This document shows, piece after piece, positions 1 through 64,000 of a DNA stretch of 64,000 nt. Positions within the stretch are counted from its first letter, which is position 1. Each line of letters begins with the position of its first letter. The translations under genes were made by a program, and so were the position numbers. Origin of the DNA: an uncultured Bacteroidia bacterium (GTDB lineage Bacteria > Bacteroidota > Bacteroidia > Bacteroidales > Prolixibacteraceae); the NCBI GenBank assembly GCA_903923905.1, contig CAIXZH010000106.1, forward strand, positions 1 to 64,000, given 5' to 3'. The notes beneath the pieces were generated by a model. It saw only the letters and a program-made list of their open reading frames with translations. It made no database searches and was not told where the DNA came from.

Positions 1-32
1 TATCTGACCTTGAGTGTACGGTTTAAATATCG

Positions 33-58
33 GTTGCATAATCAATGATTTATGCAAC
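33..58. repeat. Imperfect palindrome near left edge
   Basis: Arms GTTGCATA (33-40) and TATGCAAC (51-58) are exact reverse complements, and the inner ATCA/TGAT also pair with one bulged base. It could be an operator or a small hairpin. With nothing readable to its left, its role cannot be told. Confidence 0.4.
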
Positions 59-106
59 TAATATACTAAAGATCAATTGAATGACCAAATATTTACAGTA
101 TTATTT

Positions 107-354
107 TTATGAAAAAAGAGGGTGCCTTTTTGGACACCCTCTTTTTAAATTAGATAGTGTTTCTGTTATTGGATCGTCAGGTTTATTGCCATCGGCGATG
201 AGTAATCGAACCTCTAAGTCACTAAACCGAATCTGCCCTAACCCTTTCCGGCCTATGGCAAGGATATCCTTAGATTCCAAATTACCCCTTTCAGCTCAGG
301 CAATACTGTTCTGCACACATAAATTGCTTCTTGAATCTTTACCTCAGGCGATCA
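107..354 (-). pseudogene. Unidentified gene remnant, frameshifted
   Basis: Two overlapping minus-strand reading frames look protein-like but are short and lack a start. One (351 down to about 286) contains EVKIQEAIYVCRTVLPELKG. It runs into a second frame (295 down to the stop at 107-109) reading ESKDILAIGRKGLGQIRFSD and then LEVRLLIADGNKPDDPITE. A one-base shift near 286-292 would join them. The last dozen codons run through a terminator hairpin, so the natural stop was probably lost too. I do not recognise the family. The plus-strand open frame over the same bases looks like its shadow. Confidence 0.3.
112..147. terminator. Bidirectional Rho-independent terminator
   Basis: Stem GAGGGTG (118-124) pairs with CACCCTC (135-141). 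It is flanked by an A-run on the left and a T-run on the right, so it can work in both directions. Confidence 0.7.
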
Positions 355-673
355 GAGGCTTCGCTTTAAAGAAAAATATGAACGATTGAAATAAAATTAC
401 TGCAACTTAAAAACTCCCTTAATACTAAGGCTCAGCACTAAGAGTTTGAGCTGCTTTTTTACCAAAGGCAAATTCCTATATGAATTTCGCTAGATATTTT
501 CTGGTCTAAAGGAGCACAATTTAAACTAAAATTTTAAGTATAATCTAAATACTTAAGGTTTCTACTATAAAATATTGTTAATATACTAAAAAGGTCATTC
601 AATTATACCGCAAAACAGTAAGTTTTTATCAACTTTGCTGCGCCTAAACAGGAAGATATTTTATCATTAAAAG
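355..673. other. Intergenic region, no gene seen
   Basis: AT-rich sequence with stops in all frames. It should hold the promoter of the VirJ-like gene. The best candidate is CAACTTTG near 631-638, one base off the Bacteroidota -7 consensus and without a matching -33 element, so no promoter is claimed. Confidence 0.4.
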
Positions 674-682
674 TTGCTGACA

Positions 683-1384
683 ATGAATCTATTATTGTTC
701 CGTTTTTGTAAAGTGATCATATTTATCACACTTTTATCCATACCATCACTTCTTGCAGAGAAAGTACAAACTGCAAGGAATATACCTGCAAAGGAATCCG
801 TTTCCAGCGGAAATTGTGATTACTACGTCATATTTTTAACCGGGGATTTTGGGTACCTGAATTTTGACAAAGCAATTGTTCATTATCTGAATGTTAAAAA
901 TGTATCTGTTGTGGTGATAAACTCAAAAAATTATTTTCGCTCAGCAAAGAATCCTGTACAGCTGGGACGCGATTTTGGATACATTATAAATCAGTATAAT
1001 AAAAAATGGAATCAGCATAAGGTTGTACTTATGGGTTATTCAATGGGAGCGGAAGTAATCCCATTTGCTATTAACCATCTGGATGAAAAAACAAGACTTC
1101 AGGTGATGGATGTCGTATTAATAGCTCCAGGTCAGAAAGCGATATTCAGATTAAAACCTACAGATTATCTTTTTGAAGAAAAAAAAGGAACCGATATATA
1201 TACGGAATTAGTAAAGATGCGAGCCCTGAGACCTTATATCATTTGCGATGACTCTCCATATTCAATCCGCCGGAAAAATCTGGATGGAGTAAGCGATCAT
1301 GACTTTTTGGGAGGCGGACATCATTTCGGGCATAACTATATGCTTCTTTCAAAGCTAATTGGCAGAAGATTAAATTTGGAATAA
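683..1384 (+). CDS. Secreted VirJ/AcvB-type alpha/beta hydrolase
   Basis: Single-domain protein of about 233 residues with an N-terminal signal peptide or anchor. It matches the bacterial virulence protein VirJ family: a LTGDFGY oxyanion-type turn, then the NYFRSAKNPVQLGRDF segment, and the nucleophile elbow GYSMGAEV (Ser about 120). A HHFGH motif near the C-terminus probably supplies the catalytic histidine. In other bacteria VirJ/AcvB proteins act in the periplasm, and some hydrolyse lysyl-phosphatidylglycerol; that activity is only a guess here. There are no type IV secretion genes nearby, so this is a stand-alone VirJ domain. ATG 683 is preferred; a TTG nine bases upstream is the alternative. 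Confidence 0.75.
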   Translation: MNLLLFRFCKVIIFITLLSIPSLLAEKVQTARNIPAKESVSSGNCDYYVIFLTGDFGYLNFDKAIVHYLNVKNVSVVVINSKNYFRSAKNPVQLGRDFGYIINQYNKKWNQHKVVLMGYSMGAEVIPFAINHLDEKTRLQVMDVVLIAPGQKAIFRLKPTDYLFEEKKGTDIYTELVKMRALRPYIICDDSPYSIRRKNLDGVSDHDFLGGGHHFGHNYMLLSKLIGRRLNLE

Positions 1385-1636
1385 ACCATAAGGTGAAGCA
1401 ATATTAATAATCATTTATTTCTTACAAATATTTAAAGCCTGGAATACTGACTCATCGGGCTTCTCCTATCAAAGCAGTCGAAATTGAATTATTCACAAAT
1501 GGAAGAGCCAAAATTGAAAAATTACCAGCCAATAATGGGAATTCATCCGGGTAATTCGGCATTACCATTAAGAACTTAAAATAACGTCAGGAGGAATAAG
1601 AATCAAGACCTGTCTACGAAAAATATTTACCGAATA
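1385..1636. other. Intergenic stretch with possible coding scrap
   Basis: No intact gene. Around 1455-1555 one plus-strand frame reads ASPIKAVEIELFTNGRAKIE before a stop, which looks protein-like but has no start and cannot be assigned. It may be decayed coding sequence. Confidence 0.25.
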
Positions 1637-1676
1637 AAAAAGAGGTTGTCTCAACGTTTGAGACAACCTCTTTTTA
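1636..1676. terminator. Bidirectional terminator with 14-bp perfect stem
   Basis: AGAGGTTGTCTCAA (1641-1654) pairs perfectly with 1658-1671 across a three-base loop, with A-run and T-run flanks. It lies just past the stop of the small minus-strand gene and can also stop plus-strand transcripts. Confidence 0.85.
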
Positions 1677-1692
1677 TCGTTATCAAACAAAT

Positions 1693-1902
1693 TTATTTTG
1701 CCGGAGCCGCAACTTTTTTTAATTTCTTTTTTCCTTTTCCCGGTACCTTCGCATCTGGTTTTGCTTTATCATCTGGCTTTGGAGCAACCTTTTCAGTTTT
1801 TGCAGGAGCATTTTTAATTTTTTTCTTTGGAGCATCCTGAGCCCTCACAGAAATCAAACCTAGAACAAATACGAAACTTAATAAAAGAACTAACTTTTTC
1901 AT
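1693..1902 (-). CDS. Small secreted Lys/Pro/Ala-rich protein
   Basis: 69 residues. A clear signal peptide (MKKLVLLLSFVFVLGLISVRAQ, cut after AQ) is followed by a highly basic tail of repeated KKK, PAK and KPD motifs. This is low-complexity sequence with no catalytic features. The flanking terminator and upstream -7 element support a real monocistronic gene. Such peptides are common and uncharacterised in Bacteroidota; a role in binding envelope polyanions is possible but unproven. Confidence 0.7.
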   Translation of the reverse strand: MKKLVLLLSFVFVLGLISVRAQDAPKKKIKNAPAKTEKVAPKPDDKAKPDAKVPGKGKKKLKKVAAPAK

Positions 1903-1930
1903 AATTGTAATTTTAAAATTGTTTACAGCT

Positions 1931-1938
1931 CAAAGATA
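1931..1938 (-). promoter_or_regulatory. Candidate -7 promoter element
   Basis: The minus strand reads TATCTTTG, a perfect Bacteroidota -7 element, about 30 bases before the small secreted protein. No good -33 TTTG is seen at the right distance. Confidence 0.45.
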
Positions 1939-2139
1939 TTTCGTACATTATGAAGGGATCATGAAGATTCAAGAACACAGGGTTATTTCCTCTAATTATT
2001 AGATTGGGTAGACTTCATGTCGTTTCAAAGACCTGGCCTTAATGTATATAATTAAGAAAATACTTTTAAACCGGAACCTATCCCTGCCTAACTGAGCCCC
2101 AAAGAGCAAATGTCAGCAGTAACAATGAAATCCATTCAT

Positions 2140-3528
2140 TCAAATCTTATTTGAGAAGTTTTCAGCTTTCTGATTATCAAATGAATGCTCCCATTTAGCC
2201 ATCACAACTGTCGCGGTACAATTCCCTATGACGTTTACTGTTGTGCGTGCCATGTCCATCAGTACATCAATTCCCAGAATTAAGAAGACAGGTGTTGCAG
2301 GCAATCCAAAGCTTGAAAGAGTTCCTAATAATACAACAAGGGCCGCACGAGAAACCCCCGCGACACCTTTACTGGTAAGAATTAATACAAAACACATGGC
2401 AAGTTGTTGTCCAAGCGAAAGATGGATACCTGCAACCTGGGCTACAAAAACAGATGCCAGTGATAAATATAAAGAGGTACCATCCAGATTAAAGCTATAT
2501 CCCGCCGGAATTACGAATGCGACTATTTCGCGAGGTACGCCAAATCGCTCCATTGATTCGAGTGCCACTGGTAGTGCGGATTCAGAATTTGCTGTAGCAA
2601 ATGCAATTGAAGCCGGTTCACTCAACGCAAGAAGGTATTTCTTAAAAGGTATTTTTAAAATAATCACCATGGGAAATATTACCAAAAGCAGAAATGCCAG
2701 CAGGGCAAGATATAATGTGGCCAATAATTTCAACAAAGTCGAAAGTACGTCAAGTCCCAGATGTCCGATTGTAAATGCGATAGCTGCAAAAACGGCTAAC
2801 GGTGCATAATACATGATAATTTTTGTGAATTTAAACATTACTTCTGCCAAACTTCCGGTAAACCGAAGCATGGGGGCCCTAAACCGATCGCCGCTTTTTG
2901 CAACGGCAATTCCAAAAATGATACTAAAAACAACCACCTGAAGAATGTTCCCCTCAAAGATCGACTTGATAATATTCTCGGGAAACATATTTAGAAGAAA
3001 ATCCGACCAGGAATGAAGCTTTGCCGTTGTTTCGGGGATATTGGAAATTGAAGGCAGGATCAACCCCTCACCGGCTTTACTTATATTTATGGCAATAAGT
3101 CCGATAAACAAAGCGATAGTTGAAACCACCTCAAAATAAAGAATTGATTTCCAGCCTAGTCGTCCAATCAGTTTTAAATCATTATGACCAGCGATGCCGT
3201 TTACCAATGTTGCAAATATCAACGGTGCAATTATTGTCTTTATCAGCCGCAGAAAGATATCGCTCAGGAATTGGAGGTTTTTGGCAACCTCCGGGAAATC
3301 AAAACCAAACTCCCCACCAACAACAATACTTATCAAGATCCAAACTGTAAGAGACCTGCTTCTCAAGGCAAAAAGCATCAACAGGATCACATTGAAAATG
3401 CGAAACAGGGTAAAAAAACCAGGAATTATAAGAATGAATTTAAATGAGGAAAGAGCGAAAAGCAGAATTGTAATACTGGTTATTAATATACACCCAATAT
3501 TGAGTAGATGGCCCGTCTTTTTTAGCAT
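2140..3528 (-). CDS. Dicarboxylate/amino acid:cation symporter (DAACS family)
   Basis: Multi-spanning inner-membrane transporter of the GltP/DctA family, which takes up dicarboxylates or acidic amino acids with H+ or Na+. Family marks are FLRLIKTIIAPLIFATLVNGIA early on, the re-entrant loop ATANSESALP with PVALESMERFGVP, and FNLDGTSLYLSLASVFVAQ (the NMDGT cation-site motif as NLDGT). The first 50 residues add one or two extra hydrophobic segments before the usual family start; Met51 (about 3378) would give a standard-length protein. It lies 75 bases downstream of the Rrf2/Crp regulator pair on the same strand and may be in their operon or under their control. Substrate unknown. Confidence 0.88.
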   Translation of the reverse strand: MLKKTGHLLNIGCILITSITILLFALSSFKFILIIPGFFTLFRIFNVILLMLFALRSRSLTVWILISIVVGGEFGFDFPEVAKNLQFLSDIFLRLIKTIIAPLIFATLVNGIAGHNDLKLIGRLGWKSILYFEVVSTIALFIGLIAINISKAGEGLILPSISNIPETTAKLHSWSDFLLNMFPENIIKSIFEGNILQVVVFSIIFGIAVAKSGDRFRAPMLRFTGSLAEVMFKFTKIIMYYAPLAVFAAIAFTIGHLGLDVLSTLLKLLATLYLALLAFLLLVIFPMVIILKIPFKKYLLALSEPASIAFATANSESALPVALESMERFGVPREIVAFVIPAGYSFNLDGTSLYLSLASVFVAQVAGIHLSLGQQLAMCFVLILTSKGVAGVSRAALVVLLGTLSSFGLPATPVFLILGIDVLMDMARTTVNVIGNCTATVVMAKWEHSFDNQKAENFSNKI

Positions 3529-3603
3529 TTTAAAGAAAATGATAGGAATTCAAAAATAAAGAATATTATTGGAACAAAAATATTCTTTGCTAAATTCACA
3601 TTA

Positions 3604-4017
3604 TCACTCACGTGCAAGCATCGCCAAAGAAGTATTTTCAAGCTTACTAAATGTATAATCCCGGATGTCTTTAAAGGTACCACGGATTGCACAAGTCATT
3701 TCATCTTTACAGTGGTCACAAGGTTCGTAATATTTTACAGAGGTACATCGCAATAAGGCTATACTCCCTTCTGTAAGACGGACAATTTCAAGCAGATTTA
3801 TCTCTTCAGGATTTCTGATCAGATAGTAACCACCGGTTTTACCGAGTTTACTTGCTAAAAAACCGTTCTTTTTTAATTCAAGCAGAATCGATTCCAAAAA
3901 TCGCTTCGGGATTTTTTCACTCTCTGCAATCTCATTGATCATTAAAGTGCCTTTGCCAAATTCCTTAGCCAGTTTAACTAAGGCAAGCATGGAATATCTG
4001 GTTTTCTGTGTAAGCAT
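3604..4017 (-). CDS. Rrf2-family regulator with four-cysteine cluster
   Basis: 137-residue winged-helix transcription regulator. The N-terminal HTH (MLTQKTRYSMLALVKLAKEF, then PKRFLESILLELKKNGFLAS) is typical of Rrf2. The loop region carries C91, C100, C103 and C109; Rrf2 proteins such as IscR and NsrR use three cysteines there to bind an Fe-S cluster that senses Fe-S status, NO or redox. Cluster binding here is inferred. The start lies 2 bases after the Crp-family gene's stop, so the two regulators are almost surely co-transcribed. Confidence 0.88.
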   Translation of the reverse strand: MLTQKTRYSMLALVKLAKEFGKGTLMINEIAESEKIPKRFLESILLELKKNGFLASKLGKTGGYYLIRNPEEINLLEIVRLTEGSIALLRCTSVKYYEPCDHCKDEMTCAIRGTFKDIRDYTFSKLENTSLAMLARE

Positions 4018-4019
4018 GA

Positions 4020-4709
4020 TTATCCTATTCTGCTGATGTATTGCAATTTTTCAGGATTAAGAATCTCAAACTTTTTCCCTTCAATGGCGATAATTTTTTC
4101 GTTCTGCCACCTTGACAATGTCATGATGACATTTTCGGTAGAACAACCTGCAAATTCAGCTAACTCTTTTCGTGTTAAAGAAAGAATGAAGATATTGCCA
4201 TCATAAACCTCTTCTGCGAGGTAAAGGATAATATCAGCGATTCTCCCCTCTTTTTGCTTGTGAGCCAGGCTGATAAAGTTCATAACTGCCTTTTTAAACA
4301 TTTCGGAAGCCACCTGAAACATCATCATTGCGAATTTGGAATTCTCCATCAGGATATTCTCCAAAACTTTGGCATCAATTAGAATTGCCTCGCAATCCTC
4401 AACAGCAACAAATGAGAATAGGTTATTGTCCTTATAAAAAAGATTAGCTCCACCTAATATTTTAGGCGCTGCTACAATTGTAATTATCAGGTTTTTGCTG
4501 ATCTCGTTTTCATAGTTAAACTTGATAATGCCCTTTTCGAGATATACGATATGGGTGGGGATTCCCCCTTGTTTAAGGATCGTTTCTCCTTTCCTAAAAT
4601 TCAATTTAACTGATGATTTCTCTATCTTTTCAAATTCCTTTTCACTGATGAACTGAAGTGAAATCCTTTTTAACCATGTAAACTCCTGGTTATTGCCGAC
4701 ACGAATCAT
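4020..4709 (-). CDS. Crp/Fnr-family transcription regulator
   Basis: 229 residues. An N-terminal cyclic-nucleotide-binding-like beta-roll (about 20-125, with FRKGETILKQGGIPTHIVYLEKG) is joined through a dimer helix to a C-terminal HTH (about 170-215, SLTRKELAEFAGCSTENVIM). It has no N-terminal cysteine cluster, so it is not an oxygen-sensing FNR. The effector cannot be told; the RES phosphate-binding motif of true CRP is absent. It is the first gene of a probable operon with the Rrf2 regulator. Confidence 0.88.
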   Translation of the reverse strand: MIRVGNNQEFTWLKRISLQFISEKEFEKIEKSSVKLNFRKGETILKQGGIPTHIVYLEKGIIKFNYENEISKNLIITIVAAPKILGGANLFYKDNNLFSFVAVEDCEAILIDAKVLENILMENSKFAMMMFQVASEMFKKAVMNFISLAHKQKEGRIADIILYLAEEVYDGNIFILSLTRKELAEFAGCSTENVIMTLSRWQNEKIIAIEGKKFEILNPEKLQYISRIG

Positions 4710-5057
4710 GCGTATATAATTTGTTTTTTAAAGGTGGTATGAAATCGAAGATCAGCGAAGCGAAGAGCCACTGTTACTTATTCTTTCACGGTTTACGATT
4801 TTTAACCCTGGCCTTTTCATTTTTAAGTATATTGTTTGTTAAAATCTCACTAAAACTCATGGATATCTTCACTTGACGTTTACTGGTTGAAGAGCGAAGG
4901 ATTATAAAGACTTCCCAACTATCTGAATGAAATAGTTAATTCAAAAGTATATATTCATTGATTAAATATTCAATCAACTCAAACGAAAATACTCAAGCAA
5001 ATATACATTAAATCAATTGACAATCCTGATGTATTTGAAAAATCATTAAACAGAGTT
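4710..5057. other. Divergent intergenic region
   Basis: No gene seen. It separates the regulator pair (minus) from the broken response regulator (plus). It holds the inverted repeat TTGATT (4958-4963) / AATCAA (4972-4977) with an 8-base spacer, a possible operator. The Crp-FNR consensus would need a 4-base spacer in TTGAT/ATCAA, so it is not an FNR box. No convincing -33/-7 pair was found. Confidence 0.35.
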
Positions 5058-5572
5058 ATGAAGCGAATTAAAAATGAACATATAATAATTTCTGATTCCC
5101 AGTTTCTGGTGGCCGAGGTACTGAAATCGCTAATAGAAGCAGACGAACGCTACACGCTGGCTGGAGTTGCCTGCAACCAAAGCAAACTTCATTCGCTGCT
5201 AATAGAATTCCGAAACGCACTGCTTATCAAAGACTTTGCAAACACAGATTTTCAAGGAATTGACGATCCTAAATCATCAAGAAGAGATATCCTCAGTTAT
5301 CGGTATTAGTTCTTACCAATTCATTGACCAATATTGAATTTGCCGCACTCACAAAATTGGGAATCAGAAATATCATTTACAAAACAGCTCCTAATGAGGT
5401 TGTGATTACTGCCTTTGATTCTGCCATAAAAGGAGAGAACTTCTATTTGGATGAGATCGCAGGACTCCCCGTCTACCACCGTCAAAGAGCCAAACCGAAT
5501 ACTGAGTCTCAGCAACAGCTTACCACATCAGAGTTTGAATTGGCGTGGTTTATGGGAAATAAGAACTGCTGA
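5058..5572 (+). pseudogene. Broken LuxR/NarL-type response regulator
   Basis: Frame one from ATG 5058 reads IIISDSQFLVAEVLKSLIEA, a receiver-domain start. Near 5268-5278 the coding signal moves to another frame, which continues IIKKRYPQLSVLVLTNSLTN and then ALTKLGIRNIIYKTAPNEVV, the end of a receiver with its usual Lys. A single-base deletion explains the shift. The frame then reaches LTTSEFELA, where a LuxR HTH would begin, and stops at 5570-5572, so the DNA-binding domain is lost. Also, LLIKDFANTD replaces the usual LxDxxMP phosphoacceptor region. Read literally it gives two short proteins; it is best called a pseudogene. Confidence 0.7.
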
Positions 5573-5584
5573 ACATTCTACTCT

Positions 5585-5803
5585 CATGGTAAAGTGGAGG
5601 TAAATATGATCAGGGATGTCACTTTCTAGGAGACAATTTTCAACGATCCACCAGCTAAGTTTGAAGCTGGAACCCCAAATGTGGCCGATGCTGTTGGCCT
5701 TGAAGCGACTGTCCATCCATCATTTGCATTCGATAATACAAAAAAGGAGATCGATTATATGGTTGAAGCTATACCTAGAATTCAGTACCTAAGCATTAAA
5801 TAA
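5585..5803 (+). pseudogene. Scrap of a SufS-type cysteine desulfurase
   Basis: In one frame, with an internal TAG at 5627-5629, the sequence reads MIRDVTF, stop, ETIFNDPPAKFEAGTPNVAD and then VHPSFAFDNTKKEIDYMVEA up to the stop at 5803. FEAGTPNVADAVGL is the conserved SufS/CsdA segment, and SFAFDNTKKEID matches the extreme C-terminus of that family. The roughly 120 residues that normally separate them are missing. This is therefore an internally deleted, nonsense-mutated remnant abutting the broken response regulator. Confidence 0.7.
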
Positions 5804-5890
5804 TAGTTCATTTGGAAAAAGTTTGCAAATAAAAATTCTAATTGATCAATGATTCATCACTTAGTTGTAAATTTGGACATTAAGTAAGGA

Positions 5891-5898
5891 TATCTTTG
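5891..5898 (+). promoter_or_regulatory. Candidate -7 promoter element for methyltransferase gene
   Basis: TATCTTTG is a perfect -7 element 93 bases before the O-methyltransferase start. A TTTG lies only 15 bases upstream (5872-5875), closer than usual, so the promoter is plausible but not certain. Confidence 0.35.
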
Positions 5899-5990
5899 GA
5901 TCTTAATCCGATGTGTAAATTTAAGTTCAGGCTATCCAGGGAGCATAGTAAATATGCTGAATTGTCAGGACATGCTAAGTTTTTCATGAT

Positions 5991-6968
5991 ATGAATCCAA
6001 ATGCCATCAGAGAATTTGCTGCTTCCTTCCAAAAAAGCAGAATCCTTTTAAGCGGTTTTGAACTTGACCTGTTTACTAATATTGATGAATCCGGAACAAC
6101 AAATCTTCAGCTCGCTGACAGTTTGCAATTAGACAAACATGCCTGTGAACGTCTGCTGAATGCCTTGGTATCCTTAGGTTTTCTTACCAAGCAGAACCAA
6201 TTGTTCTTTAATACTGCCGAAAGTTTTACCTTTTTATCTAAGAGAAGTTCAGGATATCTGGGAGGGCTGATGCATTCCAACCATCTTTGGAATACCTGGA
6301 GTAACCTCACCCAGGTTGTGAAAAGCGGAAAATCGGCTCATCCTGCTGAAATTAATGACCGAGGAGACGAATGGCTTTTCTCTTTTATAAATGCGATGCA
6401 CGACCGGGCAATAAAACAAGCTCCGTCACAGCTGGCAACGATTGATTTATCCGGTGTGAAATCCATTTTGGATATCGGTGGAGGTTCCGGTGCCTATTCA
6501 ATGGAATTTGTGACTAAAAAACCGGAAATTGACGCAACTGTTTTTGACTTGCCCAATGTAGTGCCTATTACCAGGAAATTCATTGATAAGGAAGGCTTTT
6601 CAAACAGAATAAAAACATGCGCAGGCGATTACATCACCGACGAATTACCTGAAGGATTCGATTTAGTATTTTTATCTGCAATTATTCACAGTAATTCACT
6701 GAATATCAATCTGAACCTAATCGCAAAATGTTTTAAATCCTTAAACAAAGGAGGTCAGATTGTCATTCAGGATTGGATCATGAACAATGAAAGGACGCAA
6801 CCAACAACCGGAGCTATTTTTGCCATCAATATGCTTGTCGGCACAGAAGCCGGCGATTGTTTTACCGAACAGGAGGTTAACGAAATGCTAATTAATGCAG
6901 GATTCAGAAATATTTCAAGACTGGAATTTGAAACAGGCTTGAGTCAGGTAATTGCCCAAAAGATCTGA
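5991..6968 (+). CDS. SAM-dependent O-methyltransferase (acetylserotonin/COMT-like family 2)
   Basis: 325 residues with the two-part layout of the O-methyltransferase family 2 group. A winged-helix dimerisation domain (about 1-95, LQLADSLQLDKHACERLLNA) is followed by a Rossmann SAM-binding domain with motif I LDIGGGSGAYS (about 160-170), the acidic ribose-binding region TVFDLPNVV, and QDWIMNN. It probably methylates a hydroxyl of a small aromatic or polyketide-like molecule; the substrate is unknown. The small secreted protein follows 46 bases later on the same strand. Confidence 0.85.
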   Translation: MNPNAIREFAASFQKSRILLSGFELDLFTNIDESGTTNLQLADSLQLDKHACERLLNALVSLGFLTKQNQLFFNTAESFTFLSKRSSGYLGGLMHSNHLWNTWSNLTQVVKSGKSAHPAEINDRGDEWLFSFINAMHDRAIKQAPSQLATIDLSGVKSILDIGGGSGAYSMEFVTKKPEIDATVFDLPNVVPITRKFIDKEGFSNRIKTCAGDYITDELPEGFDLVFLSAIIHSNSLNINLNLIAKCFKSLNKGGQIVIQDWIMNNERTQPTTGAIFAINMLVGTEAGDCFTEQEVNEMLINAGFRNISRLEFETGLSQVIAQKI

Positions 6969-7014
6969 ACACACTTATTATATATTTATTTATTATTTTC
7001 CAACCTTTATTGCT

Positions 7015-7383
7015 ATGAAAAAGTTAAAACTTGTCCTGATCATTCTTGGTATTGTAATTTTGAATCCTAAGAGTTTTGCCAATGGCCATAAAATTGTGGT
7101 TGGCACCTGGAAGGTTGCTGTTGCTGAAGCTCCGGACCAATATGTCAACAGCTCTTTTATCGTTTCGGAAGTAAATGGGGGACTTATCGGCAAGGTAGTT
7201 TTTGAGGATGGACAGGAACTTAAGGTACCAGATATCCAATTCTCCAAAGATATAATTCAATTCATAGTCAACATCGAAGGGAGCGATATTAAGGTCTCAG
7301 GCAAGGTTGAAAACTCAAAGATCACCGGTAAAGTTGAAGCTCCTGACGGAGTCCTGGAAATGTCCGCTGTCAGGAAATTGTAA
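7015..7383 (+). CDS. Small secreted protein of unknown function
   Basis: 122 residues from ATG 7015, chosen because it gives a proper signal peptide (MKKLKLVLIILGIVILNPKSFA). The mature part reads GTWKVAVAEAPDQYVNSSFI then VEGSDIKVSGKVENSKITGK, alternating beta-strand sequence with a repeated GKV/GKVE pattern, typical of small secreted beta-sandwich or lipocalin-like proteins. No catalytic motif. An in-frame upstream extension to 6952 overlaps the methyltransferase and is rejected. Confidence 0.75.
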   Translation: MKKLKLVLIILGIVILNPKSFANGHKIVVGTWKVAVAEAPDQYVNSSFIVSEVNGGLIGKVVFEDGQELKVPDIQFSKDIIQFIVNIEGSDIKVSGKVENSKITGKVEAPDGVLEMSAVRKL

Positions 7384-7522
7384 ATCAGTTTTAATTTCCA
7401 AAACAGTACAGTCAGGAAACTCAAAATGCGAACAATTATAAGTACTTCAGTGTCTCGTTTGGTCTATGCGGATTATTTCCGGAAATACTCAGATATGTGA
7501 AAGAGAAACAAATAAGATTCAA

Positions 7523-8890
7523 ATGAACTACGAAGAAATCTTAAAAAATCAACGTAACTATTTCAATTCCAATCAAACGAAGGCTATTGAATTTAGGATA
7601 GAGCAGTTAAAAAAGCTTAAGAAGCTTATCAAAAATCGGGAATCGGTCTTTTATGAGGCAATCTACAAAGATTTTAAGAAATCGGAATTTGATACCTATA
7701 CCACAGAATTGAATATTATTTACCAGGAAATTGAGGAGTCAATTCAGAAACTCCCCAAATGGTCAAGGCGAAAAAAGGCCTGGACCAATCTTTTAAACTT
7801 GCCTGCACGAAGCTATATTATTTCTGAACCGCTGGGTGTTTGTTTGATAATCGGAGCATGGAATTATCCCTTGCAACTCACTTTTGCCCCTTTGGTAGCT
7901 GCCATTGCTGCAGGTAATACCGCTATTATAAAGCCAAGTGAGATTTCATCGGCCACAAGTGCAGCGATAGCACAACTGATAAATGAAAATTTCCCGTCTG
8001 AGTTTATGGTGGTGGTTGAAGGTGGGGTCACTGAAACGACTGAACTCCTGGAACAGAAATTTGATAAAATATTCTTTACCGGCAGCACTACTGTTGGGAA
8101 AATTGTCTATCAGGCCGCAGCAAAAAACCTGACCCCTGTTACGCTGGAATTGGGTGGCAAAAGTCCCGCAATCGTTACCCGGAATAGCAATATTAAAGAT
8201 ACTGCAAAGCGTCTGGTATGGGCAAAATTTCTGAACTCAGGCCAGACCTGTATTGCTCCAGACTATGTATTTGTTGATGTAATAGTTAAAGATGAGTTGC
8301 TTTTACATCTGAAGGATTTTATCCGAAAATTCAATTACTCATTTGAAAATGATAATTATGTTCAGATTATCGATGAGAAAAACTTTCACCGCTTAACCGG
8401 ATTAATAGATCCTTCAAAAGTCTATTCTGGCGGAGAAAGCAATCTTCAAAAACGATACATTGCCCCAACCATTCTAACCAGCATAACCTTTGAGGACAAG
8501 GTTATGGAAAATGAAATATTTGGTCCAATCCTTCCTGTAATCTCCTTTTCTGATCTGAATGATGCAATACTAAAGATAAAATCCAGACCAAAACCATTAG
8601 CATGCTACATCTTTACAAATGATAGATCAAGCCGAAACAGGATGTTAAATGAGCTGTCATTCGGAGGGGGTGCGATCAACGATTCGGTCATGCATATATC
8701 CAACAGCAACCTTCCGTTTGGCGGTGTCGGGAACAGCGGAACCGGAAGTTATCACGGAGAAGCCGGATTTATTGCCTTTTCCCATTTCAAGAGCATCCTT
8801 GACAAACCATTCTGGTTTGAACCAAATCTGAAGTACCCGCCATATTCAGCCTTGAAATTGTCCTGGATAAAATATCTGATCGGCAGATAA
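7523..8890 (+). CDS. Aldehyde dehydrogenase, ALDH3/fatty-aldehyde type
   Basis: 455 residues from ATG 7523; the extra 19 codons upstream look non-coding. Catalytic residues are visible: the cysteine in NSGQTCIAPDY (C243), the glutamate in TLELGGKSP (E209), and the NAD-binding Lys in IIKPSE. The length and the short N-terminus fit the ALDH3 group, which oxidises fatty or aromatic aldehydes with NAD(P)+. The C-terminal PPYSALKLSWIKYLIGR resembles the ALDH3 membrane-associated tail. It detoxifies aldehydes or works in fatty aldehyde oxidation; the exact substrate is not known. Confidence 0.9.
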   Translation: MNYEEILKNQRNYFNSNQTKAIEFRIEQLKKLKKLIKNRESVFYEAIYKDFKKSEFDTYTTELNIIYQEIEESIQKLPKWSRRKKAWTNLLNLPARSYIISEPLGVCLIIGAWNYPLQLTFAPLVAAIAAGNTAIIKPSEISSATSAAIAQLINENFPSEFMVVVEGGVTETTELLEQKFDKIFFTGSTTVGKIVYQAAAKNLTPVTLELGGKSPAIVTRNSNIKDTAKRLVWAKFLNSGQTCIAPDYVFVDVIVKDELLLHLKDFIRKFNYSFENDNYVQIIDEKNFHRLTGLIDPSKVYSGGESNLQKRYIAPTILTSITFEDKVMENEIFGPILPVISFSDLNDAILKIKSRPKPLACYIFTNDRSSRNRMLNELSFGGGAINDSVMHISNSNLPFGGVGNSGTGSYHGEAGFIAFSHFKSILDKPFWFEPNLKYPPYSALKLSWIKYLIGR

Positions 8891-9240
8891 TACCAAAAAC
8901 TGTATACCAATTCGTGGGTTAGTTTCCTCTTTTCACCAGGAAAAGTTTCACGATACCAAACCTTTTAATGAAGATGAGCTTAGGGTTATCTCCCTATTCC
9001 AATATGTAATACCACAAATAAACATCCGTATTTAGATCATTCTTTCTAATCTGATCTAATTGCCAGGAATAAAAAGAGCAGGAAATTCCGGCTTTTAAAC
9101 AACTCTTTCAATATCCGGGCCTGGCATAGCTATAGTCTGCCAATATTCAGGAACCTATTTCCAATATAACGAACCAGGATATTAACAGGTAGATGAATCT
9201 AAACAAATTGGTTCATTGGACGCTATGAACTTTGTAGCTG
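8891..9240. other. Intergenic region, no gene assigned
   Basis: Directly after the aldehyde dehydrogenase stop the same frame stays open for 47 codons and reads KFHDTKPFNEDELRVISLF, which resembles the end of a GAF domain but is too short to call. The rest has stops in all frames and no clear promoter. Confidence 0.3.
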
Positions 9241-9683
9241 GTAATTTGTTGATCTATAAAAATCAATAAAAGACTTTTTTGTCTCATTATTAAGCTAATT
9301 TATTTGCCTTCTGTGAATATCGATCCTAAGGATCATCTTACTATTACCGGGGACCCGATTTTGGCAGACAAATACTACGCAAAATATTAAACATTAAATT
9401 TCACCTTACAAACAATGCTCATGAAAAAAAAATCAATCATCAGCAAATGAAAAACTGTTACAGCGATCTGGGAAAAATCCTGAAACACTATGGCTACACT
9501 TTTGAGGATGTTGTGGCTGAGAATGTTTACACGACCAATATGGCTGAGTTTATCGAGGTCTCAGCCTACCGGAACACCATTTATAAAAAGCAATTCCCGA
9601 CAGGTACCTGGCTCGAAGTAAAAGGACTTGCAATAGAAGGACAATTGATTGAAATAGATATGGAAGCCCATAAATCCAAATAG
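9241..9683 (+). pseudogene. Disrupted RidA/YjgF-family gene
   Basis: From 9447 an open frame gives a convincing C-terminal half of a RidA-family protein (VVAENVYTTNMAEFIEVSAY, then FPTGTWLEVKGLAIEGQLIE). RidA enzymes hydrolyse reactive enamines/imines or related amides as trimers of about 125-150 residues; this piece has only 78. In another frame at about 9282-9390 the sequence reads IYLPSVNIDPKDHLTITGDP, which resembles the missing N-terminal half, then stops at 9388. Between them ATG 9421 is followed by a run of nine A; one more A would fuse that ATG to the C-terminal frame. Either a remnant, or a short form started at 9447 is expressed with the peptidase gene 5 bases downstream. Confidence 0.5.
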
Positions 9684-9688
9684 AAATC

Positions 9689-10996
9689 ATGAGAATTACA
9701 ATTTTAATCAACTTGTTATTGTGTTGTGAATTAGTTGCAGCACAGAAAAACAGTCATGATGCTATTATTAAAATATCCGCCAATAGAATAGAACAGCAGG
9801 TAATTGGATGGCGTCATGACATTCATCAAAACCCTGAACTGGGAAACCACGAAACGCGAACCTCAGCAATCATTGCCAAACACTTGCAATCATTGGGTCT
9901 TGAAGTCAAGACAGGTGTCGCGGTCACAGGAGTGGTTGGAATATTAAAAGGAGATAAACCAGGGCCGGTAATTGCTCTTCGGGCCGATATGGATGCCCTG
10001 CCCATTATCGAAAAAAACGACCTGCCTTTTGCATCAAAAGTTATGACTATATATAACGGCAAGGAAACCGGCGTGATGCATGCCTGCGGACATGATGCAC
10101 ACGTTGCCATCCTGATGGGCGTTGCAGAAATTTTATCGGGAATGAAAAAAGAGCTGAAAGGGACTGTAAAATTTATTTTTCAGCCTGCCGAAGAAGGAGG
10201 GCCAAAAGGGGAAGAATTTGGCGCTGAACGGATGGTGAAGGAAGGCGTTCTTGAAAATCCAAAGGTGGATGTGATTTTTGGTCTCCACATGGACGCGCTA
10301 TTGGAAATCGGCAAAATATCCTATCATCCTGGCGCCGCATTGGCAGGGACCGGTGATATGAGAATAACAATCAAAGGAAAACCCTCACACGGTTCGCAGC
10401 CCTGGTTGTCGGTTGATCCAATTGTTGTGTCTGCAGAAATCATTAACAGTTTGCAGACAATAGTAAGCCGAAATGTGAATCTTACTGAGAATCCTGCAGT
10501 AGTAACCATTGGGGCAATAAGTGGTGGCAACCGTTTTAATATCATTTCTGAACAGGTTGAGATGCTGGGAACTGTGAGAACTTTCAGCGATGCTGATGAA
10601 AAACTGGTTTTTAGCCGTGTCAGACAGGTTTCTGAAAAAACAGCTGAAGCTGCCGGCGCAACTGCTATTGTTGAGTTGCCTTATTCAAATCACTATCCGG
10701 TTACATTTAACAACGAATTACTTACTAAAGTCATGCTACCTTCTTTGCAAAAATCTGCAGGGTCTGATAATGTTGTGCTTAAGCCAGCTAAAACAGGTTC
10801 TGAAGATTTCTCATTCTATGCGCAGAAGGTTCCTGGTTTATTCTTCTTCCTTGGTGGTTTGCCGAAAGGTAATGACCCCAAAACAGCAGGTCCGCACCAT
10901 ACACCAGAATTTATAATCGACGATAGTTCATTTAAAACAGGGGTGATTGCCTTCTGCAACCTGGTGTTTGATTATCCGGAGCTGAATAAAAAATAG
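9689..10996 (+). CDS. Secreted M20-family amidohydrolase (hippurate/amino-acid amidase type)
   Basis: 435 residues with a signal peptide (MRITILINLLLCCELVAAQ). Metallopeptidase family M20D motifs appear in order: ALRADMDALPI, MHACGHDAHVA (C133, H135), FQPAEEGG, GLHMDALLEIG, the dimerisation domain (about 215-330), and GSEDFSFYAQKVPG with PHHTPEF at the end. These enzymes hydrolyse N-acyl amino acids or related amides with bound Zn/Mn. Location outside the cytoplasm suggests scavenging of peptides or N-acyl amino acids. The RidA fragment 5 bases upstream is a common partner in Bacteroidota. It ends in front of the 20-bp inverted repeat. Confidence 0.88.
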   Translation: MRITILINLLLCCELVAAQKNSHDAIIKISANRIEQQVIGWRHDIHQNPELGNHETRTSAIIAKHLQSLGLEVKTGVAVTGVVGILKGDKPGPVIALRADMDALPIIEKNDLPFASKVMTIYNGKETGVMHACGHDAHVAILMGVAEILSGMKKELKGTVKFIFQPAEEGGPKGEEFGAERMVKEGVLENPKVDVIFGLHMDALLEIGKISYHPGAALAGTGDMRITIKGKPSHGSQPWLSVDPIVVSAEIINSLQTIVSRNVNLTENPAVVTIGAISGGNRFNIISEQVEMLGTVRTFSDADEKLVFSRVRQVSEKTAEAAGATAIVELPYSNHYPVTFNNELLTKVMLPSLQKSAGSDNVVLKPAKTGSEDFSFYAQKVPGLFFFLGGLPKGNDPKTAGPHHTPEFIIDDSSFKTGVIAFCNLVFDYPELNKK

Positions 10997-11003
10997 ACCG
11001 AAA

Positions 11004-11052
11004 TTGGAAGTCCGAAGACCGAAAAAAAACACTTCGGTCTTCGGACTTCCAA
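11004..11052. repeat. Perfect 20-bp inverted repeat
   Basis: TTGGAAGTCCGAAGACCGAA (11004-11023) is the exact reverse complement of 11033-11052, with a 9-base loop. It lies between the amidohydrolase stop and the FIST start. There is no T-run, so it is not a classic terminator. It looks like an intergenic palindromic repeat and would fold into a strong hairpin in the transcript, possibly uncoupling the signalling genes from the genes upstream. Confidence 0.8.
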
Positions 11053-11069
11053 CTTCCAACTTTAAAAAT

Positions 11070-12203
11070 ATGATAGCAAAATCAATCCAAGGAAGTTCTG
11101 CTTTAGAAATTAAAACCGCTCTGGAACACAGTATGACTGATGGCTACAAACCTACTCTGGCCTGTGTGTTTATGTCTGTAAAACACGATCGTGAAGCGGT
11201 TAACAAAGTTTTGGATGAAGCAGGTATTGCCATTTATGGAGCCACAACAAATGGAGAGTTTACCGGTGAGGGAATAAGTTCGGGAGAAATTGCAGTGATG
11301 CTGCTCGATATCAATCCTTCATACTTCCACATTGTGTTTGACGAATTTTCAGAAAAAAATTACAGACAAACTACCCGGGCTATTGCAACAAAAGCATTGG
11401 AAAAATTTGCACATCCCTCCTTCCTCATTGCCGGCAGCAACTTAAACACTGATGCGGAGGAACTTTTGCATGGTTTTGAAGACATGCTTGGCACACAGGT
11501 CAATGTGTATGGCGGCATGGCCGGAGATGATTTTGCATTTCTGGAGCAATTTGTGTTTACAAATAATAAATCAAGTAATAACGGTATAGTGGCTATTGTT
11601 CTGGATGAAGACAAAATCAGCATAAAAGGAAGGGCTACCAGTGGATGGAAAGCAGTGGGCACTGAAAAAACGGTTACAAAAAGTGTCGGCAATCAAGTTT
11701 ATACAATTGATGATACTCCGGTACTGGACCTGGTAATGAAGTATGGCGGTCTTGAAAACGTGACAGCGGAAAATTTTGCATTAGAGCATTCTACGACGTT
11801 GAACTTTCAATTACAGAGTGAAACCGGTGACCCCGTGTTGCGCGCCGGGCTTTTGGTTGATTGGAGCGACCATTCCTATTATTGCAGCGGCTCAGTGCCA
11901 CAGGGATCCAAAGTACGGTTTACACTCCCTCCGGATTTTGATGTAATTGAAAAAACAATTAAAGGCAGTGAAGAGTTGAAAGCAACAGAAATACCTGAGG
12001 CTGATGCTCTGTTGTTGTTTAACTGTGCGGGGAGGCTTCTTGCACTCGGACCTTTGATCAGTGAAGAAATAGAAGGAATAAGAAGAGTGTGGGATGTTCC
12101 CATTGCAGGTATGTTCTCCACTGCTGAACTGGCACGTACCACAAACGGAAATTTAGAGATGCATGCGTTTACCGCTTGTACAGTTGTATTGAAAGAAAAA
12201 TAA
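11070..12203 (+). CDS. FIST-domain sensory protein
   Basis: 377 residues. It has a FIST N domain (about 20-215; KPTLACVFMSVKHDREAVNK, GATTNGEFTGEGISSGEIAV, VNVYGGMAGDDFAF) and a FIST C domain (about 220-365; DALLLFNCAGRLLALGPL, VPIAGMFSTAELA). FIST domains are predicted to sense small ligands such as amino acids and usually sit beside signalling proteins. There is no signal peptide, so it is cytoplasmic. The histidine kinase with eight sensory modules starts 7 bases later, so FIST probably acts as a detached input subunit for that kinase. The start at 11070 avoids reading through the inverted repeat. Confidence 0.88.
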   Translation: MIAKSIQGSSALEIKTALEHSMTDGYKPTLACVFMSVKHDREAVNKVLDEAGIAIYGATTNGEFTGEGISSGEIAVMLLDINPSYFHIVFDEFSEKNYRQTTRAIATKALEKFAHPSFLIAGSNLNTDAEELLHGFEDMLGTQVNVYGGMAGDDFAFLEQFVFTNNKSSNNGIVAIVLDEDKISIKGRATSGWKAVGTEKTVTKSVGNQVYTIDDTPVLDLVMKYGGLENVTAENFALEHSTTLNFQLQSETGDPVLRAGLLVDWSDHSYYCSGSVPQGSKVRFTLPPDFDVIEKTIKGSEELKATEIPEADALLLFNCAGRLLALGPLISEEIEGIRRVWDVPIAGMFSTAELARTTNGNLEMHAFTACTVVLKEK

Positions 12204-12210
12204 CTAAATC

Positions 12211-15200
12211 ATGAACCCGAACCTCCAAAAGATTACCGATATTCTTCAGCAAAACGAGCAATTGTCAGTTGAAGAAAGAGCTTCGTTAGCTAAAGCCGTC
12301 AGGGATACCGAAAGCGAGATGGCTATAACTGCCTTCAAGCTAGACCGCACTGAGAAAGTCAAACGCACTACGGCCATTCTTTTGGAGGAAACCATCGAAG
12401 AGCTGGAACATAAGCGGAAAGAGGTTGAGGCACAGAACCGGGAGCTCGAAATTGAATTTTCACTTGAACGGGTAAGAACAGTCGCGATGGGGATGCGCAA
12501 ACCCGGCGACTTGCTGAGCATTTGCGAAATACTGTTCGCAGAACTTCGCAATATGGGTTTCGGCGAACTCCGGAATGCCATGATCAATATCCATAACGAT
12601 GAGAAAGGGTCGTTTCTGAATTATGATTTTTCTGAAACCGGAGGCGCCACAGTTACTGATATTTTATACAACAGCCACCCGGCAACTGAAAGCCTTGTAA
12701 AGCAGATCAGAAAGGCAGAAGATGCTTTTGCAGAAATTGTGATCGACGGCAGTGAGTTGAATGAATCGAGGGAGTACCGTAAAAAGATGAGGGAGCTGGA
12801 TGACCCAAAATTAAATAATGTTTCACTTCTCACCTATTATTTCTTTTCCATTGGTACCGGTTCTATCGGGATTTCAACATATGAGCCGATTTCCGATGAA
12901 AAACGAAACGTTCTGAAGCGTTTCCGCAATGTCTTTGAACTAGCCTATCGCAGATTCCTTGATGTTGCACAGGCGGAAGCTCAGGCCAAAGAAGCAAGGC
13001 TTGAACTGGCACTCGAACGGGTTCGTGCACGGACCATGGCGATGCAGAAAAGTGATGAACTTGGAGAAACTGCCTTTCTCCTTTTTCAGCAGTTTCAGGA
13101 GCTGGGCGAAACACCTGACCAGATTACAATAGGAATCATCAGGGAAGAGGCCAGGTTAATCGAATTCTGGATAACCATTAACGGAAATCAGATAGACCGG
13201 AATGTGGTTGCGTCGGTCGAGGAACCTAATCTGATGAACAAATTATTTGTCGCCTGGAAGGGGAATGAAAAATCAATAGTAATCTCTCTTTCGGGCAAGC
13301 AACTTAGTGATTTTATCTCTTATCGAAAAGAAATAAGCCGCCACATCGAGACTCCTTCACCCGGTCAATATTCAGAGAATCGGAGGGCAGTCCACAGTGC
13401 TTTTTTTTCAAAAGGGTTCATAACTTTTTCTTCAGCTGACCCTAAGCCAACAGAAACTTTGCGGCTGTTGGAACGGTTTGCCGGGGTGTTTGACCAAACC
13501 TATACCCGTTTTCTCGACCTTCAAAAAGCCGAAGCGCAGGCACGTGAAGCACAGATTGAAGCAGGTCTTGAGCGATTCCGTTCACGAATGCTGGGGATGC
13601 AAAAAAGCAGTGATCTGGAAGAAACGACAACCGTGATGCACCAACAAATGAGCGCTCTTGGTATTGTTCCGGAAGGAGCGATAGTGTCAATCGTCCTTAT
13701 CGACAAAAAAACAGATACCGCCATCCAATGGATTGTTTCTGATTCTACGCTTGTCAGACCTCCGGAAGGTGAATTGCGCAGCCCGATGAACGAACATCCA
13801 CAATTAATAATGACCTACGAAGCCTGGAAACGAAAGGAACCTTTGTTGATTCGTGATATCAGCGGGGAAGAAATGGATGATTTCAGGAATTATTTCCTTT
13901 CACTTCCTTCGTTTCAGAAACTCAAATCTGAAATTGACCAATGGCCCGAGCGACTGGTATGGTCGGAGGCATCTTTTTCAAATGGAACACTGGGTCTGAT
14001 TTACACCGCACCTCTCCAACAGCCAACTCTGGATATTCTTGTCCGCTTCTCCAAGGTGTTTGACCTAACCTATACCCGTTTCCTCGATATCCAAAAAGCG
14101 GAAGAACAGGCACGGGAAGCACAGATCCAACTTGCTCTTGAAAGAGTTCGTGCAAGAACAATGGCTATGCAACGAAGTGATGAATTGGCTGAAACTGCCG
14201 CGATATTATTTGAGCAATTCATTGCATTGGGTGAAATGCCGGAAAGGATGGCCATAGAAATTGTGAATGAAGCAGAACATGTTTTTGAAATCTGGGCTAC
14301 TGAGCATGGAGGCAGGCAATTTAATTCAGTGATTAAGACCTCGCTGGATGAACCCTTTGTAATGCAGAAGATGTACATGGCCTGGAAGGAACGGAACAAA
14401 TCGATTACAATTGATCTTCAGGGAAATGAACTGGAAGAGTATTTTCAATTCCTGAAGAAAATGAAACTGCCGGTTGACCGAAAAATATTTGGCAAACGCA
14501 GGGTGCAGAATGTCGCAACCTTCTCCAGGGGAATACTTACAATAATCACCCCTGAACCCCGCCCCCAGGAAACTATTGATATACTGGAGAGGTTTGCCGC
14601 AGTGTTTGATGGCACTTACACTCGTTTTCTCGACCTCCAAAAAGCAGAAGAACAGGGGCGGGAAGCAAAAATTGAAGCTGCACTTGAAAGAGTAAGGTCA
14701 CGCAGTATGGGTATACACAAAAGTGAAGAATTGGTTGAAGTCGTTCGGCTTCTTGATAAGGAAATAAACAGATTGGGAGTAGAAGTGAACGGCTCGCAAA
14801 TATTAACTGATTTTGCCAATCCGGAAGAAGGTGTGAATGATTGGTTTGCCGTGGAGGGACAGGATTACCTTGAAAAATTTCATATTCCTTATTTAGAACA
14901 TCCCCTTACAAAAAAGATCTATAATTCCTTGCATGACGGTGTTGGTTTTTATACTGAGAATTATTCAAAGGTTGAAAAAAACAAGTATTTCAGGCTGCTG
15001 TTCAAATACTCCGATTTTAGAAAGGAGCCTAAAGAAAGACAGGAATTTCTCTATCATTCACCCGGATGGACTCGGGCCTATGTGCTATTTAAAAACTCTT
15101 TATTGATTTTTCAACGGTTTAATCTTAAGGAATTTACCAAGGAAGAAGAGGGAATTCTCAAACGATTCGGAAAAGTTTTTGAGCAAACCTATACACGTTT

Positions 15201-17745
15201 TCTCGATCTGCAAAAAGCCGAAGCACAGGCACGTGAAGCGCAAATCGAAGCAGCATTGGAACGGGTGCGTTCTCGTTCGCTGGCCATGCATAAAAGTGAT
15301 GAACTTCAGGAAGTAGTAAACACTGTGCATGCCAGTTTGGTAGAGCTTGGCGTCAAAATGGATTCAGCCAACTTCAACATCTTGTATGATGGTTCACGTG
15401 ATATGGACTTGTGGATTGCAAATATCTATTCACAACGCATTCACGTTCCTTATTTAGATCGCAAACCTGTTCGGGATATGATGGATGCCCGTGACCAGGG
15501 AATTACCTCGCTCCAGGTTGCATGCACTCAGGAGCAAAAGAATATCTTTTGGAAGGAAGCTTTTGAAACAACGGGATTCAGCGTTGCTTCAGCAGAAAGG
15601 AAAAAGTTTATTCTGGAGAGTAAATGCGGGACTGTCTTGTGGGCGTTGGCAAAGCATTGTGGCATTCAATTAAATAGCTATTCACGTGATTCGTATACTC
15701 TGGAGGAAGTTGAGATTACGAAACGATTTGCCAATGTTTTTGAACAAGCCTACGTTCGATTCCTCGATTTGCAAAAAGCAGAGGCTCAAGCTAAAGAAGC
15801 ACAGATTGAAGCTTCCCTTGAACGCGTGCGAAGCAAAACCATGGCCATGCACAATAGCCAGGATGTAGGTGATACGGTTTCATCCATGTTAGATGAACTG
15901 GTTAAGCTGGGTGTCGAAACAAACCGCTGCGGGATATTGATCTATAGCGATACGATGACCGCTGAAGTCTGGACGGCAAAGTCAAAACCGGAAGGAAAGG
16001 CTACTTTAACAATGGGTCAACTGGATCTGGCAGTTCATCCCCTTCTCTCCGGAATATATCAGGCATGGAAAAACAAACAACCATTATTTACTTACACAAT
16101 GGTTGGTAAGGATTTAGTAGCCTATTACAAGGCAATCAACGAAACTAAATATTATCCGACTAGTTTTGAGATGAATACTTTGCCTTCAAAAGAATTTCAC
16201 AGTGATTTCTATTTTGCGGAAGGCTCTATTTTTGCCTTTACAGCTGAGCCTATACCTGCGGTAGCTACAATGATCTTTAAAAGGTTTGCAGGTGTTTTCG
16301 GCCAGACCTACAGGCGTTACCTTGATTTGCAAAAGTCAGAAGCAAATGCCATTGAAGCCATAAGACGTTCTTCTCTTGATCGGGTCCGTGCTGAAACTGC
16401 CTCCATGCGTACTACCGATGATCTGGAACGGATCACCCCTTTAATCTGGAACGAACTTACAACACTTGGCGTTTCGTTTACACGATGCGGCGTTTTTATT
16501 ATGGATCAACAGCAGGAACAGATACATACTTTTTTATCGACACCTGATGGTAGGGCAATTGCTGCATTTCATCTCCCTTATGATACCGCACAAACCACAT
16601 TCCAAAATCTGGTTGAATATTGGCAAAAGAGACAAATTTATAAAGAGCACTGGGATGAATCAGCATTTATAAACTGGACCAGAAACCTGGTAAAATCAGG
16701 CGTTATAGCACCATCTGAAAAATATGTTACGGGAGATCATCCAACAAAACTGGATTTGCACTTCCTTCCGTTTTTACAGGGGATGTTGTATGTAGGCAAT
16801 GACACACCATTGAATGACGATGATTTGCACCTGGTGCAAAATCTTGCCGATGCCTTCTCCACCGCCTATGCCCGTTATGAAGATTTCAACAAACTGGAGT
16901 CGGCCAAAGCACAGATTGAAAAAACGCTGGTTGATCTGAAGCAAGCCCAGGCACAGTTGGTGCAAGCGGAAAAAATGGCCTCGCTTGGAGAACTCACCGC
17001 AGGCATTGCCCATGAAATTCAAAACCCGCTCAACTTCGTGAATAACTTCTCGGATGTGAATAAAGAGCTTATTGATGAAATGCAGCAGGAAATGGATAAC
17101 GGAAACCTGGCAGACGCAAAAGCCATTTCAAATGATATCAGGGAGAACGAACAAAAGATAAACCACCACGGCAGACGTGCCGACGCTATTGTAAAGGGGA
17201 TGCTTCAACATAGCCGTAGCAGCAACGGCATTAAAGAACCAACAGATATCAATTCCCTGGCTGATGAATATTTGCGTCTGGCTTACCATGGCTTGCGTGC
17301 AAAAGACAAGTCGTTCAATGCGATAATGAAAACTGATTTTGATGAAACAATCGGGACCATCAATATTATTCCTCAGGATATTGGTCGGGTGATTCTCAAT
17401 CTGATTACCAATGCGTTTTATGCGGTGAAAGCCCCCCTGCCCCCCGAAGGTGGGTTTAAAGACCCATCAATCAAACATGAACCGACGATTTGGGTGACTA
17501 CAAAAAAAGTTGGGGATATGGTTCTGATTGCTGTCCGGGATAATGGTCCCGGGATTCCAAAGAAAATTCTCGATAAAATATTTCAACCCTTTTTTACAAC
17601 CAAGCCAACCGGACAAGGAACTGGTTTAGGATTGTCACTGGCATACGATATTGTAAAAGCGCATGGCGGGGAGTTAAAGGTGGAGACGAAGGAAGGCGAG
17701 GGTTCGGAGTTTTTTATTTCGCTACACTATTCGACTAATATTTAA
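12211..17745 (+). CDS. Giant cytoplasmic histidine kinase with eight tandem sensory modules
   Basis: 1844 residues with no signal peptide or membrane segment. A coiled coil (about 45-85) leads into eight repeats of 182-191 residues starting near residues 84, 266, 451, 641, 823, 1014, 1201 and 1387. Each begins with a helix of the type ALERVRSRTMAMQKSDEL and ends with RFAxVFxQTYTRFLDLQKAEAQAREAQIE, so a charged signalling helix joins each module to the next. The module cores look GAF-like but are weakly conserved. The kinase follows: dimerisation box LTAGIAHEIQNPLNFVNNFS (phosphoacceptor His about 1601), N-box RVILNLITNAFYAV, DNGPGIP, and GTGLGLSLAYDIVKAHGG. There is no receiver domain. It is coupled to the FIST gene; the next kinase starts 8 bases after it. 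Confidence 0.9.
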   Translation: MNPNLQKITDILQQNEQLSVEERASLAKAVRDTESEMAITAFKLDRTEKVKRTTAILLEETIEELEHKRKEVEAQNRELEIEFSLERVRTVAMGMRKPGDLLSICEILFAELRNMGFGELRNAMINIHNDEKGSFLNYDFSETGGATVTDILYNSHPATESLVKQIRKAEDAFAEIVIDGSELNESREYRKKMRELDDPKLNNVSLLTYYFFSIGTGSIGISTYEPISDEKRNVLKRFRNVFELAYRRFLDVAQAEAQAKEARLELALERVRARTMAMQKSDELGETAFLLFQQFQELGETPDQITIGIIREEARLIEFWITINGNQIDRNVVASVEEPNLMNKLFVAWKGNEKSIVISLSGKQLSDFISYRKEISRHIETPSPGQYSENRRAVHSAFFSKGFITFSSADPKPTETLRLLERFAGVFDQTYTRFLDLQKAEAQAREAQIEAGLERFRSRMLGMQKSSDLEETTTVMHQQMSALGIVPEGAIVSIVLIDKKTDTAIQWIVSDSTLVRPPEGELRSPMNEHPQLIMTYEAWKRKEPLLIRDISGEEMDDFRNYFLSLPSFQKLKSEIDQWPERLVWSEASFSNGTLGLIYTAPLQQPTLDILVRFSKVFDLTYTRFLDIQKAEEQAREAQIQLALERVRARTMAMQRSDELAETAAILFEQFIALGEMPERMAIEIVNEAEHVFEIWATEHGGRQFNSVIKTSLDEPFVMQKMYMAWKERNKSITIDLQGNELEEYFQFLKKMKLPVDRKIFGKRRVQNVATFSRGILTIITPEPRPQETIDILERFAAVFDGTYTRFLDLQKAEEQGREAKIEAALERVRSRSMGIHKSEELVEVVRLLDKEINRLGVEVNGSQILTDFANPEEGVNDWFAVEGQDYLEKFHIPYLEHPLTKKIYNSLHDGVGFYTENYSKVEKNKYFRLLFKYSDFRKEPKERQEFLYHSPGWTRAYVLFKNSLLIFQRFNLKEFTKEEEGILKRFGKVFEQTYTRFLDLQKAEAQAREAQIEAALERVRSRSLAMHKSDELQEVVNTVHASLVELGVKMDSANFNILYDGSRDMDLWIANIYSQRIHVPYLDRKPVRDMMDARDQGITSLQVACTQEQKNIFWKEAFETTGFSVASAERKKFILESKCGTVLWALAKHCGIQLNSYSRDSYTLEEVEITKRFANVFEQAYVRFLDLQKAEAQAKEAQIEASLERVRSKTMAMHNSQDVGDTVSSMLDELVKLGVETNRCGILIYSDTMTAEVWTAKSKPEGKATLTMGQLDLAVHPLLSGIYQAWKNKQPLFTYTMVGKDLVAYYKAINETKYYPTSFEMNTLPSKEFHSDFYFAEGSIFAFTAEPIPAVATMIFKRFAGVFGQTYRRYLDLQKSEANAIEAIRRSSLDRVRAETASMRTTDDLERITPLIWNELTTLGVSFTRCGVFIMDQQQEQIHTFLSTPDGRAIAAFHLPYDTAQTTFQNLVEYWQKRQIYKEHWDESAFINWTRNLVKSGVIAPSEKYVTGDHPTKLDLHFLPFLQGMLYVGNDTPLNDDDLHLVQNLADAFSTAYARYEDFNKLESAKAQIEKTLVDLKQAQAQLVQAEKMASLGELTAGIAHEIQNPLNFVNNFSDVNKELIDEMQQEMDNGNLADAKAISNDIRENEQKINHHGRRADAIVKGMLQHSRSSNGIKEPTDINSLADEYLRLAYHGLRAKDKSFNAIMKTDFDETIGTINIIPQDIGRVILNLITNAFYAVKAPLPPEGGFKDPSIKHEPTIWVTTKKVGDMVLIAVRDNGPGIPKKILDKIFQPFFTTKPTGQGTGLGLSLAYDIVKAHGGELKVETKEGEGSEFFISLHYSTNI
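17431..17457. repeat. C/G-rich repeat inside kinase ATPase domain
   Basis: A C/G-rich block encoding APLPPEGGF lies in the loop after the N-box of the giant kinase. It resembles the C-rich/G-rich palindromic repeats scattered in Bacteroidota genomes. Related sequences lie in the kinases at 32.2 and 33.6 kb. Confidence 0.4.
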
Positions 17746-17753
17746 CAAATCGT

Positions 17754-20700
17754 ATGAAGAAAATAATTTTTATCGCATTTATTCTTTGTTCAATTGGACT
17801 GCAGGCTCAGTTCAGAAAGCCTTATTTTAATACTATGTCAGCCGAAAACGGTCTGCCTGAAGCAAATATTTTGTGTTCTCTTCAGGATAAACCTGGTTAT
17901 TTATGGTTTGGCACCCAAAACGGATTGGTTCGGTATGATGGGTATCGATTGAAGCAATACCCGATGCCCGATGACAAAGGAAATCCCATTGTTTTTTGCC
18001 AAGTTGAATTTTTGCATGAAGATAAAAACGGTATCATTTGGGCGAATATTACCCGTGAAGGATTGTTTTGTTTCGACCGTCAAAAGGATGCTTTTTTTAA
18101 AGCTCCTTTCGATACTGCTACGCTGTCAACCTTTAAGAATTCGTTGATCTTCAATTGGGTTGAGGATAAAGTTAATGGCATGGACTTGTTTTTGCTTCAG
18201 AATAACCAAAGTAACAAATTGGAAATAGTTGTACATCATCAGAAAGAAAATCATTTTGAAATCTATAATTCTGCTGGAAAGGGGAAATATCATCTTCCTG
18301 TTGTAAACAGTATCGATTTGACACAGGATGTGTCCGGCAGAATATGGGTGGCATCCGACAGCCTGATTAACCGTTATGATCCTGAAACCAGATCGATGAT
18401 TCCCAATCAGGTATTGCCCGATCTCAGCAAACAATATATGATCGATGTTATGACTCCCGATCCGAATGATGCGGATGTCATCTGGATAAACGCTCTATTT
18501 CTGGAAACTCCTCCTTCAGCAACTCCAAAGCCACGGAAAATCTTTAAAATAAATACGAAGACCAATGAAAACAGGATTATTGATCCGGATAAAAATGACC
18601 CCACGAAATTGTCTGATTTCTGTATTCATGTATTTACTGACTCTTTGAAAAGGGTTTGGTTCAGCACCTTAAAAGGGATCTCAAGATACAATCCGGAGAC
18701 CGGAACTGTAACTAATTTTCCGTTAAGCCTGCCAACCTCGTTGAACAGCGAGAAAACACATATCGAAGCAATTGCATCGGATAATGAAGGGAATCTTTGG
18801 ATGGGTGGCTATTTTAAAGGTTTGGTTTTTCTGAATACAGAAACCGCAAGTACTTCGATGTACAAACACAGCAGTGAAGCGGGCAGCCTGCCTGATCACA
18901 ATGGAATTAACCGGGTATTCTTTGACCAGACCGGAACCTTATGGTTGAATATGCCCTTCACGGGTATTGCCTCATTGGACCGGCAAAAATCCATGCTCAA
19001 TCCGATTATCATCGATCCGCCAACTTCACGAAAACCAGGTAAAAAAACTGAAGACGAATACTACATTCATGGGAAATACGGTGACAATAGTTTTTTTGTA
19101 AAAGATACTACCGGTCTGTTCATCTGGAATTTACAGGAAAACAGCTATCAGAAAATTGACCTTCAAAATCACAAAATCTACAAGCAAATCACATCAGTAA
19201 TCGACGATAACGAAGGTCTGGTCTGGATTTCCACAGTTGCGTCCGGCTTATATTCTTATAATCTGAGGTCCGGAAAGCTTATCAATTACCGGAATATTCC
19301 GAATGACAGTTTATCGCTGAGCAGCAATTTCATTACCGGTATGACAGAAGATAAGAACCATAACTTGTGGATTGGCACCCGAAATGACGGAATATGCAGG
19401 TATAGCAAGGCCAGTGGAACATTTTCCAGATATCCGTTTAAACAGAATATTTTAAAGGTTAAAACGAAAAATGCACTTGACGACGGAAATGTTCTGTCGA
19501 TGGTTTTCGATACTAATGGAAATCTATTCGTAGGAACAAATCAAGGCGGGATTAACCAGCTGAATATTGAAACCGGCGAATTCAAATCTATTGTTGATTA
19601 TCCTTCAGGTCTGGTCTGTGTCATCAGTATATACCGTGATAGTCATCAGCGGTTATGGGTTGGTACTTATCTTTCAGGCCTATTTTTAGTTGATCTGAAT
19701 TCCGGTAGTTTTAAAAGGTATTCAGAGAAAGACGGTTTGCTTTTCAATTCGGTTATTGGTATTAATGAAGATCAGGAAGGCAATATATGGACTTCTTCCC
19801 CAAGAGGTTTATCAAGGCTAAATCCTGAAACGAATCATTTTACGAATTTCAAAACCTCCATACTGATTTTCAATTTTAATTGGTCTGATATTTTCAAAGA
19901 TGCAGAAGGGAATTTTCAAATTCCGGTAAAAAGCGGATTAATATCTTTCAATCCGAATCGGATTAATATGAGCCGGATACCGCCTTTGGTAACTATCGAA
20001 TCGGTGACTTATCAATCGTCGGCCAGCAACAAAGACAGTGTTTTTTACACTGAAGGACGGCAAAAAAAAGAACTGAAACATAACGAAAATAAGATCAGTT
20101 TTCAGTTTGTAGCTCTCCATTTTGAAAATCCGGCGAACAATAGTTATTCCTGCAAATTCGATGGAGTTGACAAGGATTGGGTGCAGATTGGAACTCAACG
20201 TACAGTCACTTACAATAATCTTTCGCCCGGCACTTATATTTTTCATGTAAAGGCCGGTAATAGTGATGGATATTGGAATGATCAGGGTGCAGCATTTACA
20301 TTGACCATTTTGCCTCCGTGGTGGGAAACATGGTGGGCATATAGCGCTTATTTGTTGATTTTTATAGTAGGATTATATGGTTTTGATCGCTTTATGCGCC
20401 GAAGACTTATTCAACGTGAACGTGAGCGATCGAGGGAGATGGAATTGACTCAGGCCAAAGAAATTGAAAAGGCCTATACGGAGTTAAAATCCACCCAATC
20501 CCAATTGATCCAATCCGAAAAAATGGCTTCATTGGGAGAGCTCACCGCTGGGATTGCCCATGAAATACAGAATCCATTGAACTTCGTCAATAATTTCTCG
20601 GAAGTAAACAGAGAGTTATTAGTGGAAATGAAGGATGAACTTAAAAAGGGAAATCTTGATGAAGTCAATGCTATTGCTGATGATATTATAGGAAATGAAG

Positions 20701-21323
20701 AAAAAATCAACCACCACGGCAAACGTGCCGACGCCATTGTAAAAGGTATGCTCCAGCACAGCCGCAGCAGCAGCGGAGTGAAAGAGCCAACCGATATCAA
20801 TGCCTTGGCAGACGAATATCTGCGTTTGGCCTATCACGGCCTTCGAGCCAAAGACAAATCCTTCAATGCAACGATGAAGACAGATTTTGATGAGTCAATC
20901 GGTATGATCAATATCATTCCACAGGATTTTGGACGGGTGATTTTGAATTTGATTACCAATGCGTTTTATGCTGTCACTGAAAAGAAGAATGGTCCGACAG
21001 AATCAGCAACTGGAAAAGCTTCAGACTTTAAAGGTTCTGAAGACCTTCCGGGTCTCTCCATCTATGAGCCAACGGTTTCTATAAGTACCAAAAGAACAAA
21101 TAATAAGGTTGAAGTGTTAATTAAAGATAATGGGATTGGCATCCCTCAAAATGTTCTGGATAAGATCTTTCTACCCTTCTTCACAACAAAACCGACAGGG
21201 CAGGGAACAGGATTGGGACTCAGTATGAGTTACGATATTATTAAGGCCCATGGCGGCGAATTAAAGGTAGAGACAATCGAAGGAGAGCAGACCCAATTCA
21301 TCATCAGGCTTAACCGGTTTTAA
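17754..21323 (+). CDS. Propeller/Y_Y_Y sensor histidine kinase (first)
   Basis: 1189 residues. Signal peptide (MKKIIFIAFILCSIGLQAQF), then a large periplasmic sensor of two-component-regulator-propeller repeats (about 25-740; repeated GYLWFGTQNGLVRYDG, NLWIGTRNDGICRYS, RLWVGTYLSGLF units). A Y_Y_Y domain (about 765-850), one membrane helix (about 860-883), a short coiled coil, and a kinase core with His about 936 in IAHEIQNPL follow. It lacks the receiver and AraC HTH of classical hybrid versions that sense glycan fragments, so it must phosphorylate a separate receiver. The ligand is unknown and no polysaccharide locus is adjacent. Confidence 0.9.
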   Translation: MKKIIFIAFILCSIGLQAQFRKPYFNTMSAENGLPEANILCSLQDKPGYLWFGTQNGLVRYDGYRLKQYPMPDDKGNPIVFCQVEFLHEDKNGIIWANITREGLFCFDRQKDAFFKAPFDTATLSTFKNSLIFNWVEDKVNGMDLFLLQNNQSNKLEIVVHHQKENHFEIYNSAGKGKYHLPVVNSIDLTQDVSGRIWVASDSLINRYDPETRSMIPNQVLPDLSKQYMIDVMTPDPNDADVIWINALFLETPPSATPKPRKIFKINTKTNENRIIDPDKNDPTKLSDFCIHVFTDSLKRVWFSTLKGISRYNPETGTVTNFPLSLPTSLNSEKTHIEAIASDNEGNLWMGGYFKGLVFLNTETASTSMYKHSSEAGSLPDHNGINRVFFDQTGTLWLNMPFTGIASLDRQKSMLNPIIIDPPTSRKPGKKTEDEYYIHGKYGDNSFFVKDTTGLFIWNLQENSYQKIDLQNHKIYKQITSVIDDNEGLVWISTVASGLYSYNLRSGKLINYRNIPNDSLSLSSNFITGMTEDKNHNLWIGTRNDGICRYSKASGTFSRYPFKQNILKVKTKNALDDGNVLSMVFDTNGNLFVGTNQGGINQLNIETGEFKSIVDYPSGLVCVISIYRDSHQRLWVGTYLSGLFLVDLNSGSFKRYSEKDGLLFNSVIGINEDQEGNIWTSSPRGLSRLNPETNHFTNFKTSILIFNFNWSDIFKDAEGNFQIPVKSGLISFNPNRINMSRIPPLVTIESVTYQSSASNKDSVFYTEGRQKKELKHNENKISFQFVALHFENPANNSYSCKFDGVDKDWVQIGTQRTVTYNNLSPGTYIFHVKAGNSDGYWNDQGAAFTLTILPPWWETWWAYSAYLLIFIVGLYGFDRFMRRRLIQRERERSREMELTQAKEIEKAYTELKSTQSQLIQSEKMASLGELTAGIAHEIQNPLNFVNNFSEVNRELLVEMKDELKKGNLDEVNAIADDIIGNEEKINHHGKRADAIVKGMLQHSRSSSGVKEPTDINALADEYLRLAYHGLRAKDKSFNATMKTDFDESIGMINIIPQDFGRVILNLITNAFYAVTEKKNGPTESATGKASDFKGSEDLPGLSIYEPTVSISTKRTNNKVEVLIKDNGIGIPQNVLDKIFLPFFTTKPTGQGTGLGLSMSYDIIKAHGGELKVETIEGEQTQFIIRLNRF
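21023..21055. repeat. 33-base palindrome-derived element in coding sequence (copy 1, decayed)
   Basis: Arms 21023-21037 and 21041-21055 flank a TGA loop; about 9 of 15 arm positions pair. It encodes DFKGSEDLPGL in the loop between the N-box and the next strand. Length and loop position match the copies at 28.7, 32.1 and 33.5 kb. Confidence 0.55.
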
Positions 21324-21372
21324 ATAAATTGTAAGGACTTAAAATGATTGATAAACTTAACTATTCAAGAAA

Positions 21373-22758
21373 ATGGGGAAAAAAGCGCAACAATTAAGCT
21401 GGAATGGAATCGATCTCGATTCGCTCCGCCAGGTGATGGACAAGCCTGCTGATGATGCTGTATCAGCTCTGTTGGAATCTGGGTCAATGGATCATTTGCG
21501 CACGCTTCTGATCGAGATGGCACAAAATGACAGTATTGTTTCTGATCAGCTTCCAAAGCCGATGTATGATTTTATCAAGGGTGAATTAGCTTACACATTT
21601 TCTCCCGAGGATATAGAGTTCTTTAATCAAACCCATGAAATCTGGAAAGAGAAAGGGATGAAATTTATTTTCATTTTGATGTTCCGATCATTGCCCTATA
21701 CCTACATGGCCGAAAAACCTGCCAATGTACTCAAAATGACTAAGCTGCTTATCGAACAACCCGAACGTCGGATTTTTGAAACTGCTCAGTTTGTATTTGA
21801 TGTAATGGATAAAAACTGGTGGGAACCGGATAAAAGGGGAATTCTCACCGCACTTAAAGTCCGGATTATGCACGCGGCAATGCGCCATATTATTTTAGAC
21901 AATAAAAAAGGTGAAAAATGGAATGAAGCCTGGGGTAAACCGATAAATCAGGAAGATATTGTAGCCACAAATCAGGTGTTTTCACTCGAGTTTTTTAAAG
22001 GGATGGCCCTGTTGGGAGACACTCTCACCCAACAGGAACAACAGGCATGGTTTCACACCTGGAAGACAATAGGGCGGATTATGGGAGTTCAGGATGATTT
22101 GATTTGCAAAGATATAAACGAGGCTTGGACATTGCAGCATACTGTCTATAGCCATTTATTCAAAGATAAAACGGAAGCAGGAATCCCACTGACTAAGGCA
22201 TTGGTGCAGACCATGGAGCATTTCCATTTGCCACTTGAGCTAACCCTGTTGATCATGAAAAGAATGTTGGCTGACGATCAGTTTCCTGACTGTTTCGACC
22301 GCATGTTGGGACCTTCCTATCGGGAGTTGTATCCTGATTTTTTCGCCAAGCCTGAAACCCCCGACGAAAAAGAGAAGCACGAAAAACTTTTACGCACCCA
22401 TTTTCACGATCACCTGAAAAAGTATTACGTTACAATTCTGGATAAAAAAACAGATTATCAAAAGGTTAAACCTAAACAAGGAATCTTTGAGCGAATAATT
22501 GTCTGGGTGATGAAAATGATTCGCCGGATTGAAGACCGGAAACTCCTGATTGACCTTCATATTGATATCCTTCATGGAATCCTCCATCATGACGGAACCC
22601 ATGACCTGATTGATGAACTGGATGAGAAACTGATCGTAGATTCCATGTCTGCATTAGGTGGTATCATGATAGGAATCTTATCTCTCCACTTCAGAGAAGG
22701 AAAACAATCGGGCTTCAGAATTCCGGCAGATTTAAAGGAATATTGGTCATTGACTTGA
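21373..22758 (+). CDS. MpaB/rubber-oxygenase-family (DUF2236) oxygenase
   Basis: 461 residues, mostly helical, no signal peptide. Family marks are LKVRIMHAAMRHIIL (about 161-175; the first His is the expected proximal heme ligand), the following GKPINQEDIVATNQVFSLEF, and the GRIMGVQDDL segment. The family includes latex-clearing protein and fungal MpaB, heme b enzymes that cleave double bonds in isoprenoid chains. Heme use and an isoprenoid or lipid substrate are inferred from the family only. It lies between two kinase genes, 49 bases after the first and 13 before the methyltransferase, so it appears to be part of the same transcript. Confidence 0.78.
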   Translation: MGKKAQQLSWNGIDLDSLRQVMDKPADDAVSALLESGSMDHLRTLLIEMAQNDSIVSDQLPKPMYDFIKGELAYTFSPEDIEFFNQTHEIWKEKGMKFIFILMFRSLPYTYMAEKPANVLKMTKLLIEQPERRIFETAQFVFDVMDKNWWEPDKRGILTALKVRIMHAAMRHIILDNKKGEKWNEAWGKPINQEDIVATNQVFSLEFFKGMALLGDTLTQQEQQAWFHTWKTIGRIMGVQDDLICKDINEAWTLQHTVYSHLFKDKTEAGIPLTKALVQTMEHFHLPLELTLLIMKRMLADDQFPDCFDRMLGPSYRELYPDFFAKPETPDEKEKHEKLLRTHFHDHLKKYYVTILDKKTDYQKVKPKQGIFERIIVWVMKMIRRIEDRKLLIDLHIDILHGILHHDGTHDLIDELDEKLIVDSMSALGGIMIGILSLHFREGKQSGFRIPADLKEYWSLT

Positions 22759-22771
22759 AATATTATAAACA

Positions 22772-23623
22772 ATGGATGCTGAGTATCGGAAATCAATTAT
22801 AAGCTATTATGATAATACCCGTTTGGATTATCGGGTGCTTTGGTTTAGCAAAAAAACAAGGGCGGTGCACTTCGGCTATTATGATCACGAAGTTAAATCC
22901 CACGGTGAAGCACTTTTAAATTTAAACAAAGTAATGGCACTTAAAGGTGGCGTGAAAGATGGAGACATCATTCTCGATGCAGGATGTGGTCGTGGTGGAA
23001 GTTCTCTCTGGCTGGCAGAGAACTATAAGGTCCATGTTACTGGTATTACCCTGGTACCGCATCAGGTTGAAAAGGCCCAAAAAGCAGCCCGTAAGAGTCA
23101 ACTGGACAGCAGGATATCGTTTTCTGAGCAAGACTATTCCAATACCAATTTCAAAGACAACACTTTTTCGTTAATCTGGGCTTGCGAAAGTATGTGCCAT
23201 GCCAGCGAAAAACTGAATTTTTATAAAGAGGCTTTCCGGTTACTTAAACCTGGCGGCCGACTGATTTGTGCAGACTATTTCAGAGCCAAAAGACCTTTGC
23301 TACCTCAGGGTGAAAAACTTCTGCATGACTGGCTGGATGGTTGGTCAATAAAAGACATCGATGAAGCGTCTGAACATCAAAGACATGCTGAAAACTGCGG
23401 GTTTACTGAATTTGAAATAGAAAACATTACCGAATATACAAAGCCATCCCTAAAACACCTCCATTCCATGGCAAGTAAACTTTGGAGTTTAGGGATATTT
23501 CTGAAAGGAATTGGCCTTCGTAACAAGGTAAATCATGGAAACCATTTCAGTTCGATCAAACAGTTTGAGGCTCTTGAAAATAAGTTGTGGTATTATGGTT
23601 TACTTTCTTTAAAAAAATTCTAA
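22772..23623 (+). CDS. Class I SAM-dependent methyltransferase
   Basis: 283 residues. SAM motif I is ILDAGCGRGGSSLWLAE (about 67-83), followed by VTGITLVPHQVEKAQKAARK and WACESMCHASEKLNFYKEAF, then RLLKPGGRLICADYF. The N-terminal AVHFGYYDHE and overall pattern resemble sterol, tocopherol or cyclopropane-type methyltransferases that act on lipid-like carbon or oxygen atoms; the substrate is unknown. It is placed 13 bases after the MpaB-type oxygenase and 2 bases before the fusion kinase, so it is translationally close to both. Oxygenase and methyltransferase may modify one small molecule. Confidence 0.8.
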   Translation: MDAEYRKSIISYYDNTRLDYRVLWFSKKTRAVHFGYYDHEVKSHGEALLNLNKVMALKGGVKDGDIILDAGCGRGGSSLWLAENYKVHVTGITLVPHQVEKAQKAARKSQLDSRISFSEQDYSNTNFKDNTFSLIWACESMCHASEKLNFYKEAFRLLKPGGRLICADYFRAKRPLLPQGEKLLHDWLDGWSIKDIDEASEHQRHAENCGFTEFEIENITEYTKPSLKHLHSMASKLWSLGIFLKGIGLRNKVNHGNHFSSIKQFEALENKLWYYGLLSLKKF

Positions 23624-23625
23624 AG

Positions 23626-26600
23626 ATGAAATCTTCAGAATTTATTCACAAAGACTATACCATCTTAAAATCGCTTTTTAAAAACGAGCGAAATGAGATA
23701 ATTCTGGCGAACAGGCTCCTTGATAATCAGAAGGTAGTTTTAAAACAATCAATATTGCTTAATGAAAATATACTGAAGATTTCAAAATTAGGTCACGAGT
23801 ATGATGTCCTGAAAGATCTTAATCATACCGGTATCCCAAGAGTTTACGGAATTCTGTATGATGGTAAAACGGTTGCCCTGGTCCAGGAGTACATCGAAGG
23901 TACCGATTTAAGAAAACTGATTTTCGAGAAGAAGATCAACCTTAAACAGGCCCTTGAAATAGCGATTCAACTTGCAGATATACTGCAATATATACATCAG
24001 AAAGGGGTAATTCACAAGGATATTAATTCGAGTAATCTTATGATTACCAGCGATGGAGCCCTGAAATTACTTGATTTTGGAATCTCATCAAATCTTTACC
24101 TCGAAACCAATGAGATTTTGAATGTAGATCAAATCGAAGGTACTTTGGTCTACATCTCCCCGGAGCAAACCGGGCGGACAGAATATTCAGTGACTCAAAG
24201 TTGTGATTTTTATTCTTTTGGGGTATTGATGTATGAATTGCTTGCAGGGAAACCTCCATTCGATTCTATAGATCCGCTCGAAGTTATCCATTTTCACCTG
24301 TCCAGAAATCCGGTACCTCTATCGTTGATTATACCCGATTTACCCAAAGGTTTAGACCAGGTTATTGCCAAGTTAATGGAGAAAAATCCTGATGACAGGT
24401 ATCATAGTGCTGCTGGTTTAAAATCGGATTTGGTGGCCATAATGAAGCATTTCCTTTCAAAAGAACCCTTAATCAACTTCAAAGCCGGATTAAACGATAT
24501 TACGGAGCAATACAAACAAAGTCAGAAATTGTATGGCCGTGAAGAAGAGAGAAATGAATTGCTGGGGTACTACAAAAATCTGAACCAGCTAAAATCGATG
24601 CTTGTTCTGGTTGCAGGTTATTCCGGGGTTGGAAAATCGGCACTTATCAGACATATTAAATTTCCAATCATTCAAAGTAAAGGGACTTTCATTAGCGGCA
24701 AGTTTGACCAGTTTAAAAAGGATATCCCCTACTACGCATTTATTGAAGCCATTCAGGAGTTCATAAAAAACCTGCTATCAGAATCAGATGATAAAATTAG
24801 CGCCTGGAGAGACCGAATTGTATACATTCTGGGCGAAAATGCCGGACTTATTACTGAGGTTATCCCTCAATTGGAGAAGATCATTGAGAAACAGCCCGCA
24901 GTTCTTAAATTACAACCCGCTGAACAGGAGGCCAGATTTCATATGGTCCTTCTCGATTTTATCTACGTGTTCAGCACCTCAGAGAGTCCATTGGTCATCT
25001 TTTTGGACGACCTCCAATGGGCTGATTTATCCTCGTTAAACCTGGTCAAACGGATACTTGAGAATCCCAGGCTGGAAAACATCCTGATTCTTGGGGCTTA
25101 TCGGGATAATGAAGTTGAAAAAGGGCACCCGTTATTAATCACCCTTAAACAGATTTACGAGTCAAATTGCCTGGTTAAAGTCATCCAGCTAAATCCGTTA
25201 AGTCAGGAAACGACCGGTCAGATAATAATTGATTCTTTCGGAATGGAAAAAGCCCGGGCGAAAGTACTGGGCAAGCATGTATTTGCTAAAACAAAGGGGA
25301 ATCCATTTTTTATTCATAGCTTCCTCAAATCTCTTTATGATAAGAAATTAGTAAAAAAAGATCCGGTTGAAAGTTGGATATGGGACCAGAAAGAGATTGA
25401 TGAATTAGGTTATACAGACAACGTGATCGATCTGATGACTGAGGGATTGGTTAACTTGCCTCAACATACCCAGGAAGTTTTGAAATATGCGGCCGTATTG
25501 GGGAATACATTTAATCTGGCTGATCTTGCTGACATCACTGAAGAATCGCAGTTGCAGGTTTACAATGACCTTAAACCAGCCCTTAATGGAAGTTATTTAA
25601 ATTCCATCGATAAAAGATACAGAACATTGGCCTTGAGTTCCCTCAATACCGACTACGATATTGAGCAGCAACTTTCCGGAGAAACTGCACAATTTACCTT
25701 CTCCCATGATAAAGTACAGCAGGCGGCCTATAGTTTAATTGACTCAGGAGAACTTCCCCTGACGCATCTTAGAATTGGCCGGTTGCTTTTATTAAACCGG
25801 GATGAGTCTCAATTACAGGAAGGGATATTTGAATTATTGAACCACTTTATAATTAGTTCCCATCTGATTGAGAATAAGGTGGAAAAGATAAGAATTACCG
25901 AACTCTGTTTAATTGCCGGAAGAAGGGCTAAGGACTCAACTTCCTATAGTTTGGGAGTCCATTTTTTAGCTGTAGCCAAAGACCTATTGGGCGAAAACAG
26001 TTGGATTTCAAGTTATGAATTGACATTCAATGTCTTATTTGAACTGGGTGAATGTGAATATCTAAATGATAATCCGATAATAGCCGAACAATATTTTAAA
26101 GAAGTACTTGGTTATTCCAAGACAAATTTTGAGAAACTAAGGGTATATTATGTCCATTCATCGCTTTACCTGAAGATTGGGAATACCAGTGAATCTCTTC
26201 GCCTTGGGCTTGAAGCAGCGAAACTTTACAATATTCGCTTCCCTGAAAATAGACGGGCGATCCAAGTTGCTACCTTGCTTACCATGGCAAAGTATCTGTG
26301 CCTTTTCTATGCCAAATACAGAAACCCGGAACCTCTTTACCATTTAAAGGATTGCAAAGACGAAGAAATAATTGCACTCAATAAATTTTTGATTGACCTG
26401 GCAACCAGTGCCTACCAGCAGGATCAGAATCTAATGATGCTGGTAATTTTTAAGATTGTAAAATTGTATCTTAAGGAAGGGTTTACAGATGCCAGCGGGT
26501 GGGGATTTTCAGGTTTTTCGGTCGTTGTTCTGTCAGCACTCAAGATGCAAAAGAAGGGATTTAACCTTTGGAATATCACCATGAAACTTCATCAGAGAAC

Positions 26601-28986
26601 GCACTCTCCGCTTATCCGATGGAGATTAAGTTATACGGTATTAAGCTTTTATAACCACTGGAAAATTCCAATCCGCGATGGTTATGATAACATGCTGGAG
26701 ACGATTAAAGCGTGTGTGCTCAATGGCGACCATATTTTTACGGGTTATTCTGTGGCATTGTATTTAAGATCAAGGTTTGTCGCCGGAGAAAACCTCAAAG
26801 TGATTATAGATAGTTCTGAAGAACATTTATCCTTGATTAGAAATGGCAAGGGGGGGCTCGATTTTTTTCAGTGCTTTTATCAATTGGCAAAATCATTAAA
26901 CGGGCAAACTACCGGCAATTGCTGGGATGACTCTACTTTTAACAGCGCTGAGACTTTGGAACGTCTAAATCTGGAAGGGAATAATACAAAACTGGCATTT
27001 TTTCATTCGGCAAAGTGCTATCATTGTTACTTTCTGGGAGATTATAGCGAGGCACTTGCAGAAAGTCAGCGGGTGCTTGCCTATTCCGCCAATTTTCTTG
27101 GAGATATACTGGAAGTATTTCATGCTTTTTTCACTTCACTTTCTATATCTTCCCATTTTGAAGCTATGAATCCCGGAGAGAAAAAGAAATCCCTGAAAGT
27201 ATTTCAAAAGCATTTTCAAGACATGAAACATTGGACCAAAGGATGCTCTGAAAATTACAGTCAACATTATTATTTGTTACAGGCTGAACTGTTTGCGATA
27301 AACGACAAGGTTGAAAAGGCCTTGCAATTCTATGAACAGGCAATAAAAATGGCTTCAAAGAACGGAATTATCTATGTGGAAGCCATAGCCAATGAAAGAG
27401 CTGCTTTACTCTGTTCCAAAAAACAATTAATTAAACAAAGTCAGATATACCTTAATGATGCCTGGGAAGCTTACAATATCTGGGGAGCAGAAGCTAAATG
27501 CAATCAATTAGAAAATTCCTATCCGGCCTTAGCAAGAGCTAAATCCAATTCCCGGGGAAGTGAGCAATCCGGATTCTCAGCAAATACCTCTGTCTCCAGT
27601 AAAACAGCACTCGATCTGGCCAGTGTTTTAAAGGCTTCCCAGAGTATTGCAAGTCAGGTAAAATATGCTGATCTGCTTAAGAATTTAATGCATATTACCA
27701 TCGAGAATGCAGGTGCTGAAAGAGGATGTTTACTACTTTCCAAAGGTGATCAGCTTTGTATTGAAGCAGTAGGTATTACTGGTTCCGACGACATCGAGAT
27801 ACTTCCTTCGGTTCCCCTAAATAAAATGAATATAGTGCCAAATTCAATTTTGAACTATTGCTGGCGTTCTGAAGAAACTGTTATTGTCAATGACGCTCTC
27901 AATGAAGAGCGTTTTCGTTCTGACCCATATATTCAGAATAATGGAATATTATCTGTGATGTGTCTTCCAATCACTGCCAAAGGAAGAATTAATGGATTAT
28001 TGTATCTTGAAAATAGTCTTTTAAAAGGTGTTTTTAATAAAACCAGAATCGAACTTTTACAAATGCTATCCGGTCAAATAGGAATTGCCATCGAAAATTC
28101 AATCCTGTATGAGAATCTGGAGGAAAAAGTATCAGAAAGAACCCAGGAAATTGGAAAAGCATATACTGAGCTTAAAGCGGCTCAGGCACAACTCATTCAG
28201 TCCGAAAAAATGGCATCGCTTGGAGAACTCACTGCCGGTATTGCCCATGAGATTCAAAATCCGCTGAACTTCGTCAATAATTTTTCAGAAATAAACAGTG
28301 AATTAATTGATGAATTGAAGCAGGAAATTGAAAAGGGTAATCTGGATGGGGTAAAGGCGATTGCAAATGATATTGGGGAAAACGAACAAAAAATAAATCT
28401 CCATGGCAAAAGGGCCGATGCCATAGTAAAGGGGATGTTGCAACACAGTCGCACTAATAGCGGTGCAAAAGAACCTACAAATATTAATGCCCTGGCCGAT
28501 GAATATCTGCGTCTCTCTTATCATGGACTCAGGGCAAAAGACAAATCTTTCAATGCCACGATGAATACCGATTTTGATGAGACAATCGGGAAAATTAACC
28601 TGATTCCTCAGGACATTGGCCGGGTAATTCTAAATCTGATCAATAATGCATTTTACGCAGTAAATGAAAAAAAGAATCAACTTTCAAAAGACCTTTCAGG
28701 TTTAGAAAACCCGAAAGGTCTCCATCCTTACGAACCTACAGTTTGGGTAGGGACCCGGAGAACAAAAAACAAGGTTGAATTGTTTGTGAAAGATAACGGT
28801 AATGGCATACCGCAAAATGCGCTGGATAAAATCTTTCAACCCTTTTTTACGACCAAACCTACCGGCCAGGGAACAGGTTTGGGACTGAGTATGAGTTATG
28901 ATATTGTGAAAGCGCATGGAGGTGAACTGAAAGTGAAGAACAAAGAGGGCGAAGGAGCTGAATTTAAAATTGAACTTGCTTTGTAA
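23626..28986 (+). CDS. Ser/Thr kinase - AAA ATPase - GAF - histidine kinase fusion
   Basis: 1786 residues from ATG 23626, 2 bases after the methyltransferase stop. Order: Ser/Thr protein kinase (about 10-270) with VIHKDINSSNL (catalytic Asp132) and LLDFGIS (Asp150), both intact; AAA-type ATPase (about 300-600) with Walker A GYSGVGKSAL (about 331-340) and Walker B VIFLDDLQWAD; a long helical TPR-like region (about 650-1290); GAF domain (about 1340-1490); then a kinase core with His about 1541 and GTGLGLSMSYDIVKAHGG. This is the trifunctional kinase architecture known from cyanobacteria and others, where ATPase and TPR parts are thought to act as a signalling scaffold. Cytoplasmic, no receiver. 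Confidence 0.92.
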   Translation: MKSSEFIHKDYTILKSLFKNERNEIILANRLLDNQKVVLKQSILLNENILKISKLGHEYDVLKDLNHTGIPRVYGILYDGKTVALVQEYIEGTDLRKLIFEKKINLKQALEIAIQLADILQYIHQKGVIHKDINSSNLMITSDGALKLLDFGISSNLYLETNEILNVDQIEGTLVYISPEQTGRTEYSVTQSCDFYSFGVLMYELLAGKPPFDSIDPLEVIHFHLSRNPVPLSLIIPDLPKGLDQVIAKLMEKNPDDRYHSAAGLKSDLVAIMKHFLSKEPLINFKAGLNDITEQYKQSQKLYGREEERNELLGYYKNLNQLKSMLVLVAGYSGVGKSALIRHIKFPIIQSKGTFISGKFDQFKKDIPYYAFIEAIQEFIKNLLSESDDKISAWRDRIVYILGENAGLITEVIPQLEKIIEKQPAVLKLQPAEQEARFHMVLLDFIYVFSTSESPLVIFLDDLQWADLSSLNLVKRILENPRLENILILGAYRDNEVEKGHPLLITLKQIYESNCLVKVIQLNPLSQETTGQIIIDSFGMEKARAKVLGKHVFAKTKGNPFFIHSFLKSLYDKKLVKKDPVESWIWDQKEIDELGYTDNVIDLMTEGLVNLPQHTQEVLKYAAVLGNTFNLADLADITEESQLQVYNDLKPALNGSYLNSIDKRYRTLALSSLNTDYDIEQQLSGETAQFTFSHDKVQQAAYSLIDSGELPLTHLRIGRLLLLNRDESQLQEGIFELLNHFIISSHLIENKVEKIRITELCLIAGRRAKDSTSYSLGVHFLAVAKDLLGENSWISSYELTFNVLFELGECEYLNDNPIIAEQYFKEVLGYSKTNFEKLRVYYVHSSLYLKIGNTSESLRLGLEAAKLYNIRFPENRRAIQVATLLTMAKYLCLFYAKYRNPEPLYHLKDCKDEEIIALNKFLIDLATSAYQQDQNLMMLVIFKIVKLYLKEGFTDASGWGFSGFSVVVLSALKMQKKGFNLWNITMKLHQRTHSPLIRWRLSYTVLSFYNHWKIPIRDGYDNMLETIKACVLNGDHIFTGYSVALYLRSRFVAGENLKVIIDSSEEHLSLIRNGKGGLDFFQCFYQLAKSLNGQTTGNCWDDSTFNSAETLERLNLEGNNTKLAFFHSAKCYHCYFLGDYSEALAESQRVLAYSANFLGDILEVFHAFFTSLSISSHFEAMNPGEKKKSLKVFQKHFQDMKHWTKGCSENYSQHYYLLQAELFAINDKVEKALQFYEQAIKMASKNGIIYVEAIANERAALLCSKKQLIKQSQIYLNDAWEAYNIWGAEAKCNQLENSYPALARAKSNSRGSEQSGFSANTSVSSKTALDLASVLKASQSIASQVKYADLLKNLMHITIENAGAERGCLLLSKGDQLCIEAVGITGSDDIEILPSVPLNKMNIVPNSILNYCWRSEETVIVNDALNEERFRSDPYIQNNGILSVMCLPITAKGRINGLLYLENSLLKGVFNKTRIELLQMLSGQIGIAIENSILYENLEEKVSERTQEIGKAYTELKAAQAQLIQSEKMASLGELTAGIAHEIQNPLNFVNNFSEINSELIDELKQEIEKGNLDGVKAIANDIGENEQKINLHGKRADAIVKGMLQHSRTNSGAKEPTNINALADEYLRLSYHGLRAKDKSFNATMNTDFDETIGKINLIPQDIGRVILNLINNAFYAVNEKKNQLSKDLSGLENPKGLHPYEPTVWVGTRRTKNKVELFVKDNGNGIPQNALDKIFQPFFTTKPTGQGTGLGLSMSYDIVKAHGGELKVKNKEGEGAEFKIELAL
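28689..28721. repeat. 33-base palindromic element in coding sequence (copy 2, best preserved)
   Basis: AGACCTTTCAGGTTT (28689-28703), loop AGA, AAACCCGAAAGGTCT (28707-28721): 14 of 15 positions pair. It encodes DLSGLENPKGL in the same loop of the ATPase domain as in the neighbouring kinases. Confidence 0.8.
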
Positions 28987-29002
28987 TCAATATAATTAAA
29001 AT

Positions 29003-32000
29003 ATGCAAAATAGGGTCTCCCAATCTGTTTTTTGTTTTCTTTTCTCCTTGGCTATTGGCGGCTTTGCCCAGTCCCGACAGGTATATTTCAACCCGATCCT
29101 GGGAAACGATGGCATAATTTTAGGTAAGATCAATAGTATTACCCAGGACCCGCAGGGTTATATCTGGCTTTCAGATCAGGATAACCAATGCATTATCAGG
29201 TATGACGGCACACGGATGACCAGTTTCAAATCTGATCCGAAAAATTCCAACTCACTGGGAGGATCCTATCCTGAATACCTTTATGCCGATCATTCGGGCA
29301 TACTTTGGATTGGATTCTACGGAAAGGGGCTTGACCGGTTAGATCCTGAAACGGGCAATTTTACCCATTTCCGGCATAAACAGGATGATCCATTCAGCCT
29401 GAGCAACGATACGGTGGCATCAATCCTGACAGATCATGAAGGGACTCTTTGGATCGGCACCTACGGTGGCCTGGATCGCCTCGACCCGAAAACCGGCAGA
29501 TTCACCCATTTTGCTCATTCGGCTACTGATCCGGTGAGTCTGAGTTGTAATACGATACGTAAGATTTATGAAGATCATGAAGGGACGCTTTGGATTGGAA
29601 GCGGAAACCCATTCGCAGGGAATAACGAAGGTGGGCTTAACCGTTTCGACCCAAAAACCGGGAAGTTTACCCGCTATATGCATAACCCTGATGATCCAAA
29701 TAGCCTGATCAATAATAAAGTCAGGGCTATTTTTGAGGACAGCAGGGGAACTTTCTGGATCGGTGCAGCCGGTGATAACGGAATTCTTACCATGGACCGC
29801 TCCAAGGGCACCTTTGAACGCCATCTTTACGATCCTAAGAAGCCTGAACAATTGAGCCGCCAACCGGTTAAGAAAGGCGATAAATTTGACCATATCACCT
29901 TTATTACCGAAGATGGTAAAGGGTCCATCTGGATTGGAACATTTTCGGAAGGGCTTATTCAGTACGACCCTGCAACCCGGAAAATGAAACGGTTCACCAG
30001 CACCGAAAATATAACTTCCGGATTTAAAGACGATAGCGGCTGGTGTTCCCTGGTTTCCAAAGAAGGTGTTATTTGGATAAGCACCCAGGAAAAGAATCTC
30101 TATAATGTTGATCCCTTTCGAAACAGTATCCCTCATTTTAAAGCTCCCCAGGTAAATTGTCTTTGTGAAAACTCCAATTCAATCCTTTGGTACGGCACTG
30201 ATAATCAGGGTCTTTTCAGTAAAGACCTGAAAACAGGAGTCATACATCAATACAAAAACGATCCGCGGGATAAGAATAGCCTCAGTTCCAACAATGCCAA
30301 TACACTTTTTAAAGACACAGCCGGTGATCTTTGGATCGGTTCGTGGGGCGGCGGAGTTAGCCGGATGAATAAGGGTACTAAAAATTTCACCCGTTTTGCA
30401 CACGATCCAAAGAACAGTAAAGGTCTGATTTCGAATTATGTAATTTCAATTTACCAGGATCATGAATCTAATCTTTGGATAGGAACGACTGAGGGATGCG
30501 ATCTGCTGGAACCCAAAACAGGCTACTTCAGGCATTACCTGAATAATCCTAAGGACACCAACAGTATCAGCCGGAATACCACCACCTGTTTCCTGGAAGA
30601 CAGTCAGAATAATTTTTGGGTGGGGACCTGGGGTGGCGGTGGAGTAAATCAAATGAACCGGCAGACCGGCAAATTTAAACATTACCTGATTGATAAATCT
30701 ATATACAGCTTGTGTGAAGATTCAAAGGGGGTCGTATGGGTGGGCACAGGAAACGGCATTTTTCAATTCAACAAAAAAGTAGACAGATTCGAATTGCTTG
30801 ATGAGAAGATTACCGGATTTAATATTCCCTATGTATGGGGAATAGCTGAAGATCATCGGAATAATCTTTGGTTTTGCTCTGCATCGGGACTGATCAGCCT
30901 TAATCCCGAAAGGAATAAACTTAGGATTTATGGAAAGAAAAATGGTATTAATGGAAATAGCCTGACCTATGGTGCAGGCTATATCGGTGCCAATGGAAAT
31001 CTGTATTACGGGAATGTCGATGGCTACTATTTTTTCCATCCGGACAGCCTGAATTACAATCCTGTTCCGCCGTCAGTAGTGATAAATTCTTTCTGGGTTA
31101 CTGGAAAGCAGATAAAACCTGAATCCGGAGGACCTATGCAGGAACCGCTCTCCAAAGCCGGGGAGATTAACCTGAGCCACGACCAAAATGTCTTTGCCCT
31201 TGGTCTTTCCGACATAGACTTTGGAAATCCCGAGGAGGATAAAATTATTTACCGGCTGAAAAATTTTGACCGCGACTGGACTTCTTTGGGTTCGGAGGGG
31301 AAAGCCGCTTATTATGATGTGCCTCCGGGCAAATATACCTTTGAGGTTAAAGCGATCAACAGCAATAATGGGGTATGGGTTGAAAAGTCTGTTGAACTGA
31401 TCATTTCACCGCCATTCTGGAGAACCTGGGTGGCCTATATCCTTTATGGCCTTTTATTCATTGCCGGTGTATTTGGTGTGGATCGATTCCAGCGGAAACG
31501 CTTATTGAGGGCAGAAAGGGAAAGGAACCGCGACAGGGAACTTGCCCAGGCCAAAGAGATTGAAAAAGCCTATACCGAACTACAGACGACACAAGCCCAG
31601 CTTATCCAATCCGAAAAAATGGCCTCACTGGGTGAACTTACGGCAGGTATTGCCCACGAAATTCAAAATCCATTGAATTTTGTCAATAATTTTTCTGAGG
31701 TCAATAAAGAATTAATCGCTGAGATGAGGACAGAAATTGACAGGGGTAACATGGCTGAAGTAAAAGCAATCGCAATGGATATCGAAGAGAATGAAGAAAA
31801 AATCCTTCAGCATGGGAAACGGGCAGATGCCATTGTGAAGGGAATGTTACAACATAGCCGCAGCAGCTCCGGAATTAAGGAGCCAGCCAATATAAATGCC
31901 ATTGCTGATGAATATTTACGATTGGCCTATCATGGCTTAAGGGCCAAAGATAAATCATTCAATGCAACAATGAAGACAAATTTTGATCAATCTATTGGGT

Positions 32001-32431
32001 ATATCAACATTATTCCACAGGACATTGGACGAGTGATTCTCAATTTAATAACCAATGCATTTTATGCCGTTGACGAGAAAAAGAAAACTTTAGACCTTCG
32101 AGGTTTTGAAAACATTGAAGATCTGTCCATATACGAACCCACAGTCACTGTTCAGACTTCGCGGTTACCCCCTTTGGAGAGAGGGGGAGTATTGGCCATA
32201 AATGATGTCAGTGTATCTAAAGTTTTACTTTCTGTAAAAGATAATGGCAACGGGATACTCCAAAAAAATCTGGACAAAATTTTTCAGCCTTTCTTTACAA
32301 CCAAACCTTCAGGTGAGGGAACAGGGCTGGGTTTATCATTGAGTTACGAAATAATAACAAAAGGTCATAGCGGAGAGTTGAAAGTTATTACAAAAGAGGG
32401 TGAATTTACAGAATTTATTATAATCTTGTAG
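29003..32431 (+). CDS. Propeller/Y_Y_Y sensor histidine kinase (second)
   Basis: 1142 residues. Signal peptide (cut near GGFAQ), then propeller repeats of unusually regular form (about 25-690; DHEGTLWIGTYGGLDRLDPK, GRFTHFAHSATDPVSLSCNT and further copies, about 50 residues each). Then come a Y_Y_Y domain (about 730-800), a membrane helix (about 812-830) and a kinase core with His about 885. It lacks receiver and HTH domains like the first propeller kinase, but the sensor halves differ, so the two probably see different ligands. It starts 16 bases after the fusion kinase. Confidence 0.9.
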   Translation: MQNRVSQSVFCFLFSLAIGGFAQSRQVYFNPILGNDGIILGKINSITQDPQGYIWLSDQDNQCIIRYDGTRMTSFKSDPKNSNSLGGSYPEYLYADHSGILWIGFYGKGLDRLDPETGNFTHFRHKQDDPFSLSNDTVASILTDHEGTLWIGTYGGLDRLDPKTGRFTHFAHSATDPVSLSCNTIRKIYEDHEGTLWIGSGNPFAGNNEGGLNRFDPKTGKFTRYMHNPDDPNSLINNKVRAIFEDSRGTFWIGAAGDNGILTMDRSKGTFERHLYDPKKPEQLSRQPVKKGDKFDHITFITEDGKGSIWIGTFSEGLIQYDPATRKMKRFTSTENITSGFKDDSGWCSLVSKEGVIWISTQEKNLYNVDPFRNSIPHFKAPQVNCLCENSNSILWYGTDNQGLFSKDLKTGVIHQYKNDPRDKNSLSSNNANTLFKDTAGDLWIGSWGGGVSRMNKGTKNFTRFAHDPKNSKGLISNYVISIYQDHESNLWIGTTEGCDLLEPKTGYFRHYLNNPKDTNSISRNTTTCFLEDSQNNFWVGTWGGGGVNQMNRQTGKFKHYLIDKSIYSLCEDSKGVVWVGTGNGIFQFNKKVDRFELLDEKITGFNIPYVWGIAEDHRNNLWFCSASGLISLNPERNKLRIYGKKNGINGNSLTYGAGYIGANGNLYYGNVDGYYFFHPDSLNYNPVPPSVVINSFWVTGKQIKPESGGPMQEPLSKAGEINLSHDQNVFALGLSDIDFGNPEEDKIIYRLKNFDRDWTSLGSEGKAAYYDVPPGKYTFEVKAINSNNGVWVEKSVELIISPPFWRTWVAYILYGLLFIAGVFGVDRFQRKRLLRAERERNRDRELAQAKEIEKAYTELQTTQAQLIQSEKMASLGELTAGIAHEIQNPLNFVNNFSEVNKELIAEMRTEIDRGNMAEVKAIAMDIEENEEKILQHGKRADAIVKGMLQHSRSSSGIKEPANINAIADEYLRLAYHGLRAKDKSFNATMKTNFDQSIGYINIIPQDIGRVILNLITNAFYAVDEKKKTLDLRGFENIEDLSIYEPTVTVQTSRLPPLERGGVLAINDVSVSKVLLSVKDNGNGILQKNLDKIFQPFFTTKPSGEGTGLGLSLSYEIITKGHSGELKVITKEGEFTEFIIIL
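32092..32124. repeat. 33-base palindromic element in coding sequence (copy 3)
   Basis: AGACCTTCGAGGTTT (32092-32106), loop TGA, AAACATTGAAGATCT (32110-32124): 12 of 15 arm positions pair. It encodes DLRGFENIEDL. Confidence 0.7.
32167..32189. repeat. C/G-rich palindromic repeat in coding sequence
   Basis: CCCCCT (32168-32173) pairs with AGGGGG (32182-32187). It encodes LPPLERGG in a loop just before the G1 box (VKDNG). This type of C-run/G-run palindrome is frequent between genes in Bacteroidota; here it is in frame inside a kinase. Confidence 0.55.
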
Positions 32432-32455
32432 TGTCAAAAAACTAAACCAAATTTT

Positions 32456-33853
32456 ATGTCACTTTCTGTTGCTCCCCTGGTTGTTAGTTTGATTGTTACG
32501 AATCGAATCAGAAAATATGTCAGGACAAGTATTCTGAAGCATTGGGAGCAACCTCTTAAATATGCATTGTTCCTTTCTGTCATGCTTTTTGCCGCTGAAG
32601 TTATTTTTTCCGAAACAGAGGTCATCAAATGGGTCTGGCATGCCTACCTGATTGCCATTATTGTCTTTGCCCTGAAACAGGATGAATTACGACTGCTTCG
32701 AATGTTCATTGTGGCATTTATCCCTTTTGAACTTTTCTCCTTGTTGGGTGATTTGACACAATTGATTAATGATAGTTTTTTTAAGGATCATGAAAATTAC
32801 TTTAATAATGCGACCGGCTTTTCATTTTTTTGGATGGCAGCCATCCTATACAGCCAAAACAGGCAATTTAAGGCAGCTGAAAAAGAACGAATTAAAAGAC
32901 AACACGAAGATGAACTGAACCGTGCAATTGCAATCAGAAAGGTGGAACTCGAAGTATTGGTCGCTGAACGAACTTCGGAACTGACCGAACAGAAAGAGGA
33001 ACTGGAAAATGCCCTGGATGAGTTACGCGCTACCCAAACTCAACTCATCCAATCGGAAAAGATGGCTTCCCTGGGTGAACTTACTGCAGGAATTGCACAT
33101 GAAATTCAAAATCCGCTCAACTTCGTTAATAATTTCTCCGAAGTAAATGCAGAACTAATTGAAGAGATGCAGGAGGAGATTGAAAAAGGGAATATGGATG
33201 AAGTCAAAGCCCTTGCCAAAGATATTGCCGATAACGAACAAAAGATAAAACACCACGGGAAACGGGCAGATGCTATTGTAAAAGGGATGTTACAGCATAG
33301 TCGCAGCAACAGTGGGATCAAGGAACCGACAAACATTAATGCATTGGCAGATGAATATCTGCGCTTGGCTTACCATGGTTTGAGGGCAAAGGATAAATCG
33401 TTCAATGTAACCATGGAAACCCATTTTGACAAAAGTATTATCAGTGTCAATATCATTCCTCAGGATATGGGTCGTGCAATTCTTAACCTGATTACCAATG
33501 CATTCTACGCAGTAAATGAAAAAAATAAACTGCAAAGGGACATTGAAAGATCTGAAAACCGGCAAGGTCTCCCGCCATACCAACCCACCGTTTCATTGAG
33601 AACTTCCAGGATCTCTCCCACAAAGGGAGTAGCGGGAAAAGTTAAGATTTCGGTCAGGGATAACGGCAACGGTATTCCTCAAAACGCATTGGATAAAATA
33701 TTTCAGCCATTCTTTACAACTAAACCGACAGGTGAAGGAACCGGACTTGGATTATCATTAAGCTATGATATTGTGAAAGCACATGGTGGCGAGTTGAAAG
33801 TGGATACCAATGAGGGCCAGGGGGCTGAGTTCTCAATTATTTTACCAGTTTAA
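32456..33853 (+). CDS. Membrane-bound sensor histidine kinase
   Basis: 465 residues. Three to four hydrophobic segments (about 37-55, 59-76, 84-101, 120-136) form an N-terminal membrane sensor with no extended periplasmic domain. A coiled coil (about 137-200) and the shared kinase core follow, with His about 215 in IAHEIQNPL, N-box RAILNLITNAFYAV and GTGLGLSLSYDIVKAHGG. The smallest of the five kinases and nearest to the receiver gene (16 bases), so it is the most likely direct partner of that receiver. The sensed signal is unknown. Confidence 0.88.
   Translation: MSLSVAPLVVSLIVTNRIRKYVRTSILKHWEQPLKYALFLSVMLFAAEVIFSETEVIKWVWHAYLIAIIVFALKQDELRLLRMFIVAFIPFELFSLLGDLTQLINDSFFKDHENYFNNATGFSFFWMAAILYSQNRQFKAAEKERIKRQHEDELNRAIAIRKVELEVLVAERTSELTEQKEELENALDELRATQTQLIQSEKMASLGELTAGIAHEIQNPLNFVNNFSEVNAELIEEMQEEIEKGNMDEVKALAKDIADNEQKIKHHGKRADAIVKGMLQHSRSNSGIKEPTNINALADEYLRLAYHGLRAKDKSFNVTMETHFDKSIISVNIIPQDMGRAILNLITNAFYAVNEKNKLQRDIERSENRQGLPPYQPTVSLRTSRISPTKGVAGKVKISVRDNGNGIPQNALDKIFQPFFTTKPTGEGTGLGLSLSYDIVKAHGGELKVDTNEGQGAEFSIILPV
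33538..33570. repeat. 33-base palindrome-derived element in coding sequence (copy 4, decayed)
   Basis: GGACATTGAAAGATC (33538-33552), loop TGA, AAACCGGCAAGGTCT (33556-33570). Only about 8 of 15 arm positions still pair, but length, loop and encoded peptide DIERSENRQGL line up with the other copies. Confidence 0.5.
33613..33631. repeat. C/G-rich palindromic repeat in coding sequence
   Basis: CTCCC (33615-33619) pairs with GGGAG (33625-33629). It encodes the ISPTKGV stretch before the G1 box, the same place as the C/G-rich repeat in the preceding kinase. Confidence 0.4.
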
Positions 33854-33869
33854 ATTTAATATTCAGAAA

Positions 33870-34241
33870 ATGAAGATTTTAGTAGTTGACGATGAACGGG
33901 ATATTCAGACACTTTTTGAACAAAGATTCAGAAAAGAAATTAAAGAGAAATCGATGGAATTTGCATTTGCCTTTTCCGGGGAAGAGGCCCTGACCTACCT
34001 TAACCTGCATGAACATGAAACCGTATTGATCTTGTCCGATATCAATATGCCCGGGATGAGCGGATTAGAGCTGCTTCGCCAAATAAAGGAGAAATATCTA
34101 AAGCCGCCACCAGTGGTAATGATTATCACAGCATATGGCGATGCTGAGAGTTTTGATAAAGCCAAACAGCTTGGGGCTGACGATTTTCTAACTAAACCTG
34201 TCGATTTTACCTATTTAAAAGAGAAATTTAAACAATCATGA
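33870..34241 (+). CDS. Receiver-only response regulator (CheY-like)
   Basis: 123 residues, a single receiver domain with all key residues: acidic pair D7/D8 (VVDDE), phosphoacceptor D57 in LILSDINMPGMSG, T87 in IITAYG and K109 in FLTKPVD. It has no output domain, so it must act through protein contact or pass phosphate onward. ATG 33870 is chosen because the longer frame overlaps the kinase and lacks domain sequence. It is the last gene of the 11-34 kb block and the only receiver in it, making it the candidate common target of the five kinases. Confidence 0.9.
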   Translation: MKILVVDDERDIQTLFEQRFRKEIKEKSMEFAFAFSGEEALTYLNLHEHETVLILSDINMPGMSGLELLRQIKEKYLKPPPVVMIITAYGDAESFDKAKQLGADDFLTKPVDFTYLKEKFKQS

Positions 34242-34400
34242 ATAATCATCTGATCGGCAAGGAGCATTTGAAATAATACTGATTCAACAGCTGATTCTGA
34301 ATTCCGGGTTAAATAGAGCTTAGAATTCGTATAATGAATTTACTGGTATAACTCAGCTGCAATTTTATCATCTCTTGATTAATGAAAGGCGGTCTTAAAT

Positions 34401-34985
34401 TCAGCCTAATTCCCAAAATGTGATAAGTTCCTCCGTTTTTAAGAGAATCATCATGCTTTTTAGGTTCTCCAGGGAGCGGTAGTGAGCTTCCTGGTTAAAG
34501 GAAGAGACTGCATCCGTAATTATTACCGGGAAAAATCCTCTGTTAGAGGCATCCCTGCCACTTGATTCAACTCCATATTCAGTGGCAATTCCTGTGATTA
34601 TCACAGTTGTTATCCCTGCATTTCGAAGAAGCTGTTCGAAATTTGTGCCAATAAATATGCTGGCCGTGTTTTTGGGCATAACAATATCGTCACCGATAGG
34701 TTCAATTGAAAGATCCAGACCATCAGGTGACTGATTCATTGAGAACCTTCTTTTTTTGAAAAAATATTTTCGGGAAGGGGACTCAAATTTTTCGGGAAGG
34801 GGGGTGATTTTTGAAAATATAACAGGAACCTTCAGTTCCCGTGCCAGTGAAATCAGACTCTTTGTATTGGCCATAAATGTTTCAGGATTGAATATACTAT
34901 TAACCAGCATATTTTGTACATCCCAGACTAAAAGCGCTGATTTCCGGGGGTTTAAAATCTCTTTTAATTCATTATCAATTTCCAT
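34401..34985 (-). CDS. Isochorismatase-like hydrolase lacking the usual cysteine
   Basis: 194 residues of the isochorismatase-like alpha/beta fold: [12 protein letters not shown] (catalytic-type Asp about 21), VPVIFSKI, and [20 protein letters not shown]. At the position where nicotinamidases and related cysteine hydrolases carry Cys (GIATxxCVExTARDA) this protein has Gly. True isochorismatases (EntB, PhzD) also lack Cys there, so it may hydrolyse a vinyl ether-type substrate or have another activity. It is last in the minus-strand efflux operon, 10 bases after the nitroreductase, suggesting a redox or detoxification role. Confidence 0.82.
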
Positions 34986-34995
34986 AATCTATTTT

Positions 34996-35688
34996 TTATT
35001 TTTTAACCGGGTATCCGACTGTCTGTCCAAAAATAACCCTTTGTTCAGTACGTAACTTTAACTTTTCGGTAAGAATTGTCTTATTGCAATTATGAAACCA
35101 CGCCACCATGCCCTGAGACGCTGCAAACAAATAGACATTGGCTGCCATCATCCCGGTATCCACAAAATAATACGATTTTTGAACTTCCGGATTCTGTAGT
35201 CCAGGCTCCTGATAACCTGAGGTATTGGCAAGCTTATCGATATCTGCAACAAAAATCAGGCGGACAGGAGCTTTATCTCCAAAACTTACCTGCCCCTGAC
35301 CGATTGCGAGGGGACGTAAATCCTCTGCAGCTACCGGGAGAAGTCTGTTCCCGATTGCATCATACCAATAAGTTCCCTCCTCAAAGGCAACATAAAGATC
35401 AATTTCCTGCGAATTACTGGCTGATGCCGACGTCCTTCCGGGAACTCCAAACGGACCCTTTTTGCGATTTACCCCGCATGCAGCCCAAAGAAGATTGGAA
35501 AGGGTTTGCAACGAGAGCTTCTTCTCGCTTATTTCACGGACTGTCTTACGTTGCTTTAACGCTTTCATGACTGTTTTCCCCTTTCCGGATTTAGGTTTCA
35601 AAAGTAAGATGGGTGCTAAATCCGGCAAATTACTGAGATTAACCAACGCAGAAATACCACTGGTTTCCTTTTCCAATTTTTCATTCAT
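34996..35688 (-). CDS. SagB-type nitroreductase-family protein
   Basis: 230 residues. FMN-dependent nitroreductase fold: VMKALKQRKTVREISEKKLS (FMN phosphate-binding Arg), LLWAACGVNRKKGPFGVPGRT SASASNSQE, a middle part with VDTGMMAANVYLFAASQGMVAWF, and the C-terminal VIFGQTVGYP. The GxPGRTSxSAxNSQ pattern is that of the SagB/McbC-related and putative nitroreductases. It probably reduces a quinone, nitro compound or peptide-linked ring with NAD(P)H; no peptide-modification partners are nearby. ATG 35688 is preferred over an upstream TTG because AGGAGG lies 8 bases before it. Confidence 0.85.
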   Translation of the reverse strand: MNEKLEKETSGISALVNLSNLPDLAPILLLKPKSGKGKTVMKALKQRKTVREISEKKLSLQTLSNLLWAACGVNRKKGPFGVPGRTSASASNSQEIDLYVAFEEGTYWYDAIGNRLLPVAAEDLRPLAIGQGQVSFGDKAPVRLIFVADIDKLANTSGYQEPGLQNPEVQKSYYFVDTGMMAANVYLFAASQGMVAWFHNCNKTILTEKLKLRTEQRVIFGQTVGYPVKK

Positions 35689-35696
35689 GATCAAAT

Positions 35697-35702
35697 CCTC
35701 CT
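35697..35702 (-). promoter_or_regulatory. Strong Shine-Dalgarno site
   Basis: AGGAGG on the minus strand, 8 bases before ATG 35688. It decides the nitroreductase start and is unusual for Bacteroidota. Confidence 0.75.
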
Positions 35703-35709
35703 TTCATAC

Positions 35710-37083
35710 TTAAGAATTTTGTTCTTCGCGTTCAAAATTAATAATTACTGTGGTCCCATTACCCGCCATTGATGCAATTTCAATAGTTCCCCCAAACATA
35801 GTGATAATTTTATGTACCAGTGAAAGCCCTATACCCGATCCTTTAAAAGCCAGGGCATTACTTGCCCGGAAGAATGGCTGGAAGAGATCTTTTCTTTCCG
35901 TTTCAGGAATTCCAATCCCCTTGTCAGCAATTAGAAGCTGAATGTTTTTTTGAGTTGCATTAAGATTTACCTCTACTTTTTGTTGACCGGAAAATTTACA
36001 GGCATTATCCATGATATTTTCAATGGCGATCCTTATCAGCCCTGGCTTTCCCGCAATCGTAACTAATTCCGAAATTTCCGGAATGATTGAAAAGTGGACT
36101 TCAATCCTTCCCGTATATCTTGTTTTGTCAAAATGTTCTTTAATATCCCAGATCAGTTCATCCAGCCTGATTTCCTCATTCGTGAGGGTTGAAAGGTCGA
36201 AATCGGTCTGGGCCAGGCTGAGCAGATTTCGGGTAAGCAGGTCAAGCCGTTCCGCTTCAGTCATGATCTCGCTTAGCGTCTTTGTATACTCATCTGCCGA
36301 TCTTTGTTTTCCAAGTGCTATTTCAGCCTTTCCAAGGATCGCTGTAATTGGGTTTTTAAGTTCATGGGATGCATTGTGAATGAAATTTCTCTGAAGTGTA
36401 AATGAATTTTCAAGCCGGTCAAGCATTTGATTAAAAGTCCGGGTCAATTCGGCAAGCTCATCATTCCCAGCTGACTCGCTTAATCGAAGATTCAGGTTCG
36501 TAACCCTAATCTTTTTTATATTCCTGAGGATATTTACAATTGGATGAAGGATATTCTTCGCATATAACTGTCCAATTAAAAACATGAACAGAATGCTGAT
36601 GGAAAAGATCAGTAGCAGCAATTCAAAAAGTTTCTGAAGCTGTTGATGGCCAATCCCATTCACTGCCGTAATAATAACAACAAAATTGCCCTGGTTATCA
36701 GGATAGTAAATTCCAATACTTTGCTTGTTCAGATTTGAAAACTTAATGGTTTTCCCATTCAAAAGATTTGCAGCCAGCTCTAGCGGGACTATTTTCCCGA
36801 TGGAATCAGTTACAAGTTTCTTATCCTTGGTGTCGAGCACTATCTCTTCTGCATCCGGCAAACTTTTAGCGTAACTGCTCAAAACTTTTGCATAGACCGT
36901 AGGACTCATCTCGTCTTGCTCAAAATATTTCCATGCGGTAAGATTTGCCTTATCAAGGACGAGTGAATAAAAATCCTTTTCCATGTAATGTGCCGACAGG
37001 TAATAGATCATCGAGAAAGAAAAAAGAAGCACGAATGAAACAATTCCTGCAAAAGTGACTGCTATTTTATTTCTGATTTTCAT
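35710..37083 (-). CDS. Sensor histidine kinase of the efflux operon (CusS/OmpR-partner type)
   Basis: 457 residues. Membrane helix (about 8-29), periplasmic domain (about 30-150), second helix (about 152-172), HAMP (about 175-228), and dimerisation helix with FIHNASHELKNPITAILG (phosphoacceptor His240). The ATPase part ends with DKGIGIP and GSGIGLSLVHKIITMFGG. The layout matches kinases that sense periplasmic metal ions beside RND metal pumps. It follows the response regulator by 1 base. Its core clearly differs from the five kinases at 12-34 kb. Confidence 0.9.
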   Translation of the reverse strand: MKIRNKIAVTFAGIVSFVLLFSFSMIYYLSAHYMEKDFYSLVLDKANLTAWKYFEQDEMSPTVYAKVLSSYAKSLPDAEEIVLDTKDKKLVTDSIGKIVPLELAANLLNGKTIKFSNLNKQSIGIYYPDNQGNFVVIITAVNGIGHQQLQKLFELLLLIFSISILFMFLIGQLYAKNILHPIVNILRNIKKIRVTNLNLRLSESAGNDELAELTRTFNQMLDRLENSFTLQRNFIHNASHELKNPITAILGKAEIALGKQRSADEYTKTLSEIMTEAERLDLLTRNLLSLAQTDFDLSTLTNEEIRLDELIWDIKEHFDKTRYTGRIEVHFSIIPEISELVTIAGKPGLIRIAIENIMDNACKFSGQQKVEVNLNATQKNIQLLIADKGIGIPETERKDLFQPFFRASNALAFKGSGIGLSLVHKIITMFGGTIEIASMAGNGTTVIINFEREEQNS

Positions 37084-37084
37084 T

Positions 37085-37765
37085 TTACTCTTCTCTTAAG
37101 ACGTATCCCATACCAATTACCGTATGAATTAGCTTTACCGAAAAGCCTTTGTCCACCTTATTCCGGAGAAAATTAATGTAAACTTCTACCACGTTGGTAT
37201 TCATTTCAAAATTGGTTCCCCATACATTTTCAAGGATACTTGTTCGGGATAACACCCGGTTAGCATTGGAAAGCAGAAATTCGAGCAACCTGAATTCCTT
37301 GGAGGTTAAGGGTATTTTCACACCCGATCGGGTTACGATTTTTGTTTCAGTATTCAATACCAGATCTGCAATTTCGTATAGTTTATTGGAATATCCTAAC
37401 CCTTTTCGCCGGAGAATAACGTTGATGCGAGCAAACAACTCTTTGAATGCAAAAGGTTTGACTAAATAATCATCTGCTCCGGTCTGCAATCCTTTTACAA
37501 TATCTTCAGTGCTGCCCAGGGCAGTAAGCATAAGTATCGGCACCGAAAAACCCTGGCTCTCACGAAATCTTTTACAAAATTCAAGTCCGTTCATATGGGG
37601 AAGAATCACATCAAGAACAATAACGTCATACAGTGTTGAACATGCAAGACTTAAACCTATAGCTCCATCATAGGCAATATCAACAATATGCCCTTCTTCC
37701 TGAAGTCCTTGCCTGATAAAGGATGAAACATTGACTTCGTCTTCAATAACCAGGATATTCGCCAT
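37085..37765 (-). CDS. OmpR/PhoB-family response regulator of the efflux operon
   Basis: 226 residues. Receiver domain with the acidic pair in VIEDE, phosphoacceptor D52 (VIVLDVILPHMNG) and Lys in DDYLVKPFAF; winged-helix DNA-binding domain from about 125 (TSKEFRLLEFLLSNANRVLS, then VEVYINFLRNKVD, IHTVIGMGYVLR). It resembles CusR-type metal regulators. It lies 35 bases after the pump gene. It may bind the direct repeats upstream of the operon (43468-43486) and so activate its own operon. Confidence 0.92.
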   Translation of the reverse strand: MANILVIEDEVNVSSFIRQGLQEEGHIVDIAYDGAIGLSLACSTLYDVIVLDVILPHMNGLEFCKRFRESQGFSVPILMLTALGSTEDIVKGLQTGADDYLVKPFAFKELFARINVILRRKGLGYSNKLYEIADLVLNTETKIVTRSGVKIPLTSKEFRLLEFLLSNANRVLSRTSILENVWGTNFEMNTNVVEVYINFLRNKVDKGFSVKLIHTVIGMGYVLREE

Positions 37766-37800
37766 GCTTTTATCGGAAATTATTTCTAAAAATAAGCAAT

Positions 37801-40800
37801 TTATTTCCGGTATTTACCTAAATGCCGTTTATCGAATTTACGGTATGCAAAACTGAATATCAGCGGGAAGACCCATAATGAAAAGATCATTGCACAAAGA
37901 ATACCCCCAATGACCACCCTTGCCAGCGGACGCGAACTTTCAGACCCAATGCCATGAGACAAGGCTGCCGGCAATAATCCGATTGCGGCCATTAAAGCGG
38001 TCATAAGCACGGGGCGGATCCGGGCATTTACCCCCGATTTTATAGCACTGTACAACGACTCTGGTCCTTTCCACATTTTATTCATGTTTTCTTTAAATAT
38101 GGTAATAAGTATGATCCCATCCTGAATGCAAATACCGCAAAGGGCTATGAATCCTATACCTGCTGCAATACTAAAATTTGTACCTGTTACATACAAAGCG
38201 ATGATACCTCCGACCAACGCAAACGGGACATTCAGAAATACCAATAAAGAGTCCTTAAGATTTCCAAACATACTGAACAGCAGGATAAATATAAGCAATA
38301 AACTGATTGGTACGACTCCAGCAAGCCGTTTCTGAGCCCGCTCCTTATTTTCAAAATCCCCCTGCCAGGCCATGCTGTAACCTCTTTTCAAAATAACTTT
38401 CTTATTCACTTTTTTTTGGGCTTCAGCTACAGTACTGCCCATATCGCGGCCTCGCGTAGAAAACTTGAGAGCGGCATATCGCTGGTTTTCATCCCTGTAG
38501 ATCAGACAAGCGCCTGTCTTTCTGCTGATTTCGGCAATTGATTTGATTGGCACCTTGGAGCCGTTCTGGGTAGGAACCAACAAGTTTCCAATATCCTCCT
38601 GTGTTTTACGATATTCTTCCGGCAGACGAATCCTGATATCATAGGTCTCAATTCCTTCATACAGGGTCGAAGCAACCTGACCGCCAATTGCCATGGCAAG
38701 AACTGCATTGGCATTTGCGGTGGAGACGCCATACAAAGCCATCTTTTGCTGATCGAGGTTTACATCGATCTCAGGCTGGCCGATATTGTGGATCACACCC
38801 AGGTCCTCTACACCGTGAATATCCTTCATTACATTATAAACTTCATTCAGTTTCTGTTCCATATAATTTAATGAGTCGCCGTAGATTTTTACACAGATCG
38901 ACCCTTTTACACCCGATACAGCCTCTTCTACATTGTCCATGATGGGCTGCGAAAAGTTAAGGTTAACCCCGGGGATTACCGAAAGCTTCCTGCTCATCTG
39001 ATCAATCAGTTCTTCCTTTGAGATCTTCGGGTTCCATTCCGACTCAGGTAGGATAACGACATCAAATTCATTGTTATAAAATCCGGCAACATCAGTTCCG
39101 TCGTCAGGCCGGCCAGTTTGAGAGACCACACATTTCACCTGAGGGAAAGTCATCAGTATATTTCTGGTCTGAATCGAGACATCAACCCCCTTTTTCAATG
39201 AAGCACTATAAGGCAACTGAACACGCAACCATATAGCCCCCTCATTTAGTTGAGGCAGGAACTCAGACCCAAGGAATTTAAAACTATACAATCCTGCAAC
39301 TACCGCAATTGCAGAAATAATCAATACCAATTTTCTCTTTTTAAAATGGGCCTCAAAACCACCCAGCATAATTTTGTGCATAAAGAGTACAAAAGGATTA
39401 TGCCTCTCTTGAACATTCTTATTGAGCAACATTGAAATCAATACCGGCACCAGGGTAAGTGTGGTAATGAGGGCGCCAATCAATGCAAAACCAAGGGTAT
39501 AAGCCAATGGAGAAAACATCTTTCCCTCTACTTTCTGAAAGGCAAAAATTGGAATAAGACAGGTAATAATGATCACTTTTGAGAAGAAAATAGCTTTACC
39601 CATTCGGGTTCCGACTATTTTGTACATCCCCATTTTGGACAGTTTGTTAAACTTTTCCATCCCAACCTCACTTACCTTCGAATTTAATGCCACAAACAGC
39701 CCTTCCACCATTACCACTGCCCCATCGATAATAATTCCAAAGTCTACTGCACCCATCGACAATAAATTCGCCGTCATTCCCATCATCCTCAGGCATATAA
39801 AGGCAAACAACAAGGACATCGGGATAATGAGCGCCACGATAAGGGTAGTCCTCCAATCGAACAAGAACAATGAAACGAGTATGATTACAAATAAGATTCC
39901 TTCAATGAGATTATGAAGAACCGTATTGGTTGCATAGGAGATCAACGTGCTTCGGTCATAATAGGGGATGATTTTTGTATCAGATGGCAAAATATCCTTG
40001 TTCAGCCTATCAATTTCCTTCTCGACCGCTGCAGCAACTTCTGAAGGGTTTTCCCCTTTCCGCATCACAACAATACATTCAACCACATCATCCTCAGACG
40101 AAACAACCCGGTGACCGGTAGTATCCCTTACGGCATCGCTTCTCGTTATCCAGCCAAGCCTGGGAAGATTTGATATTTCAACGGTTGCCACGTCCTTTAC
40201 CAGGAGAGGCACACCACTATTATTCTGAATTATAATATTATTAATTTCATTTATATCGTTGATCAGACCTATTCCCCGCACGGCATATGCTTCATCATTC
40301 TCAAAAATCATATCTCCGCCAATGTTGATATTGGTATTCTGAACAGCGGTAAAAACATCGAGTGGCGTAAGACCAAGCGAAGTGAGCTTGCCTGGATTAA
40401 CCTTAATTTCATAGGTTTTTGTTTTACCCCCAAAGCTGTTCAGGTCGGCTACGCCAGGTACAGATCTCAGGTGACGGTCTATTACCCAGTCTTGGATGCT
40501 TTTCAGTTCCCGGACATCCCGGAAAGTACTTTTAATCGTATAGCGGAAAATCTCCCCGGTAGGTCCTGTTGGCGGCTGAATAGCAGGGATAATGCCGGGA
40601 GGGAGGGAAGCATTGTTGATTAGTCCCATCACCTGCATTCTGGCCTGTGGATCTTTTACATCATCCTCGAAAATAACTTTCACGTACGATAACCCGAATA
40701 TGCTCGTTGAGCGGAGGCTTGTCTTTTTCTGAACCGGATTCAGGGCGATTTCCAATGGGATGGTTATTTTTTTTTCCACCTCCTCAGCGCTTCTGCCCGG

Positions 40801-40968
40801 CCATTGGGTGATCACATCTATTTCAGTATTTGTAACGTCGGGAAAGGCCTCGATCGGCATATCCTTAAAAACGATAATACCGGTAACAACCAGTGCACTG
40901 GAAGCAAATAGTATGAAATACCTGTTTAATAATGAAAACGATATGATGGATCTTAGAAACCTGGTCAT
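37801..40968 (-). CDS. Heavy-metal RND efflux pump (CzcA/CusA family)
   Basis: 1055 residues, full length for the family. It has 12 membrane helices with two large periplasmic loops; the first starts after TM1 (DMPIEAFPDVTNTEIDVITQ). TM4 carries DFGIIIDGAVVMVEG (about 409-423), matching the DFGxxxDGAxxxVEN signature of pumps for divalent cations such as Co, Zn, Cd or Ni, and unlike the AVGAMVDAAIVMIEN of copper/silver CusA. A divalent-cation substrate is therefore inferred. The pump uses proton motive force and works with the adaptor and outer-membrane channel encoded just upstream (17 bases). Confidence 0.93.
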   Translation of the reverse strand: MTRFLRSIISFSLLNRYFILFASSALVVTGIIVFKDMPIEAFPDVTNTEIDVITQWPGRSAEEVEKKITIPLEIALNPVQKKTSLRSTSIFGLSYVKVIFEDDVKDPQARMQVMGLINNASLPPGIIPAIQPPTGPTGEIFRYTIKSTFRDVRELKSIQDWVIDRHLRSVPGVADLNSFGGKTKTYEIKVNPGKLTSLGLTPLDVFTAVQNTNINIGGDMIFENDEAYAVRGIGLINDINEINNIIIQNNSGVPLLVKDVATVEISNLPRLGWITRSDAVRDTTGHRVVSSEDDVVECIVVMRKGENPSEVAAAVEKEIDRLNKDILPSDTKIIPYYDRSTLISYATNTVLHNLIEGILFVIILVSLFLFDWRTTLIVALIIPMSLLFAFICLRMMGMTANLLSMGAVDFGIIIDGAVVMVEGLFVALNSKVSEVGMEKFNKLSKMGMYKIVGTRMGKAIFFSKVIIITCLIPIFAFQKVEGKMFSPLAYTLGFALIGALITTLTLVPVLISMLLNKNVQERHNPFVLFMHKIMLGGFEAHFKKRKLVLIISAIAVVAGLYSFKFLGSEFLPQLNEGAIWLRVQLPYSASLKKGVDVSIQTRNILMTFPQVKCVVSQTGRPDDGTDVAGFYNNEFDVVILPESEWNPKISKEELIDQMSRKLSVIPGVNLNFSQPIMDNVEEAVSGVKGSICVKIYGDSLNYMEQKLNEVYNVMKDIHGVEDLGVIHNIGQPEIDVNLDQQKMALYGVSTANANAVLAMAIGGQVASTLYEGIETYDIRIRLPEEYRKTQEDIGNLLVPTQNGSKVPIKSIAEISRKTGACLIYRDENQRYAALKFSTRGRDMGSTVAEAQKKVNKKVILKRGYSMAWQGDFENKERAQKRLAGVVPISLLLIFILLFSMFGNLKDSLLVFLNVPFALVGGIIALYVTGTNFSIAAGIGFIALCGICIQDGIILITIFKENMNKMWKGPESLYSAIKSGVNARIRPVLMTALMAAIGLLPAALSHGIGSESSRPLARVVIGGILCAMIFSLWVFPLIFSFAYRKFDKRHLGKYRK

Positions 40969-40985
40969 TTTGTTAGCATTAGCGG

Positions 40986-42080
40986 TTAATTGTTCAATTC
41001 GCTGTAGATCTGGAGGGCTGTCGAAGCAATAACCTGATCCCCTTCATGAACACCTTCACGGAGGTAAGATTTATTGCCCAGCGTGTTTAGTATAACCACC
41101 GGTGTGATATCGGCATTCCCTTTCCCTTTGTAAACCAATACATAATAGCGGCTTCGTTCGTATACCAGCGCCTCATTGGGGACACAAAGTGCATCTACCC
41201 CTTTCTCAGGATTGGATACAATGATACTGGCAAACATTTGCGGCTTCAAGATATAATCGGGGTTCTGTAAAACCACCCTGACTTTAATAACCTTGCTGAC
41301 AGGATCGAGTACATTGAGAATTTTATCCACCTTCCCGGTAAATACCTTTTCAGGGGCCGAGAGTATCCGAACTTCCACATTATCCCCAATATTCACCTGC
41401 TCTACATTGGCTTCATAAACGTTTGCCTGCACCCACACATCCTTCAGATCAGATATTGTGAAAAGGTTAGTCGCGTTATCGGTGCGAACCATCGTATTAT
41501 TTGTAACATTCTTTTGAACAACAAAACCGTGGATCGGTGATTTGATAATATAGTCTCCATTAATGTTGTTCCCATTAATTTTCAGCACCCGCTTTGCCAT
41601 TTCAAGCTGCGATTCAGCCTGGTCATAGTTTACCTGTGCAGCAGTCACATCCAGGGTGGAAGCAAGGCCACTTTTGAAAAGATCATTTGTGGCATCCAGC
41701 AATTTTTTTGTGGCGGTTACATTGGTCTGTGCAATTATCAAACCGTTGCTGTATCCGGCCATTTCACTGCTTTTCACCACGGCCAACACTTCACCCCTGG
41801 TTACGTAGTCTCCAAGCTGAACTTTAACATCCTGCACATTACCACTAACCAGCGAGAATATATTTACCTGTTTATCCTGATTAAAATCAACCATTCCGGT
41901 CAGTTTTATAACATTGACCAGCGGACATCTTTTTACAGTTTCAATAACCAGAGTATGAAGTAGAGAATCGGGGATAACATATTTGGTTTTCTCCTCATGC
42001 CTCGGGCTATTTTCGCCACAACCCTGGAAAATAAAAGCGAGTGAAAATATTAGAATTGCCACGTTAATACTTGATTTCAT
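40986..42080 (-). CDS. Periplasmic adaptor of RND metal efflux (CzcB/CusB type)
   Basis: 364 residues. A lipoprotein-like N-terminus (ILIFSLAFIFQGCGE, lipobox Cys about 21) is followed by a barrel-sandwich/lipoyl half (QVNIFSLVSGNVQDVKVQLG), a helical hairpin (about 115-170), the second lipoyl half (SPIHGFVVQKNV), a beta-barrel (DVWVQANVYEANVEQVNIGD) and a membrane-proximal domain. It bridges the inner-membrane pump and the outer-membrane channel. The long N-terminal metal-binding extension of CusB and the C-terminal CzcB domain are not evident. Confidence 0.9.
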   Translation of the reverse strand: MKSSINVAILIFSLAFIFQGCGENSPRHEEKTKYVIPDSLLHTLVIETVKRCPLVNVIKLTGMVDFNQDKQVNIFSLVSGNVQDVKVQLGDYVTRGEVLAVVKSSEMAGYSNGLIIAQTNVTATKKLLDATNDLFKSGLASTLDVTAAQVNYDQAESQLEMAKRVLKINGNNINGDYIIKSPIHGFVVQKNVTNNTMVRTDNATNLFTISDLKDVWVQANVYEANVEQVNIGDNVEVRILSAPEKVFTGKVDKILNVLDPVSKVIKVRVVLQNPDYILKPQMFASIIVSNPEKGVDALCVPNEALVYERSRYYVLVYKGKGNADITPVVILNTLGNKSYLREGVHEGDQVIASTALQIYSELNN

Positions 42081-42116
42081 TGGGCTATAATTATTTTTTG
42101 AAATTATCCGATTATC

Positions 42117-43406
42117 TTACTTGTTGAAAAAACTGGTGCCTGTCAGGTAATTGAGGTTTTCCAATGCATTCACCTTGTTAAATAGAATTGAATTTAATTG
42201 AACTGAATTTTGCTTGTAGGAATCATAGAAAGTCAGAAAGTTCAGAAGATTGACAATCCTTTTCATGTAATTCTTCAACATTTCATTGGCCAGGGTATCA
42301 AAATTGGATGAAAAGGCGGGGTCAATCTCTTTATAAAGTTTATCTGCATCGATCGCTTTTTGAAATCCGCGGACCACCTGTTCATCCAAAACCTTTTTTG
42401 TAAGCTGTAACTCTGTATTATTATAATCCATCAGAATCCGGGCATTTTTAATATTTCCCTGGTTACGGTTAAAAATAGGAATGGCAATGCCGATATTAAC
42501 GGCATTAAAATTTGTAACGTAACTGCCATGCCTGTCAATGGCAACTCCTGCTGTAAAATCAGGGATTGCCAGTGCTTTCTGCAATGTATAGGTTTGCTTG
42601 CTCAGCAACAAATTGTCTTTTGCAATCTGAAGATCCGTTCGATTCAAATAGGCAGAGTCCAATAACGAATTTAAGCTAGCAGACTGTGGGTCAGTCCTGA
42701 CGACCTTAGGGTCGATAGAGGGAAGCAGGTAATTAGTAGCCGGAACTTGCAGTAATAGTCTTGTCTGACTCTGCAGATCATTGATATTATCAATCAAAGT
42801 CAGGTATTCGTTCTGTAATGAATAGAGTTGAGCCTGGACTAGAACAATATCAGCCTCTGAAACATAACCTTTTCCTTTCACCTGATTATAGGCCGCCACA
42901 ATCATTTTAAAGGAACGAATCTCCTCGTCATAAACTTTGGCTGTTTGCTGAAGGAAGTAAATATTATAAAAATTGCTGTGAAGCGCTAATTTCAAGGTCC
43001 GCAAGAGGTCAGACAAATTGTCTTCGGCAAGTTTATAGTTCGTTTCTGCAATATTGGTCTGTTTTTTAATCTTTCGGGACAATATGATCATTTGCGATAG
43101 CTGGTAAGCCTGTTCTCCATTGGTAAAATCCTGTTCAAACCATTTTTTAGTTTGCGGGTTATAAGCACCCTGCTCAAAGCTGATTTCCGGGTTAGGATAA
43201 AGGCGGGCCTGAATGATAAGCGCCTTAGTCGCATCAACATTATATTTCTGTGCCAGTAACTGGAGGTTTTTAGCAATGAAAATGCGGTCGGCTTCCTGAA
43301 TTGTAATTTTCAGGGTATCCCTATACACACCCTGCCCAACTGACAAAGAGCAACTTAGTATTAAGGGAATAATGACCTGTAGCAATTGTTTTGTGTTCCG
43401 TATCAT
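42117..43406 (-). CDS. Outer-membrane efflux channel (TolC/CzcC type)
   Basis: 429 residues. Signal peptide (LLQVIIPLILSCSLSVGQG), then two outer-membrane-efflux repeats rich in long coiled coils (AQKYNVDATKALIIQARLYP NPEISFEQG early; PIFNRNQGNIKNARILMDYN in the second). Forms the trimeric outer-membrane duct of the RND pump. It is the first gene of a seven-gene minus-strand operon. Confidence 0.9.
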   Translation of the reverse strand: MIRNTKQLLQVIIPLILSCSLSVGQGVYRDTLKITIQEADRIFIAKNLQLLAQKYNVDATKALIIQARLYPNPEISFEQGAYNPQTKKWFEQDFTNGEQAYQLSQMIILSRKIKKQTNIAETNYKLAEDNLSDLLRTLKLALHSNFYNIYFLQQTAKVYDEEIRSFKMIVAAYNQVKGKGYVSEADIVLVQAQLYSLQNEYLTLIDNINDLQSQTRLLLQVPATNYLLPSIDPKVVRTDPQSASLNSLLDSAYLNRTDLQIAKDNLLLSKQTYTLQKALAIPDFTAGVAIDRHGSYVTNFNAVNIGIAIPIFNRNQGNIKNARILMDYNNTELQLTKKVLDEQVVRGFQKAIDADKLYKEIDPAFSSNFDTLANEMLKNYMKRIVNLLNFLTFYDSYKQNSVQLNSILFNKVNALENLNYLTGTSFFNK

Positions 43407-43428
43407 ATTTCTAATTTCTAATCGCGGA

Positions 43429-43436
43429 CAAATGTA
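43429..43436 (-). promoter_or_regulatory. Candidate -7 promoter element of efflux operon
   Basis: The minus strand reads TACATTTG, a perfect -7 element, 22 bases before the channel gene. No good -33 TTTG is found, as expected for a promoter that needs an activator. Confidence 0.55.
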
Positions 43437-43467
43437 AATTCGCGGTCTTAAACAGAAATAAAAAGCA

Positions 43468-43486
43468 GATTAAAATGAGATTAAAA
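43468..43486. promoter_or_regulatory. Candidate response-regulator binding site (direct repeat)
   Basis: GATTAAAA (43468-43475) and GATTAAAA (43479-43486) repeat with an 11-base period, which suits tandem binding of an OmpR-family dimer. The site lies about 30-60 bases upstream of the candidate -7 element of the efflux operon, a usual activator position. The operon encodes its own OmpR-type regulator. Confidence 0.5.
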
Positions 43487-43826
43487 ATTAAAGGATTCGA
43501 AACAACTAAAAGTTACTTGCTTCAGAAGTTAGTTGCAAGATCACTACTTATTCCCAGCTTTGACATTCTGCCAAGTAATTGAACAATTCACATGCTCTAT
43601 AGACCTAATGCTTGGGATTCAGTTAATTTCCCAAGCTGATTCCACCAGTAATCACTTTATTACCAACCTCCTATCCGCAAAAGATCGCCACTCGTCCCAT
43701 TTTTTCACGGATTATACCGTTGACTGGTGATCGTGACGATGCCAACCATAGGATTTAACTAATTTGGAGAGAATTTGAGTGAATAACCGGCTTTTTTAAT
43801 TCCTTTGCAGAATAAAGTGATTAAAT

Positions 43827-45572
43827 ATGGATAAATCCGTTCATTCTCCAAAGAACCGACTCAGTAAGCCGAGTATATTCAATTTGCTTAAACCATATTC
43901 CGGTAAGATCGTTCTGTTAACAATCATGGCGCTTCTTGGGAATGGGATTAACATGTTGATTCCAAAGATTATTGCGCATGGCATTGATGACTTTTCGTTA
44001 AAACATTTTGACATGAAAAGTATCGGTTTTGAATTTATTGCTGCTGCTTCAGCCATTTTTATATTTACTATTTTGCAAAATATTATTCAAACCTATGTTT
44101 CCGAACAAGTGGCAAAAGATTTGCGATCACAACTTTCTGAAAAAATTTCGCGCCAAAGCTATGCTTATGTTCTTAAATCCAACCCATCAAAACTTCTGAC
44201 AAACCTCACTTCCGATATCGATTCCATTAAAATGTTTGTTTCTCAGGCTTTTGTAACCATCGTATCATCAGTTTTTGTTATTATCGGCACTTGTATCCTA
44301 CTCCTTCTTATCAACTGGAAACTGGCATTGGCAGTTATTTTAATAGTTCCTGTAATCAGTTTTGCATTTTTCATTGTTCTGCGAAAAGTCAGGGTATTGT
44401 TTAAGCGGGGGAGAGAAATTATTGATCTTCTGAATAAAATTATTAACGAGAGCATCATGGGTTCCGCCTTGATCCGTGTACTGAACTCTCAGCAGCCAGA
44501 AAGTATGAAATTTCTGGAGACTAATATAGAATCGCGAAATCTCGGACTATCTATTCTGCGACTGTTTGCCACACTGATTCCAACTATTATGTTTGTCGGT
44601 AACCTGGCAGTGATTACTATTCTTGCTCTTGGTGGTCATTTCGTGGTGGCTGGCAGTATGTCACTCGGCAATTTTGCAGCCTTCAACAGTTATATTTTAC
44701 TATTAATCTTCCCGATTCTTATGATCGGATTCATGAGCAGCATCATTGCCCAGGCATCCGCCTCTTATGTAAGGATATATGATGTAATGGAATCTCCTGA
44801 TGAGGTTGAAACCGGAACAATTCAAAGCAAAATCAAAGGTGATATTTGTCTTAAAAATGTCTCCTTATATTATGCAGAGAAACCGGTTCTTAAGAATATT
44901 TCATTTTCAGTACCGGCGGGAAGTAAAACAGCTCTTATCGGTCCCACAGCCGCAGGCAAAAGTCAGTTACTGTATTTGCTTACTAACCTTATTTCTCCAA
45001 GCCAAGGAATTATAGAATTTGATGGTATTGGCGCTGAGAAATATACCAGGGAGCTGTTTCACAGTCAAATAGGAATAGTATTTCAAGAAAGTGTTCTTTT
45101 CAACCTGAGTCTTCGCGAAAATATCGCCTTCAATGATCAGGTTACCGATGAGTCCTTGGAAAAGGCCATTGCGACCGCTGAATTAACCGAATTTATTGAA
45201 TCTCTGCCCAATAAGCTCGAAACAATAGTATCTGAAAGGGGGACATCTCTTTCTGGTGGTCAAAAGCAACGGGTTATGCTTGCACGTGCCCTGGCTGTAA
45301 ATCCAAGGATATTACTTTTGGATGATTTCACCTCCCGGGTTGATAGAAAGACCGAAAACAGAATTCTAGGCAATCTTGTAAGAAACTATCCTGATTTGAC
45401 TCTTATTTCTGTAACTCAAAAGATAGCACCGGTAAAACAATTTGAACAAATCATACTTCTTATGGAAGGTGAGTTGATCGCATCTGGTACCCATAAGGAA
45501 TTAAAGGAAACCTCCCCTGAATATGTTCAAATCTATAGCTCACAACGAAGTACCCATCACTATGAACTATAA
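43827..45572 (+). CDS. ABC exporter half-transporter, degenerate-site subunit
   Basis: 581 residues. Six-helix type I exporter membrane domain (about 20-320) fused to an ATPase. Walker A GPTAAGKSQ (about 372), intact signature LSGGQKQRVMLARAL (about 475), but Walker B is RILLLDDFTSRVD: the catalytic Glu is Asp500. The H-loop also appears replaced (LISVTQKIAP rather than a His). These changes mark the non-hydrolysing site of heterodimeric exporters. Partner gene overlaps its end. Substrate unknown; lipids, peptides or drugs are typical. Confidence 0.9.
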   Translation: MDKSVHSPKNRLSKPSIFNLLKPYSGKIVLLTIMALLGNGINMLIPKIIAHGIDDFSLKHFDMKSIGFEFIAAASAIFIFTILQNIIQTYVSEQVAKDLRSQLSEKISRQSYAYVLKSNPSKLLTNLTSDIDSIKMFVSQAFVTIVSSVFVIIGTCILLLLINWKLALAVILIVPVISFAFFIVLRKVRVLFKRGREIIDLLNKIINESIMGSALIRVLNSQQPESMKFLETNIESRNLGLSILRLFATLIPTIMFVGNLAVITILALGGHFVVAGSMSLGNFAAFNSYILLLIFPILMIGFMSSIIAQASASYVRIYDVMESPDEVETGTIQSKIKGDICLKNVSLYYAEKPVLKNISFSVPAGSKTALIGPTAAGKSQLLYLLTNLISPSQGIIEFDGIGAEKYTRELFHSQIGIVFQESVLFNLSLRENIAFNDQVTDESLEKAIATAELTEFIESLPNKLETIVSERGTSLSGGQKQRVMLARALAVNPRILLLDDFTSRVDRKTENRILGNLVRNYPDLTLISVTQKIAPVKQFEQIILLMEGELIASGTHKELKETSPEYVQIYSSQRSTHHYEL

Positions 45573-47325
45573 TCTAAATCAGGTACAGGAGAATACGGAG
45601 AAAAAAACTTCCAATCTCACATCTCTGGGTAAATTGGTGGCGCTTATTGGTGAAGAGCGCCGAAACCTTATCATTGCATTTGGGGCCATTCTTTTGAATG
45701 CCGTGCTAAGTTTACTTGGGCCTTATTTGATCGGACACACGATTGACACCTATATTCAAACGCGTCAATATCATGGGGTGATGGTGTTCGCAGCTATTCT
45801 GCTGTTACTTTACCTGGTAGCATATATAATAAATTACATCCAGATGCTCATGATGGGCGGCATTGGACAGCGGATGCTCTTTAGTCTGCGCAATGCAGTA
45901 TTTAATAAACTTCAGGAGCTCCCTGTCGACTTCTTCAATCAGAATAAAGCGGGCGATCTTATTTCACGCATTAATAACGACACAGACAAGGTTAACCAGT
46001 TCTTTTCGCAATCATTAATGCAGTTTATTGGGAGTATTTTCACCATGGCAGGGGCAGGGATATTCTTATTAAGTATAAATTTCCGGTTAGGTTTGGCTGC
46101 CCTTTCACCGGCACTACTGGTTTGGATTTTCACTAAAATTATATCACCCTGGGTAAAACGCAAAAATGCAGCCAGCATGAAAAGCACCGGGGGTTTAAGT
46201 GCCGAGATACAGGAGAGTCTTGCCAACTTTAAAGTGATTATTGCCTTTAATCGCCGGGACTATTTTCGTAAACGTTTTGAAGAGGCCAACGGGGAAAATT
46301 ATGCCAAGTCTATCCAGACTGGCATAGCCAATAATATCTTTATGCCGGTATATACCCTGGCAGCCAATATCGGACAGTTAATTGTTTTGCTTTTGGGAAT
46401 TTATCTAATTGTTCAGGGGCAATTTACAATTGGGTTACTGATCAGCTTTATTGCTTATGTGACTAATTTTTACAACCCTTTGAGACAACTTGCGGCTTTA
46501 TGGGCCAACTTTCAGGTGGCATTGGCTGGTTGGGACCGGATTTCTCAGTTATTATCATTGGAAACAAACCTGCATATAATCGGAAATGCCAAGAGTGAAA
46601 CAAGTAAATCATTTCTTCATTTCAGGAATGTTTCATTCAGATATCCGGGAGGAAAAGATGTTTTGCACAAGGTAAACTTCGAACTTGAACGAGGTAAAAC
46701 ATATGCCTTTGTAGGACCGACTGGTGGAGGCAAAACAACTACCGCATCGCTCATTTCAAGATTATACGATACCACCAAAGGGACAATATTGTTAGATAAA
46801 AGGGATATCCGTTCGTATACCCCGGAAGAGCGTAGCCGAAAAATTGGATTTATCCTTCAGGAGCCGTTTCTGTTTTCCGGTACTGTTAGAGACAACATTC
46901 TCTATGGAAATTCCGGATATATGAACTTTTCAGACGAACAACTCTCAGGGGCCATTCTGGAAGCCGGACTTGAGGGCTTAGTAGAACGATTTGATCAGGG
47001 TCTGAACACCCTGGTACAAACAACTGGCGATGGTATTAGCTTAGGACAAAAACAACTCATTGCATTTATCCGGGCTGTTCTTCGGAAACCCGAGTTGTTG
47101 ATTTTGGATGAAGCAACTGCAAATATTGATACGGTTACCGAACAATTACTGGACAATATTCTTAAGAAACTCCCTGAGTCAACCACACAGGTAATCATAG
47201 CCCACCGATTAAATACCATTGAGAATGCTGATGAGATCTTTTTTGTAAACTCGGGAGAGATTATCCCGGCCGGTTCCTTCAACGAAGCGGTTGACATGTT
47301 ACTTCACGGTAAAAATGAATCCTGA
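45562..47325 (+). CDS. ABC exporter half-transporter, catalytic subunit
   Basis: 587 residues from ATG 45562, which overlaps the previous gene by 11 bases (translational coupling). Membrane domain about 30-340; ATPase with Walker A GPTGGGKTTT (about 385), Walker B ELLILDEATANID with the catalytic Glu intact (E517), and an H-loop His in VIIAHRLNTIE. The signature is altered to ISLGQKQ (about 492-498) in place of LSGGQ. Paired with the previous protein this gives one full and one degenerate ATP site, as in TM287/288-type heterodimers. Confidence 0.9.
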   Translation: MNYNLNQVQENTEKKTSNLTSLGKLVALIGEERRNLIIAFGAILLNAVLSLLGPYLIGHTIDTYIQTRQYHGVMVFAAILLLLYLVAYIINYIQMLMMGGIGQRMLFSLRNAVFNKLQELPVDFFNQNKAGDLISRINNDTDKVNQFFSQSLMQFIGSIFTMAGAGIFLLSINFRLGLAALSPALLVWIFTKIISPWVKRKNAASMKSTGGLSAEIQESLANFKVIIAFNRRDYFRKRFEEANGENYAKSIQTGIANNIFMPVYTLAANIGQLIVLLLGIYLIVQGQFTIGLLISFIAYVTNFYNPLRQLAALWANFQVALAGWDRISQLLSLETNLHIIGNAKSETSKSFLHFRNVSFRYPGGKDVLHKVNFELERGKTYAFVGPTGGGKTTTASLISRLYDTTKGTILLDKRDIRSYTPEERSRKIGFILQEPFLFSGTVRDNILYGNSGYMNFSDEQLSGAILEAGLEGLVERFDQGLNTLVQTTGDGISLGQKQLIAFIRAVLRKPELLILDEATANIDTVTEQLLDNILKKLPESTTQVIIAHRLNTIENADEIFFVNSGEIIPAGSFNEAVDMLLHGKNES

Positions 47326-47335
47326 TATCCTCAAT

Positions 47336-47379
47336 AAAGAAGAGCCGCCCCATTGATGTGAGACGGCTACTGATTCTTT
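47336..47379. terminator. Weak terminator between convergent genes
   Basis: AGCCG pairs with CGGCT, and AAAGAA (47336-47341) with TTCTTT (47374-47379) as an outer stem with mismatches. It lies between the exporter (plus) and the ABC-2 permease (minus). Confidence 0.35.
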
Positions 47380-47394
47380 GCTTTTCAAGCATAC

Positions 47395-48453
47395 TTATCT
47401 TGCCCGGATCTCCCTTCTCATGAAAGAGACATAGGACAAAACAAAGCAGAGAACTGTTGCTGCAATAAGACCCGTAACCTGGGGCCAGACGAGTAACAAA
47501 CTCTGTCCAAGCGGCAGCGGCCCAGGAATGGTTCCATAAACCTGCTCCATTGTCAATGGCCCAACGCTTCGAACAGACGGCATTAACAAAGTCGTTGTGG
47601 CCTCACTGAAAAGCTGATTGGGCATTAATCTTAACAAACCTATTTTTAATCCTTCAAATCTGACAATCTGAGATGCTGCAGCGTACTGAGATGGTGCAAA
47701 AAACTTGATAATCAAATTAATTATCATTCTGTAGAATACCGAGAAAAATAGCCAGACTGCAATACCTGCGAGGGCAGAGGTTGCCGGCTGCCTGAAACTA
47801 ACCGAAAACAATAGAGACAAATTCAACCAAAAAGCTACATAAAAGATGCTTAGCACGATAAAAAACACAATTCGCAGAAACTCTTCGGAAGTTGGCGGAA
47901 TCCCTATTGTAATCAATCCAAAACCAATTACCAGAAAACCCAGCGCAAAAAACATAACGCTTATAACGATTAAAGCCGCCAGAAATTTGGCGTTTAGCAA
48001 ATAATCACGATAAATTGGTTGGGAAAGAATACGGCTCAGTGTGCCATTATTTTGTTCCGAGTTTATGGCATCAAATCCAAGGCTTATACCAAGTAGTGGC
48101 CCCAGAAAGCTTATAAAAACAAAAAATGAGGGGAGGGTACCATCAGATATTGTAAACAGTTTCAAAAAGAAAAATGTCCCTTCCGGATCGTTCGGCTTTA
48201 TTGCCTTATCAATGTTCGATAATGCTGTATACATCGAACCAAGGCATGTTAAAGCGATAATTGCAATTAGAATCAGGAAACGAAGGCTTCTCACATGATC
48301 GGCCACCTCTTTTTTTACAATAACCCTGAATGGATGGAGAATTGCATTATCCTCATTGCCGGGTATAAACCTTTTGAAGCCTAAAAAAAGGCCATTTGTT
48401 CTATTAAGCCAGGTTTCATAGAGATTGTGTGGGGGGGGGGTCGGATTATTCAT
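47395..48453 (-). CDS. ABC-2 type transporter permease
   Basis: 352 residues from ATG 48453, which overlaps the ATPase stop (ATGAATAA-type overlap) and follows a GGAGG site. Six membrane helices; family segment FLGPLLGISLGFDAINSEQNNGTLSRILSQP is typical of NosY/ABC-2 permeases. Codons 5-8 contain ten consecutive C on the coding strand, giving a Pro run (NNPTPPPHN); a change in tract length would frameshift the whole protein. Forms a transporter with the upstream ATPase; cargo unknown. Confidence 0.85.
   Translation of the reverse strand: MNNPTPPPHNLYETWLNRTNGLFLGFKRFIPGNEDNAILHPFRVIVKKEVADHVRSLRFLILIAIIALTCLGSMYTALSNIDKAIKPNDPEGTFFFLKLFTISDGTLPSFFVFISFLGPLLGISLGFDAINSEQNNGTLSRILSQPIYRDYLLNAKFLAALIVISVMFFALGFLVIGFGLITIGIPPTSEEFLRIVFFIVLSIFYVAFWLNLSLLFSVSFRQPATSALAGIAVWLFFSVFYRMIINLIIKFFAPSQYAAASQIVRFEGLKIGLLRLMPNQLFSEATTTLLMPSVRSVGPLTMEQVYGTIPGPLPLGQSLLLVWPQVTGLIAATVLCFVLSYVSFMRREIRAR
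48431..48440. repeat. Homopolymer of ten G (C on coding strand)
   Basis: Ten identical bases 13 bases into the permease gene. This is a possible slipped-strand (phase variation) site and also a spot prone to sequencing error. Its present length keeps the frame open. Confidence 0.85.
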
Positions 48454-49432
48454 GATTTTCGCCTCCTTCGAAATAGCGGTAGTAAATATCATTGAGTCCA
48501 TATTCTTTCTTATTCAGATAGTTTAATCCAGCACCAGATTCAATAATTGCCCGTGCAATTTCATGCGTAGCATCGTGCGCACAAGCGATTTGATAAAAAT
48601 CCTCTTTAGGATTGACCGCAGAGATCCCTCCAATTTTTCTCAAAACCATCATTACCCGGTCTGATGAAGTGCTTAGAGCAGATTGATCAGATGAACCAGG
48701 GTCAAGCATCGAGAAACCGACCTCAATAACAAATGGACTTTGGGCAAATAGTTTCTTCGACAAGGTTTGGATATCGCCTTCGGCAATCAATTTACCGGAG
48801 ATAAATAATCCTACTCTATCGCAAACCTGCTGAACATGATGCAGATCGTGTGATGAAAAAAGGACAGTAAGACCGTCTTCTCTGCACAGATCAACGATTA
48901 AGTCCAGGAACTCACGCACTCCGGTGGGATCCAGACCTAATGTAGGTTCATCCAGAATAATTACCTCGGGGTTTTTGACCAATACGTCTGCCAGTCCAAG
49001 TCGCTGCAGCATTCCGCGCGAATATTTACCGGTGCTTTTTTCAGACGAGGATGACAAACCTACCCTATCCAAAAGCTGCATTACCTTGAGTTTTGCTTCC
49101 TTACCGGAAAGTTGGTTTAACCGGGCGGTAAACATCAGATTTTCAAAACCACTCCGGTTATAATAAAATCCGACGTCTTCAGGTAAATAACCAACCCGGC
49201 TTTTTACCGCAATTGGATTAGTTGTCGGATCAATCCCGCAAACCCAGGCTGATCCTGATGTCGGCTCTGTTAATCCAAGCAACATAAGGATCGTGGTTGA
49301 CTTGCCAGCCCCGTTTGGTCCAAGCAAGCCAAATATTTCACCTTTCCGCACGCTTAGATTGAGATTATTGACTGCTGTAAATGATCCATACCGTTTGGTA
49401 AGATCAACCAGTTCGATAATATTACCGTCCAC
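48446..49432 (-). CDS. ABC transporter ATP-binding protein (CcmA/NosF type)
   Basis: 328 residues. Walker A LLGPNGAGKST (about 35-45), Q-loop, signature YSRGMLQRLGLADVL, Walker B EVIILDEPTLGLDP and an H-loop in LFSSHDLHHVQ; the C-terminal 100 residues form a regulatory extension. Starts at GTG 49432, supported by GGAGGT 6-11 bases upstream. Encoded between a NEW3 protein (3 bases upstream) and the permease, a grouping that recurs in bacteria and suggests the NEW3 protein is the extracytoplasmic part of this transporter. Confidence 0.88.
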   Translation of the reverse strand: MDGNIIELVDLTKRYGSFTAVNNLNLSVRKGEIFGLLGPNGAGKSTTILMLLGLTEPTSGSAWVCGIDPTTNPIAVKSRVGYLPEDVGFYYNRSGFENLMFTARLNQLSGKEAKLKVMQLLDRVGLSSSSEKSTGKYSRGMLQRLGLADVLVKNPEVIILDEPTLGLDPTGVREFLDLIVDLCREDGLTVLFSSHDLHHVQQVCDRVGLFISGKLIAEGDIQTLSKKLFAQSPFVIEVGFSMLDPGSSDQSALSTSSDRVMMVLRKIGGISAVNPKEDFYQIACAHDATHEIARAIIESGAGLNYLNKKEYGLNDIYYRYFEGGENHE

Positions 49433-49435
49433 GGA

Positions 49436-50587
49436 TTACCTCCTTCCATATTTACGGAACAGATAATAGACGCTACCCAGAGCGACAAGTATAACCAACA
49501 CCCCAATCCAACCCCAAAGCATTGGTGTTTCGACAGAGATTCTGAAGGATACTTTGGAAGAGGTTTCCGGTGTTTTGGCATCGATATTGGTTAGGTAATC
49601 TCCGGGAATTGCCTTATTGTCTGCCTTTAGGGTGGCAAAAACCTGTGCGGATTTACCCGGCTGAAGCAGGTCTACTTTTTTAGGATCGAAAGTGACATCC
49701 CAGTTGACCGGTGCAGTAAATTGCAGCGTAATATCTCTGAGCTCGGATGAACCGGTGTTCTTAAGCAAAAGTTCAACCCGTTTCGAATCACCGGCAATAA
49801 TATTGGTACTCAGCAAACCAGCAGGAGTAGTCAGTTCCATGGAATAAGAACCCCTTATCACTACCTCCAGATCAAGGATTGCGGTTGAACTGTTGGTTGT
49901 AGCACTAACCGGAATTTTATACTTACCAGCTTCAATTTTCTCAGGTGGTTTTACTTCGATAATTACAGGGGTAGTGGAGTTGGCCTCAGGGTTTACAGAG
50001 GTTACCTGCTGATTGCTTACCTTAAAGGTTACATTCCATCCCCGCGGGGCATCAGCCATTAAAGCATATAGTTGTTTATCGGCTGTACGATTCTTCAAGA
50101 CTGCACTGAAAGTAAAACTGGAATTGGAATGCCCTTCCATATTCGATTGCCCGGTTGTAAATTCGGTCTTAAAGGTTCCCTGCTCTGATATGTTTATAAC
50201 CAGGGGCATTGAATCAAATCCACCGGCAATAACCTTAAAAGGATAGTTTCCTTTATTGACTTTCAAGGGGATCTCAACTTTAAGCGAGAAACTCTTTTTC
50301 TCACCGGGAAGTACCGAGAGTTGCCGGATAGTCCACCCTCCGGATTTTATGACGTAATTCCATCCCCTGGGTATTCCCGTGACAGAAATATCTACATTTT
50401 TAAGTTCCTTGCTTTTATTGATTACATCGATTGCATAATCAACAGACTCCCCTGGGGGAACGGATATTTTCGTATAGGGCGTGTACAAATTCACGCTTTC
50501 ATCCGCTTGAATGGCGTAATTGTTAAACCATAAAATCCCAAGTAACAGGGATAATAACAGTCTTAACCTTTTAATTTGTGCTGACAT
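49436..50587 (-). CDS. NEW3-domain membrane-anchored protein
   Basis: 383 residues. Signal peptide, then three immunoglobulin-like NEW3 beta-sandwich units (about 33-130, 140-245, 250-350; each with a PRGWN or PVNWDVTF strand), and a C-terminal membrane anchor (GWIGVLVILVALGSVYYLF) with a short basic tail. Probably faces the periplasm as a binding or scaffold part of the downstream ABC-2 transporter. Preceded by a strong ribosome binding site and a promoter. Confidence 0.85.
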   Translation of the reverse strand: MSAQIKRLRLLLSLLLGILWFNNYAIQADESVNLYTPYTKISVPPGESVDYAIDVINKSKELKNVDISVTGIPRGWNYVIKSGGWTIRQLSVLPGEKKSFSLKVEIPLKVNKGNYPFKVIAGGFDSMPLVINISEQGTFKTEFTTGQSNMEGHSNSSFTFSAVLKNRTADKQLYALMADAPRGWNVTFKVSNQQVTSVNPEANSTTPVIIEVKPPEKIEAGKYKIPVSATTNSSTAILDLEVVIRGSYSMELTTPAGLLSTNIIAGDSKRVELLLKNTGSSELRDITLQFTAPVNWDVTFDPKKVDLLQPGKSAQVFATLKADNKAIPGDYLTNIDAKTPETSSKVSFRISVETPMLWGWIGVLVILVALGSVYYLFRKYGRR

Positions 50588-50595
50588 GTAAAAAT

Positions 50596-50601
50596 CCTCC
50601 T
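50596..50601 (-). promoter_or_regulatory. Strong Shine-Dalgarno site of NEW3 gene
   Basis: AGGAGG on the minus strand, 8 bases before the ATG at 50587. The same spacing occurs at the nitroreductase. Confidence 0.75.
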
Positions 50602-50631
50602 TAATTAGTTAATAATTTAAAATACGGGAGG

Positions 50632-50661
50632 CAAAAATAAAAATTTTGTAAAAAAATCAAA
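50632..50661 (-). promoter_or_regulatory. Promoter of the NEW3/ABC-2 operon
   Basis: Minus strand: TTTG (50661-50658), 18 bases, TATTTTTG (50639-50632). Good match to the Bacteroidota vegetative promoter. Confidence 0.55.
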
Positions 50662-50694
50662 AGTCAAATTATTACATTTTTTTGACTTTTTGAT
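50656..50694. promoter_or_regulatory. Inverted repeat overlapping the NEW3 promoter
   Basis: ATCAAAAGTCAAA (50656-50668) and TTTGACTTTTTGAT (50681-50694) are reverse complements apart from one extra base. It overlaps the -33 element, so it could be a repressor or activator site. Confidence 0.4.
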
Positions 50695-50873
50695 ATTTGT
50701 TGATTGGTTGAATTAAGGATTAGTTTCGAATCCGGCAAACCCTGAAAATAAAACGCAACAAATTTTATATCAGCAATTTGATTCCATAATAATATCTCGG
50801 GCCAAACAATTTTGAGTCAAACCTGATGAGTTTTAACCAATGGGAACGGCTAATTTAATATTTGTGCCATAAA

Positions 50874-53228
50874 TTAATCGGTCTGTTTTGACGGAATTGT
50901 AAACCGGAAAATACTTCCTCTCCCCTCTTCACTTTCCACCCACAACATCCCATCATGCTTTTCAATGAAATCCTTGCAGATGATCAACCCCAAACCTGTG
51001 CTTGATTCCCCTTCAGTCCCCTTTCTGGCTGTATTTACATCAATTAAAAAAAGGTTATCCACGATATATTTACTCATTCCGATACCATTATCACGAACTG
51101 AAATTTCCACCTTGTTTCCATCAGCTGACTTTGCAGACACAATTATCTTACCTCCTTTGGGAGTAAACTTCACTGCATTGTTAGTTATATTCCGAATTAT
51201 ACTTCCAAACATAGTGGGATCTGAATAAACCAGCAAATCATCCGGGATATCAAACGCAATTTCAATCTCCTTTTTTGCAGCTGCTTCAATGCTTAGGTTT
51301 AAACTCTCATCTATTCTGGGGCGCAATAGAAATATTACAGGATCAAAATTGGTAAAGCCTCTTTGCATATATGACCATTCCAACAGATTTTCAAGCAAAT
51401 TGTATAAATTATTGACCGACTTATGAAGAACTATCGATATTTTCTGAATCTCATTGTGAGTCAAACTGGGCAAGTCATTGGCCATTGCCTCTGTCAGCCC
51501 GAGAATTCCGCTGAAAGGGCTTCGCAGATCATGGGCAATAATGGAAAATAACTTGTCCTTTTCTGCATTGAGTTTAACTAATTGTTCAGTTTTGATGTTT
51601 AGTTCTTTTTCTATCTTTTTACGCAAAGTAATATCATGACCTATCGTAGAGGCACCTATAATTTCACCATCCCAGCTTTTTATCGGAGAAACGGATATTG
51701 ATACCTTAATGAGTTGTCCGTCTTTCCGTTGACGATCGGTTTCAAATTGTTCAAGAGAGATTCCTGTTTTTATCTTTTTAAGAATTTGAATCATTTGATT
51801 ATCAGAACCTGTAGGAGACAATTTGGAAATTGGCTGACCAATCATTTCTGAGGCACAATAACCATAAACTAATTCGGCCCCGCTATTCCAGCTCGTGATA
51901 ATTCCATCCAGGGTTTTACTTATAATAATTGCGTTAGAGGAGGCCACCAGAGCCGCAAAATGAGATAACTTTTGTTCCTCAATTTTCCGGTCAGTGACAT
52001 CCAGAAATGAAGCCAATATTTTCCCATTCCATAATATTGTAGCCGATATAGTTACATACCTTACACCCCCATTGCTATTATAAAATGTAAATTCGAAACT
52101 ATTGGGGCCAGCTAGTAGTTGTTGATTATATTCTGTTAATCGTTCCTGGTCCTGAGTTGATATTTGTTTTGTCCAGCTTTTACCAATCACCTCTTCCTTT
52201 CTATAACCAGTCATCTTACAATATTGGTCATTAACCATAGCCAGGGTTGTATCCTGTTCGATTACCGCGATTGCTGCTGAGTTATTTTCAAAAATTTTGC
52301 GAAAATTCTCTTCGCTTTCACTTATCTTCTCTTCTGCCTTTTTAAGAGCTGTAAAATTTTTATCAATTGAAGTACCCATTGAACGGGAGATCGAAAATAT
52401 AACGATTCCTGATATCAGGAGTACCAAAATGGTGGAGATGCCGTTTATCAGTCCAAAAGAACTGCCAAAATTCCCGGAATACAGGGATAGCAGAAACCCT
52501 TGTAATTGGGACAAAATAAATATCGCAGGAATCATGATTCGTAACAATCTTGCTCTGACAGCACTTCCTGTAAAATATTTGATGGGATAAGCTTCTTTCC
52601 CTGCCGCAATTAGCAGTCCAATAGAGGATATTACAAATAAGAGCGCAGTGAGCAATGCCATTGGGATTGTAGAGCCTCCGTAGAGAACTGGAACACCGTA
52701 GGCATAGCCAACAATTACAACGTATCCTATGAAGAGAGTCAGAGCACTAAAAATGACTGAAATTTGTTTTGATTTGCGCAAGAGCATCAAAAGCGATGCG
52801 GATATTAAGATAAAACAAATGGCCGAAAGAAATGACATAGTACCGGCCTTGATATTTTCCACCATGACAGATTGCAACCCCAGGAAATTTCTTAGGTTAT
52901 AGGTGTTTCCGGTTCCAATATCACCAAGTATCAGTAATGAACCAATTAGTATTAAAGCCCCAACCGAGTTGATCGCTATATGTATTGCTTTGTTTTTGAA
53001 CCCTTGTGAATGGAATGTAAATGCAGTACCAAATAGAAGAAACAATAGCGCGGTCTCGTCAGCCATTGGAATAAGCTTTTGTCCGGGGCTGATATAGTTA
53101 AAAACCCCAAAAGACCATAATATCAGTATTAATCCTCCTGTTGATGCAGTAAAAGTGCCACAGACCAGCATAGTAAGCTCAGCCCATTTATCCGCTCTTT
53201 GTTCATTTTCAGGATGAAATTTAAGCAT
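50874..53228 (-). CDS. PAS-domain membrane sensor histidine kinase
   Basis: 784 residues. Eight hydrophobic segments in the first 290 residues form an integral membrane sensor. Then two PAS domains (about 305-420 and 425-545), and a dimerisation helix with SIIAHDLRSPFSGILGLTE (phosphoacceptor His about 566). ATPase with N-box IIRNITNNAVKFT, RDNGIGM and STGLGLIICKDFIEKHDG. No receiver domain and no neighbouring regulator gene, so an orphan kinase. Core type differs from the 12-34 kb kinases. It has its own promoter. Confidence 0.9.
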   Translation of the reverse strand: MLKFHPENEQRADKWAELTMLVCGTFTASTGGLILILWSFGVFNYISPGQKLIPMADETALLFLLFGTAFTFHSQGFKNKAIHIAINSVGALILIGSLLILGDIGTGNTYNLRNFLGLQSVMVENIKAGTMSFLSAICFILISASLLMLLRKSKQISVIFSALTLFIGYVVIVGYAYGVPVLYGGSTIPMALLTALLFVISSIGLLIAAGKEAYPIKYFTGSAVRARLLRIMIPAIFILSQLQGFLLSLYSGNFGSSFGLINGISTILVLLISGIVIFSISRSMGTSIDKNFTALKKAEEKISESEENFRKIFENNSAAIAVIEQDTTLAMVNDQYCKMTGYRKEEVIGKSWTKQISTQDQERLTEYNQQLLAGPNSFEFTFYNSNGGVRYVTISATILWNGKILASFLDVTDRKIEEQKLSHFAALVASSNAIIISKTLDGIITSWNSGAELVYGYCASEMIGQPISKLSPTGSDNQMIQILKKIKTGISLEQFETDRQRKDGQLIKVSISVSPIKSWDGEIIGASTIGHDITLRKKIEKELNIKTEQLVKLNAEKDKLFSIIAHDLRSPFSGILGLTEAMANDLPSLTHNEIQKISIVLHKSVNNLYNLLENLLEWSYMQRGFTNFDPVIFLLRPRIDESLNLSIEAAAKKEIEIAFDIPDDLLVYSDPTMFGSIIRNITNNAVKFTPKGGKIIVSAKSADGNKVEISVRDNGIGMSKYIVDNLFLIDVNTARKGTEGESSTGLGLIICKDFIEKHDGMLWVESEEGRGSIFRFTIPSKQTD

Positions 53229-53290
53229 CGTTTTAATTTTAATGTACCATTCGAATGTTGACCAGGAATGAAAAGTTTAGGTGACCGATA

Positions 53291-53321
53291 CAAACGTACG
53301 AAACACAATATTCAATACAAA
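53291..53321 (-). promoter_or_regulatory. Promoter of the PAS kinase gene
   Basis: Minus strand: TTTG (53321-53318), 19 bases, TACGTTTG (53298-53291). Near-ideal Bacteroidota vegetative promoter; start of transcription expected near 53284. Confidence 0.7.
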
Positions 53322-53426
53322 ATTTAAATGGCTTAAATAGCTTAATTTAGGGAGGTGATTACAAAGATCGATTCCTCTCTTTTGGGCTTGACAGGGATGG
53401 GTCAGGAAAGTCAGATTGAACCCAAA

Positions 53427-54464
53427 TTATCTGTATTTTGCAATAAAGTCGTTGACCTCATTACAAAATAAAACTTCGTCCTGGAACATTAAATTGTGGC
53501 CACTTACTGGGGAAATTACCATTTTTTTTTCAGCTGCAGTAATCCGGTTCAAAATATCCTCCCCAAGCTCCTTAGGACATATAAAATCATATTCCCCATA
53601 TAGCAATAATGTTGGGGTGACCACTTTATAAAGCAAAGATGAAAATTGAGTTTTAGCTAACGCAGCGTTAAAACCTGCATTTCCTGAATATAGGTAATTG
53701 AATAAAATAGATGTGATTGGTAAATCATCCTCTATTGAAATTGCCTCCATTGCAGCTATAAGATTAAATTGATTAACTTCCGGAATATAGGTTTCTGCTT
53801 TTTCTGCATAATTCTCCAGCTGATCAGATTCTTTAAGCGTGAAATTACCCGGATGGGCATTGCAATAGCTTATAATCAGCTGCCAATCTGAAACATGTTT
53901 GTTCGAGTCAATCTGTTGCTGGCCCACCTTTAAAAGCATTAGTCTCGTAAGGGTATCGTTCAGTGGGTAATTATGTGAACCATCCACCATAATCCAGCCT
54001 TTCACCATCGATTGATTTTGGTCGGTTGTCATAAATGAGGCGGTTAAAAGGCCTCCAAAACTATGTCCCAAAATAAACACACTGGAGTTTTGTCCATACC
54101 TGTACTTAATGAGCTCAATAACCTTCTTAAGGTCATCGGTCATTTGAGGCAGGTTCAGGTTATTTCCGTTCGAATTTCCCTGAGATGCCCCTGCATTACG
54201 TTGATCCCAAAAAACAACGGCATATTTGTTCTCAATATTTTGGCTGATATATTGGGTATCATAAACAAAAGATCCGGTACCCGGGCCGCCGTGAACAATA
54301 ATCAGAAAAGTATGGCTTGCTGTATTTCCCTCCACCAATAAGCGCATTGAGGCCCCAGCATTTTCGAGATAAAAGGTTTCAAATACATTTGTTCCAATGG
54401 TAATCTTCTCTTTTTGGCAGGAGAAGAGCAGAAATAGCAGAAAACCTATGATTATACGTTGCAT
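53427..54464 (-). CDS. Lipoprotein alpha/beta hydrolase (proline iminopeptidase-like)
   Basis: 345 residues from ATG 54464, chosen because it gives a clean lipoprotein signal (MQRIIIGFLLFLLFSC, Cys16). The longer frame overlaps the upstream gene. Motifs: oxyanion-site HGGPGTGS, DQRNAGAS, nucleophile elbow LGHSFGG (Ser about 135), late acid in LLYGEYDFICP and His in SGHNLMF. Matches the S33/alpha-beta hydrolase group that includes proline iminopeptidases. Tethered outside the cytoplasm; substrate unknown. It starts 4 bases after the upstream barrel-like gene. Confidence 0.82.
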   Translation of the reverse strand: MQRIIIGFLLFLLFSCQKEKITIGTNVFETFYLENAGASMRLLVEGNTASHTFLIIVHGGPGTGSFVYDTQYISQNIENKYAVVFWDQRNAGASQGNSNGNNLNLPQMTDDLKKVIELIKYRYGQNSSVFILGHSFGGLLTASFMTTDQNQSMVKGWIMVDGSHNYPLNDTLTRLMLLKVGQQQIDSNKHVSDWQLIISYCNAHPGNFTLKESDQLENYAEKAETYIPEVNQFNLIAAMEAISIEDDLPITSILFNYLYSGNAGFNAALAKTQFSSLLYKVVTPTLLLYGEYDFICPKELGEDILNRITAAEKKMVISPVSGHNLMFQDEVLFCNEVNDFIAKYR

Positions 54465-54468
54465 CGCT

Positions 54469-55107
54469 TTAAAATTTTGACTTAACATGATGAAAGAAAT
54501 GCAGCTTGTAAATTACTCCAATTTCCATCGCCGGTCTTAAATAGATCGTGCTGTTATAAGGATACAATGAAAGAAGGTTGAATTTATAAAAGAGCATAAA
54601 GGGTTTATGTCTTATTTTCGAAAAATCGTATCCGACTCCTCCGCCAATGGATAGAAGTGCATAATAATAACCGGCAAGCCTGACAACAGACACATTCCCG
54701 TTATTATCAACTTTGTAGGTAGTTCCCCCCAAAAAGGTACGGCTTAAGCCGATTTCAGGCGAAAATTCGGTGAAAAAACCTGTTGATTTCGTTCTTCTCA
54801 TCGTCCAGCCTGCGGTAAAGTAAAAATTATCATGAAAATATGGGTGGTGATACCAACCCAAATTGGCCGAGACAAATCGTTCCTTATCAAAATCCTTCAT
54901 CTTTCCTGATTTTTTAGTTTTAACCACTTTAAACGATTTTACAGAATATTCTGCACCTAACCTGGCTCCCGGATAAATGAGAGAACTGTTATAGGAAGCT
55001 TTCAGATTTAATGAATCGGATAATCTGCCGGGGGTATCAGTTCGGGCGAAACAGTATAAAACGATCGTTAAAAGGAATATCGTGAGACAGAATTTTCGAA
55101 GGTTCAT
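54469..55107 (-). CDS. Probable outer-membrane beta-barrel protein
   Basis: 212 residues, signal peptide (LTIFLLTIVLYCFA), then alternating aromatic/polar strands (GARLGAEYSVKSFKVV, FYFTAGWTMRRTKSTGFFTE, YYYALLSIGGGVGYDFSKI, IYLRPAMEIGVIYKLHFFHH) as in small outer-membrane barrels. No family name recognised. It shares a two-gene operon with the lipoprotein hydrolase. Confidence 0.65.
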   Translation of the reverse strand: MNLRKFCLTIFLLTIVLYCFARTDTPGRLSDSLNLKASYNSSLIYPGARLGAEYSVKSFKVVKTKKSGKMKDFDKERFVSANLGWYHHPYFHDNFYFTAGWTMRRTKSTGFFTEFSPEIGLSRTFLGGTTYKVDNNGNVSVVRLAGYYYALLSIGGGVGYDFSKIRHKPFMLFYKFNLLSLYPYNSTIYLRPAMEIGVIYKLHFFHHVKSKF

Positions 55108-55250
55108 GGAGCTAAGTTAATAAAATTGTGTTGAATATGAAAACAAAATTGACCATTTGTCATACAAAATTTAATTACTTATTGTAACTTTAATCTATCT
55201 GCAGATTGCCATCTAAAATTGAATCATGTCAGGTATAAATTTATATCGCC

Positions 55251-55997
55251 ATGAATCCAAAGATTAGTTTAAGCCTTGTTTTTGGTACTCTTCTTTTGGT
55301 GGGTTGCCCTGATCTTTCAGCACAACCCGGAATAAATATTTATACTGATTTTGGTGAAAATAATGTATCGCAGGGATTGTTTATTAAAACTGCGGGTTTT
55401 GCCAGCTACAAATTCGGAAAATATTTACTGGAATCCGGTTTCCAGTTAGATCTGAAGAATACCAATAATACTTTCTTTTCGGGATTTAGTATGAGTGGCT
55501 CAAGAAACTTTAAGATTACCAATTTTCCGTTGGAGATCACAGGTTTCTGGATAAGTACCCCCTTCTCGGAACTGCTTCGCGAAACCAATTGGGGTGCCCG
55601 GTTAAATCGGGAAAGTAATCACTTTGAATATTTGATCGGTGCTCATTTCAGAACTTATGCTTTTCGGCAGAAAGCAATCCGGGAATATGGAATTGGTCAA
55701 AGTGCATCGAAAATTCATGAGACCATGAATCTGTTGTATTCAGTTGGCTATCAACTTAAACCAAGAAATAACTCTTGGAATGCGGGTATCTCGCTGACCA
55801 ACTACGACAATTTTATGATTGAACAGGAAACAAACCCGATGCTCAGGCTGAATGGGTTATATAAATTAAGCTCACCACTTATAATTTATCTCCAGGCCTG
55901 GTACAAAAGTGCCGGTGCTACTAACCTCGCGGTGAACTATTTTGGATTCTTTTTCAGAACAGGAATCATATGGAATATCCGATGCGCAAAAGATTAA
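55251..55997 (+). CDS. Hypothetical secreted/outer-membrane protein
   Basis: 248 residues with a signal peptide ending in LSAQ. A Cys near residue 19 (LLLVGCPD) also gives a possible lipobox. The rest is strand-rich with many aromatics (FGFFFRTGIIWNIR at the end, an outer-membrane-type C-terminus followed by four residues), suggesting a beta-barrel. Family not recognised. It overlaps the metallophosphoesterase start by 16 bases, so the two are co-translated. Confidence 0.6.
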   Translation: MNPKISLSLVFGTLLLVGCPDLSAQPGINIYTDFGENNVSQGLFIKTAGFASYKFGKYLLESGFQLDLKNTNNTFFSGFSMSGSRNFKITNFPLEITGFWISTPFSELLRETNWGARLNRESNHFEYLIGAHFRTYAFRQKAIREYGIGQSASKIHETMNLLYSVGYQLKPRNNSWNAGISLTNYDNFMIEQETNPMLRLNGLYKLSSPLIIYLQAWYKSAGATNLAVNYFGFFFRTGIIWNIRCAKD

Positions 55998-56824
55998 TCA
56001 TCCTTTTTGTGGTCTCTGCCTTCATTGCATCATGCTTTAAGGACAGTGCACTAATTGGCATTTTTATCTCCTATAAATCGGTTAATCTGCGCTTTGATCA
56101 GTCAATGATCTGGAACAGTACCCATCCTTTCAAAGTAATTGAGGTGCCAAATGATGATTATACCTTACTCACAATGGGCGATAGTCATGTTGGAGGAATG
56201 ACTAACCTGGATCGTTTCTTTAGTATTTCCAAAACTGCATATGCCTCTGCTGTGGTAATGGTAGGTGATTTGACGAACGGTCGAGCCGGAGATTACGCAC
56301 TATTTGAGCAACATCTGCCAGATCAGGATTCATTAGCCTCATTTCCCATCGTTGGTAATCATGATCTTAATTACGAGGGGTGGAATGAATTCTATTCCCG
56401 TTTTGGATCATCGACCTATATCTTTACCGTTAAAACACCGGTTGCGAAAGATTTGTGCATCTGTCTCGACAATGCAGGAGCAACCCTGGGCGATAAACAA
56501 CTGGCCTGGCTAACCAATTTGCTGGAAACTATGCGGTCCAACTATCGAAACTGTTTTGTTTTTGCCCACGTCAATTTATTTCGTTTCAGACACACCGAAA
56601 GCACCAATCCACCGGTTGAAGAATTGCAGGTTTTAATGGATCTATTCACCAGGTACCATGTAGATTTGGTTATAAACGGGCACGACCATAGGCATAATTC
56701 TGCGTTTTTCGGAATAACCTGGTACATAATAATGGATGCACTTGAGGACGGTTTGAGCAATGCCGGGTATTTGAAGTTAAATGTAAATAACGGAAAACTG
56801 TTATTTACTTTTGAATATTTTTAA
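55982..56824 (+). CDS. Calcineurin-like metallophosphoesterase lipoprotein
   Basis: 280 residues from ATG 55982, which gives a lipoprotein signal (MRKRLIILFVVSAFIASC). The metallophosphoesterase motif set is complete: TMGDSHVGG (GDxH), MVGDLTNGR (GDxxxxG), IVGNHDLNYEGW (GNHD), FAHVNLF, and INGHDHRHN (GHxH). Binds two metal ions and hydrolyses phosphoesters in the periplasm or at the cell surface; substrate unknown. Confidence 0.85.
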   Translation: MRKRLIILFVVSAFIASCFKDSALIGIFISYKSVNLRFDQSMIWNSTHPFKVIEVPNDDYTLLTMGDSHVGGMTNLDRFFSISKTAYASAVVMVGDLTNGRAGDYALFEQHLPDQDSLASFPIVGNHDLNYEGWNEFYSRFGSSTYIFTVKTPVAKDLCICLDNAGATLGDKQLAWLTNLLETMRSNYRNCFVFAHVNLFRFRHTESTNPPVEELQVLMDLFTRYHVDLVINGHDHRHNSAFFGITWYIIMDALEDGLSNAGYLKLNVNNGKLLFTFEYF

Positions 56825-56908
56825 CAGATAAACCGGGCAAAACCTAATATTCATTCTCGGTTTTGAATAAACCTCAGGAGTGGTAAAAAAGTTTATAACT
56901 TTGCAACT

Positions 56909-57559
56909 ATGATCTTTTCTGACACCATCTTTACGTTTAAGGCAGCGTATTTTATCAGTTCATTTATTACGCTTCTGGCTCTGATTAACCCTATTCAGAA
57001 GATATTCCTGATCAATTCATTACAGAATCAGCTCAAAGACACTGAATTAAAGTATATATCCATCAAGTCATCAATTACTGCCTTTATTATCCTGGTTTTT
57101 TTCCTCTTTCTTGGGAATGTGATTTTTACCTATGTCTTCCGGATCGAACTTTACTCATTTCGGGTAACCTGTGGAATGGTACTTGTTTATAGTGGCTGGA
57201 TGGCGCTTCACCAGGGAGTATTGATCAATATCGGCAAGGATGTCAGTATCCGGGATATTTCATCCGTGCCAATCGCAATTCCGATGATTGCCGGTCCCGG
57301 AACGATCACTGCCACAGTTACCTTCCCTGCACAATACGGTTCACTGGTCACGGTTTCTGCGGTATTTGCCGCGCTCGCTGTAAACCTGGTTATCATGCTC
57401 TTTGCTAAAAATATTGGCAAAGTACTGATCAAACTAAATTTAATGTCGGCTCTGGTACGAATAATTGGGTTGATAATTGCCACAATCGGAATCCAGATGA
57501 TTTTCGATGGCGGGGTCGAATTCCTGAAAATTCATGGGTTGATTAAAATTCCATTGTAA
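56909..57559 (+). CDS. MarC-family integral membrane protein
   Basis: 216 residues with six membrane helices. MarC/UPF0056 marks are FITLLALINPIQKIFLINSL at the start, VPIAIPMIAGPGTITATVTF in the middle, and LVRIIGLIIATIGIQMIFDG at the end. The family is widespread and of uncertain function (once linked wrongly to multiple antibiotic resistance). Converges with the beta-helix gene with only 12 bases between stops and no clear terminator. Confidence 0.85.
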   Translation: MIFSDTIFTFKAAYFISSFITLLALINPIQKIFLINSLQNQLKDTELKYISIKSSITAFIILVFFLFLGNVIFTYVFRIELYSFRVTCGMVLVYSGWMALHQGVLINIGKDVSIRDISSVPIAIPMIAGPGTITATVTFPAQYGSLVTVSAVFAALAVNLVIMLFAKNIGKVLIKLNLMSALVRIIGLIIATIGIQMIFDGGVEFLKIHGLIKIPL

Positions 57560-57571
57560 CATGCCTTGTTT

Positions 57572-60500
57572 CTACTGATCCTCAATCTTTATCTTCCAAT
57601 CTTCAAACTCCACGGTGTATTGCTTCTGATCAGGCGATCCTGCTGCTAAACCGAGATCAACAGCTTTTTCAATCCCGGGAATCTGGTTAGTCTGCCGCCT
57701 AATAATCCAGGTTTTGCCGTCCAGGCTCACATAACCCGTGAAACGATCTCCATGCCGTTCGAGCCGAATCCAAATTGGGGTTAGTGAGTTTTCAGGGAGG
57801 TTTTCACTGGCAGCCTTATGCATGCACCCGTTTCCAAACTCATCGTATTCGATCCCTGCACGTCCGGGTGAACTGAACATGAGTACAGAGCCAAGGCTAC
57901 CCCTGTCCACATCAAAACTTTTACTGATATCGTTTCGGACAAAAAGACCGGTCCGGTACCACTCACTGGTGCGCGCTCCAAAAGCTGCAATTTTTGCCGT
58001 TGACACGAAATCGCCTTTCAGTTTTTTCAGATAAACGGTAGCATAGGCATCTTCAGCATGGTAAAAATCCCATCCGCTGGCCTTCAGAATATACCGGTTC
58101 TCCTTTTGAATTACCTCCACATTGGACGGTTTGGATTTGGACGATATGTAGGTAAATAATTTCTTCTTTACCAAATCAAGCTCCTTGCATTTAAGAACGT
58201 TCAAGGTCAATTCATCACTATTACCAATCCGAATCGCATATTTACCGGCCTGGGGTGCCACATCAAAAGAGATCTCCTTCGACTCCTTTCCCTTTAAGGA
58301 GACCAGCTGAATCGTCAACTCCTTCCCATTGACCGACAAGGGAATGGAAGATTGAATATCGGTAGCAAGTAAGTTAGTAGCTATGACTGAAACATGAACT
58401 TTTTCGCCGGCAAGCAGCCGTTCTTCAGAAAGGCAGATCTTATCAAATGCAATTTTTGGTTTCTCACCTTGTATTGCAATTGTTAGCGGCCTGGTTTCAC
58501 CAATAGAAATCTCCTGGCTACCCGGATCATTAAGTCTTAATTCAAATTCGATAGTCCGTGTATTATTCCGGATAACCGGGAATGGCTTTTCTTCAATCAC
58601 CTTCCTGTCTGACAACAGGGCCACCCGGGCAACTCCGGAACTGCCGGAATTAGAGACATCAGCGATTACCTTGACTAATGAGCCAGCAGCGACAGGTCCG
58701 CTAATTGGTCTTCCATTTAAAGTTACCCGCAGATTTGAGGAATTAAATGTTGGAGACCCATCAATAAATTGCTCAGGCAATTTGGCCGGAGATTCGATCA
58801 GAAAATTATCGGAATAATCATTGTTGATCAAATAAGTACCGCAAGTTTTCATATCCCCCTGCTCGAGATCGAAATAAATGTTGTTTTTCACGGTCCAGTT
58901 ACTCGACATGTTATCGAACCAGAAGGCAACATTATCACTGAAGAATCCGCGATGTACCCGGTGAATGATATTATTCCTGACTGCGGAATTGGTGGTCATA
59001 CCGGTAACTACAATAACCCCTGCATCATCGGCATCTTGCTGGACATCTTCAAAATGATTGTATTCAACAACAACATCGCCTGTCACAGTCCCTTCAAGAC
59101 CACCAGCGCCAATATCCATCGTATATGGCCTGCCTGATTTGGTAAAATAATTGTGAGAGATTGTAGTATGGATAGTTCCTCCAACACTCAACGTAATTCC
59201 TCCACCGAGTCCGCACGAAGAAAAAACATTGTGATCTACCAGAGTTTCCCTGGTAATCTGACTCAGCTTTCCATTCATCAGATCTCCGGTCCCACTGACA
59301 CATAGAGCACCCTGTTCGAGCCCATCAAAGGTGCTATTAAAAATACGCATCCCATAACATCCCGGGCCGACAGACATTCCGACCCCACCGCAAGCTCGCA
59401 ATTCAGAATTGGCAAACTCGCAATCGGTGGCAAAATCATAAGTAATAGCAGTGCACCCGGGAGTAGTCTCGTAATGATGGGGAAAATTCCGAAAATTTTC
59501 TTTCGCCCCTTCGAAGGCTAGACCATAAAACCGCAGATTTCGAACCGGATTATCTTCACTTCCTGAAATCTGGACAAGATGATTTAACTGTGGCACCGAT
59601 ATATTCGCCTGGTTTGGATCAGTAATCTCTTTTTCAGGGATATAACTGATTTCGTGGCACTTCTTATCAAAAAACCACTCTCCGGGGGCATCCAGAAGCT
59701 CCCTTATATTCTCAACGTAATACCGGGGAGGAACCACCAGAAGTCCGTTATTCTTTTCCGGACCATCTTCAGGTTCTTTAAGATAGGCGATCTGATTTTT
59801 CTCGTCAACTTTTTCAATCGAATTATAAGCAGTGCGCCACCTGAGTAAAACAACAATCCGATTATCAACCATATCCTTCCAATTCTTAATATCACCCGCT
59901 TTAAAGGGAATTTCGGAAGTTGATGCCGGGGTTTTTCGGAGTGTAAAATACCCTTCATTCGGGAATCGGGCCAGGATTTGCTTCTTTCCGTTGGCATTTA
60001 ATGACGATAACTCATTCTGGTTAAAAGGAGCCACCCATACATTTCCTCTCTTTTCCCAGTTTTTTACTGGTATTGCACCGAAAATAACCGGTTTCTCCCC
60101 GGGGTATGCTGCATAAGTTACATAATTGTCACGTAAATGATGCCACTCGAAAGCCCCTGAGGGAAGATTGGTTTCTACACGTTCACCACCATCTTCAGGA
60201 GTAAAGACCAGGGATTCGGATAGTGGATAAAAACCATTCCGGATAAATACAACAATATCCTTGCCTTTCCCAAATGGGTGGGAGGAACCTGCGTACCGGG
60301 CATCAATCGCCTTCCCCTTAAGCTGATAAACCTTTGTTTTTAAATCACGTACGGCAATTTTTGCCCTTGCAATAGTGGAAAAAGGACCGTCAGTACGCGT
60401 TGCATTTGGCTCATCAAGAGTACCTGACCAACGGTCATCCCCATTGGGAGAAACGAAAAAATCTCCCTTAACTTTTGAGGCATCGAATGGCTGCCACAAT

Positions 60501-60730
60501 TCACTTCTGAGCAACTTCCCATCACGGACTTTTTCAGCTTTACCTTTTTGAGACAAAGTATTACGAAAATCAAAAGCATGAACAATCTTAGGAAAGAATA
60601 ACAGTAATCCGCTAAAGATAAACAATATGGATAAATGATGCAGAGAGTAGCTGACCGGCATAAATTTTCTGTATAAATTCCTGATCCTGGCAATATCATG
60701 CATACTTTCGTAATTATTAACAATTATCAT
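57572..60730 (-). CDS. Large secreted right-handed beta-helix protein
   Basis: Up to 1052 residues. A hydrophobic segment near residues 32-52 probably serves as signal sequence, and an internal ATG could be the true start. The start FFVSPNGDDRWSGTLDEPNA is typical of pectate-lyase-like beta-helix enzymes; the helix (about 370-640) has repeated N-x-H/N-x-I turns (DHNVFSSCGLGGG, ISHNYFTKSGRPY, VEYNHFEDVQQDADDAGVIV). Then two beta-sandwich units (about 690-880) and a C-terminal concanavalin-like domain (DGKTWIIRRQTN, VEFEDWKI). Probably a polysaccharide lyase or hydrolase; no SusC/SusD-like genes are nearby. Confidence 0.82.
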   Translation of the reverse strand: MIIVNNYESMHDIARIRNLYRKFMPVSYSLHHLSILFIFSGLLLFFPKIVHAFDFRNTLSQKGKAEKVRDGKLLRSELWQPFDASKVKGDFFVSPNGDDRWSGTLDEPNATRTDGPFSTIARAKIAVRDLKTKVYQLKGKAIDARYAGSSHPFGKGKDIVVFIRNGFYPLSESLVFTPEDGGERVETNLPSGAFEWHHLRDNYVTYAAYPGEKPVIFGAIPVKNWEKRGNVWVAPFNQNELSSLNANGKKQILARFPNEGYFTLRKTPASTSEIPFKAGDIKNWKDMVDNRIVVLLRWRTAYNSIEKVDEKNQIAYLKEPEDGPEKNNGLLVVPPRYYVENIRELLDAPGEWFFDKKCHEISYIPEKEITDPNQANISVPQLNHLVQISGSEDNPVRNLRFYGLAFEGAKENFRNFPHHYETTPGCTAITYDFATDCEFANSELRACGGVGMSVGPGCYGMRIFNSTFDGLEQGALCVSGTGDLMNGKLSQITRETLVDHNVFSSCGLGGGITLSVGGTIHTTISHNYFTKSGRPYTMDIGAGGLEGTVTGDVVVEYNHFEDVQQDADDAGVIVVTGMTTNSAVRNNIIHRVHRGFFSDNVAFWFDNMSSNWTVKNNIYFDLEQGDMKTCGTYLINNDYSDNFLIESPAKLPEQFIDGSPTFNSSNLRVTLNGRPISGPVAAGSLVKVIADVSNSGSSGVARVALLSDRKVIEEKPFPVIRNNTRTIEFELRLNDPGSQEISIGETRPLTIAIQGEKPKIAFDKICLSEERLLAGEKVHVSVIATNLLATDIQSSIPLSVNGKELTIQLVSLKGKESKEISFDVAPQAGKYAIRIGNSDELTLNVLKCKELDLVKKKLFTYISSKSKPSNVEVIQKENRYILKASGWDFYHAEDAYATVYLKKLKGDFVSTAKIAAFGARTSEWYRTGLFVRNDISKSFDVDRGSLGSVLMFSSPGRAGIEYDEFGNGCMHKAASENLPENSLTPIWIRLERHGDRFTGYVSLDGKTWIIRRQTNQIPGIEKAVDLGLAAGSPDQKQYTVEFEDWKIKIEDQ

Positions 60731-60772
60731 TTATTCCGCCTGGCAATTCAGGGTTCTTCAAAAAGAGCGCTG

Positions 60773-60804
60773 CAAACCTACTAAACGAAATACATATTTC
60801 CAAA
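60773..60804 (-). promoter_or_regulatory. Promoter of the beta-helix gene
   Basis: Minus strand: TTTG (60804-60801), 20 bases, TAGGTTTG (60780-60773). Near-ideal vegetative promoter with transcription expected to start near 60766. Confidence 0.7.
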
Positions 60805-60960
60805 ATACTAAGTATTTAAAAAATTAAGTATTAATCTATAGCTTTCCCCTTATACTGCAGCGCTCCTGTTTTGAATATCTGCTTTCCGAACACCCTAACA
60901 TTTCAAATCGGTATATCATAAACAGATAATGCAAAATTTACCTTTTATTAACATTAATAA
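60805..60960. other. Intergenic region between divergent promoters
   Basis: AT-rich with no open frame and no repeat recognised. Confidence 0.4.
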
Positions 60961-60992
60961 TTTGGAAATCACCAACAAGGCCTTTATCTTTG
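60961..60992 (+). promoter_or_regulatory. Promoter of the candidate small RNA
   Basis: TTTG (60961-60964), 20 bases, TATCTTTG (60985-60992). Perfect match to the Bacteroidota vegetative promoter; start of transcription expected near 60999. Confidence 0.75.
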
Positions 60993-60998
60993 TGGTAC

Positions 60999-61090
60999 AT
61001 TTTTTTTCATAAGTTTAGGTTTAGTTAGGTTAGTTAGTTTGGTTAGTTTTAGTAAAAGGATGAAGCCGCCCGGTTTCATCCTTTTCAATT
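60999..61090 (+). ncRNA. Candidate small RNA, TTAG-rich, ends in a hairpin
   Basis: Downstream of a perfect promoter lies a 40-base tract made almost only of TTAG/GTTAG units (about 61012-61053). It leads into a strong hairpin: AAAAGGATGAA (61054-61064) pairs with 61075-61085, and three more pairs tighten the loop. T-rich sequence follows. No open reading frame fits. It could instead be an attenuated leader of the lemA operon 142 bases downstream, but a second -7-like element lies between. Family not recognised. Confidence 0.5.
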
Positions 61091-61158
61091 TAACAAATAA
61101 ATCCCCCTGGAAGCAATTAAATCGTCAGAAATTAATAACATCAAAACTATTCACTATC

Positions 61159-61166
61159 TAAATTTG
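61159..61166 (+). promoter_or_regulatory. Candidate -7 element of the lemA operon
   Basis: TAAATTTG fits the -7 consensus 66 bases before the lemA start. No -33 TTTG is found at the right spacing. Confidence 0.35.
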
Positions 61167-61231
61167 TTGATTAATTTCACACCCAATTGTTTAGAAACAG
61201 ATTTTATTAAGTATTTAAAAAGCAGATTAAA

Positions 61232-61825
61232 ATGAAAAAGACAGGAATAATTGTACTGATTGTAATTGTAGTTCTGGTATTTTGGGGATTTTCATGGGGA
61301 ATCTCTACCGGTAATAAAATGGTATCAATGGATGAAGGGGTAGCCGCTTCATGGTCGCAGGTGGAGAATGTCTACCAACGACGTTCCGATCTGATCCCTA
61401 ACCTGGTCAATACGGTTAAGGGTTATGCTGATTTTGAGAAATCAACCCTTACCGCTGTAATTGAAGCCCGCGCCAAAGCTACCCAGGTAACTGTTGACCC
61501 GTCAAAACTTACGCCGGCTTCGATGCAACAGTTTCAGCAGGCACAGGGTGGATTGTCTTCAGCATTAGGCCGATTGATGGTTGTTGCAGAGAAATATCCT
61601 GATTTAAAAGCTAACGAAGGATTTTTAAATCTCCAGGCACAACTAGAAGGAACTGAAAACAGGATTACCGTGGAGCGGCAGAAATTCAACGAAATAGCAA
61701 GGACTTACAATACTTATATCCGTCAGTTCCCTAACATGATTATTGCTTCGATGCGTAATTTTGAGAAGAAGGCCTATTTTGAAGCCGAAAAAGGGGCAGA
61801 AAAGGCACCAAAAGTTCAATTCTAA
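61232..61825 (+). CDS. lemA: LemA family protein
   Basis: 197 residues. One N-terminal membrane helix (about 5-22), then a long helical domain with the family core WSQVENVYQRRSDLIPNLVNTVKGYADFEKSTL and the C-terminal LEGTENRITVERQKFNEIARTYNTYIRQFP. LemA proteins are inner-membrane anchored with an outward-facing helical bundle; function poorly known, often encoded with TPM-domain proteins as here. Probable first gene of a three-gene operon (10 bases to the next). Confidence 0.92.
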   Translation: MKKTGIIVLIVIVVLVFWGFSWGISTGNKMVSMDEGVAASWSQVENVYQRRSDLIPNLVNTVKGYADFEKSTLTAVIEARAKATQVTVDPSKLTPASMQQFQQAQGGLSSALGRLMVVAEKYPDLKANEGFLNLQAQLEGTENRITVERQKFNEIARTYNTYIRQFPNMIIASMRNFEKKAYFEAEKGAEKAPKVQF

Positions 61826-61835
61826 TTTCACGACC

Positions 61836-62273
61836 ATGAACCCCAAAGATTTTCTCGGAAAAGAGAATGAACGATTAATCAAGGAGGCAATTGAAGGCGC
61901 TGAACACCAAACTAGTGGTGAAGTTCGTGTCCATATTGAAAGTACTTGTAAGAAAGATGTGCTTGACAGGGCAGCATGGCTCTTTCGGAAGCTCAAAATG
62001 AACGAAACAAAGGAGCGTAACGGCGTACTGATTTACCTTTCAATCAATGATCGCAAGTTTGCGATTATTGGTGATTCAGGAATAAACAAGGTAGTTCCTG
62101 AAGGATTCTGGAACGAGATCAAAGAGATTATGATTGACCATTTCACTAAAAATGAATTTGTTCAAGGGATAATCAGCGGGATCGAAAAGACTGGGCAGCA
62201 GCTTAAACAGTATTTTCCCTGGCAGACCGATGATGTGAATGAACTATCAGATGAAATTTCATACGGAAAATAA
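61836..62273 (+). CDS. TPM-domain protein, no signal peptide
   Basis: 145 residues from ATG 61836; the longer frame overlaps lemA and is rejected. TPM fold: GAEHQTSGEVRVHIESTCKK, NGVLIYLSINDRKFAIIGDS GINKVVPEGFW, and the C-terminal FVQGIISGIEKTGQQLKQYFP. It lacks signal and membrane segments, so it may be cytoplasmic, unlike the next TPM protein. The stop overlaps the next start (TAATG). Confidence 0.85.
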   Translation: MNPKDFLGKENERLIKEAIEGAEHQTSGEVRVHIESTCKKDVLDRAAWLFRKLKMNETKERNGVLIYLSINDRKFAIIGDSGINKVVPEGFWNEIKEIMIDHFTKNEFVQGIISGIEKTGQQLKQYFPWQTDDVNELSDEISYGK

Positions 62274-63103
62274 TGAAAAACAATCAATTGAGGATAAAAT
62301 CAGTGCTTTTGACCCTTTTTATAGCGCTCTCTTTCTGCCAGATTTCCCAGGCGCAGGGTGAATTCCCGGAACGTCCGGAGCCTCCCCGTCTGGTAAACGA
62401 TTTTGCAGGAGTTCTATCCGGTCAGCAAAAAGCAATGCTCGAAAACAAACTGGTCAGTTTTAATCAAAGAACTTCAACGCAGATTGCCATTGTGACGGTA
62501 AAAAGTCTGTCCGGATATGATAAGGCCGACTATGCCATAAAACTCTCAGAGAAGTGGGGTATCGGTCAAAAAGGTAAAAATAACGGAATTCTAATTCTCG
62601 TTAAGCCGAGAACAGCCAGTGAAAGAGGTGAGGTCTTCGTATCAGTCGGCTATGGACTGGAAGCAGTTGTTCCCGATGCGGTAGCCCGCCAGGCACTTAT
62701 AGGAGCTGAATTGCTTCCGGCATTTAAAAAGAACGACTACTTTACAGGACTTAATCGTAGCACGGATGTACTAATCTCACTCACAGCTGGAGAATACACT
62801 GCAGATCAATATATTAAGGCTGTCAATAAAAAAGGGAAGTCAGGTTCCGGCGGATTTATTGTTATCATGATTGTTGTGGCAATCATCTTCATTTTTCAAC
62901 GTGCAGGCAGTGCCTCCCGAGGCATCAGTAGCGGTCAGGGCTTCCTGGGTGGTTTGCTGCTCATGGATCTGTTGGGTGGCGGTCGGAGCGGCGGATCCTG
63001 GAACGATTTTTCAGGCGGCGGAGGTGGAGATTCCGGTGGCGGTGACTTCGGAGGATTTGGCGGAGGCAGCTTTGGCGGAGGAGGTGCAGGGGGATCCTGG
63101 TAA
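62273..63103 (+). CDS. TPM-domain membrane protein with Gly-rich tail (YgcG-like)
   Basis: 276 residues. Signal peptide (ending in ISQAQG), TPM domain (about 38-180; RLVNDFAGVLSGQQKAMLEN, NGILILVKPRTASERGEVFV, VGYGLEAVVPDAVARQALI), a membrane helix (about 196-210, GFIVIMIVVAIIFIF), and a tail of Gly/Ser/Phe repeats (GGGGDSGGGDFGGFGGGSFG). This is the standard form that partners LemA. The start overlaps the previous stop by one base. TPM proteins related to PSII repair and MOLO-1 bind metals or act in membrane-protein handling; role here unknown. Confidence 0.9.
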   Translation: MKNNQLRIKSVLLTLFIALSFCQISQAQGEFPERPEPPRLVNDFAGVLSGQQKAMLENKLVSFNQRTSTQIAIVTVKSLSGYDKADYAIKLSEKWGIGQKGKNNGILILVKPRTASERGEVFVSVGYGLEAVVPDAVARQALIGAELLPAFKKNDYFTGLNRSTDVLISLTAGEYTADQYIKAVNKKGKSGSGGFIVIMIVVAIIFIFQRAGSASRGISSGQGFLGGLLLMDLLGGGRSGGSWNDFSGGGGGDSGGGDFGGFGGGSFGGGGAGGSW

Positions 63104-63342
63104 AAATAGTCAATTAGGCTGTTAGACTTTTAGCCAAAAAAGATCGTCAAGGCTAGGAAGTACCGCAAGATTTGTAGAAAAGATTAATAAGAGTTATTTA
63201 GGAGCCGCCAAGACACTATGATATTATACTTAGCGTCTTGGCGACTTAGCGTGAAAAAAGAGTTGTATGAGATCTCAAAGTGATCAATATAAGCCCTTTG
63301 CGTTTCCTCGCGTACTTTGCGCGAAATTTTTATTGGTGCGTT
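63104..63342. repeat. Intergenic region with palindromic TTGGCG/TTTGCG repeats
   Basis: CGCCAAGAC (63206-63214) pairs with GTCTTGGCG (63235-63243). Further on, TTTGCGTTTCCTCGCG (from 63298) and ACTTTGCGCGAAA (63315-63327) resemble the TTTGCG...GAAA intergenic repeats often seen in Bacteroidota. No gene. It may end transcription from both convergent genes. Confidence 0.5.
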
Positions 63343-63864
63343 TTATTTTGCCATCTTCTTCTCGTAAGCTGTTCTGATACTAACCGTAAGATACCCTAAG
63401 ACCATGGCAATTGCACAGTAAACAAGGATGGTTATGGCCGATGAGGCATCTGTTGTAGTCTTTCCGTAAATTTGACCAAATGCGAAAAAGACTGCCGATG
63501 AAACAAATATTGCAGGGACAAAATCGATTAACGAATGTGCCCTCTCCATGGAACACATCGGAACCACCATCACAAGCACTGCCAGCGGAATTGCCCAGAA
63601 ACCCGTTGAGCCTAAAACACCGGCCAGTTTAATGATCAGTATGGCGGAGAGAATTCCCAATGCATAACCAAAAAAGGTACGAAGTCCACCTTTTACGGTA
63701 CCTCCGGCCAGAAAATACATAGCCCATGCCTGAAAGGTTACCCACCCAAAAGTGTTATTGCCAGCAATTGGCATTAAGTGACTGATCAATTGGTCAAGCG
63801 CGATAAACAAGGATGCAAGCACTGCAATAAACAAGGGAATGACTACAAATTTTTTGAAATTCAT
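63343..63864 (-). CDS. DUF1097 membrane protein
   Basis: 173 residues with five to six membrane helices (about 7-27, 40-55, 60-82, 88-108, 113-132, 145-165). GTVKGGLRTFFGYALGILSA and WAIPLAVLVMVVPMCSMERA fit the DUF1097/YcdZ family of small inner-membrane proteins. Function unknown; some relatives lie with metabolic or transport genes. No operon partner is visible here. Confidence 0.8.
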   Translation of the reverse strand: MNFKKFVVIPLFIAVLASLFIALDQLISHLMPIAGNNTFGWVTFQAWAMYFLAGGTVKGGLRTFFGYALGILSAILIIKLAGVLGSTGFWAIPLAVLVMVVPMCSMERAHSLIDFVPAIFVSSAVFFAFGQIYGKTTTDASSAITILVYCAIAMVLGYLTVSIRTAYEKKMAK

Positions 63865-63910
63865 AACGTTTAATTTTAGTTGTGTTAATTTTGAATTGTT
63901 GGAACGGAAA

Positions 63911-63918
63911 CAAAAATA
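63911..63918 (-). promoter_or_regulatory. Candidate -7 element of the DUF1097 gene
   Basis: The minus strand reads TATTTTTG, 47 bases before the start, with ATTG 17 bases further upstream as an imperfect -33. The remaining bases to 64000 hold nothing else recognisable. Confidence 0.4.
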
Positions 63919-64000
63919 AGAAAATTATGATAATGCAATAATCCGGCCTGAACAGTCTGATAACTATTTCAATAAATTGTCTCCAACCGATGCGGAAATA

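Follow-up and report, generated by a model that had tools for sequence, protein, structure and literature searches.

A nine-gene block of five histidine kinases and one stand-alone receiver, probably a cyclase-less form of a Bacteroidota signalling module

We analysed a block of nine co-directional genes in a 64,000-nt stretch of DNA (the window, from genome G000) and found that it is probably one lineage's version of a signalling module widespread in Bacteroidota, in which several histidine kinases would feed one receiver hub and from which a cyclase appears to have been lost here. This reading draws on features read from sequence: the order of the genes and their domains, the conserved receiver-cyclase neighbourhood of relatives, the lack of a class III cyclase match in this genome, purifying selection on the receiver, and a helix-1 signature common to hub and effector receivers. 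Specifically, several sensor kinases with a common type of catalytic core would phosphorylate D57 of one stand-alone receiver. In most relatives, the hub gene stands directly before that of its effector, in which a second receiver is joined to a class III nucleotide cyclase; this effector would respond by making a cyclic nucleotide, which is probably cAMP. The window lineage would have lost this cyclase and retained the hub with an enlarged kinase set; since the cyclase is gone, the output may now run through protein contact, or through phosphate handed to another receiver or an Hpt protein.

The block occupies positions 11070–34241 of the plus strand, with starts, ends and spacers of 2–49 bases as originally predicted; in gene order, the spacers measure 7, 8, 49, 13, 2, 16, 24 and 16 bases. 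It opens with a FIST-domain sensor protein (11070–12203, 377 aa; FIST N and FIST C by Pfam), whose gene adjoins that of the eight-module histidine kinase HK1 (12211–17745, 1844 aa). These are followed by the propeller kinase HK2 (17754–21323, 1189 aa), an MpaB/Lcp-type oxygenase-domain protein (21373–22758, 461 aa; Pfam PF09995), a SAM-dependent methyltransferase (22772–23623, 283 aa), HK3 (23626–28986, the start taken as the ATG at 23626), the second propeller kinase HK4 (29003–32431, 1142 aa), HK5 with hydrophobic N-terminal segments (32456–33853, 465 aa) and the stand-alone receiver (33870–34241, 123 aa; Pfam), the proposed shared hub. On the left, the block is bounded by a 24-nt inverted repeat (11000–11056, 96% complementary, 9-nt loop), which stands between it and a co-directional M20 peptidase gene. 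On the right, the site at which most relatives carry the receiver-cyclase (34242–34400) holds a short spacer and then a convergent isochorismatase-domain gene, with no gene between the receiver and the latter. All nine genes may lie on one transcript. Bacteroidota-type promoters carry the motif TTTG..TANNTTTG, of which no plus-strand match was found inside the block. In 23500–34500, a scan counted 41 sigma-70-type sites, where shuffled sequence had 26.7 (sd 4.4); for terminators in 10900–23700 the counts were 16 and 11.4 (sd 3.7). No RNA genes were found in the 64,000-nt window.

The five kinases lack receivers of their own, as had been predicted: Pfam detects HATPase_c and HisKA in all five and Response_reg in none. 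HisKA scores under the curated cut-off in four of them; the H-box is nonetheless present in all five. HK3 is the anticipated fusion, with Ser/Thr kinase, AAA, GAF and histidine kinase domains by Pfam. Two details had to be revised. HK2 and HK4 were described as two propeller types and have an identical Pfam make-up (Reg_prop and Y_Y_Y), and the catalytic cores, said to be almost the same, are 70.5–76.8% identical. Given this identity together with saturated silent sites, the cluster cores are, on sequence grounds, old paralogs rather than near-copies. We also considered recent duplication or gene conversion as the source of the alike cores and rejected both for the window, because fourfold sites of the paralogs agree only at 14/55 to 27/58 positions and the longest DNA run common to them is 27 nt. 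A sixth close core lies outside the block (C113:11407–12207, 73% identical to HK5), with a decayed receiver remnant behind it.

The phospho-acceptor stretch, or H-box, is identical in all 29 cores of such kinases examined. Mean core identity is 73.2% for same-genome paralogs (61 pairs), 71.8% for same-input orthologs (50 pairs) and 71.5% for pairs that are neither (295), whereas among other kinases of the genus, compared by alignment, orthologs share 66–82% and G000 paralogs 32–46% (one G000 core, L085, being truncated where the retrieved DNA ends). Resolution in the core tree is poor: 6 of its 27 inner branches are well supported. The tree is also mixed, with lines by input type and one same-genome group in G013, and sorts strictly neither by genome nor by input type. 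An old radiation that has reached a plateau of constraint, with no common partner, could also explain why the cores are equally alike.

HK1 carries the predicted eight tandem modules (12463–16890), each of 168–177 aa and 12–47% identical in pairs, for which neither Pfam nor the PDB gave a convincing match. A Pfam search with 51 modules reached a best E-value of 0.0085, and GAF models gave about 0.07 at best, for one module each. A likeness to a designed TIM barrel (PDB profile E 0.002; single-stretch E at least 8) was taken as chance. The first 84 residues of HK1 (N84; 12211–12462) are a proposed FIST-coupling segment, through which the FIST protein may act on HK1; in relatives, N84-type segments were found in kinases behind FIST genes.

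The stand-alone receiver is CheY-like and its D57 is intact, as predicted. D8, D57, T87 and K109 are invariant across the six receiver orthologs, pN is 0.05 and pS 0.73 between G000 and G011, and among the cyclase-less G000, G011 and G013 pN is 0.05–0.13 at saturated pS. Judged by these substitutions, the receiver remains under purifying selection despite the missing cyclase. A helix-1 set of five residues (D11, L15, Q18, F20, R21) is complete in 73 of 82 stand-alone receivers and 57 of 61 receiver-cyclases, and in none of the 11 other own-genome receivers compared (the 11 that remained once L039, L044, L060 and L062 had been removed by hand and further ones had dropped out by length). An unrelated OmpR-type receiver is encoded at 37085–37765. 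Three Hpt matches were found in the genome (C31, C67, C101), all of them away from the block.

A close receiver (68–100% identical) occurs once each in 6 of 41 genomes. Kinase cores of at least 67% identity number 6 in G000, 5 in G010, 4 in G011 (64% complete), 2 in G012, 8 in G013 and 1 in G024, so that several receiver-less kinases accompany a single close receiver in five of the six receiver-carrying genomes, the exception being G024 with its one kinase. In G010, the contig of the receiver holds just one of the five kinases, the other four lying on a different one: the oxygenase, methyltransferase, HK3 and HK5 form a block without a receiver, and the sole close receiver stands behind one propeller kinase. 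The reading that many kinases would signal to one receiver is partly supported. One receiver with one to eight kinases in six genomes and the common H-box support it; against it, relatives across Bacteroidota pair the receiver with a second one fused to a class III cyclase, so that ancestrally the pathway did not end at the stand-alone receiver, and in G002 (82% complete) and G017 (78%) such kinases are present but no close receiver was found. The single receiver of the window is partly a result of loss, because the paired receiver-cyclase is missing here.

The neighbourhood of the receiver was compared across the best 80 of 506 loci. A kinase core of this type stands directly before the receiver in 62 of these 80, at least two co-directional cores precede it in at least 30 (30 of the 80 runs extend to the edge of the retrieved DNA, so the true count may be higher), and another receiver lies inside the kinase run in 2; 16 have either no kinase core whatever or none in the run, with zero cores in the co-directional run in 15 of the 80. 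A receiver-class III cyclase gene follows directly in 59 of the same best 80 loci, while no cyclase stands directly behind the receiver in 21. Cultured relatives with the hub and a receiver-cyclase include Algoriphagus, Hymenobacter, Aequorivita and Mucilaginibacter. Additionally, 294 other Bacteroidia genomes were sampled evenly, with scoring confined to the top 15 or 7 candidates in each; 12 carry a close receiver, and all 12 have a receiver-cyclase 8–126 bases away, versus 4 of the 282 genomes without a close receiver. Among the six receiver-carrying genomes, the cyclase adjoins the receiver in G012 and G024. No class III cyclase (PF00211) match was found anywhere in the window genome, which speaks against a cyclase encoded elsewhere in it, and no such match was found in its receiver-carrying congeners G010, G011 and G013.

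The cluster could instead be a loose one of old, separately acting kinase paralogs, in which the receiver serves HK5 only, as an ordinary two-component pair, and the other kinases have partners elsewhere. This is unlikely, even though no neighbour of the receiver is more constant than the kinase immediately in front of it, the position is taken by an HK5-like kinase in 21 of the best 80 of 506 loci, and 24 of the 55 loci with a receiver of at least 60% identity have a single kinase only. The multi-core runs with almost no second receiver described above speak against such a pair, as do the genomes with four to eight such kinases and just one close receiver, and the one H-box in all 29 cores. 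It is quite unlikely, too, that receiver-SpoIIE phosphatases encoded elsewhere (C93), whose receivers carry the helix-1 signature, are the main targets of the kinases and that the stand-alone receiver serves as a phosphate sink. Two receiver-SpoIIE proteins, at 53% and 46% identity to the hub, are indeed the nearest to it among the other receivers of the genome, the helix-1 set is complete in 4 of 6 receiver-SpoIIE rows, and in 4 of the best 80 of 506 loci (L167, L171, L174, L175) the gene that directly follows the hub encodes SpoIIE in place of the cyclase. However, receiver-SpoIIE proteins also occur in the hub-less genomes G005, G014, G015, G020, G022, G036 and G040, and in G015, G020 and G036 one of them adjoins its own kinase (core 56–57%).

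The loss of the cyclase, the decayed second receiver copy behind the C113 kinase and the splitting of HK3 into two frames in G011 might suggest that the whole module has become functionless and is being eroded. We consider this very improbable, since the receiver keeps its catalytic residues and its low pN at saturated pS, and all nine window frames are open. Because the cyclase seems lost while the sensors stayed, the proposed hub may have exchangeable outputs. A more general version, which we put forward tentatively, is a modular bow-tie: the receiver and its interchangeable kinase family would be the conserved knot, sensors and effector would be exchanged in evolution (the latter being a cyclase, a SpoIIE phosphatase, a PAS-AAA protein or none), and the window lineage would be a natural experiment that deleted its effector enzyme and kept the hub under selection. 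On that version, the receiver would have to produce an output by itself, because the effector is deleted and the hub is still selected.

If the favoured reading is true, FIST, propeller, Ser/Thr-kinase and repeat-array sensors are joined by one small receiver to a cyclic-nucleotide cyclase, in a Bacteroidota pathway that is widespread yet undescribed, as far as the open-licence literature searched extends. Genomes with and without the cyclase would then directly test what a single-domain receiver does alone, and how many kinases can use one receiver.

Parts of the module resemble known systems. In the Spo0F phosphorelay of Bacillus, several kinases feed one stand-alone receiver, followed by a Spo0B-type transferase and the DNA-binding Spo0A; the window likewise has several kinases and one stand-alone receiver, although here, unlike in Bacillus, they are clustered. 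CyaC-type adenylate cyclases of cyanobacteria have a receiver-kinase-receiver-cyclase layout within one protein, whereas the Bacteroidota module consists of separate genes with several kinases, and the window genome is without the cyclase; a CyaC-type single protein was not found in that genome. The two have in common a kinase, a pair of receivers and a class III cyclase (for CyaC-type cyclases, see PMC4284465 and the references of PMC1183210). In the cyanobacterial locus L161, a stand-alone receiver (61% identical) is followed by a receiver-PAS-kinase-receiver-cyclase protein. The FIST gene beside a kinase gene recalls NosP/NahK, in which, according to PMC11784011, a FIST-type sensor is encoded beside a histidine kinase under its regulation; the window protein scores 37.1 bits against the NCBIfam NosP equivalog cut-off of 450, so that by score it is not a NosP equivalog. 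HK3 has the make-up of the cyanobacterial HstK/cbSTKIII dual kinases, with an N-terminal Ser/Thr kinase, GAF and a C-terminal histidine kinase as outlined in PMC2176072. Unlike these, it belongs to Bacteroidota and is joined with four other kinases to a proposed shared receiver; a Scytonema relative with an HK3-like make-up (L159) likewise precedes a stand-alone receiver. The best reading of the working mode, by analogy, is a bow-tie hub like MrrA of Caulobacter, with the cyclase lost in the window lineage. MrrA, according to PMC5964349, is a single-domain receiver proposed as a bow-tie central knot, reported to be phosphorylated by at least six kinases, with onward transfer through another kinase protein. 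The likeness proposed is in the mode of action, a stand-alone receiver as a putative hub for several kinases: MrrA is alphaproteobacterial and reported with PhyK/PhyR as its target, while in the window the kinase genes stand beside the receiver and the effector of relatives is a receiver-cyclase.

The nine plus-strand genes span positions 11070–34241 with spacers of 7, 8, 49, 13, 2, 16, 24, and 16 bases, in agreement with the original prediction, and encode a FIST protein, histidine kinases HK1 and HK2, an oxygenase, a methyltransferase, kinases HK3 to HK5, and a stand-alone receiver. Pfam assigns FIST N and FIST C to the first gene, HisKA and HATPase_c to all five kinases, Reg_prop and Y_Y_Y to both HK2 and HK4, Pkinase, AAA_16, and GAF additionally to HK3, and MPAB_Lcp_cat and methyltransferase domains to the two enzymes, respectively. 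Among the nine genes, Response_reg is confined to the last, confirming that the kinases have no receiver of their own. The predicted D57 of the receiver is present, and D8, D57, T87, and K109 are invariant across six orthologs. The block is limited by a 24-nt inverted repeat on the left and a convergent isochorismatase-domain gene on the right. An opposite-strand group (34401–43406) comprises genes for isochorismatase and nitroreductase, for a HAMP kinase of ordinary type together with its OmpR-type regulator, and for a set of RND efflux proteins.

The genome of the window (G000) sets one receiver against six kinase catalytic cores of 69–100% identity; its next receivers, at 53% and 46%, are parts of receiver-SpoIIE proteins on contig C93. 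Directly behind the sixth kinase, on contig C113, lies a decayed stand-alone receiver with in-frame stops (L083, 12217–12337). A single close receiver occurs in each of six of the 41 compared genomes (G000, G010, G011, G012, G013, and G024), alongside 6, 5, 4, 2, 8, and 1 cores of at least 67%, respectively, while among the same 41 none was found in G002 (two cores) or G017 (one core). The gene order, proposed for a search in related genomes, indeed recurs: oxygenase-methyltransferase-HK3 in G000, G002, G010, G012, and G013, and HK3-HK4-HK5-receiver in G000, G011 (HK3 split), and G013. Four of the five kinases of G010 are on a contig without the receiver. The G011 HK3 reads as two frames (L090, 7000–11999), by frameshift or assembly error.

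The five cores of the block share 70.5–76.8% identity, and their fourfold sites agree at a near-random level, indicating that the cores are old. For G000 together with its relatives, core similarity is equal among same-genome paralogs (mean 73.2%, 61 pairs), among same-input orthologs (71.8%, 50 pairs), and in the remaining pairs (71.5%, 295 pairs), in contrast to other kinases of the genus, with 66–82% between orthologs and 32–46% between G000 paralogs. Additionally, a 23-residue stretch is identical in 29/29 cores of the block type. This equal likeness and the identical stretch fit a common partner; an old radiation held at a constraint plateau would look similar, and the core tree is poorly resolved. 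The five kinases have unlike inserts in the variable part of their HATPase domain, two of which contain GC-rich near-palindromic DNA (HK1, 17419–17496; HK4, 32156–32209). In kinase-like proteins near receiver-SpoIIE genes (L085, 1–3447; orthologs L186, L188, and L190), conserved in G000, G010, G013, and G014, GIVDRILNPLN replaces an 11-residue segment of the cluster kinases, and the phospho-acceptor His is thus missing.

Behind the receiver of G012 and of G024 comes a 343-aa protein fusing a second receiver to a class III cyclase, and then a YitT/HD membrane protein. We scanned named genomes with six receivers as queries and analysed the 80 best of 506 loci, which belong to Bacteroidota of several families and to Chlorobi/Ignavibacteria, KSB1, Rhodothermia/Balneolia, cyanobacteria, and one Methylobacterium. 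Among these 80 best loci, the receiver-cyclase lies directly behind the receiver in 59 and a kinase core directly before it in 62; the co-directional run holds at least two cores in 30 and another receiver in only 2. A receiver-SpoIIE protein takes the cyclase's place at four of them (L167, L171, L174, and L175), as does a receiver-PAS-AAA protein in Scytonema. An evenly drawn set of 294 other Bacteroidia genomes includes 12 with a close receiver, all 12 having a receiver-cyclase 8–126 bases away; of the 282 genomes lacking a close receiver, 4 contain the cyclase. Three fetched receivers without a neighbouring cyclase (L125, L128, and L140) come from genomes with a second receiver and a 63–65% receiver-cyclase elsewhere; no close second receiver with receiver-cyclase was found elsewhere in the genome of L153. 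Since the nearest solved relatives of the cyclase domain are adenylate cyclases, cAMP is the likely product. The HD, YitT, and DUF2179 membrane protein that immediately follows the receiver-cyclase (L091, 11103–12563; L092, 11675–13135) resembles proteins at many of the 80 best of 506 loci and possibly belongs to the cyclase pathway.

Helix 1 of a receiver is the usual kinase contact. In the receiver alignment, D11, L15, Q18, F20, and R21 occur together in 73/82 stand-alone receivers, 57/61 receiver-cyclases, and 4/6 receiver-SpoIIE proteins, and in 0/11 other G000 receivers; after T87, the stand-alone receivers are unlike the effector receivers. This common set, combined with the differing later regions, suggests that a single kinase type reads two receivers with different outputs. 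Two label changes suffice for the stand-alone receivers in a quick receiver tree, whose alignment columns are too few for much resolution. No PF00211 match exists in G000, G010, G011 (64% complete), or G013; within the genus, the model matches in G012 and, with a stop, in G014. Receiver pN is nevertheless 0.05–0.13 at pS 0.73–0.83 in G000, G011, and G013, so the bare receiver seems useful despite the absent cyclase.

HK1 (12211–17745) begins with an 84-residue segment, N84 (12211–12462), followed by eight tandem copies of a sensory module of 168–177 aa, LERVR...FLDLQ (12463–16890). Related loci encode 26 proteins with 1–15 copies of the module, some of them truncated at contig ends; the module has no convincing match in Pfam or PDB. 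Among the fetched loci, eight kinases contain N84 over its full length: six immediately follow a FIST gene, one is separated from it by a PEP mutase-like gene, and one lies at a contig end. FIST occurs in 6 of the 80 best of 506 loci, with an N84-type kinase behind the last FIST gene in 6/6. The PEP mutase-like gene that separates FIST from the N84 kinase in G013 lies at L093 7783–8664. We propose N84 as the FIST-coupling segment of HK1, by analogy with NosP/NahK (PMC11784011).

Taken together, the block is a real, conserved arrangement. The predicted signal integration through one receiver is plausible and partly supported, and what it missed is that the module's usual effector is a cyclase, absent here. 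In cyclase-bearing relatives, the second receiver would probably be phosphorylated by the same kinases, directly or via the adjacent kinase. In the window's lineage, the signal would have to end either in contact between the bare receiver and another protein or in a further relay; G000 encodes three Hpt domains, none near the block. Our working model, in which the sensors would feed one receiver that hands the signal on, takes as its template MrrA (PMC5964349).
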